In this document: positions 1 through 22,969 of the stretch, one piece after another
Layout of the letters: every line of letters begins with the position of its first letter
Numbering within the stretch: the first letter of the stretch is position 1
IMG/VR virus record: IMGVR_UViG_3300031952_001342
Coordinates: 1-22,969 of that record
Source: a virus
Length of the DNA: 22,969 bases
Strand: one strand, 5' to 3'
Notes under the pieces: generated by a model
What the model was told of the DNA's origin: nothing
The model's input: only the letters and a program-made list of their open reading frames with translations
Databases searched by the model: none
Program-made: the position numbers and the translations under genes

Positions 1-1
1 T

Positions 2-271
2 ATATATCTTAATCAGTTTATATCATTTTTTGATAAAAACCCCGAGGAATTAAAGATGTTAATTGGTGATGTAGATAAAGATGAATTTTATCTTAAAATC
101 ACTGAGCAATGTTATACTAATGTCGAGAAGGGTGAGGACCCTTCTTTGACAAGACCCCAAATCCTTGAAATAATCGTTGAACTTAGAAAGAGTGAAATTA
201 CTATCATTGAAGAAACTAAGATTTACGAAATCTACCAAAAAACAAAATTCGGAAACATTTGTTTAAATTAA
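2..271 (+). CDS. Partial hypothetical protein, N-terminus outside the window
   Basis: The reading frame is open from base 2, the left edge, to the TAA at 269-271. An ATG at 56 lies inside this frame, but the residues before it (ending FFDKNPEELK) look like ordinary protein, so the gene probably begins to the left of the window. The visible part is about 89 residues, charged, and predicted helical, with no cysteine motif or membrane segment. I do not recognise a family. The gene ends 58 nt before the DUF932 start, and the TTTG -33 element of that gene's promoter lies immediately after its stop codon. If the start is really 56, the product is 71 residues. Confidence 0.7.
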   Translation: MYLNQFISFFDKNPEELKMLIGDVDKDEFYLKITEQCYTNVEKGEDPSLTRPQILEIIVELRKSEITIIEETKIYEIYQKTKFGNICLN

Positions 272-272
272 A

Positions 273-304
273 TTTGGTAATATGAATGGTATTTACTACT
301 TTTG
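273..304 (+). promoter_or_regulatory. Bacteroidetes-type promoter for the DUF932 gene
   Basis: TTTG at 273-276, a 20-nt spacer, and TACTTTTG (TAnnTTTG) at 297-304. This matches the -33/-7 consensus known for Bacteroidetes housekeeping sigma. The -7 box lies downstream of the ATG at 282, which argues that translation starts at the ATG at 330, leaving an A-rich leader of about 20 nt. Confidence 0.75.
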
Positions 305-329
305 TATTATAAATTTAAAACAACAAAAT

Positions 330-1085
330 ATGTTATACACTCCCGAGTTAATTAAATCAACCGCACCGTCAGTATTTGCAACGTCCCCATCTCAAAAGAT
401 GTCGGATAAGTATGTTTTTGTACCAACATTTGAAATTCTTGAGAATTTTGAACGTGAGGGTTGGCAATTATCGTCTGTTAAACAAACAGGTCGTGGTGAA
501 CATGGTGTTCACGAATTAAGATTTCGTAATGGGGAATTACCTAAAGTTGGTGATTCAATCGTAGAGGCAATCATCCGTAACTCACATAACGGATTGGCGA
601 CATTCTCAGTTAGTGCTGGGCTTCATAGATTAGTATGTAGTAACGGTTTAACGGTTCCTACGTCACTTTCTGAGTCATTCAACCTTAGACACCAAAGATT
701 TGATTTAAATGAAGTAAAACAACTTACAGAGAGTTTTGCGGGACGTTTACCAGTAATCCAAAGGTCAGTAGACAGAATGATGAATAAAGAACTGACTCTA
801 CCTGAGAAAATTCAATTCATTAAGAAAGCTATCAACACTCGTTGGAAGACTGGTACTGTACCCCCAACTCTTGATGTTATGGAGATTATGTACCCTAAAC
901 GTGAGGAAGATAACAAGAATGACTTATGGACGGTATTCAATGTGGTACAAGAGAAGTTTATTAAAGGTGGTCTTGAGTATCAAACACAAAGAGGTAGAAA
1001 AACATCCTTAAGAGGTTTAAGTAGTATTATGGCGGTTAACCAAGTTAATACCAAACTTTGGGAACTTGCGGAAGAGATGTGTTAA
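330..1085 (+). CDS. DUF932 (phage/plasmid) family protein
   Basis: A 251-residue protein. Family features visible are VPTFEILENFEREGW (31-45), HELRFRNG (61-68), and SAGLHRLVCSNGL (95-107), the last being the typical 'vCsNGl' block of DUF932. The family is widespread in phages and plasmids; its function is not settled, and it is often an early or highly expressed gene. I chose ATG 330, not the in-frame ATG at 282, because a TAnnTTTG promoter (297-304) lies between them and the first 16 residues of the longer form do not look like the family. Codon choice includes more C-ending and CGT codons than most neighbours, consistent with high expression. A strong terminator hairpin follows at 1090-1112, so it is probably transcribed alone. 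Confidence 0.85.
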   Translation: MLYTPELIKSTAPSVFATSPSQKMSDKYVFVPTFEILENFEREGWQLSSVKQTGRGEHGVHELRFRNGELPKVGDSIVEAIIRNSHNGLATFSVSAGLHRLVCSNGLTVPTSLSESFNLRHQRFDLNEVKQLTESFAGRLPVIQRSVDRMMNKELTLPEKIQFIKKAINTRWKTGTVPPTLDVMEIMYPKREEDNKNDLWTVFNVVQEKFIKGGLEYQTQRGRKTSLRGLSSIMAVNQVNTKLWELAEEMC

Positions 1086-1089
1086 TTTA

Positions 1090-1112
1090 AATGGGGGTAA
1101 ATAACCCCCATT
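1090..1112 (+). terminator. Terminator hairpin after the DUF932 gene
   Basis: AATGGGGG (1090-1097) pairs with CCCCCATT (1105-1112) around a 7-nt loop, followed by a T-rich stretch (CATTTATTTT). The same ATGGGGGT/ACCCCCAT core is reused at 21864-21886. Confidence 0.75.
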
Positions 1113-1127
1113 CATTTATTTTAAACT

Positions 1128-2906
1128 ATGAAAGAAATTTACTCATATACTTTAACGGATTATACCACGATAAAATTCGAGGACACTAATGATTTATGTT
1201 TTGATAAATATGAGACTGATAATCTGTCGTTTGATTATGGACCATCACCAGGAAGAATATTATCAACCGACAGTTGGGATGGTGGATATTATGGTAAATT
1301 CAAACAAAAACAAGGCCCCGTTATTGAAGACGAAGAAGAATATATTAAAAACTATGGTAACCCTTTATGTACTGTAATGATGTATAGAAGAACTATTGTT
1401 GTTACTGAGAAAGATAATAAGATTGCTTTAAAAATATTTACATATAACCGAGTTAGACATAAGGCAACTAAATATTTCAGAATATCAACAAGAGTTGATT
1501 TCCTAACATTTAATCATAAAACAAATTCATTATACTCGGGTTATCTTCACGACTATCATAAGAAAAGAAAGTGTCGTAAAAAAATCAGAAGAGGTAATTT
1601 TGCTGAGGACCCAATTAATCGTTGTCGTTCGTTAATAAATAATTTATTGGGGGATTACGAAAGAAAAGTTATTGAGCCTAAAATTTGGGAAAGGTCTGAT
1701 TTGGTTAATCATATCATTAATGTTTTTATTAACTCAATTCCTGGTACTGAAAAATACCCTGAGTTAACACCTGAATTAAGATTGTATAAACGATACTTAG
1801 ATTATTCGGGAATTAAATTCTCAAATAATTGGGGGTCATTTATGTTATACAACCCACAACCTAAAAAAGTTGAGTTGGTTAAGAATGGCATGAAGTATAT
1901 TGATACTGTTATTAGTAATGCGGGTCTCAACGGTGATAAACTTAAACGTGTATTACATAAGGTAAAACAATGTGATTTTACAACATTGAATTATACTTAT
2001 GAGGTTTTTGGTAAGAATTTTATAATGTCACAAAATGATGATATTATTAAGAAAATGATTGAAAACCCCGTAGTCAACGGTGTGGGTACCCAAGTTAATT
2101 TTACTAATAAGGAAAAACAAAACTCGTTTGATATCTTTAAGTTAGTGTTAGATGGACAAATAAATTATAATACCTTCCATGACCATTTAAACTTTCATAA
2201 TTTTTTAAATAATTTAGAAACAATTAAGTGGAAGTCGTCAAACTACGAAGAATTTATGAACGAACACTTTGAGTGGTCAGAGAAAAAAGCGTTCTACACA
2301 TCAGGGGATTTTAAACGATATTATAGTGAGAAGTTTAAGTCAGAAGTTGAAAGACCGTTATTGGGGATTAATGTTCATTTCCCTGTTTTATTAACCACTA
2401 GTAAAGAATATAATAAAGAGTCATTCATACAATCTAATTGTGTTAAAACTTATATTAAGACACCACACTCAATTATTGTCTCATTAAGAAGAGATGTTGT
2501 TGATTCAGAAGATAGGGCAACTATCGAATACTTTATTAAGTATAGTGAAGGTAAAGTGGTTGGTTTGAAGAGAGTACAATCTTTAGGACGATTTAACTAC
2601 AACTTGGGGGATAGTTGGTCAATTATTTTAGAACAACTTGATAGAAGAATGGATGGTTTGGTTAAAAAGGAATTATTTACCTTACCTGAGATAGAATCTA
2701 AATTTGGTTATAAAACAATTAAAAGTAAATTAGTTGAAATTGGGCCAAACCAATTCTTTGATGTTCATATTCATAGAGGTAGTGAAACTAGGTTAGATTG
2801 GGATGATAAAATGATTTATAGTGTTAACTCAAGACAAACTATTATTGATGAGGATGTTGTTGTTGGTAATGATTTACTAAATATGATTAATGAATTAGAA
2901 TTTTAA
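1128..2906 (+). CDS. Large hypothetical protein with a PcfJ-like C-terminal domain
   Basis: A 592-residue protein, the longest in the window. The N-terminal two-thirds has no motif I recognise: it is aromatic-rich, with a very basic stretch HKKRKCRKKIRR (144-155). Around 434-490 there is a pattern like the C-terminal part of PcfJ-like proteins (found on plasmids and phages): SNCVKTY (436-442), SLRR (452-455), ATIEY (464-468) and VQSLGRFN (483-490), corresponding to the family's 'HCV..Y', 'i.s.R', 'T.E' and 'QvrG..N' blocks. The usual His before CV is Asn here. PcfJ-like function is unknown. The gene starts 16 nt after a terminator; a weak CATTTATT resembling the late motif lies 9 nt before the ATG. 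The next gene follows after one base, so both are probably co-transcribed. The family call is tentative. Confidence 0.7.
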   Translation: MKEIYSYTLTDYTTIKFEDTNDLCFDKYETDNLSFDYGPSPGRILSTDSWDGGYYGKFKQKQGPVIEDEEEYIKNYGNPLCTVMMYRRTIVVTEKDNKIALKIFTYNRVRHKATKYFRISTRVDFLTFNHKTNSLYSGYLHDYHKKRKCRKKIRRGNFAEDPINRCRSLINNLLGDYERKVIEPKIWERSDLVNHIINVFINSIPGTEKYPELTPELRLYKRYLDYSGIKFSNNWGSFMLYNPQPKKVELVKNGMKYIDTVISNAGLNGDKLKRVLHKVKQCDFTTLNYTYEVFGKNFIMSQNDDIIKKMIENPVVNGVGTQVNFTNKEKQNSFDIFKLVLDGQINYNTFHDHLNFHNFLNNLETIKWKSSNYEEFMNEHFEWSEKKAFYTSGDFKRYYSEKFKSEVERPLLGINVHFPVLLTTSKEYNKESFIQSNCVKTYIKTPHSIIVSLRRDVVDSEDRATIEYFIKYSEGKVVGLKRVQSLGRFNYNLGDSWSIILEQLDRRMDGLVKKELFTLPEIESKFGYKTIKSKLVEIGPNQFFDVHIHRGSETRLDWDDKMIYSVNSRQTIIDEDVVVGNDLLNMINELEF

Positions 2907-2907
2907 A

Positions 2908-3219
2908 ATGAAAGAAATACCTTTATTTTGTATTGAAATGTTTACCAAAATGTATGGGATTTTCCCTAGTTTTGTTGAAGTAAGGCCACCGTATTCGGAA
3001 TTGGCTATTAAGACGGTGGTTAAGAAATCACATTTATTATGGTACAACGACTTTGTTAATTCGGAGGGTATTGTATCAACTCAAGACATGTTATATGAAT
3101 ACGATTCAACAGGAGTTTTGTTGTATTTTAAAAACAGTACGGATATATTTATATTAACAAAACCCGACAAGAAAAGTATTGTCGAGTTTTTCATACATAA
3201 CTTAAAAAAAATAAAATAA
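2908..3219 (+). CDS. Hypothetical protein, 103 residues
   Basis: Starts one base after the stop of the PcfJ-like gene and ends three bases before the thioredoxin ATG, so it belongs to one tight transcription unit 1128-3823. The product is small, with alternating hydrophobic stretches (residues 76-84 LLYFKNST and 92-103 helical, lysine-rich end). No cysteine pairs, membrane segment or catalytic motif is visible. I do not recognise a family. Start choice is simple: it is the first ATG after the preceding stop, and it opens with MKEI, the same first four residues as the preceding gene. Confidence 0.65.
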   Translation: MKEIPLFCIEMFTKMYGIFPSFVEVRPPYSELAIKTVVKKSHLLWYNDFVNSEGIVSTQDMLYEYDSTGVLLYFKNSTDIFILTKPDKKSIVEFFIHNLKKIK

Positions 3220-3222
3220 ACT

Positions 3223-3546
3223 ATGGAAATTACACAAGAATTATTACAGGAAAAAATTAACAACGGAGAAAAATTAGTCGTGGACTTTTGGGCACCTTGG
3301 TGTGGTCCTTGTAAGATGATGAAGCCTGTTTTTGAGAAAGTTGCCGAGAAATATCGAAATGAAAATTCCGATGTTCAATTATATACATTGAACGTTGAAG
3401 AGAATAAGGAATTTTCTGCTGAGTTAGGCATTAGAGCTATCCCAACAATTAAATCTTTTAGTAATGGAGAAGAAAAGTTCTCAAGGCCAGGATTACAAAT
3501 GGAGGCTCAAATAAACGATATTGCAAATAATCTATTAAATGGATAA
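3223..3546 (+). CDS. trxA: Thioredoxin
   Basis: A 107-residue, full-length thioredoxin. The redox motif WCGPC is at 26-30 in the usual context DFWAPWCGPCK, and the cis-proline loop IPT is at 73-75. It is a cytoplasmic disulfide reductase normally recycled by thioredoxin reductase. In phages such proteins may feed phage ribonucleotide reductase or act as polymerase processivity factors, but neither partner is in this window. The last 8 nt overlap the start of the glutaredoxin-like gene in another frame, so the two are translationally linked. Confidence 0.92.
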   Translation: MEITQELLQEKINNGEKLVVDFWAPWCGPCKMMKPVFEKVAEKYRNENSDVQLYTLNVEENKEFSAELGIRAIPTIKSFSNGEEKFSRPGLQMEAQINDIANNLLNG

Positions 3547-3823
3547 GATATTAATTCTTTTCACTATGGATGGTTGTCCATATTGTGAAATGATGAAAGA
3601 ACAGTTGGATGCTATTGATGCTGATTACGTTGTTAGAGATATTAATGAACATGAAGAGGAGTATAATATGTTTGTTGAAATAACAGAAAATGACTTTGTA
3701 CCTGCTTTTATGATTGTAGAATCACCTGATGAAAATCCTAACACTATGTTATTTGTACCTGATAGAGATTTTGGTGAAATTGAAGAAGGTGTTAAAATAA
3801 TTAAAGAACATTTTAATTTATAA
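3539..3823 (+). CDS. Glutaredoxin-like protein
   Basis: A 94-residue protein with the glutaredoxin active site CPYC at 13-16 directly after the first beta strand (KILILFTMDG), and a Val-Pro (54-55) at the position of the cis-proline loop. The length fits glutaredoxins. The usual glutathione-contacting 'TVP' is replaced by FVP, so the thiol donor may not be glutathione; many Bacteroidetes lack glutathione. The ATG overlaps the thioredoxin stop by 8 nt. A terminator follows directly. The pairing implies a dedicated disulfide-reduction module. Confidence 0.82.
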   Translation: MDKILILFTMDGCPYCEMMKEQLDAIDADYVVRDINEHEEEYNMFVEITENDFVPAFMIVESPDENPNTMLFVPDRDFGEIEEGVKIIKEHFNL

Positions 3824-3845
3824 AAATCCCTCACGGGGTTTTTTT
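3822..3845 (+). terminator. Terminator after the thioredoxin/glutaredoxin genes
   Basis: AAAAATCCC (3822-3830) pairs with GGGGTTTTT (3835-3843, one G-T pair) around loop TCAC, with further T residues. The next promoter box starts two bases later (3847). Confidence 0.75.
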
Positions 3846-3846
3846 G

Positions 3847-3854
3847 TATATTTG
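3847..3854 (+). promoter_or_regulatory. Bacteroidetes-type -7 element, probably leaderless transcript
   Basis: TATATTTG matches TAnnTTTG exactly. It ends only 4 nt before the ATG at 3859, so initiation 5-8 nt downstream would put the transcript start at or inside the start codon. No clear TTTG is seen at -33, where the preceding terminator lies. Confidence 0.6.
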
Positions 3855-3858
3855 TAAT

Positions 3859-4383
3859 ATGAATTTAACTTTTAAAAAAGATGGGGTTACCCATCATCCT
3901 GTAAGGACCTGGGAATTAGCTGACGGTAATTATATTAATATTTACCAAGGTAGTCGTGGACATAATCCAGAGTTAGATTTTATTGTTAAATACAAAACTG
4001 AAAAATCTAGATTAAGAGCACCATCTCATACTCATTGGATTGTTGACTTACTTTTAAAATGTGAACATAACCCGAATTGGGTTAATTTATATGTAACAGA
4101 ATGGTTAGAGATATATAATGTTGCAGAACCCTTCAACTCAGTAGAAGAACGTAATAACTATAATTTAATCTATAATGATTATTTTACCGAAAAATATGAT
4201 TCATTACAGAATTTAGGTGTCTTCTCCATTGAATTCTTATCCGCAATGATTGAATTGTTTATTAAGTGTGAAAAACAAACACCAAATGCTTTCATGTTTA
4301 AAACCCTTTTAGTTTTAATTAAAGATTATTGTGAGGGTAAAAAGGACTTCTACCAAGTAGTTTCCTATTCTAAAAGAGTTTAA
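3859..4383 (+). CDS. Hypothetical protein, 174 residues
   Basis: No family recognised. The product begins MNLTFKKDG and has a conserved-looking central stretch RGHNPELDFIVKY (residues 33-45) followed by RLRAPSHTHWIVDLLLK (residues 52-68), then a helical second half. A longer TTG-start version at 3844 would lie inside the promoter box and is unlikely. The mRNA is predicted to be leaderless because TAnnTTTG ends 4 nt before the ATG. The stop codon overlaps the stop of the opposing gene by 4 bp (4380-4383). The HxHW-D pattern could be a metal or nucleic-acid site, but that is only a guess. Confidence 0.7.
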   Translation: MNLTFKKDGVTHHPVRTWELADGNYINIYQGSRGHNPELDFIVKYKTEKSRLRAPSHTHWIVDLLLKCEHNPNWVNLYVTEWLEIYNVAEPFNSVEERNNYNLIYNDYFTEKYDSLQNLGVFSIEFLSAMIELFIKCEKQTPNAFMFKTLLVLIKDYCEGKKDFYQVVSYSKRV

Positions 4384-5201
4384 AAAATAATTAAATCTTT
4401 TGTTCTATCATGGATTAACCATGGTTTACTACTAATAGGGTTATTTAAATCCTCAGACACATCGTAGTTTAATATGGTGGTTTGAAATTTATTTAAATTA
4501 AAATCAAACACATCCAATACCATAGATTTAATTGTTTCTTCCTGATACATTGAATCTGAAATGATTTTTATATTAAAATCATCATCTTGGTTTTTAAGTG
4601 TTGATATTTTGAATAATATCTTATTTGAGTTAATCACACGGAATAATTGATTACAGATGTATTCCGAATAATAAAAATATAATCTACCCATACTTAAACT
4701 ATGTCCGTATGGAAATTCTGACGAAATATTAAGGGGTGAATAAGTGAAGTAACTTAATTTTGTTGTGTCCTCATGACTGAAATCCAATTCAACCATTAAC
4801 CCTTTATGGTCCGACACAGAGTTATACTCAACGGTATTATCTGACTGAACAAAATCAATCATTTTTTGGTTAAATAAAGGTCTTTCAGTATTATAGAAGG
4901 TAAACCAATATTCTTCCTTCTTAACTAGTTCATTATCATATAAGATTAGGTCTACAACATTTATATTGTTATAACCATACTTATTCAAAATGGATTCGTT
5001 TTCTTTATAGAACCTTTCTTTAACGTCAGACATATCTAATATCTTAGAAGAACTTGTCATACCGTTTATTACAAAGAATTTACCACAATCAGTTATCTCA
5101 ACTACCGTATCGTATTTTGTATCTTTGTTTATTTCTTTTAAAACAAAATCCGCGAAATTGTTTACGATTCCTCTATTTGAATATCTATTGATGTAGTTCA
5201 T
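4380..5201 (-). CDS. Hypothetical protein, possible degenerate S-adenosylmethionine synthetase-like fold
   Basis: A 273-residue protein on the minus strand. Residues about 10-100 have a pattern reminiscent of MetK domain 1: a helix (NFADFVLKEI) where MetK has its 'DQISDAVLD' helix, then YDTVVEITDCGKFFVINGMT where MetK has 'ACETlv..G.v.v.GEvTT', then a helix and YGYNNINVVDLI. The stretch DHKGLMVEL sits where MetK has 'GDQGlMFGYA'. The catalytic GHPDK motif is absent, so it should not make S-adenosylmethionine in the normal way. This comparison is by eye only and may be wrong. Start at 5201 is the first ATG; a TATTTATA element lies 41 nt upstream (5250-5243 on this strand), directly after a terminator hairpin. 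Confidence 0.7.
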   Translation of the reverse strand: MNYINRYSNRGIVNNFADFVLKEINKDTKYDTVVEITDCGKFFVINGMTSSSKILDMSDVKERFYKENESILNKYGYNNINVVDLILYDNELVKKEEYWFTFYNTERPLFNQKMIDFVQSDNTVEYNSVSDHKGLMVELDFSHEDTTKLSYFTYSPLNISSEFPYGHSLSMGRLYFYYSEYICNQLFRVINSNKILFKISTLKNQDDDFNIKIISDSMYQEETIKSMVLDVFDFNLNKFQTTILNYDVSEDLNNPISSKPWLIHDRTKDLIIF

Positions 5202-5242
5202 TTTTAATAATTATACCAATTAATAGTGAAAATAATTTAGAA

Positions 5243-5250
5243 TATAAATA
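5243..5250 (-). promoter_or_regulatory. Late-type promoter motif for the leftward 273-residue gene
   Basis: On the minus strand the sequence reads CTATTTATATTC. TATTTATA is the same core found before the tagged genes. It lies one base after the hairpin 5252-5277 and 41 nt before the ATG, the longest spacing of the set, so it is the least certain. Confidence 0.4.
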
Positions 5251-5251
5251 G

Positions 5252-5277
5252 AAAAAGGGGTGACAACACCCCTTTTT
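5252..5277 (-). terminator. Terminator hairpin between the two leftward genes
   Basis: AAAAAGGGGTG and CACCCCTTTTT form an 11-bp perfect stem with a 4-base loop. It ends the transcript of the MGCGC gene (start 5470). It is symmetrical and could act in both directions. Confidence 0.75.
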
Positions 5278-5296
5278 AGTAAATAGATACTAAGAC

Positions 5297-5470
5297 TTAT
5301 TTCTTATTGTAGTACTTCTCAACAACTTTCTTAATAGACTCTTGAATCGAGGCGTTATTAGTAGTTTGTGCTTGAGCCTGAGCCAAAGTTTGATTTTGAC
5401 TACTTTGTTGAGGAGTGGAGACTGTTTGAGTCTGTGTTTGAGTTCCTTTATTTTTACAACCGCATCCCAT
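5297..5470 (-). CDS. Small MGCGC protein, 57 residues
   Basis: A minus-strand ORF just under the size often used for ORF calling. It begins MGCGCKNKGTQTQTQT, has a Gln/Thr-rich low-complexity middle, and ends with an amphipathic, lysine-rich helix (SIQESIKKVVEKYYNKK). Small proteins starting with a CxC after the initiating Met-Gly are seen in marine and Bacteroidetes phages; the function is unknown to me. The two cysteines could bind metal, or act as a modification site. A late-type motif lies 32 nt upstream (5510-5503 on this strand) and a strong terminator follows 19 nt after the stop, which supports a real, separately transcribed gene. Confidence 0.7.
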   Translation of the reverse strand: MGCGCKNKGTQTQTQTVSTPQQSSQNQTLAQAQAQTTNNASIQESIKKVVEKYYNKK

Positions 5471-5502
5471 GGTAGATATATTTAAATATGTTTATTTTTT
5501 CT

Positions 5503-5510
5503 TATAAATA
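5503..5510 (-). promoter_or_regulatory. Late-type promoter motif for the MGCGC gene
   Basis: The minus strand reads GATATTTATAAGAAAA, nearly the same as GATATTTATAATAAAA at 10833-10848 before a tagged gene. It is divergent from the late motif at 5567-5574. Confidence 0.55.
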
Positions 5511-5566
5511 TCATCAACTAATTTTTAATGTCAAGAAATTCAAGTTAAATTTATTTTATTTTGAAG

Positions 5567-5574
5567 TATTTATA
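5567..5574 (+). promoter_or_regulatory. Late-type promoter motif, 3 nt before ATG 5578
   Basis: AGTATTTATAAAC directly precedes ATG 5578. If TATTTATA acts as a -10 element, the transcript would begin at about the start codon. This also favours ATG 5578 over the in-frame ATG at 5488. Confidence 0.6.
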
Positions 5575-5577
5575 AAC

Positions 5578-6942
5578 ATGAGAAATAAAGTGAGACTTAC
5601 CGAACAAGGGTTACGTCAATTAATTAAAAGAATTGTCGAGGAAGTTGATGGTGAATATTATAAAATATCACCAGAAGAATACTTAGACCTATTAAAGTTA
5701 TCAGGGTATCACGGACGAGGAATAAGCCGATTACCCAAATTCCAAGGGAAACCTTTATGGATAACAGGTGATTTAAAAATAAATAACACATCAACAGATT
5801 CTTTAGGAAACGTAGGTTATGTCGACGGTTCTTTAGATATTAGAGATACTAAGATAAGTGATGTATCAAATATTAAGGTTAAACAACATGTATGGGACTC
5901 TGGTACTCCAATTGAACGTAAAAGACTAGCCGCAGAATTACAAAAAAAGAAAGATGAGATGGATGTTCTTCGTGATAACGATGAATGGAATGTTAATGAT
6001 ACTGATGAGTTAGGTTTAAAGGCTAATGCGTTATTTAAACATTTAGTTTCAGAAGGTTTAGACTCCTTAGATGAAGAGGGACAAGAAAGATTATCTAACT
6101 TAAAAATTCAGTTAGATAAATTACAAGATGAATATAATAACGTTGAAGACTCTGAATTAGTTTCTGACCTATATGATAAAATTACTGATTTAGAAGGGGA
6201 CATTGAAGGATTAGAAAATGAAAATAATGATGTTTATGTCTTATCACCAACTCGGTATAACACCTATGGTTTACAAAGCTTTGAAGTTTTAAACCCTGAG
6301 TTTAAAAATATGGTGTATAGTGTTGGTACCTATGATGAAATGGATGATGCCGCTTTAAATTATGCTAAAAGTTATATTGATGAAGTTGGAATAGATGGTT
6401 TTAATCAAGGATTTATTGACGATTATATTGATACTAATTATGTTAGAGGTTATTTTAGTGATTGGTACGAAGATGATGTAAGACAAAATCCTGAAGTTTA
6501 TTTTACTGAGAAAGATTATGAATTAACTTTGGCTCAAGAAGAAAGAAAAGACCAATTAGAAAATGAAATTTCTGAGTATGAAGAAAAACAAAGTAATTTA
6601 GATTTTGACACTGAAGTCCCTGAGGAATTTCATAGAATATATGACCAAATACAAGACCACATCGATTCCTTACAAGAAGAATTAGACAATATAACGCCTG
6701 ACGATGAACCTACCGAGGAAATGATTGAGGAGAAGGTTGAAAGTATGTTAGATGATGTTGAAAGAAACCCTGTATATTATATTAAAGAATACGGTGCAAA
6801 TATTAATGATTTTATTGATGAAAATGCTTTAGCCCAAGGACTTGTTGATGCCGACGGATGGGGAATCATGAATAATTATGACGGTCAATATGATGAGGTA
6901 ACCGTTTCGGGACGTGATTTTTATGTCATGAGAGTCGAGTAA
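5578..6942 (+). CDS. Tagged, acidic coiled-coil protein (putative virion protein)
   Basis: A 454-residue protein. Residues 1-22 (MRNKVRLTEQGLRQLIKRIV then EE) carry the shared tag: strand-like VRLTE, then an amphipathic helix ending IVE. Residues about 52-103 hold leucine-rich-like repeats (LPKFQGKPLWITGDLKI, LGNVGYVDGSLDIRDTKI, VSNIKV). Long heptad-like stretches at about 115-225 and 315-375 predict coiled coils; the whole is very acidic. I chose ATG 5578 because the longer form from 5488 adds 30 residues rich in Phe, Tyr and Lys lying upstream of the late motif. Virion location is inferred from the tag and the late-type promoter, not from a known family. Confidence 0.78.
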   Translation: MRNKVRLTEQGLRQLIKRIVEEVDGEYYKISPEEYLDLLKLSGYHGRGISRLPKFQGKPLWITGDLKINNTSTDSLGNVGYVDGSLDIRDTKISDVSNIKVKQHVWDSGTPIERKRLAAELQKKKDEMDVLRDNDEWNVNDTDELGLKANALFKHLVSEGLDSLDEEGQERLSNLKIQLDKLQDEYNNVEDSELVSDLYDKITDLEGDIEGLENENNDVYVLSPTRYNTYGLQSFEVLNPEFKNMVYSVGTYDEMDDAALNYAKSYIDEVGIDGFNQGFIDDYIDTNYVRGYFSDWYEDDVRQNPEVYFTEKDYELTLAQEERKDQLENEISEYEEKQSNLDFDTEVPEEFHRIYDQIQDHIDSLQEELDNITPDDEPTEEMIEEKVESMLDDVERNPVYYIKEYGANINDFIDENALAQGLVDADGWGIMNNYDGQYDEVTVSGRDFYVMRVE

Positions 6943-6983
6943 AAGTATTCATTTATTCATAAAGTCTTTGTATATTTTAATAA

Positions 6984-7763
6984 ATGGAAAAGAAACGAAG
7001 ACATAAAAAAGTAGAGTTCATAATGGATACCGATTGGTTGTTCCAAGGTATCTTAGATGCGGAACAAAAACAATACGTTTTATTAAACTATTTCCAAAAA
7101 TTAAATAAACATTTGGAACGAATGGAAGTTTATCCGATGTTTATTGAACTATCATTGCATTTAGGTAATATCCAAACATTACTTAATCAAAACAAAATAT
7201 TATATACCGAAAAAAAATTCTTAACCAATGATGACGAATTAGTGTTATCAGATTTAAAAGTTAAAGATATTCCAGTTCTTGCAGAGGAGGAAGTTTATGA
7301 ATACCATCAGATTTTAAAAAACACACAACCACAATTATTCGACTACTTCAATTTTGCAAAATCAATTTGGAGTATAGTATATGATTCTGTTGATATTGTT
7401 GTTAAAAAAAATAAGGGTAACCTTAAAAGTAATACAGGTTTTTTTTACTTCAAATCAAATAATATTGTCTATGTTTGGCAATATACCACCAAAAAAGTTT
7501 ATAGGACTAAGAATCAAAGTAAAACAACTACGAAATTAATTTACGAAGGACCACAAGATGGTTTGACAATACACGAAATTATATCTAAATTTTCTAAAAC
7601 ATATGAAAAGAATGAGGAAGTTAATAATCCTGTTTTTGAAATGTTTTGTAAAGATATATTCCCACTTGAGGAAACGTTAATACCAATCTTTAAAAGAAAA
7701 GTGTTAGCTTACATTAATCAAAGTGGTGGTAGTAGTAAAAAAACAGTTAAATATATAGAATAA
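6984..7763 (+). CDS. Hypothetical protein, 259 residues
   Basis: Begins MEKKRRHKK, then IMDTDWLFQGILDAEQKQYVLLNYFQ and a mainly helical first half; the second half has strand-like segments (GFFYFKSNNIVYVWQYTT). I do not recognise a functional family. A TATATTTT (6971-6978), one base away from the TAnnTTTG box, lies 5 nt before the ATG and may be a weak promoter giving a very short leader. The gene overlaps the next one by one base (TAATG), so it heads a run of four small overlapping genes up to 8346 that may extend into the glutamine synthetase gene. Confidence 0.7.
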   Translation: MEKKRRHKKVEFIMDTDWLFQGILDAEQKQYVLLNYFQKLNKHLERMEVYPMFIELSLHLGNIQTLLNQNKILYTEKKFLTNDDELVLSDLKVKDIPVLAEEEVYEYHQILKNTQPQLFDYFNFAKSIWSIVYDSVDIVVKKNKGNLKSNTGFFYFKSNNIVYVWQYTTKKVYRTKNQSKTTTKLIYEGPQDGLTIHEIISKFSKTYEKNEEVNNPVFEMFCKDIFPLEETLIPIFKRKVLAYINQSGGSSKKTVKYIE

Positions 7764-7969
7764 TGGGGCTAAACAAAAGATTTATCGACATCGACACTAT
7801 CAATCGTTATTTAGATGGTAAAGAAAATTTAGATGTATTATTTAAAGCGGATGCGTTTATTTTTATGGATAACACGGCGTCTAAAGTTTATGGGTGGTAT
7901 ACTAAAAAGTTAACTGAAGAAGAAATAAAACTAAAAATAAATGAACTTTATGAATCAACAAAAAATTAA
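7763..7969 (+). CDS. Small hypothetical protein, 68 residues
   Basis: Its ATG overlaps the previous stop by one base (TAATG), a sign of translational coupling. The product starts MGLNKRFIDIDTINRYLDG, with a hydrophobic strand DAFIFMD and a charged C-terminal helix (TEEEIKLKINELYEST). No known family or active-site motif is seen. The 3' end overlaps the next small gene by 29 nt. Confidence 0.65.
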   Translation: MGLNKRFIDIDTINRYLDGKENLDVLFKADAFIFMDNTASKVYGWYTKKLTEEEIKLKINELYESTKN

Positions 7970-8144
7970 TTTGTTATTTTCAAAACTAAGACAACCTATT
8001 CACATTGACTATATTTGTAAGGAGATTACGAATGATAGTTATGAAAACACTAAAAAATTACTACAAGAATTGGTAGATAAAGGAAAAATTGAAGAAAGTA
8101 AAACAACTAAAGACTATTATGTTATTTCAAAAGAAAACTTATAA
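7941..8144 (+). CDS. Small winged-helix-like protein, 67 residues
   Basis: The layout resembles a minimal winged helix: a first helix (KINLLFSKL), PIHIDYICKEI then NDSYENTKKLLQELVDKGKI as a helix-turn-helix-type segment, and a short YYVIS strand as the wing. Such small proteins can be phage transcription factors, but no DNA target can be read here. The start is ATG 7941 or ATG 7950 (MNF-MNQQ); both overlap the previous gene. It overlaps the following gene by 26 nt. The fold assignment is by pattern only. Confidence 0.6.
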   Translation: MNFMNQQKINLLFSKLRQPIHIDYICKEITNDSYENTKKLLQELVDKGKIEESKTTKDYYVISKENL

Positions 8145-8346
8145 GGTACACGGAGTAGGTACTCAACACATAATTAAAGTGTTTGGGTACCCTATTGTAG
8201 TTAATCTCGGCGACTATGATATTTGGTTTCGGTTTGGTAAAAACGAGAAAGGATTTAGTCTTACATCTAAACCAAAGTTTTCACTAAGAAATGGTCGTAA
8301 GAAATCATTAAAAATTGGTAAATATTACATAACTAAAATAAAATAA
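8119..8346 (+). CDS. Small hypothetical basic protein, 75 residues
   Basis: A basic, strand-rich product (MLFQKKTYKVHGVGTQHIIK at the start, then FGYPIVVNLGDYDIWFRFGK and a lysine-rich end). An upstream TTG in the same frame (8089) would extend it, but ATG 8119 is the ordinary start and lies within the preceding gene by 26 nt. No family recognised. It ends 5 nt before glutamine synthetase, so the two are very likely on one mRNA. Confidence 0.6.
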   Translation: MLFQKKTYKVHGVGTQHIIKVFGYPIVVNLGDYDIWFRFGKNEKGFSLTSKPKFSLRNGRKKSLKIGKYYITKIK

Positions 8347-8351
8347 AAAAG

Positions 8352-9545
8352 ATGATAAAAATTGAGTACATATGGTTAGACGGTTATACACCAGAACCTA
8401 ATTTAAGGAGTAAGATAAAAGTAATTGAAGGAGGAATTCCTGACTTATCAGAAGTACCTGAATGGAACTTTGACGGTTCGTCAACAAAACAAGCGGAGGG
8501 GTATAGTTCTGACGGTATATTAAAACCAGTTCGATTATATCGTGAGATGAATAGTAGTGATAAAGTATATGTTTTATGTGAGGTAATGAATCCTGACGGA
8601 ACACCACATGAATCAAATCATAGAGATATGTTAGGTGACGAGGTCAATGATATGTGGTTTGGGTTTGAACAAGAATATTTTATTCAAGAAGGTATTAGTA
8701 AACCAATCTTAGGATTTAACCGACCTCACGTTGAAGGACAAGGTAAATATTATTGTGGTGTTGGTAGTAATGTTGTTGGTCGAGAATTAGTTGAAGAACA
8801 TATGGACTTGTGTTTAAATATGGGTATTGAAATCACTGGTGTTAATGCTGAAGTTGCTTTAGGTCAATGGGAGTACCAAGTGTTCGCTAAAGGTAAGATT
8901 AAAGCTGGTGACGATTTATGGATGTCAAGATATTTGATGGAGAAATTATCTGAGAAATACGGATATCATATTAACTATCACCCAAAACCAATTACCTCGG
9001 GAGATTGGAATGGTTCAGGATTACACACAAACTTCTCAACAAAAAAGATGAGGGAAGTTGGTGGGGAAAGTTATTTCAAAACATTATTTAATGCTCTTGA
9101 ATCAAGAAGAGAGCAACATATCGAAGTCTACGGTTCTGATAATAATCTTAGATTAACTGGTAAACATGAAACACAATCAATTCACAAATTTAGTTGGGGT
9201 GTAAGTGACAGAGGAGCGTCAATTAGAGTTCCAAGGTCCGTTGCCGAATTATGGAAAGGTTATGTTGAAGATAGAAGACCAGCATCTAATGCAAACCCAT
9301 ACGAGGTTATTAAGGTGATAAGTGATACTATTGATATGGCGGATGAGTTATCGGTTACGTTAAATAATATGTATTCAAACGTTAACACTAAAAATTTTGA
9401 TGATTTAAAATCTAAATACAATGGAATACCAACCGCAGAAGAACTTTTGGATGAGTACAAAAATGATGATGAATATGAATTATCAGAAGAAATGACCAAT
9501 TCTAGCGCATATGTCAAACCAACATCAATTGACAATAAAAAATAA
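8352..9545 (+). CDS. Type II (eukaryotic-type) glutamine synthetase
   Basis: A 397-residue protein that joins ammonia to glutamate using ATP. All the blocks of GSII are visible: EYIWLDG (5-11), WNFDGSST (38-45), FGFEQEYF (103-110, metal-binding Glu), NAEVALGQWEYQV (165-177), GSGLHTNFST (221-230), KHETQSIHKFSWG (271-283), RGASIRVPRSV (287-297) and DRRPASNANPY (307-317). GSII enzymes usually stop at about 350-360 residues; here an acidic, Ser/Asn-rich tail of about 65 residues (331-397) follows, which is unusual. The catalytic residues look intact, so activity is likely. The gene sits in a phage-like operon between an unknown small gene (5 nt gap) and DUF3310 (4 nt gap), which argues it is a phage auxiliary metabolic gene and not host sequence. 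No adenylylation site is expected in this type. Confidence 0.93.
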   Translation: MIKIEYIWLDGYTPEPNLRSKIKVIEGGIPDLSEVPEWNFDGSSTKQAEGYSSDGILKPVRLYREMNSSDKVYVLCEVMNPDGTPHESNHRDMLGDEVNDMWFGFEQEYFIQEGISKPILGFNRPHVEGQGKYYCGVGSNVVGRELVEEHMDLCLNMGIEITGVNAEVALGQWEYQVFAKGKIKAGDDLWMSRYLMEKLSEKYGYHINYHPKPITSGDWNGSGLHTNFSTKKMREVGGESYFKTLFNALESRREQHIEVYGSDNNLRLTGKHETQSIHKFSWGVSDRGASIRVPRSVAELWKGYVEDRRPASNANPYEVIKVISDTIDMADELSVTLNNMYSNVNTKNFDDLKSKYNGIPTAEELLDEYKNDDEYELSEEMTNSSAYVKPTSIDNKK

Positions 9546-9549
9546 TAAT

Positions 9550-9780
9550 ATGGGTGAGCAGGTAGACCATCCACAACATTATGGGGGTGAAGATAATCTT
9601 TACGAAGCCATCAAAGTAATTGATGCTTGGGGTTTAGGTTTCTCATTAGGAAATACTGTAAAATATATCTCAAGAGCGGGTAAAAAGAATAAAGAAAAAG
9701 AGTTGGAAGACCTTAAAAAGGCTTTATGGTACTTACAACATCACATTAAAACACTATCTAACAATGAAATGGAATCGTAA
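9550..9780 (+). CDS. DUF3310 family protein (SaV-like, phage nucleotide-kinase-associated)
   Basis: A 76-residue protein with the DUF3310 signature: VDHPQHYGG (5-13), GNTVKYISRAGKK (34-46) and DLKKALWYLQHHI (54-66). The family is common in tailed phages; it is often annotated as a nucleotide kinase, on weak grounds. I chose ATG 9550 over the in-frame ATG at 9511 because 9511 lies inside the glutamine synthetase gene and the added residues do not belong to the family. Its last 17 nt overlap the start of the hidden lipoprotein gene. Confidence 0.88.
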   Translation: MGEQVDHPQHYGGEDNLYEAIKVIDAWGLGFSLGNTVKYISRAGKKNKEKELEDLKKALWYLQHHIKTLSNNEMES

Positions 9781-9940
9781 TGAATGGCAAGGACGCTCAA
9801 GAAGACAAGTAAAAAATAATTATAAAGTTTTTGAGTATTCGTTAATTTTACTTATAATTAGTTTAATAATAATTCTTAGTAGTTGTAAATCATCAGAAAC
9901 AGTAAACTGTGACGCATACAGTAAAATAGAGAACAAATAA
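9764..9940 (+). CDS. Small lipoprotein, 58 residues
   Basis: A short ORF in the gap between DUF3310 and the methyltransferase. It has a basic N-terminal region (MKWNRNEWQGRSRRQVKNNY), a hydrophobic core (YSLILLIISLIIILSS) and a lipobox LSSC with Cys41, followed by KSSE, and a second Cys at 49 in NCDAYSK. This is a signal peptidase II lipoprotein layout; the acidic/polar residues after the Cys would fit Bacteroidetes surface-export signals. In a phage, such a protein could be an outer-membrane spanin or a superinfection-exclusion lipoprotein; no inner-membrane spanin partner is seen. It overlaps DUF3310 by 17 nt and ends 1 nt before the methyltransferase ATG, supporting a real gene. Confidence 0.72.
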   Translation: MKWNRNEWQGRSRRQVKNNYKVFEYSLILLIISLIIILSSCKSSETVNCDAYSKIENK

Positions 9941-9941
9941 A

Positions 9942-10811
9942 ATGACAGAAAATTATATAGGAAAAGTTGTAAATGGTGATTGTATTGGTGTTATGTCAAC
10001 AATGGATGATAATACGATTGATTTAGTTGTTACATCCCCACCATACAATGTAGGTATTGAGTATGACAATCATGATGATAGACTTAAGATGGATGAGTAT
10101 TGGGAATTCACCAAGAATTGGTTATCTCAGGTTTATCGAACATTAAAACCTGATGGTCGAGTTGCAATCAACATACCTTATGAAGTTAACGTTCAAGATA
10201 GAGGTGGTAGAGTTTTATTCATGGCTGAATTTTGGGGTGTTATGAAAGAGGTTGGTTTTAAATTTTACGGGTTGGTCGACCTTAATGAGGATTCACCTCA
10301 TAGAAGTAAGACAACGGCTTGGGGTAGTTGGATGTCACCGTCATCACCTTACATTTATAATCCTAAAGAATGTGTAATATTGGCCTATAAAACCGTTTCT
10401 AAGAAACAAAATAAAGGTATACCACAATGGGTTGGGGTTATAAATAATATTGAACAGGAAGATGGTTCATTTAAAAAGAAAGTATTGTATACCGATGAAG
10501 CCAAAAAAGAGTTTATGGGATTAGTATACGGACAATGGAGTTATTTTGCCGACACCAAACAAATGACCAAAGCGACATTCTCAATGGACATTCCAACAAG
10601 GGCTATTAAAATATTAACGTATAGAGATGAGATTGTCATGGACCCATTTGTTGGTTCGGGAACTAGTTTAGTTGCCGCTGAAACATTAAATAGACGATGG
10701 ATTGGTATTGAAGTGTCTGAAAATTATACGGAAGTTGCTAAAAAAAGAGTTCAACTATTTGTGGATAAGAAAAAACAAATTGAATTAGAATTTAACGAAG
10801 AGGGGATTTAA
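9942..10811 (+). CDS. DNA methyltransferase (N4-cytosine/N6-adenine, SPPY type)
   Basis: A 289-residue enzyme. The catalytic motif TSPPYN is at 31-36 near the N-terminus, and the S-adenosylmethionine-binding motif DPFVGSGTS is at 234-242 near the C-terminus; this order marks the beta class of amino-methyltransferases. SPPY is typical of N4-cytosine enzymes, although some N6-adenine enzymes share it. The target site cannot be read from sequence. No restriction endonuclease gene lies next to it, so it is an orphan methyltransferase, probably protecting phage DNA from host restriction. A bulged terminator hairpin overlaps its stop codon. Confidence 0.9.
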   Translation: MTENYIGKVVNGDCIGVMSTMDDNTIDLVVTSPPYNVGIEYDNHDDRLKMDEYWEFTKNWLSQVYRTLKPDGRVAINIPYEVNVQDRGGRVLFMAEFWGVMKEVGFKFYGLVDLNEDSPHRSKTTAWGSWMSPSSPYIYNPKECVILAYKTVSKKQNKGIPQWVGVINNIEQEDGSFKKKVLYTDEAKKEFMGLVYGQWSYFADTKQMTKATFSMDIPTRAIKILTYRDEIVMDPFVGSGTSLVAAETLNRRWIGIEVSENYTEVAKKRVQLFVDKKKQIELEFNEEGI

Positions 10812-10826
10812 CATCCTCTTTTTTGT
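10798..10826 (+). terminator. Terminator overlapping the methyltransferase stop codon
   Basis: AAGAGGGGAT pairs with ATCCTCTT with a two-G bulge, followed by TTTTG. The stem begins inside the last codons of the methyltransferase gene. A late-type promoter motif follows 8-9 nt later. Confidence 0.6.
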
Positions 10827-10834
10827 TTTCATGA

Positions 10835-10842
10835 TATTTATA
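10835..10842 (+). promoter_or_regulatory. Late-type promoter motif for the tagged membrane-active protein
   Basis: GATATTTATAATAAAA; core TATTTATA at 10835-10842, 14 nt before ATG 10857. It shares flanks with the motifs at 5510-5503 (minus), 16649 and 18980. Confidence 0.6.
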
Positions 10843-10856
10843 ATAAAAAAATACAC

Positions 10857-11966
10857 ATGAAAGGAATGAAACTTACTGAGTCTGAATTAAAAGACAGAAT
10901 AGTTCAAATTTATAAAGAGGAACAATATAAGATTCTCGAAGAAAAATGGAACAAATTATCTAAAGAAGATAAAATATTTGTTGTTGAATTTGCAAAAGAA
11001 ATATACCCTGAACAAGCCAAATTAATCAAAGAATCTAAATGGTATAATACCGTTGGGGATATTGTTGGTATCTTTGACCCAACAGGTGTTGTTGATATTG
11101 TTAATGGTATTAGTTACTGGAGACAAGGTGATAAATTATATGCACTTCTTTCATTAATCTCTGCGGTTCCTTACTTAGGTGACCTTATCGCTAAACCTGT
11201 TATTGGTGTTATGAAATTAGGTGGTGGTGCAGCTAAAGCATTTAAAGCAGCGGCCTTAACAGGTGATGCCGTTAAAATAGCAGGTACTGCAAGAAGAGCT
11301 GGTGGACCTATTGCTAAGATGGTTGAGACCGCTCCGAGTTGGGGTGAGAAATTAGTTACCTTTTTAAAAGGTTCTGTTGGTAGAGTTCCTATGTTAGGTT
11401 CTGGATTAGTTAAAGTTGTTGAAGAGTACGTTCAAATTTTTGGAAAAGCTGGAAAAGAAATGAAAGCGGGAACTGAAATTGGTAAAGGTGTTATGAAAAG
11501 TGAAAAAGCCTTAAGTGCGGTTGAAAAAGAGGAATTACTAAAACAAATGAGTAAAGACCAATCTTTCAGAGGGTTTAGAGATTATAAAGGAGGTTTACAA
11601 TCAATGTCAAGTAAATATATCTCAGGTGGTATGGGTCGTCTATTTGGTAATAGAGCGACAAGGTCGTTAATGAGAAGAACTAAATGGTATTTAGGTTTAT
11701 TAGATTGGTTAGGTATTGGTAACTTTGTTGGCCCTGAGGAATTAGAAAATATAGTTCCTAATTTAGAAGAAAGAGCTAATCAATATAGTGAGACACCTGA
11801 ATCACAAAGTTTATGGAACCAAGAGTTTGCTGCAGGTCAAACAACAGGAAATTCAGTTGTACCATCATTATCTACTGCAACACAATCAGCGTCAACTGTG
11901 GTTAAAACAGACGCATTCACATCATTAATTGGTTCACTATTAGGTGGAGGAAAAGCGTTAGTATGA
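10857..11966 (+). CDS. Tagged protein with pretoxin-like hydrophobic domain (putative membrane-active virion protein)
   Basis: A 369-residue protein. Residues 4-22 (MKLTESELKDRIVQIYKEE) are the shared tag. Residues about 64-120 (TVGDIVGIFDPTGVVDIVNG, then YALLSLISAVPYLGDLIAK) resemble the glycine-rich hydrophobic helical hairpins found before toxin domains in polymorphic toxins and in some phage virion proteins. A Gly/Ala/Lys-rich stretch follows (120-150), then basic segments, and a Ser/Thr-rich end closing with SLLGGGKALV. The hydrophobic hairpin suggests interaction with a membrane, for example during DNA entry; this is inference. The gene has a late-type motif upstream and overlaps the DHH gene by 4 nt (ATGA), so both are expressed together. 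An alternative start is ATG 10866. Confidence 0.78.
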   Translation: MKGMKLTESELKDRIVQIYKEEQYKILEEKWNKLSKEDKIFVVEFAKEIYPEQAKLIKESKWYNTVGDIVGIFDPTGVVDIVNGISYWRQGDKLYALLSLISAVPYLGDLIAKPVIGVMKLGGGAAKAFKAAALTGDAVKIAGTARRAGGPIAKMVETAPSWGEKLVTFLKGSVGRVPMLGSGLVKVVEEYVQIFGKAGKEMKAGTEIGKGVMKSEKALSAVEKEELLKQMSKDQSFRGFRDYKGGLQSMSSKYISGGMGRLFGNRATRSLMRRTKWYLGLLDWLGIGNFVGPEELENIVPNLEERANQYSETPESQSLWNQEFAAGQTTGNSVVPSLSTATQSASTVVKTDAFTSLIGSLLGGGKALV

Positions 11967-13369
11967 AAAAATTAATTAAAGAAAGTGGTATTAGGGATAT
12001 CAATAAGTTAGCTAAACGTTATTCTAAAGCTGAGATTTATTTTCACCAAGATTTAGATGGTGTGACAACCGCAATTGCGATGAAAAAATACCTTGAGGAT
12101 AATGGGATTAAAGTTGTTGATGCTCACGTTATTCAATATGGGGACAAAGAGTTCTCTGTAAAGAAGAACGATGCTCAAGGTGATATTATGCCAGTACTTG
12201 TGGATTTTGCTCACGGTAAACCAATGTTTGTTATCCATACAGACCACCACGATAGACAAGCGGGTGCGGAAGATACTAAATCAACTTCATTTAGAAGTTC
12301 ACGTTCAAATGTTGAAACAATATCTCAAGTTGTATCACCTAATGAAATATTTTCACCTGAAGACATTCAATTAATATCTATGGTTGACTCTGCTAATTAC
12401 GCAGCTAACGAAGTAACTGTTGACCAAGTAATAAATTACTTATTCAAATTAGATAAAGAAAAATCTTTAAGTAAAAACAAAACTGCCTTAGGTTTAGTTG
12501 CTAATAAGTTATTATTGGCGTTTAAAAATAAACCAGGGTTCTTAGAAGAACTTGTTATGGTTGGTACCCCATCACTTATGAATCTTGTTACTAACATAAA
12601 AAGAATCATGATTGAGAAAGGTTACGCCACTGTACCCGAATTACAGAAAAACAAAGAAGGTTATATTGACCAAATGAAAAACCACCATAATGTTAAAATT
12701 GAAGGTAACATTATTGTTCAATACGGAGGTGGTAGTATGATGAAACCTGGTTCTTATGATAGATACACACCTTTCAAAAATAACCCTGACGCTGATTTCT
12801 TAGTTATTGCTTGGCCATTAGGTTTAGTTCAAGCGTCTTGTAATCCTTATAAAAAAGAACGTGAGTTAAAAGGTGTTAACTTAGGTGAGATTGCTCAGGA
12901 AGTACTTGCTAAATGGGAAACACAATTACAAGAAAGACAAATACCCTTATCAACAATTAAATGGATTTCTGAAGGTTCAAAAGGATTTGGTCCTGAATCA
13001 GTTGGATTTACATTTAGAGACTTTGTCGCATTATATGGGGACAATTTTAAAACAATGGAGAATGGTAAAGAACATTTAACACAAATTGGTAAAATGATGG
13101 AAATTCCTTTTACTGAATTAAGTGAGGAAGAAATGAAAATGTTAGATGGTGTTACGATTAATGCTTGGGATTTAATTCAGGCTAATAGTGGCGGGCACAA
13201 ATGTATCACTAATATATCGGGTCTTAGTTATTTAGGCAGGTCTAAAAGACCACCAGCAGGAAAGTACAAATATAATGCTGAGTCAGATGATTCTCCTTAT
13301 GTGAAGTTTACTAAAATGGTTCAAAAAGAATTGGTAAATGTGTTACAGTCTAAAATTAATGAAGGTTAA
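11963..13369 (+). CDS. DHH-family phosphoesterase (RecJ/nanoRNase-like)
   Basis: A 468-residue protein. DHH family motifs are visible: motif I FHQDLDG (27-33), motif II with Asp81 (VLVDFAHG), motif III TDHHDRQ (93-99), motif IV with Asp142 (SMVDSAN), and a C-terminal DHHA1-like NSGGHKC (408-414). These residues bind Mn/Mg ions in RecJ single-strand exonucleases and nanoRNases; sequence alone does not fix the substrate. The protein opens with MKKLIKESG, which reads like the end of the shared tag (LIKE followed by S, an ideal L/I-x-E cut site). It overlaps the preceding tagged gene by ATGA and is therefore under the same late-type promoter. Its stop overlaps the stop of the opposing DUF192 gene by 4 bp. 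Confidence 0.85.
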   Translation: MKKLIKESGIRDINKLAKRYSKAEIYFHQDLDGVTTAIAMKKYLEDNGIKVVDAHVIQYGDKEFSVKKNDAQGDIMPVLVDFAHGKPMFVIHTDHHDRQAGAEDTKSTSFRSSRSNVETISQVVSPNEIFSPEDIQLISMVDSANYAANEVTVDQVINYLFKLDKEKSLSKNKTALGLVANKLLLAFKNKPGFLEELVMVGTPSLMNLVTNIKRIMIEKGYATVPELQKNKEGYIDQMKNHHNVKIEGNIIVQYGGGSMMKPGSYDRYTPFKNNPDADFLVIAWPLGLVQASCNPYKKERELKGVNLGEIAQEVLAKWETQLQERQIPLSTIKWISEGSKGFGPESVGFTFRDFVALYGDNFKTMENGKEHLTQIGKMMEIPFTELSEEEMKMLDGVTINAWDLIQANSGGHKCITNISGLSYLGRSKRPPAGKYKYNAESDDSPYVKFTKMVQKELVNVLQSKINEG

Positions 13370-13713
13370 AAATTAACTTCATCACCGATTTGTAATCCTA
13401 ATTTTTTTGCGGTACCACCCATAATTTCTAAAATCATATCACCTTCACCACAGTAATTACTACAATCTTCTGTGGTACACGGTTGGCAATTATTATGGAT
13501 TTCAATTATAGTATTACCATCAATAAAAATAATATCTAATGGAATGATACAGTTTTTCATCCAAAAACAATGTTCATCATCACCCATTAAAAATAACATA
13601 CCATTAAAGGTATTGTCAAATTTTCTACCCATCATACCCTTTTGAGTATCTTTGGACGAAACAACGGTTTTAACTTTAAATTTATTATTTTTTATACTGA
13701 TTATCATATCCAT
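13366..13713 (-). CDS. DUF192 family protein with extra cysteine cluster
   Basis: A 115-residue leftward gene. Family blocks are GMMGRKF (26-32), GMLFLM (38-43), FWMKNCIIPLDIIFID (50-65) and a final GDMILEIMGGTAKKLGLQIGDEV (91-113). DUF192 proteins occur in many bacteria, usually exported, but here there is no signal peptide, so the product should be cytoplasmic. Between residues 76 and 88 there are four cysteines (NCQPCTTEDCSNYC), a cluster that could bind metal or form disulfides; it is unusual in the family. On this strand TATATTTA, one base off TAnnTTTG, immediately abuts or overlaps the ATG, so the transcript may be leaderless. The function of the family is not known. Confidence 0.85.
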   Translation of the reverse strand: MDMIISIKNNKFKVKTVVSSKDTQKGMMGRKFDNTFNGMLFLMGDDEHCFWMKNCIIPLDIIFIDGNTIIEIHNNCQPCTTEDCSNYCGEGDMILEIMGGTAKKLGLQIGDEVNF

Positions 13714-13788
13714 AAATATACAATTTAATTAAAATAGAAATTATTAAATAAATTTTATATTAAAAGTAAACTTTTTAAAAAAACATTA

Positions 13789-13796
13789 TATTTATC
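13789..13796 (+). promoter_or_regulatory. Possible late-type motif before a putative small RNA
   Basis: TATTTATC resembles the late core, with the last base changed. Downstream there is no ATG before the terminator at 13841-13872, so a transcript from here would be non-coding. Weak on its own. Confidence 0.3.
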
Positions 13797-13876
13797 ATTT
13801 ACGAGCCCAACAACCCCCTTTCTTAAGTTGGTTAATATTTAAACCCTAACAGTGTAAAAATTGTTAGGGTTTTTAA
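13797..13876 (+). ncRNA. Putative small non-coding RNA upstream of smpB
   Basis: The 186-nt gap between the divergent DUF192 and smpB genes has a strong rightward terminator at 13841-13872 but no rightward gene to terminate: there is no ATG on the plus strand between 13714 and 13850. The simplest explanation is a short RNA of about 75-85 nt, with a 5-bp stem CCAAC (13807-13811)/GTTGG (13827-13831) and the terminator stem. It is not a tmRNA: it is too short and lacks a tag reading frame. The alternative is that the hairpin blocks read-through of antisense transcripts. No family recognised. Confidence 0.35.
13841..13876 (+). terminator. Strong rightward terminator before smpB
   Basis: AAACCCTAACA (13841-13851) and TGTTAGGGTTT (13862-13872) form a perfect 11-bp stem with a 10-nt loop, followed by TTAATTTTTAA. 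The smpB promoter box begins at 13888. Confidence 0.8.
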
Positions 13877-13887
13877 TTTTTAATTAC

Positions 13888-13895
13888 TATCTTTG
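13888..13895 (+). promoter_or_regulatory. Bacteroidetes-type -7 element for smpB, probably leaderless
   Basis: TATCTTTG is an exact TAnnTTTG match ending 4 nt before ATG 13900. Transcript start should fall at or next to the ATG. No clear -33 TTTG is seen. Confidence 0.65.
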
Positions 13896-13899
13896 CTTT

Positions 13900-14334
13900 A
13901 TGGGAAATCAAATCAACATAATAAATCGTAAAGTTAAATTTGAATATTCATTTATTGAAACTTTAATTGTTGGTATTAAATTGGTTGGACCTGAGGTTAA
14001 ATCAATTCGTAGTGGTAAAGTATCATTAGTTGATGCTTATTGTTTTTTTGTTGATAACGAGTTAGTGGTTAAAGGAATGAACATTCCTGAATATAAAATG
14101 GCGTACACTCACGAACCATTACGAGATAGAAAGTTATTACTTAAGAAAAAAGAAATTATTAAGTTACAAAAAGAACTTGTTAAAGGGTTAACATTAGTCC
14201 CGTACAGAATATTTTCAAATGATAGGGGGTTATTAAAGATGGAAATAGTTTTAGGTAAAGGTAAAAAATTACATGATAAGAGAGAATCTATTAAAGAAAG
14301 AGATATTAATAGAGAAATTATGCGTGGTATTTAA
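13900..14334 (+). CDS. smpB: SsrA-binding protein SmpB
   Basis: A 144-residue protein with the SmpB fold landmarks: NRKVKFEYSF (9-18), GPEVKSIRSGK (30-40), PLRDRKLLL (73-81), GLTLVPYRIF (96-105) and KGKKLHDKRESIKERD (120-135). SmpB carries tmRNA into stalled ribosomes for trans-translation. The C-terminal tail that reaches the mRNA channel is present (SIKERDINREIMRGI) but shorter by several residues than in E. coli. I chose ATG 13900 over 13861 because 13861 lies inside the terminator hairpin and the promoter box lies between them. No tmRNA gene is seen in the window, so the protein may work with host tmRNA. A phage copy of smpB is unusual. Confidence 0.92.
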   Translation: MGNQINIINRKVKFEYSFIETLIVGIKLVGPEVKSIRSGKVSLVDAYCFFVDNELVVKGMNIPEYKMAYTHEPLRDRKLLLKKKEIIKLQKELVKGLTLVPYRIFSNDRGLLKMEIVLGKGKKLHDKRESIKERDINREIMRGI

Positions 14335-14344
14335 AAATTTTTTG

Positions 14345-14352
14345 TATCTTTG
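14345..14352 (+). promoter_or_regulatory. Bacteroidetes-type -7 element (cassette shared with 21252)
   Basis: TATCTTTG followed by TATTCACAAACACCG and the ATG at 14373. The box and leader are nearly the same as those at 21252-21280, including the base context of the first codons. Confidence 0.7.
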
Positions 14353-14372
14353 TATTCACAAACACCGATACT

Positions 14373-15113
14373 ATGACAGAGACATTAACCCAAAAAGAAA
14401 TTGCAAAAACTAAATATCAAGACGCTAAACGTATTGCTTTAAGAAGTTATGACCAACGAAAGTTGGCGACTGATGATAACCAAAAAGTTTTTGAAGGTTT
14501 TTATAATGATATGGTTAAAGTATCTCCAGATTTTGAATTGGTTAAGAAACCAAATTCTGCGGACTATAAAGTTTGGATTGATAATTTTCCTGTAGAAACA
14601 TTTACATTAAACTATTTTGATTGTGAAATTAAATACACAGGTAAATTACCTGAAGTAGTGTCAAGTGGTAAAGTTCGTATTGATGTTAGTGAACAACATG
14701 TTACCCCAAGAGGTTCTTGGAGACAAAAAAGTTTGGGGTTTAAAATTAGAACTTCATTAGATTATACTGAAGGTCCATACTACAAATCAGGTAGAAATGT
14801 TGCTAAGAAAGTAATTGAGTATGTTGATTCTTTATGGGAGCAGGAAAAGGCTCGATTACTTAAACAAGATATTAGAAGTCGTGCTTTTAGAGAACTAATG
14901 AGTATGTTTAGATTTTCAATCATTGATTTTGGAACACCAACAAAACAAAACGAATTTAATTTCTTTACAGTAACTAATCTTAATAGAACCAAGATTGTTT
15001 TAGGGTACAGATATGATTCTGTTAATGATAAGATTGAATTTATTAATAAAGAGATTATTGTACCAAAAGAATTTAATTTAACTTATTTAGTAGAAAAATT
15101 AGGAGAATTGTAA
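14373..15113 (+). CDS. Hypothetical protein, 246 residues
   Basis: Begins MTETLTQKEIAKTKYQDAKR (a helical N-terminus), then a mixed strand/helix protein with RIDVSEQHVTPRGSWRQK near the middle and FRFSIIDFGTP later. No cysteine pair, nucleotide-binding loop or membrane segment is seen. I do not recognise a family. It has its own TATCTTTG promoter with a 20-nt A/C-rich leader, nearly identical to that of the zinc-finger gene at 21281, so it is probably an early, strongly expressed gene. The next gene starts 34 nt later behind another -7 box. Confidence 0.72.
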   Translation: MTETLTQKEIAKTKYQDAKRIALRSYDQRKLATDDNQKVFEGFYNDMVKVSPDFELVKKPNSADYKVWIDNFPVETFTLNYFDCEIKYTGKLPEVVSSGKVRIDVSEQHVTPRGSWRQKSLGFKIRTSLDYTEGPYYKSGRNVAKKVIEYVDSLWEQEKARLLKQDIRSRAFRELMSMFRFSIIDFGTPTKQNEFNFFTVTNLNRTKIVLGYRYDSVNDKIEFINKEIIVPKEFNLTYLVEKLGEL

Positions 15114-15122
15114 AAAACGCCG

Positions 15123-15130
15123 TATATTTG
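15123..15130 (+). promoter_or_regulatory. Bacteroidetes-type -7 element for the 91-residue gene
   Basis: TATATTTG, exact TAnnTTTG, 17 nt before ATG 15148. The -33 region lies in the end of the previous gene and shows no good TTTG. Confidence 0.6.
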
Positions 15131-15147
15131 TAGAAACAATTAAAGAT

Positions 15148-15423
15148 ATGAACACACAGACATATAACATCAGAATCGAGAACGAGAAATTTGGTAAACT
15201 TTTGAATGAAACGTTTATTGACGGAATCCAATTCAAATTATTTTTGAAGATGGTTAGTGGATGTTTGGAGTTAAAGAATGATTTAACATTCTTCAACGGA
15301 ATCGATTTCTTAATCAACATTCCTTACAAATTTTTGAAGGATTCAATTATTGTTACATCAACTAATGAGTACAATTTGGCTGACCACGCGAAAAGCAAAA
15401 TTGAGGCTTTAGTTACTAAATAA
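15148..15423 (+). CDS. Small hypothetical early protein, 91 residues
   Basis: Begins MNTQTYNIRIENEKFGKLLN and contains an alternating hydrophobic segment (DLTFFNGIDFLINIPYKFLK). No family recognised. It has its own TAnnTTTG box. Leucine codons are often TTG and asparagine/isoleucine codons often AAC/ATC, in contrast to the TTA/AAT/ATT habit of most neighbours; the zinc-finger gene at 21281 shares this bias. That suggests selection for strong early expression, or a different history. The next gene follows after 8 nt. Confidence 0.68.
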   Translation: MNTQTYNIRIENEKFGKLLNETFIDGIQFKLFLKMVSGCLELKNDLTFFNGIDFLINIPYKFLKDSIIVTSTNEYNLADHAKSKIEALVTK

Positions 15424-15431
15424 TATAAATT

Positions 15432-15692
15432 ATGAGTATTGAGACAGGGTTATTAATATCAATTTTAGTATCACTTTATATCATCTATAAGTTTTGGAAA
15501 AAAATTCTTAAAACTTTGTTGATTATAACAGTACTTTCTTTCACTTTTTTAGTAATTAAAGTAAAGAGTGTTTACGACAAACTAATGTCGAAAGAGACTA
15601 CTGAAATATCTAATAAAATAACTATTAACGAGAAACAACTTAATGAAGTATGGGAACTAACTACTACAGAATACCAAAATCATCTGAAATAG
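15432..15692 (+). CDS. Small membrane protein, 86 residues
   Basis: Two hydrophobic segments are visible, about residues 5-20 (TGLLISILVSLYIIYK) and 27-45 (KTLLIITVLSFTFLVIK), with lysines between them and a polar C-terminal part. This predicts a hairpin membrane protein, probably in the inner membrane. Such genes in phages can be holins, exclusion factors or inhibitors of host functions; there is no lysis enzyme nearby, so I assign no role. Its 3' end overlaps the MGTNYY gene by 43 nt. Confidence 0.65.
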   Translation: MSIETGLLISILVSLYIIYKFWKKILKTLLIITVLSFTFLVIKVKSVYDKLMSKETTEISNKITINEKQLNEVWELTTTEYQNHLK

Positions 15693-16138
15693 TAATCAGA
15701 TATCAAAAAATGTCCGATAAAATTACTCGATTAGACATATGGAATGTGAGTGACATCAGTGACTTGTTTTCAACCATACCTGTTAATAGTTTTGAAAGAA
15801 CCAACCCATGGGAAGAGTTCATTAACGGGTTAAAAATTCATTTAGGTAAACGTAGTTCAGGATGGAAGTTCTGTTGGAATTTCCACGACAACGAATACTT
15901 TTCAAATAAAGAAGAATTGTTTAAATTTATTCGTTCTGGACGTGTGGTTAATGAGTATGGTGAATTACAAGATAATGAAGAGTTTATCAAAATGGCATTA
16001 GACTGGGGCCAACCTGATGGTAATATCGTGACTCACGAATATGTTTCAGAACATATGTCTTTCATTAGTGATAAGAGTAGTTTTGTTGATAAAACGGTCG
16101 ACGGTCTTAGAGTATCGCCTGTTAAAGACTTCGCGTAA
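15650..16138 (+). CDS. MGTNYY family phage protein
   Basis: A 162-residue protein that starts MGTNYYRIP and contains IHLGKRSSGWKF (63-74) and a later EYGELQDNEEFIKMALDW. These are the hallmarks of a small protein family frequent in phages (MGTNYY at the N-terminus, then a HIGKSS-GW block, often with a CxxC zinc pair). Here the usual zinc-binding cysteines near the N-terminus are absent (RIPKSSEIVIRY). Function unknown. The family start fixes the ATG at 15650 even though this overlaps the membrane-protein gene by 43 nt. A structured RNA and terminator follow the stop. Confidence 0.75.
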   Translation: MGTNYYRIPKSSEIVIRYQKMSDKITRLDIWNVSDISDLFSTIPVNSFERTNPWEEFINGLKIHLGKRSSGWKFCWNFHDNEYFSNKEELFKFIRSGRVVNEYGELQDNEEFIKMALDWGQPDGNIVTHEYVSEHMSFISDKSSFVDKTVDGLRVSPVKDFA

Positions 16139-16164
16139 TATATTGTTTCCTTGTTTAGAAAAAT

Positions 16165-16225
16165 AAGGTGGTGGAACCTGACATATCCTGTCGGCCCTAA
16201 AGGAGACTTCGGTCTCCTTTTTTAT
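16165..16225 (+). ncRNA. Structured RNA tail after the MGTNYY gene (3' UTR or small RNA)
   Basis: After the stop at 16138 there is no ORF. A G-rich segment GGTGGTGGAACC (16168-16179) is followed by a hairpin with GACA/TGTC closed by CC/GG (16178-16194, one bulged T), then directly by the terminator. The region is markedly more GC-rich than the genome around it, as expected for a folded RNA. It could be a 3'-end-derived small RNA or an RNA-stabilising element. No known family recognised. Confidence 0.4.
16199..16224 (+). terminator. Terminator with TTCG tetraloop
   Basis: AAAGGAGAC (16199-16207), loop TTCG, GTCTCCTTT (16212-16220), then TTTTATTT. A perfect 9-bp stem and the best terminator in the window. 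Confidence 0.9.
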
Positions 16226-16243
16226 TTAAAATCAAAATGAATA

Positions 16244-16251
16244 TATTTATT
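16244..16251 (+). promoter_or_regulatory. Late-type promoter motif before the 125-residue gene
   Basis: TATTTATT in ATATATTTATTGATATAAAA, 16 nt before ATG 16268 and 19 nt after the terminator. Confidence 0.5.
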
Positions 16252-16267
16252 GATATAAAATATTCTA

Positions 16268-16645
16268 ATGGCGATATCAGTTAATTATAATCTTACAACA
16301 CTACCTTTAGCCTTAAAAAAAGGCAATTTTTATTTAGGTGTTGGAGATGTTGGTAAAGGACCAACTAGTGGAACTAGTTATTACCACGGTATAACACCTG
16401 TTCTTGGCGGATACACATTATATGTTACTCGAAGTGGTACTAACCAACCTAAGATATACACCGCATCAACTGACTCACAATTAATACTTTTAACTAATAC
16501 TTTATTTGGACAAACATTTACCGTAATATCTCAATGTAATAATTACTTTATAAGTAGGTCCGATACCAAGGATGGGGAGTATAAAAGAAATTATTATAAT
16601 GATGAAGAGAGTGCTCAAGCATTTTATGTATCTTTAATTAATTAA
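16268..16645 (+). CDS. Putative virion protein, 125 residues
   Basis: Begins MAISVNYNLTTLPLALKKGN and is rich in Gly, Ser, Thr and Tyr, with strand-like segments (FYLGVGDVGKGPTSGTSYYH, GGYTLYVTRSGTNQPKIYTA). It looks like a small beta-rich structural protein such as a head or tail decoration component. It lacks the shared tag but has a late-type motif upstream. Virion role is inferred from composition, promoter class and the tagged gene that follows 23 nt later. No named family recognised. Confidence 0.7.
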   Translation: MAISVNYNLTTLPLALKKGNFYLGVGDVGKGPTSGTSYYHGITPVLGGYTLYVTRSGTNQPKIYTASTDSQLILLTNTLFGQTFTVISQCNNYFISRSDTKDGEYKRNYYNDEESAQAFYVSLIN

Positions 16646-16648
16646 CGA

Positions 16649-16656
16649 TATTTATT
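16649..16656 (+). promoter_or_regulatory. Late-type promoter motif before the 106-residue tagged gene
   Basis: CGATATTTATTATTAAAAC; core TATTTATT, 12 nt before ATG 16669. It lies just after the stop of the previous gene. Confidence 0.55.
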
Positions 16657-16668
16657 ATTAAAACTATT

Positions 16669-16989
16669 ATGGGTAAAGATATTATTATTTCAGAAAAACA
16701 ATTAGAAACACTAGTTAATGGTGTTAAAAAAAGAAATATACAAGAACACGGAGAAGAAGGGTCTTACATGGCAAAACAACAATTATTCACTATTGCAACA
16801 TTAGCACACGCTATGTGGGAGAAAATGGAACAAGGTGAACAACTTGAGGATTGGATGGAAACTAAACTTGCTCAGGCCGAACAAAGTATTGTTACTGTTG
16901 TTAAGACATATATGTATGATGAATTTGAGTCTAAAGACTCTGAAGGTATGGGTAAATTAAATTACGATGAAATAGTAATTGGTAAATAA
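16669..16989 (+). CDS. Tagged small phage protein, 106 residues
   Basis: Residues 5-26 (IIISEKQLETLVNGVKKRNI then QE) match the shared tag and end in an IQE cut-site pattern. The rest is helical and acidic (KQQLFTIATLAHAMWEKMEQ, LEDWMETKLAQAEQSIVTVV, KTYMYDEF). I have the impression that similar short proteins occur in marine phages, but I cannot name a family. It has its own late-type motif. An internal region up to about 25 residues would be removed if the prohead protease cuts at IQE. A terminator-like hairpin follows at 17018-17051. Confidence 0.72.
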   Translation: MGKDIIISEKQLETLVNGVKKRNIQEHGEEGSYMAKQQLFTIATLAHAMWEKMEQGEQLEDWMETKLAQAEQSIVTVVKTYMYDEFESKDSEGMGKLNYDEIVIGK

Positions 16990-17004
16990 TAATTAAAAAA
17001 TACT

Positions 17005-17033
17005 TTGACATTTAAAGACCTTTGTTTTATTAT
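17005..17033 (+). promoter_or_regulatory. Possible sigma70-type promoter before rmlB
   Basis: TTGACA (17005-17010), 17-nt spacer, TATTAT (17028-17033): 11 of 12 bases match the E. coli sigma70 consensus, which is not the Bacteroidetes form. It overlaps the hairpin at 17018-17045. In AT-rich DNA such a match may be chance. Confidence 0.35.
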
Positions 17034-17051
17034 TAAGACAAAGGTTTTTTT
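17018..17051 (+). terminator. Terminator hairpin abutting the rmlB start codon
   Basis: ACCTTTGT (17018-17025) pairs with ACAAAGGT (17038-17045) around a 12-nt loop, followed by T residues up to the ATG at 17052. It would end the transcript of the 106-residue gene. The AAAGG in its 3' arm could also serve as a ribosome binding site for rmlB. Confidence 0.6.
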
Positions 17052-17948
17052 ATGAGTAAAATTATAGTAACAGGAGGTTTAGGTTTTATTGGGTCACACT
17101 TTGTAAATTATGTTAGAGAGAATACAGACCATGAAGTATTAATTATTGATAAACTCACATACGCAGGTAATCCTAATAATATTATATTACCAACCGCATA
17201 TCTAAAAAAAGATATATGTGATATAACACCTGAGGATTTAGGCGACTACGATTACATAGTTAATTTTGCTGCCGAGTCACACGTTGACAATTCAATCAAA
17301 GACGGATTACCATTTGTTAAATCAAATGTACAAGGGACTTTCAATATGATTGAGGTAGCAAGAAAAAACAAAAATCTAATTAAATTCTTACACATCTCAA
17401 CGGACGAAGTTTATGGTGACATAGATGAGTATTCGGCGATTGAAACCGATAACATTATCCCAAGTTCATATTATTCCGCAACTAAGGCGTCTGCAGATAT
17501 GTTGGTAACGTCTGCGGGTAGAACATATGGGTTTCCATACTTAATCACACGTACTTGTAATAATTACGGAGAAAACCAACACAACGAAAAATTTGTACCA
17601 AAGATTATTAACTCAATTAAAAAAGGTGATGAGGTACCAGTGTATGGTGATGGTGAACAAGTTCGGGAATGGATACATGCTGACGATAACGCCAAAGCGA
17701 TATTAACCCTATTAATGTCTGATGAGGTTAATACGGTATATAATATTGGGACTGGCGAATCGTATACTAATAACCAAATAATTGGAATAATTAGTAATAT
17801 TTTAGGTAAGGAAGTTAAGTTTAAATACGTTGAAGATAGACTGGGTCATGATAGAAGATATTCATTAAGTTCTTTAAAATATGAAAACAAATTTGGTGTT
17901 ATACAAAATACTAAACTAACTGAATGGTTAAAAAAAATAATTAATTAA
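17052..17948 (+). CDS. rmlB: dTDP-glucose 4,6-dehydratase
   Basis: A 298-residue extended short-chain dehydrogenase. The NAD-binding GGLGFIG is at 8-14, NFAAESHVDNSI at 71-82, the catalytic STDEVYG at 116-122 (Asp118-Glu119 pair typical of the dehydratase), YSATK at 141-145 (Tyr/Lys), and RTCNNYGENQHNEKFVPK with GDGEQVREWIHADD further on, all as in RmlB. It turns dTDP-glucose into dTDP-4-keto-6-deoxyglucose. It is shorter than most RmlB proteins (about 330-350 residues), with a trimmed C-terminus. rmlC lies 245 nt downstream, with one small gene between. rmlA and rmlD are not in the window, so the host may supply them or the product is another dTDP sugar. Confidence 0.92.
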   Translation: MSKIIVTGGLGFIGSHFVNYVRENTDHEVLIIDKLTYAGNPNNIILPTAYLKKDICDITPEDLGDYDYIVNFAAESHVDNSIKDGLPFVKSNVQGTFNMIEVARKNKNLIKFLHISTDEVYGDIDEYSAIETDNIIPSSYYSATKASADMLVTSAGRTYGFPYLITRTCNNYGENQHNEKFVPKIINSIKKGDEVPVYGDGEQVREWIHADDNAKAILTLLMSDEVNTVYNIGTGESYTNNQIIGIISNILGKEVKFKYVEDRLGHDRRYSLSSLKYENKFGVIQNTKLTEWLKKIIN

Positions 17949-17958
17949 ATAAATAAAA

Positions 17959-18180
17959 ATGGTAGAAAAACAAAACAGATTACTTAATGCGTTGAACGCA
18001 AAGTATACTGCGGAAATGATGGATGCTTTAGCAAGATTAGAAGTTTATATAACTTCACCTGTGGCAATTGGTGAACATCCACAACACACAGAAGAAATGG
18101 ATAAATTAATTGAACAGTATACAAATGCTAAAGATAAGGCTGAGTCGTTGATGATTATGAAAAATGAATTAGGTTTTTAA
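17959..18180 (+). CDS. Small helical phage protein between rmlB and rmlC, 73 residues
   Basis: A mostly helical protein: MVEKQNRLLNALNAKYTAEM, then ARLEVYITSPVAIGEHPQHT and a second helix with EEMDKLIEQYTNAKDKAESL. The short 'npVgIGEHp' turn between two helices is one I associate with small phage proteins of unknown function in T4-like marine phages; I give that as recollection, not proof. It starts 10 nt after rmlB and ends 13 nt before rmlC, so the three are co-transcribed, though its role need not relate to sugars. Confidence 0.7.
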   Translation: MVEKQNRLLNALNAKYTAEMMDALARLEVYITSPVAIGEHPQHTEEMDKLIEQYTNAKDKAESLMIMKNELGF

Positions 18181-18193
18181 CTAATTAAATAAT

Positions 18194-18715
18194 ATGGAAG
18201 AAGGTTTATTAATATATAACTCAGTATTCGAAGATAATCGAGGAACATTTGCACCTTTACCTTTAAAATTTGGTGAAGGTAAATTATCGGTATTACGTAA
18301 AAATTGGGTACAAAGCAACGTTAGTGTTAACCCTAATAAATTTACGTTTAGAGGGTTACATTTCCAAGTAGGAGATTTCGCTCAGTCTAAGTTAATTAAG
18401 GTCATTACAGGGGAGATAATTGACTTTATCGTTGATATTAGACATAGTTCGCCTAACTATCTGAAGATTTATAAGTTTGTTGTAAAACCTAACAATGAAT
18501 TGTTTGTTCCAAAAGGATTTGCCCACGGGTTTATAACTACCGAGGATAATACGGTAGTTCAATACTTGGTGGATAACGACTACTCACCATTAAATGAAGG
18601 TTCTATTTTTTGGGGGGATTTTAATTTAATTAAACAAACAATAGAGAGAGTTATTGGTGATAGTAAATTAATCATTTCAACCAAGGATTTAGTAACTAAA
18701 AATTTTAATGTCTAA
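18194..18715 (+). CDS. rmlC: dTDP-4-dehydrorhamnose 3,5-epimerase-like protein
   Basis: A 173-residue cupin. RmlC landmarks: DNRGTF (14-19), FRGLHFQ (52-58, catalytic His56), SKLIKV (65-70, basic residue), VDIRHSSP (80-87), VPKGFAHGF (105-113, His111) and QYLVDNDYSP (123-132, Tyr124/Tyr130). These are the residues used for epimerisation of dTDP-4-keto-6-deoxyglucose. With RmlB it would yield dTDP-4-keto-L-rhamnose, or a related sugar if only one carbon is epimerised. The sugar may modify the virion, the host surface or DNA; no glycosyltransferase is in the window. The next gene overlaps its end by 8 nt. Confidence 0.88.
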   Translation: MEEGLLIYNSVFEDNRGTFAPLPLKFGEGKLSVLRKNWVQSNVSVNPNKFTFRGLHFQVGDFAQSKLIKVITGEIIDFIVDIRHSSPNYLKIYKFVVKPNNELFVPKGFAHGFITTEDNTVVQYLVDNDYSPLNEGSIFWGDFNLIKQTIERVIGDSKLIISTKDLVTKNFNV

Positions 18716-18977
18716 TCAAGCGATAAAATTTCATGAGAATAAAACAATACCTATTGAACTGCCAAGTCCGACAGGTACAACTTTCGTTGACATAAAGTTA
18801 AAGAGTGGTAAGAACGACCTTAGTTTTATTATTGAAGTTTATAAAACCAAAGACATTAAGGGTTTAACCAATAAAGTAATACAACACTATATCTATAAAC
18901 AATTATCATCTTATCTAACACTATTCTCAATTGATGATGAATATAACATAGAGACTTTTAATTTTATTGATTGCTAA
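18708..18977 (+). CDS. Small hypothetical protein, 89 residues
   Basis: Overlaps the rmlC end by 8 nt, so it is in the same operon. The product starts MSNQAIKFHENKTIPIELPS, then a strand-rich part (TTFVDIKLKSGKNDLSFIIE) and a helical, aromatic end. No family recognised; no active-site motif. It is the last gene of the rmlB-rmlC unit; the late-type motif of the Dps-like gene begins 3 nt after its stop. Confidence 0.65.
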   Translation: MSNQAIKFHENKTIPIELPSPTGTTFVDIKLKSGKNDLSFIIEVYKTKDIKGLTNKVIQHYIYKQLSSYLTLFSIDDEYNIETFNFIDC

Positions 18978-18979
18978 GA

Positions 18980-18987
18980 TATTTATA
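18980..18987 (+). promoter_or_regulatory. Late-type promoter motif before the Dps-like gene
   Basis: AAGATATTTATAGTGAAAAC; core TATTTATA, 14 nt before ATG 19002. Confidence 0.6.
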
Positions 18988-19001
18988 GTGAAAACATTAC
19001 T

Positions 19002-19445
19002 ATGAAAAATGAAATTTTAAAAGATAAAATTTTTGAAGCTATTAAACAACAAGAATTATTAACTGAACAAAAAACAGGTACTAAGGATTTTATTGAGATG
19101 GTTTCTCTGTTATTTCACTCTAGAACTCAAGCCCATACATTACATTTACAGACCAAATCATTTGCAGAACACAGTGCGTTAAATGGGTATTATGACGAAA
19201 TTGGAGGATTGGTTGATGGGATTATAGAATCGTATCAAGGTAAATACAGTATCATTAAAGGATACAAAAAATATGATATTGAAGATTATAAAGACTCAAC
19301 AACTACTATTAATTATTTTAAAGACCTTTGTGGGAAAGTTAATGATTTAAGAGATTGTTGTAAAGATTCTTATATCCAAAATCAAATCGACACTGTTTGT
19401 GAGTTAATTAATTCAACATTATATAAATTAAGATTTTTAAAATAA
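19002..19445 (+). CDS. Dps/ferritin-like protein (DUF5856-like)
   Basis: A 147-residue helical protein. The stretch 37-63 (LLFHSRTQAHTLHLQTKSFA, then EHSALNGYYDE) resembles DUF5856 proteins of phages, which look like Dps/ferritin four-helix bundles: His39, His45, His48, His57 and Asp65 fall at spacings used for metal binding, followed by VDGIIESYQGKY. Dps proteins bind iron and DNA. The N-terminus MKNEILKDKIFEAIKQQELL followed by TEQ has a weak form of the shared tag with an LTE cut-site pattern. It has a late-type motif upstream, consistent with a virion-packaged or late protein. Four cysteines lie in the last third. Iron binding is inference. Confidence 0.72.
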   Translation: MKNEILKDKIFEAIKQQELLTEQKTGTKDFIEMVSLLFHSRTQAHTLHLQTKSFAEHSALNGYYDEIGGLVDGIIESYQGKYSIIKGYKKYDIEDYKDSTTTINYFKDLCGKVNDLRDCCKDSYIQNQIDTVCELINSTLYKLRFLK

Positions 19446-19454
19446 TTAAATCAG

Positions 19455-19462
19455 TATTTATT
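19455..19462 (+). promoter_or_regulatory. Late-type promoter motif, 3 nt before ATG 19466
   Basis: CAGTATTTATTATT then ATG; spacing as at 5567-5574. The transcript would be leaderless if the box acts as a -10 element. Confidence 0.55.
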
Positions 19463-19465
19463 ATT

Positions 19466-20647
19466 ATGAATAAACGAGAAATTCTTAACAATTTAATTAT
19501 AAAAATAGTTTCATGTAAAACTCAAAATGAGCTTAAAGAAATTATTAAAGAGATTAATTTGTTTATTAAAGAATATTCAATTGTTGATAATTCTAACGAG
19601 TATGAAAGACTCAAAAACGCCGTTGGAATTATGAAAATAAAATTAAAAAGAAAATTTATGTTTGATGAGTCAAAATCAATTCGTATTACTGAGTTTGATT
19701 TATCTAAAATTGTTAAATTAATTATTAAAGAACAACTTGAAGGTCAAGGGGAAAATCCTTTGTCGGAAAAAGAGATTAGATTATTCAAATATCTTAATAA
19801 ACATAAACAAGATATGGGTAAACAATCTGAAATGTTAGCCTTTATTAAAACCATGATGCCTTTCGTGGGAAGACCCGAATCTGACTCGAGATTCTATTAC
19901 GAAGTTTATACCGCAAATTACAGACCTAATGGTGATTACGAGAATTTAGATAAGACAACTTTCAGAAACTTCAGAGAGTTTAAACAAAGAAAAACGCCAA
20001 ACAATAACGCTTACCAATTCAGTAGTGCTAAAATCCCATTCAAAGGGTCAAATCTTGAAGGTTACTGGGATGTTAATCGTAAAAACGAGTGGTATTATGT
20101 GGTTAAATCTTATAATTGGTACCCTGTTTATTTATTCATCAACAATCAATGGTATAAAGTTAGTAACCCCTATTCATCATCAACATCAAAACAAATGTCA
20201 CACGCTAATCCTGTAAGATATAATTCAGGTTTAGATGCTAAAGTTATTAGTGTAACAAAAGTAGAAATCCAAAATCTTATTGACGGAAAAAGTTTAGATG
20301 ATGTTAAATCCGAAAGAGTAACTAATTTTGGTGATAAATTTGCATCGGCGTTAATTGGTACTAAAAAGTTATTAAGTATTGGTTGGGGGGATAATAGAAA
20401 AAAAGTTAATTATACTATTAGTAACGTTAAGAGTGAAGATGGTAAAATTAAGATTGAAGTTACTATTAATAAAGCGGGTACCATCGAAGGTACAAATAAG
20501 ATGGTTATTAACCCTGAAGGTTATGTACACCCAAGTCCTTTCTCAGAAGATTTAGAAAATGGTATTAAATCAAAAATAATGATAGATAACAAAGATTATT
20601 TAACTGATGATAATACTGAATTTACTTTCAACCACCCCACAAAATAA
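19466..20647 (+). CDS. Tagged putative virion protein with internal tag, 393 residues
   Basis: The tag is internal here: IRITEFDLSKIVKLIIKE at 72-89, followed by QLEGQGE. Before it lies a helical, lysine-rich stretch of about 70 residues (1-71). If a protease cuts at IKE (87-89), a long N-terminal part would be removed. After the tag come a helical region (LSEKEIRLFKYLNKH) and an aromatic, beta-rich body (YWDVNRKNEWYYVVKSYNWY). An alternative start is ATG 19658 (residue 65), which would place the tag at the N-terminus like the others; the late motif just before ATG 19466 favours the longer form. Virion role inferred from tag and promoter; no named family. Confidence 0.72.
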   Translation: MNKREILNNLIIKIVSCKTQNELKEIIKEINLFIKEYSIVDNSNEYERLKNAVGIMKIKLKRKFMFDESKSIRITEFDLSKIVKLIIKEQLEGQGENPLSEKEIRLFKYLNKHKQDMGKQSEMLAFIKTMMPFVGRPESDSRFYYEVYTANYRPNGDYENLDKTTFRNFREFKQRKTPNNNAYQFSSAKIPFKGSNLEGYWDVNRKNEWYYVVKSYNWYPVYLFINNQWYKVSNPYSSSTSKQMSHANPVRYNSGLDAKVISVTKVEIQNLIDGKSLDDVKSERVTNFGDKFASALIGTKKLLSIGWGDNRKKVNYTISNVKSEDGKIKIEVTINKAGTIEGTNKMVINPEGYVHPSPFSEDLENGIKSKIMIDNKDYLTDDNTEFTFNHPTK

Positions 20648-20652
20648 AAATA

Positions 20653-21207
20653 ATGTCAACCCAAATTCCAAACGTTCCTGATAAAGCTATTTTAAAATAT
20701 GCTCATATGGTAAAACCAAACTATGAGTTTACTATGGAAGAACAAAGTGGTGAAAAGTATCTTATATTAGTTGTTGATTACCCTAAAATGGATAAAAATA
20801 GTGGTGAGTTTGATGAGGAATATTATAAAGGGTTAATCAGAACAAGACCTCAAGGGGCTCACATTTGGATTAATGATTCTAAGTGGCCAATACTTAATGT
20901 TACTAAAGACATTGAAAAGTTTTTTAATGTTAATTTATTAGTTGGTTATAGTTTTAAAAATTATGACTACCTAAACGACATTAAGGGTATTATTAAAGAA
21001 GCGGTGTTAAAATCTAGCAGACCTGAGGTTGATGTGGAATTTAATGCGGAATGGGATAGTCCTAAAATAGGTTTGGTCTTCCATAATTTTAAAATGAATG
21101 TTCATTCTGCAAATACAATTTATCAAGAAGAATTACAAAACATGTTAAGTAATAGGATTGATTTGTCACAATATCGGTTAGTAACAACTGCGGGGCCTAA
21201 AAAGTAA
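20653..21207 (+). CDS. Hypothetical protein, 184 residues
   Basis: Follows the tagged gene after 5 nt, so it shares its late-type promoter. Starts MSTQIPNVPDKAILKYAHMV, with mixed strands and helices (EKYLILVVDYPKM, GAHIWINDSKWPILNVT, IEKFFNVNLLVGYSFKNYDY). No tag, cysteine pair or known motif is visible. A structural or assembly role is plausible only from position. The zinc-finger gene's TTTG -33 element lies 21 nt after its stop. Confidence 0.68.
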   Translation: MSTQIPNVPDKAILKYAHMVKPNYEFTMEEQSGEKYLILVVDYPKMDKNSGEFDEEYYKGLIRTRPQGAHIWINDSKWPILNVTKDIEKFFNVNLLVGYSFKNYDYLNDIKGIIKEAVLKSSRPEVDVEFNAEWDSPKIGLVFHNFKMNVHSANTIYQEELQNMLSNRIDLSQYRLVTTAGPKK

Positions 21208-21228
21208 TTCAAAATAATTAAAAATATT

Positions 21229-21259
21229 TTTGTAATTGTCATTATTTGTTGTATCTTTG
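21229..21259 (+). promoter_or_regulatory. Complete Bacteroidetes-type promoter for the zinc-finger gene
   Basis: TTTG (21229-21232), a 19-nt spacer, TATCTTTG (21252-21259), then a 21-nt A/C-rich leader to ATG 21281. Both elements match consensus. Box and leader nearly repeat those at 14345-14372. Confidence 0.8.
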
Positions 21260-21280
21260 TATTCACAAAACACAACAACT

Positions 21281-21862
21281 ATGACACAGACATCCACAAT
21301 CCAAAGAGTTCAAGAGTACAAAGGTAAAAACAGTTTCATCGGGAAGATGAAGGACACCTTAACTAAGTATGGTAAACTAACCCCTAAACAAGAAGAGGTG
21401 GTTGTTAACATTCTTGAAAAAGAGGAGAGTGAAGTTAAGAACACACGTAACTTTAACATCAATGTTATTGGTGAGACTTTGAAAGTTGGACGTGCAGTTG
21501 GACAAGGATTGAAAGAAAAATACGAACTTCAATTCAACCCAATCCTTTTGGACATCACTAAAGTGTTGGCGGTATCACCTAAAGCGGTTAAGTTCGCGGG
21601 TAAGATGACCATCAAACGTGGTAACATTTGTATGTGTTGTGGAAGAACTTTAACTGATGAGTTCTCAATGATTACCAAGTTAGGTAAGACTTGTGCAAAA
21701 CACATGAAAGTTGAGTACATCAAAAACATCAGTGAGGTTGAACGTTTCCGTAAGGATTACATGAAACGTGTTGAGGAAATCGGTGAAATGGAATTTTGGG
21801 TTCCTAAACGCCAAATCATCAAATGGGATGGTAAAACCGAAATCATCTTGAAGATGATGTAA
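21281..21862 (+). CDS. Zinc-finger protein (DUF6011-like), early class
   Basis: A 193-residue protein. A Cys2-Cys/His cluster is at Cys117-x2-Cys120 (ICMCCGRTLTDEFSMITKLG) and Cys138-x2-His141, as in DUF6011-like domains found in phages and plasmids. The first 110 residues are basic and mostly helical; the end (160-193) is basic with EFWVPKRQIIKWDGK. Nucleic-acid binding is plausible. I chose ATG 21281 because the in-frame ATG at 21236 lies between the -33 and -7 elements. Codons are biased to AAC, TTG, CGT and ATC, unlike most neighbours, suggesting strong early expression. A terminator follows at 21864-21886, so this is a single-gene transcript. Confidence 0.82.
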   Translation: MTQTSTIQRVQEYKGKNSFIGKMKDTLTKYGKLTPKQEEVVVNILEKEESEVKNTRNFNINVIGETLKVGRAVGQGLKEKYELQFNPILLDITKVLAVSPKAVKFAGKMTIKRGNICMCCGRTLTDEFSMITKLGKTCAKHMKVEYIKNISEVERFRKDYMKRVEEIGEMEFWVPKRQIIKWDGKTEIILKMM

Positions 21863-21863
21863 G

Positions 21864-21890
21864 AAATGGGGGTTTGACCCCCATTTTTAT
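21864..21890 (+). terminator. Terminator after the zinc-finger gene
   Basis: AAATGGGGG (21864-21872) and CCCCCATTT (21878-21886) with a 5-nt loop, then TTATTTT. The core is shared with the terminator at 1090-1112. Confidence 0.8.
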
Positions 21891-21908
21891 TTTAATTATA
21901 TTTCAACT

Positions 21909-22238
21909 ATGTCACCATATCCAAAAAGATTAGAAACTTTATTAGAGAGAATATACGAGAATTACCCCACAATGAGGAGGAATCCTGATTTTAAGTACTT
22001 TTATCTATTCCAAAGTCATCCAAATAATGTGGATACTTTTATTGTTTTAACTGGTGAGGTTTTAGAATGGGATAATGAGATTCATTCATACCTAAGAAGT
22101 ATAACTCAGATGTTAGGTTTTGAATTTGCAATGATGAAATGGAATGACTTTGATATGTCAATTAAGAAACAATTGGAAAAAGTCTATGACGAATTCAGGG
22201 GTGGTGGTAATAAAGTTGTGTTTTATGAAGTATGGTAA
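21909..22238 (+). CDS. Hypothetical protein, 109 residues
   Basis: Begins MSPYPKRLETLLERIYENYP, with a strand (TFIVLTGEVLEW) and helices (EIHSYLRSITQMLGFEFAMM). No family recognised. TATATTTC, one base off TAnnTTTG, lies 8 nt before the ATG and may serve as its promoter. It stands between two terminated or separately promoted genes. Confidence 0.68.
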   Translation: MSPYPKRLETLLERIYENYPTMRRNPDFKYFYLFQSHPNNVDTFIVLTGEVLEWDNEIHSYLRSITQMLGFEFAMMKWNDFDMSIKKQLEKVYDEFRGGGNKVVFYEVW

Positions 22239-22239
22239 T

Positions 22240-22267
22240 TTGACTTTTTCTTATTTAAACCTATAAT
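22240..22267 (+). promoter_or_regulatory. Possible sigma70-type promoter before the 145-residue gene
   Basis: TTGACT (22240-22245), 16-nt spacer, TATAAT (22262-22267), then a 28-nt A-rich leader to ATG 22296. Again not the Bacteroidetes form. No TAnnTTTG box is seen here. Could be chance in AT-rich DNA. Confidence 0.35.
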
Positions 22268-22295
22268 AGAGTAACAAGCAAACAAAAAAGAAATT

Positions 22296-22733
22296 ATGAC
22301 AATTAAACAAGCGTTGAAGTTGAAGAACAAATTAGTAAAAGAAATTACTGAGGCAATAATGAAAGTACAGACGTACAATTCTGTTGAGGTTGGTAATACT
22401 AAACCGTATTCTTCAAAAGAATCCTTGGATGAGGTAACTAACCTAACCAATCAATTGGTTGAGTTAAAAACTCAAATCCACCAAGCAAATTTACCTGTGT
22501 ATGGTAAAATATTCAGAATGTCTGAATTAAAATCATTGGCTTCTAAACTTAAGGCAATTGACTGTACCGAAGGTACTGCAAATGATTACTACTCTCGAAG
22601 AAGTGAGGCCGTAATCACTAAAACCGCTGAAATCTCAATCTTAGATAGAGATACAATGGTGAAAAATATGGAGTTAGAGATTGAGAAAATCCAAGACGAA
22701 TTGGATACTCACAATGCTTTGACCCAAATATAA
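22296..22733 (+). CDS. Helical protein, possibly DIP1984-like, 145 residues
   Basis: A mainly helical protein: MTIKQALKLKNKLVKEITEA, a short loop, EVTNLTNQLVELKTQIHQAN, and a later RMSELKSLASKLKAIDC and KNMELEIEKIQDELDTHNAL. The plan of an N-terminal 'A..L...L...I..L' helix, a second helix leading to a short 'N' turn, then a third helix recalls the DIP1984 family, but the match is weak. Coiled coils are likely. It is the last gene in the window, followed by a 173-nt non-coding stretch and a terminator. Confidence 0.7.
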   Translation: MTIKQALKLKNKLVKEITEAIMKVQTYNSVEVGNTKPYSSKESLDEVTNLTNQLVELKTQIHQANLPVYGKIFRMSELKSLASKLKAIDCTEGTANDYYSRRSEAVITKTAEISILDRDTMVKNMELEIEKIQDELDTHNALTQI

Positions 22734-22906
22734 TAGTCTGTGGAAGTATTGTCACTTTAGTTTATCTTACAACTTATTCTGGTGATATTATGATTTTGAT
22801 GTAGTACAGTCCTTCAGTCAAGATTCAAGTGTTCAACAATTTTTAAGTCAAAATTTAACACTCGTAAATTGATAAATAACTTAAGTACATACCAAACAGA
22901 TTATAA
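22734..22906 (+). other. Non-coding stretch before the final terminator
   Basis: 173 nt without an ORF of useful length on either strand. There is no tRNA-like T-arm (the TTCAAGT at about 22827 has no complementary flanks). It may be a long 3' UTR of the preceding gene or contain a small RNA; nothing specific is recognised. Confidence 0.4.
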
Positions 22907-22932
22907 AAAAACCCCTCTTCGGAGGGGTTTTT
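22907..22932 (+). terminator. Terminator with TTCG tetraloop near the right edge
   Basis: AAAAACCCCTC (22907-22917), loop TTCG, GAGGGGTTTTT (22922-22932). It could act in both directions. Confidence 0.88.
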
Positions 22933-22969
22933 AAGTTTTAAAATTTTATTAAAAAATCTATTGAGATTG

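Follow-up and report, generated by a model that had tools for sequence, protein, structure and literature searches.

Interchangeable N-terminal tags as candidate capsid-targeting propeptides in large T4-like Bacteroidota phages

Unrelated proteins share short N-terminal tags within and among a group of large phages. Propeptide-like tags closing in [ILV]xE occur on six proteins of the window, a 22,969-nt virus stretch (IMG/VR record IMGVR_UViG_3300031952_001342) that is a 23-kb fragment, and a blind test of N-termini across 2.2 Mb of contigs from related phages joined 329 ORFs from 191 body families, a few of them falsely. We consider it probable, at roughly 80%, that the tags serve a T4-like head as capsid-targeting propeptides, with new tag sequences and on an unusual scale. 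What the sequences show directly are tags at the N-terminus that close in an [ILV]xE junction, sit on unrelated bodies and are swapped, together with protease and capsid genes in related contigs and a late-type upstream element; we infer that a helix binds the core, that the tag is cleaved off and that the proteins enter the virion and are injected. An earlier note on the window had proposed capsid targeting. Its observation is confirmed, the tag set being larger than first described, and sequence comparison supports its interpretation.

Tagged proteins of the window

The four proteins first described as tagged (5578, 10857, 16669 and 19466, named by start position) carry their tags at the claimed positions, and the weaker forms on the DHH phosphoesterase-like (11963) and Dps-like (19002) proteins proved real (Table 1). 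Among relatives of the six proteins, tags differ or are swapped at the junction with the body. At that junction, [ILVM]xE is present in 199 of 210 distinct relatives, against 315 of 1,940 random places (16%); its first place is I or L, also V and rarely M. Predicted cut places were picked by eye from alignments and then counted, with repeated junctions left out, as were matches that began beyond the first 15 residues of the body. Ten of the 24 Dps-like junctions are without the motif at the exact place.

The claim that tags end in [LI]xE holds nearly always in the form hydrophobic-x-E, but the end given for the 10857 tag, KEE, has to be replaced. The conserved junction there is LIKE/SKWYNTVGD (a slash marks a predicted cut) with an invariant Glu59, and the propeptide is thus about 59 residues long. 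The 5578 ORF could open at 5488; its ATG at 5578 gives an N-terminal tag, matching the arrangement in relatives. Tag length varies as well: a relative of the DHH protein (L443) bears a long class B tag ending QLIKE/SGIRD, and many 19466 relatives have just the short tag MKDLIKKILKE/Q in place of the class A tag.

Table 1. Tags, predicted mature parts and upstream elements in the window
Feature	Position	Strand	Evidence
TATTTAT element, 5' of 5578 gene	5567..5573	+	motif search
5578 protein, N-terminal tag, predicted cut RIVE/EVDG	5578..5640	+	[ILVM]xE at junction in 30/30 distinct relatives
5578 protein, predicted mature part, no assigned function	5641..6942	+	weak matches only, E 0.004 and above
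TATTTAT element, 5' of 10857	10835..10841	+	motif search
10857 protein, predicted N-terminal propeptide, KLTESELKDRIVQIY... to LIKE/SKWYN	10857..11033	+	Glu59 invariant, 28 aligned sequences; 51/51 distinct junctions
10857 protein, predicted mature part, no assigned function	11034..11966	+	low-confidence model mostly helical; no family, no fold match
DHH protein, short tag MKKLIKE, predicted cut LIKE/SGIRD	11963..11983	+	[ILVM]xE in 63/63 distinct junctions
DHH phosphoesterase-like body	11984..13369	+	PF01368 E 1.7e-4, under Pfam cut-off
TATTTAT element, 5' of 16669	16649..16655	+	motif search
16669 protein, tag, predicted cut NIQE/HGEEG	16669..16746	+	23/23 distinct junctions
16669 protein, predicted mature part, no assigned function	16747..16989	+	weak matches only; relatives exist
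TATTTAT element, 5' of 19002	18980..18986	+	motif search
Dps-like protein, tag, predicted cut LLTE/QKTG	19002..19067	+	[ILVM]xE in 14/24 distinct junctions at this place
Dps-like protein, DUF5856 / phrog_858 body	19068..19445	+	PF19174 E 3.5e-19; phrog_858 E 3.3e-23
TATTTAT element, 5' of 19466	19455..19461	+	motif search
19466 protein, class A tag, internal, residues 72-89, predicted cut LIIKE/QLEG	19679..19732	+	18/19 distinct junctions
19466 protein, predicted mature part, no assigned function	19733..20647	+	one weak Pfam match, no PHROG match

Most of the bodies resist assignment. The AlphaFold model of the 10857 protein has a mean pLDDT of 65 and a pTM of 0.47, and none of its 63 matches in the PDB had E<=0.001. 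One window protein had been called membrane-active, for which family and fold searches gave no support; of the nuclease-like label, the sub-threshold DHH match stands and nothing beyond it. Pfam matches to HOOK, DrrA_P4M and RVT_thumb in window proteins lay below cut-off and were set aside. Searches of the phage collection by megablast with the window, and by tblastn with the 10857 protein and a 23-residue tag, gave no match, though short queries may escape detection.

Tag classes across related phages

The 329 ORFs form the component at E<1e-3 (409 at E<0.01), a tally that counts relatives in the sister contigs G001 and G003 separately and includes a few false members, two of which resemble untagged epimerases. 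Five contigs of at least 240 kb each hold 35-49 tagged ORFs, corresponding to 40 (G001), 35 (G015), 37 (G016), 48 (G017) and 28 (G020) body families; G017, with its two head modules, is possibly chimeric, which makes its count of 49 less secure. Applied to single genomes, the test gave largest groups of 23 (G001), 9 (G015), 16 (G016), 11 (G017) and 17 (G020) and, in T4, one group of two, in component lists that also hold signal peptides and other groups. The T4 group serves as a positive control, consisting of just ipII and ipIII, bearers of a proven capsid-targeting sequence; the test is insensitive, as T4 IPI and Alt were missed. Sec-like signals cluster as a separate component (46 members, E<0.01), away from the tag classes, which do not fit a Sec or lipoprotein signal with its hydrophobic core followed by a signal peptidase site.

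Run on related phages, the tag profile recovers N-terminal tags on unrelated bodies. Among 2,946 ORFs in ten records, 51 score on the class A profile (MKKIIRLTESDLTRIVKRVIxE) above the best shuffled ORF (3.4), including by construction the eight ORFs that hold the profile seed. Matches begin within four residues of the N-terminus in 47 of the 51, and the 5578 protein is among the other four solely owing to start choice. Further classes read MKIIITESQYxxLxE and MNLQExIxRIxxMMGxixE. All 88 distinct class A proteins have the closing E, although the search did not force it (background E 7.8%). Class B tags contain [ILV]xE in 39 of 46 proteins and class C tags in 74 of 79, where 2,000 shuffles gave at most 30 and 46; the motif is missing from the tested stretch in the remaining 7 and 5 proteins. 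The earlier note had worried that a profile might hit as many non-virion as virion genes. On this the data are neutral: tags were found on 0 of 83 late and 0 of 72 early conserved genes, the labels of these 155 genes being assigned by homology.

Could the tags instead be uncleaved helices that dock proteins onto another late complex, such as the tail, a membrane or an intracellular phage compartment? Class A and B tags open alike with [LI][TS]E, which is characteristic of the beginning of a helix. A clear xE end is missing from many class B-like N-termini (MKILITENKLYRTIYNYLEDTF..), and the cut itself is predicted. Counter to this, tags of different classes end alike in [ILV]xE, as do shorter ones (MKKLIKE, for example) and the predicted propeptide of the capsid protein, and an uncut dock requires no common final residue. 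We regard docking without cleavage as unlikely.

A third reading, that the shared N-termini are functionless leftovers of recombination at gene starts, through cassette exchange or a shared late promoter and start region, fits with the arrangement of tagged genes in arrays with TATTTAT upstream in common. Arguing against it, tag codons differ synonymously, so that the peptide is what is conserved; conservation falls past the closing E, and the junction is retained in diverged relatives. It seems to us very improbable.

Protease, capsid protein and a late-type upstream element

Under the propeptide reading, late-expressed cargo would dock on the prohead core via an N-terminal amphipathic helix. 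A gp21-like (S77) protease would then cut after [ILV]xE, as predicted for the phages' own capsid protein, and the mature protein would be freed inside the head and delivered along with the DNA. Genes for a T4-like capsid protein occur alongside one for a gp21-like protease in the five contigs of at least 240 kb. One gp23 in each carries LINE/A or LINE/S at the predicted propeptide end; the second gp23 of G017 has LVTE/T. Many [ILV]xE sites also occur in scaffold-like proteins.

The gp21-like protease anticipated by the earlier note was found in related contigs but not in the window. S77 is encoded in exactly 15 of 21 contigs, those with gp23 over cut-off, and the lack of a match in the window carries little weight for a 23-kb fragment. 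In three contig sets S77 was absent from 3 of 18, 5 of 19 and 13 of 14 contigs, which may be fragments. S77 does not single out tagged contigs: 6 of 13 control contigs were also positive, in a small set (44-215 kb) that includes one relative (G002).

The TATTTAT element had been placed above all tagged genes. In the window, using corrected gene starts and including three minus-strand genes, it lies within 24 nt upstream of five of six tagged starts versus 1 of 31 others (3 of the 31 within 50 nt). The sixth start belongs to the DHH gene; this overlaps tagged gene 10857, with which it is probably co-transcribed. In related contigs the element precedes 107 of 123 tagged, 32 of 46 late or structural, 1 of 34 early or replication and 303 of 961 untagged genes. 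This distribution points to late expression with the head genes.

Known systems, cargo and delivery

In T4 (PMC9026906), N-terminal propeptides of 10-19 residues serve as capsid-targeting sequences and are removed by gp21. T4 IPI, IPII and IPIII resemble the tagged proteins in having a short N-terminal propeptide common to unrelated bodies, and the systems share a hydrophobic-x-E cut site (here predicted from sequence), the S77 protease family and the gp23 capsid family. Like that system, the related contigs combine a shared propeptide-like N-terminal tag ending in I/L-x-E with S77 and gp23. By eye, the T4 tag MKTYQEFIAEA is unlike those here (for example IRLTESDLxRIVKRVIxE).

A second comparison is with phiKZ, SPN3US and 201phi2-1, in which many head proteins are proteolysed following Glu and enter the host by ejection, as is predicted here; SPN3US gp53 and gp54 have identical first 15 N-terminal residues (PMC5694885). 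The phiKZ type differs in its S/A-x-E or A-x-E motifs, several propeptides of more than 100 residues and a diverged protease (family S80, typified by phiKZ gp175), and the descriptions compared include no small tag across tens of unrelated proteins. Among cultivated phages, Flavobacterium phage vB_FspM_immuto (NC_055915; host Flavobacterium sp. LMO8) is a relative, its gp23 having 41.6% identity across 55% of the query. It has an annotated prohead core serine protease (gene at 124660), and the same blind test picks out groups of 4, 3 and 2 genes that share tags other than Sec signals. These nine tagged genes lie at 1803, 25061, 102294, 102880, 103806, 111675, 113188, 117631 and 118632; the product of 102880 has no clear hydrophobic-x-E site. 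The phage differs in its 160-kb genome, other tag sequences and far fewer tagged genes. Literature searches for an 'LTESDL' tag with phage found nothing, and none of the papers on 'capsid targeting sequence' concerned Bacteroidota phages, judged by title.

What the tags would carry bears on the last step. Tagged proteins include an Acb1 anti-CBASS homolog, a sigma factor, a PPK2-lysozyme fusion, peptidoglycan-binding proteins and many without assigned function; Pfam was given 75 of the 142 tagged proteins of at least 130 residues (five contigs, distinct bodies), and PADLOC found nothing in 75 tagged proteins. Tags might be loaded and cut, as in the propeptide reading, while most of the proteins act in head assembly (scaffold or core filling, DNA condensation) and not in the host. 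T4 IPIII affects head assembly (PMC9026906), and some tagged genes adjoin the gp23 or terminase gene. Against this, roles inside the host would be expected for the sigma factor and the Acb1 homolog. We hold a mainly structural role to be possible, though doubtful.

Delivery to the host would have wide implications. Since loading would need the tag alone, bodies and tags could be exchanged freely and one phage could hold tens of cargoes. We lean slightly towards the broader proposal that large T4-like Bacteroidota phages run a general delivery system, in which several families of interchangeable labels, all closing in a site for the phage's own protease, load some 35-50 fast-exchanged proteins into the capsid for injection; the families might be matched to distinct core partners or to distinct copy numbers. 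The phage proteins injected besides DNA are mostly uncharacterised because the cargo lacks recognisable function. A readable label would turn them into a list in which each tagged ORF is a candidate injected effector, among them counter-defence proteins able to act ahead of phage transcription. The tags also predict exact mature N-termini and may offer new loading labels for capsid engineering. If this reading is true, dozens of different proteins may enter the bacterium alongside the viral DNA.

N-terminal tags shared by unrelated proteins

The four tags that an earlier note had claimed for proteins of the window were all present. The DNA pattern LTES-D-L..IVK..I occurs in at least 120 stretches and marks 92 ORFs in the 80 loci examined first, lying 5-7 residues past a methionine in 88 of them. 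A class A profile derived from 75 distinct seeds was scored against 2,946 ORFs from ten records, eight of these ORFs containing a seed themselves; 51 ORFs beat the best shuffled ORF, and in 47 of the 51 the match starts inside the first four residues.

A blind test compared N-terminal stretches of 40 residues across all ORFs, retaining only pairs with unrelated bodies. It yielded a component of 329 N-termini from 191 body families at E<1e-3, with 49, 47, 44, 42 and 35 members in the related contigs G017, G016, G001, G015 and G020, respectively; when these genomes were run singly, the largest groups numbered 11, 16, 23, 9 and 17. Sec and lipoprotein signals formed their own component, apart from the tags. 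The N-terminus of T4 ipII and ipIII is a proven capsid targeting sequence (CTS). As a positive control, T4 gave a single group, ipII with ipIII, and IPI and Alt were missed. Flavobacterium phage vB_FspM_immuto (immuto) gave tag groups of four, three and two, plus one Sec group of three and one tail-gene pair. None of 155 conserved labelled genes, early and late, carried a tag.

Another 17 N-termini, of the ITINNITGASPFNIYICD type, form a group common to proteins of 71 to 1,754 residues in seven related contigs. This group differs in kind from the tags above and is perhaps an adhesion or tail module.

Tag classes and locations of features (window positions unless a contig is named)
Feature	Location	Sequence or match
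Class A tag		MKKIIRLTESDLTRIVKRVIxE
Class B tag		MKIIITESQYxxLxE
Class C tag		MNLQExIxRIxxMMGxixE
Class D tag		M[RK]DLIKKILREE
Class E tag		MKKFIITEEEKxxIxxLYxLxxE
Further, separate tag group (n=8)		MKNIExYKxRFxNLMESxMGDVKPLINE
Late-promoter-like elements (putative)	5567, 10835, 16244, 16649, 18980, 19455	TATTTAT
Phage glutamine synthetase	8352-9545	PF00120
Phage SmpB	13888-14334	PF01668, E 1.8e-45
Residues ahead of internal tag, protein 19466	19466-19678	
PPK2-lysozyme fusion	G020:28908-30695	
T4-like head modules	G017: 26.7-35 kb, 228-238 kb	
Other N-terminus group, examples	G001:107940, G020:186418	ITINNITGASPFNIYICD

The closing glutamate and the exchange of tags

In class A, a glutamate stands two residues past the last fixed isoleucine in 88 of 88 distinct-body proteins, at a position that the search left unconstrained. 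The residue between them varies (K, N, S, R and others), and conservation falls beyond the glutamate. Classes B and C were defined solely by their first ten residues; [ILV]xE follows within residues 11-26 in 39/46 and 74/79 proteins, against maxima of 30 and 46 in 2,000 shuffles and 23% in downstream windows. The tag codons vary synonymously.

For families of window proteins (named by gene start), predicted cut places were taken from alignments of relatives before counting. At most four residues from the junction with the body, [ILVM]xE is present in 30/30 relatives of 5578, 51/51 of 10857, 63/63 of the DHH protein, 23/23 of 16669, 14/24 of the Dps-like protein and 18/19 of 19466, compared with 315/1,940 at random places. 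Tags also differ between relatives of one protein. The DHH protein begins MKKLIKE/SGIRD in the window (slash, predicted cut) and has a full class B tag ending QLIKE/SGIRD in the related locus L443, and 19466 has a class A tag ending LIIKE/QLEG, its relatives showing only MRDLIKKILKE/QLEG. A head-module gene adjoining terminase reads MKKEQLVKRLVSRINE/APIGYEGPERM in G020 and MGNLTEKELDRIVNKIINE/APIDYDGPERM in G016.

In 19466 the tag is internal. The 71 residues ahead of it are missing from most aligned relatives shown, and translation from an ATG at residue 65 would place it at the N-terminus; thus, the annotated start may be wrong.

Protease, capsid protein and a late-type upstream motif

A gp21-like protease gene (PF03420), sought in related contigs, was found in 1/14 contigs picked via the 10857 protein, 14/19 picked via the class A tag and 15/18 of at least 195 kb picked via classes B and C. 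It was also found in 6/13 control contigs picked via an arbitrary 14-mer, and is therefore not specific to tagged contigs. The T4-like capsid protein gp23 was above cut-off in 15 of 21 contigs, exactly the 15 with the protease (family S77). One gp23 in each of the five contigs has LINE/A or LINE/S at its predicted propeptide end, matching the class A ending V-I-N-E in form; the second gp23 of G017 reads LVTE/T, and that of immuto IVSE/A. G017 (268,739 bases) holds two head modules, one similar to immuto, with two S77 proteases and two gp23 genes. The contig may have been assembled as a chimera, or it may come from a phage that has two capsid systems.

Among genes with an upstream gap of at least 40 nt, 107/123 tagged versus 303/961 untagged genes have TATTTAT in the 50 nt preceding them; the counts are 32/46 for structural and 1/34 for replication or nucleotide genes (both labelled via homology to immuto; Fisher tests applied). 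In this phage group the motif behaves as a late-promoter element would, often standing about 20 nt ahead of the start codon. The earlier suggestion that all tagged genes lie under this motif holds for five of six tagged starts in the window (within 24 nt), but one is without it; untagged starts have it in 1/31 cases within 24 nt and 3/31 within 50 nt. The motif also precedes untagged gene 16268, and stands 40 and 49 nt ahead of two minus-strand genes, whose starts are at 5470 and 5201, respectively.

Putative cargo, probable hosts and proposed mode of action

Few of 75 tagged distinct-body proteins from the five contigs matched Pfam, with 18 families altogether. They include a sigma-70-type factor in G017 (MKIIIKESQLPLLLE/N..), an Acb1 anti-CBASS homolog in G001 (MELNEQLTKIKTMMGINE/N..; 30.5 bits against a cut-off of 27, region 63-145, beyond the tag), a peptidoglycan-binding protein, and a fusion of polyphosphate kinase 2 (PPK2) with a phage lysozyme domain, preceded by a class C-like tag. 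M23-peptidase and GH19 matches also occur among the 75. Epimerase matches fit two proteins that look untagged, and these were treated as false members.

The window spans the complete virus record (22,969 bases), and DNA-level comparison with named phages gave no match. It also encodes SmpB and glutamine synthetase; a tmRNA gene sought within it was not found. Viral contigs contain 124 relatives of the 10857 protein, some of them on contigs as long as 322 kb; 80 relatives were retained. Among cultivated phages immuto comes nearest, judged by the capsid protein from a related contig (41.6% identical across 55% of the query), with one uncultured record ranking above it. The class A DNA pattern, sought in 84,980 genomes of bacteria and archaea, was confined to two stretches, both in Bacteroidota MAGs, so the hosts are probably Bacteroidota.

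In T4, loading of IPIII is reported to have needed its first ten residues, and gp21 removes the propeptide (PMC9026906). A literature search, chiefly by title and abstract openings, found no prior description of tags such as these; relative to the T4 CTS, their sequences, number of classes and scale are new. The pattern observed in the sequences is the trace expected of a T4-like CTS system. There is a high probability that the tags work like the T4 CTS, in which case the tagged proteins would be loaded, cleaved, present in the virion and injected.

Follow-up and report, generated by a model that had tools for sequence, protein, structure and literature searches.

A full-length SmpB in a large T4-like phage lineage and a conserved RNA element upstream of its gene

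Introduction

What does a phage do with a gene for SmpB, a protein that normally works with tmRNA, where no tmRNA is found beside it? The question is raised by a stretch of 22,969 nucleotides (the window), which is the whole of the IMG/VR virus record IMGVR_UViG_3300031952_001342 and a linear fragment. A first-pass annotation had noticed there an SmpB with intact motifs downstream of a promoter, treated it by implication as a novelty, and proposed that the phage might boost host ribosome rescue, replace a lost host factor or, by way of a short C-terminal tail, interfere with rescue. The novelty must be given up, as huge phages are already known to encode both tmRNAs and SmpB (Al-Shayeb et al. 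2020, PMC7162821). The window protein is a further member of this group, with an SmpB that lacks a phage tmRNA as its possible distinction; among bacteria, reduced genomes have been described that lost one of the partners (PMC4131195). What the window adds is a phage lineage of SmpB that is well supported and long conserved. It allows one to ask if phage growth is limited by ribosome rescue and if host tmRNA is served by an SmpB of viral origin.

Results

The window contig comes from a large, T4-like phage. It encodes the phage-typical DUF932 and DUF3310 proteins itself, and a 177-kb contig (G003, also L006) is syntenic with it at a DNA identity of about 86-90% and overlaps two shorter contigs of its own virus at 99.999-100% identity. 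Genes for a tail sheath, a baseplate wedge, a phage DNA polymerase, a ribonucleotide reductase and a DnaB-like helicase lie on this relative, and these structural and replication genes mark the window virus as a T4-like, contractile-tailed phage. The affinity of its SmpB together with the TAnnTTTG promoter box suggests a host among the Bacteroidota. All genomes of the window lineage are unclosed contigs.

The smpB reading frame comprises 144 codons, from an ATG at 13900 to a stop at 14332-14334 (Table 1). This ATG is taken as the start because it is kept in relatives and because the conserved TAnnTTTG box lies 4 nt upstream.

Table 1. Features of the smpB locus and further loci of the upstream element
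Feature	Position	Strand	Evidence or remark
DUF192 gene, divergent upstream neighbour of smpB	13366..13713	-	PF02643, E 3.3e-23
Putative phage promoter box TATATTTAT ahead of the candidate RNA	13787..13795	+	TATTTAT core conserved though outside the search pattern
Candidate small RNA or leader	13804..13881	+	Conserved arrangement; fold z -3.87; no Rfam match
Intrinsic terminator (hairpin, then T-run) closing the candidate RNA	13841..13881	+	Terminator scan; covariation
Bacteroidota-type -7 box TATCTTTG (pattern TAnnTTTG) of the smpB promoter, 4 nt upstream of the ATG	13888..13895	+	Conserved
smpB, full-length SmpB of 144 aa	13900..14334	+	PF01668; structure match; phage clade; dN/dS
ORF directly downstream of smpB	14373..15113	+	No Pfam or PHROG match
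ORF whose homologue directly follows the RNA element in phages without smpB	15148..15423	+	No Pfam match
Element locus in L292	5838-5947
Element locus in L290	1758-1853
Element locus in L291	4349-4444

The product is an SmpB by sequence and by predicted structure. The Pfam SmpB family (PF01668) matches residues 8-142 with an E of 1.7e-45 and 154.9 bits against a cut-off of 27, which excludes a chance match, and PHROG 6791, a family without an attached function, matches as well. By sequence, SmpB proteins are also the nearest chains in the PDB. The AlphaFold prediction has a mean pLDDT of 85 and a helix at 128-143, and its 21 best Foldseek matches in the PDB are all solved SmpB structures (top E 1.3e-13), the SmpB fold with its C-terminal helix being present in the predicted model.

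The tail is of ordinary length. Sixteen residues follow the DKR motif and end in the predicted helix. Of 43 Bacteroidota SmpBs compared, 42 have 16-22 residues there, 17 being the commonest number, and the remaining row was parsed at another site. Equivalents of KGKK, H136, DKR, K143, R145 and R153 are all kept; in E. coli SmpB, mutations of DKR, K143, R145, R153 and W147 impair tagging, and H136 drives EF-Tu activation (PMC4151336). The position of E. coli Trp147, a contact to S5, is Ile in the window protein, and Trp occurs there in none of the 42 parsed Bacteroidota SmpBs, so that this residue does not define the Bacteroidota group. With length and key residues normal for Bacteroidota, a short or defective tail is ruled out and the interference that had been built on it is undercut. 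The window protein is a conserved, selected, full-length SmpB.

Using tblastn, SmpB was found in Lak megaphages, in the LR7565xx records and in other phages (identity up to 53%), as well as in 37 IMG/VR loci, and the sequences closest to the window SmpB are all viral contigs. A first protein tree placed the window SmpB in a phage clade inside the Bacteroidota SmpBs; with the SmpBs found via the upstream element added, the clade was phage-only, with 35 rows and support of 99/95. Given such a clade among Bacteroidota SmpBs, smpB is a long-standing viral gene of this phage lineage, as opposed to one lately copied from a host. It is also under strong selection, with a dN/dS of 0.02-0.10 within the clade where dS is informative. 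The SmpBs of Lak and other megaphages were placed outside the clade, the deeper forks being weakly supported, and because of this placement it appears that phages acquired smpB more than once.

Compared with the SmpB of Bacteroidota themselves (PF01668), the window copy is alike in full length, motifs and tail layout, and differs in being phage-encoded, in forming a separate clade and in having no adjoining tmRNA in the sequenced part. With the huge-phage SmpB and tmRNA systems (PMC7162821; Lak; LR7565xx) it shares a very large phage genome, in many cases of Bacteroidota, and 43-53% identity; the differences are that SmpBs of the window lineage make up a clade of their own and that contigs of up to 215 kb show no tmRNA.

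No tmRNA is present in the window, which is a fragment, and on this the first-pass annotation was right. Looking beyond the window, as it had proposed, yielded no tmRNA, no candidates and no tRNA in the 177 kb of G003 around smpB, and no tmRNA in the 215-, 127- and 98-kb smpB-bearing contigs of the lineage. Eight SmpB-bearing records did contain a tmRNA scoring above cut-off in the same search; one was seen in Lak phages, in LR756504 and in several SmpB-encoding phages of IMG/VR. The 735-kb record LR756501 gave a weak tmRNA match (21 bits) that continues directly into a group I intron (96 bits), at L181:660-1232 on the minus strand, near 718.2-718.7 kb of LR756501.1. This tmRNA looks to be split by the intron near the T-loop, which would explain how it escapes both ARAGORN and the Rfam gathering cut-off; intron-interrupted tmRNA genes occur in bacteria (PMC11915505). 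That it was flagged at all argues that tmRNA detection was fairly sensitive. A second rescue factor was sought in the form of an ArfB/RF-1 domain; the window lineage has none, and three tmRNA-bearing phages have one. On these searches, SmpB seems to travel without tmRNA in the window lineage.

One member of the window's SmpB clade (L031, on contig G016) does carry its own tmRNA, 5 kb from smpB, with a predicted tag peptide. The tags predicted for the phage tmRNAs L057 (G016:6451-6857) and L059 (G014:142604-142970) are GNVYNNMEVAGLLATSKVAA and ATFLNGNIFNIDENFLANASVEVVAGEAIAA; the AA end is kept in both, and they are longer than expected of bacterial tags. In sister phages a gap of ~400 bp separates DUF192 from smpB, and a hidden tmRNA there was rejected since the gap, judged by eye, encodes a Nudix-like protein. 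This gene, likewise assigned by eye, lies between DUF192 and the RNA element at L290:1321-1743, at L291:3911-4333 and in sister contigs G009-G011, and is absent from the window. In another phage whose SmpB belongs to the window's clade (G020; L179/L180), smpB starts at 23992 within a translation gene cluster, ~490 bp 3' of a 25-tRNA array (tRNAs at 17510-23505).

The newer part of this locus, relative to the phage SmpB, is a conserved and apparently undescribed RNA element that occupies 13787-13895, between the divergent DUF192 gene and smpB. It consists, in order, of a phage-type promoter box, an RNA of ~75 nt, a terminator and a host-type promoter box. The candidate RNA would form a stem (CCAAC, 13807-13811, with GTTGG, 13827-13831) closing on the loop CCCCCTTTCT (13814-13823), followed by the terminator hairpin. 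We searched IMG/VR with a pattern restricted to the loop core and its flanking bases, the promoter box and terminator being excluded, and recovered 84 stretches, about a dozen of which would be estimated by chance. Among the matches listed, the whole arrangement including promoter box and terminator was found in 77 of 80, so that about 77 IMG/VR contigs (L186-L269) carry it. An SmpB ORF comes next in 51; in most of the others the next gene is a homologue of the 15148-15423 ORF, or a small membrane-type or other ORF. When loci were reached independently of the pattern, by way of the protein encoded at 15148-15423, the element was again present (L290 and L291), in diverged form in L292, where the neighbours are the same and smpB is absent. 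The element stands at the head of the smpB operon and is kept also in phages without smpB. A tmRNA remnant or an obligate partner of SmpB was considered for it and rejected, the element being far too short and occurring without smpB.

The fold of the window RNA was better than those of all 200 shuffles. In the terminator, 9 of 10 pairs carry changes on both sides across 39 distinct sequences and slid controls collapse, in an alignment that was fitted to a model containing the terminator pairs and so leans towards them. The 5' stem is nearly invariant in the same 39 sequences, and its covariation speaks neither for nor against pairing. In Rfam 15 the element had no match at gathering, the best weak match having an E of 0.22 at half its cut-off. 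Covariance-model hits outside the lineage, in Lak, LR7565xx and other tmRNA-bearing phages, were weak and many were to the terminator only.

In the intergenic DNA of G003 (L146-L154) the TATATTTAT motif occurs 12 times against 3.5 in shuffles; 11 G003 genes have it no more than 19 nt ahead of their ATG, and it is likely a phage promoter motif. The promoter before smpB, which had been called early-type, takes the form of the Bacteroidota-type TATCTTTG box, which is conserved in the phage's own lineage and in sister phages and recurs in LR756502 and LR745206; its position 4 nt before the ATG suggests a leaderless or near-leaderless smpB mRNA. TAnnTTTG was not enriched over the window as a whole (42 versus 37 expected), and its occurrence right before the ATG in 3 of 36 genes, with 0 in the control, is only suggestive. 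A sigma-70 promoter scan was uninformative, with 12 sites versus 11.9 expected. We take the element for either a small RNA with transcription of its own or a leader that acts by attenuation, and the terminator ahead of smpB's own promoter box favours a separate RNA.

Discussion

We think that the phage SmpB probably works with host tmRNA and frees ribosomes during infection; among the three roles first proposed, boosting host rescue is the best remaining. A T4-like, contractile-tailed large phage of a Bacteroidota host would encode a functional SmpB and express it from a host-type promoter; the protein would bind host tmRNA, and trans-translation would be sustained during infection so that ribosomes stalled on broken mRNAs are freed. 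Both the use of host tmRNA and the benefit to the phage are inferred. Replacement of a lost host factor found no support, as Bacteroidota genomes commonly hold their own smpB.

A point against host tmRNA as the partner is the G016 phage, which combines an SmpB of the same clade with a tmRNA of its own. By extension, the window phage might encode a complete trans-translation pair, its tmRNA lying elsewhere in the genome beyond the sequenced fragments as in other huge phages. We regard this as a possibility, though a rather unlikely one. The tmRNAs of Lak phages, LR756504 and several SmpB-bearing IMG/VR phages fit it, and related Bacteroidetes lake phages are complete at 293-331 kb (PMC9723584), so that lineage contigs of 177-215 kb may be partial. 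It has to contend, however, with the lack of a match in the 177 kb around smpB or in the three other contigs, from a search sensitive enough to flag the intron-split tmRNA of LR756501.

We consider it unlikely that SmpB acts outside rescue, by titrating or blocking host tmRNA or through a tmRNA-independent function. The lack of any phage tmRNA in the window and in the 177-, 215-, 127- and 98-kb contigs would suit such an action, and possible tmRNA-independent roles of SmpB have been discussed for bacteria without tmRNA (PMC4131195), but an inhibitor would be expected to lose its tail functions, and here selection has kept a tail that matches ordinary Bacteroidota SmpBs in its length, its helix and its rescue residues. 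Finally, it is highly improbable that the gene is a normal bacterial smpB from a piece of host chromosome, or that the phage copied it lately from a host, in spite of an identity to Bacteroidota SmpBs of up to about 57%: phage genes for structure and replication lie on the syntenic relative of 177 kb, the clade is phage-only and all closest sequences are on viral contigs, which rules it out. The two findings that the first-pass annotation had named as refuting a phage gene, a contig from a host chromosome and a tree position as the host's usual copy, were thus looked for and did not turn up.

The role of the upstream element invites a more speculative idea. Its loop reads (A)CCCC(C)UUUCU and is similar to the anti-Shine-Dalgarno tail of 16S rRNA, whose core is CCUCC and whose full sequence is ACCUCCUUUCU; a search of 12 Bacteroidota genomes with a 16S tail pattern gave no match. 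Bacterial regulatory small RNAs with C-rich loops pair with Shine-Dalgarno sequences. The element resembles these as a short candidate RNA with a C-rich loop on a stem and an intrinsic terminator, and differs in being phage-encoded, in lacking an Rfam match and in being known here from its sequence. Bacteroidota hide their anti-Shine-Dalgarno tail, and strong Shine-Dalgarno sequences are found chiefly at rpsU and rpsR (PMC9976891). In computed duplex energies with the loops of six lineage members, 8 of 12 Bacteroidota rpsU leaders beat at least 157 of 159 other leaders. The loop of L292, the most diverged member, pairs less well with rpsU leaders, and the reversed loop, too, forms duplexes with some of these leaders, reaching -14.2 kcal/mol. 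We treat the predicted pairing of loop and rpsU as a lead only, as any sequence resembling the anti-Shine-Dalgarno would pair in this way.

Taken further, an RNA of ~75 nt made from the phage promoter might mimic the 16S rRNA 3' tail, pair with Shine-Dalgarno sequences and regulate both the supply of bS21 and the specificity of ribosomes; the neighbouring SmpB would keep those ribosomes free, and the two would form a cassette for the takeover of translation. Control of bS21 would follow from the rarity of Shine-Dalgarno sequences in Bacteroidota and their concentration at its gene, rpsU. We hold this scheme to be improbable as it stands. If the element is transcribed, it would offer a handle on phage control of Bacteroidota ribosomes, which hide their anti-Shine-Dalgarno.

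The bS21-encoding Bacteroidetes lake phages of Chen et al. 2022 (PMC9723584) are similar to the window lineage in being large, with about 31% GC, predicted Bacteroidetes hosts and a phage-borne translation factor; moreover G021, a contig with the RNA element, encodes bS21. Unlike in those phages, bS21 was not found in the 177-kb relative. That paper makes no mention of SmpB or tmRNA. Genes for bS21-like proteins (PF01165) were observed at G021:27723-27878 (minus strand), a 272-kb contig that has the RNA element without smpB, and at G016:280791-280940 (plus strand), the tmRNA-bearing phage; the G021 bS21 leader carries the Shine-Dalgarno-like GGAGGGAG.

Several further observations concern the contigs themselves. 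Host-like metabolic genes of the window, at 3223-3823, 8352-9545, 17052-17948 and 18194-18715, encode thioredoxin, glutaredoxin, a glutamine synthetase-like protein, a sugar-nucleotide epimerase/dehydratase and dTDP-4-dehydrorhamnose 3,5-epimerase. The window gene at 11963-13369 encodes a DHH-family-like protein, with a weak match to PF01368, whose INPHARED homologues are confined to LR745206, LR756502 and, in part, LR756501/LR756503. On G003, two repetitive stretches, 98255-99569 and 15640-16571, are related to each other though far apart; the former sits within a 1164-aa ORF (96663-100157), and the two possibly belong to diversified surface proteins.
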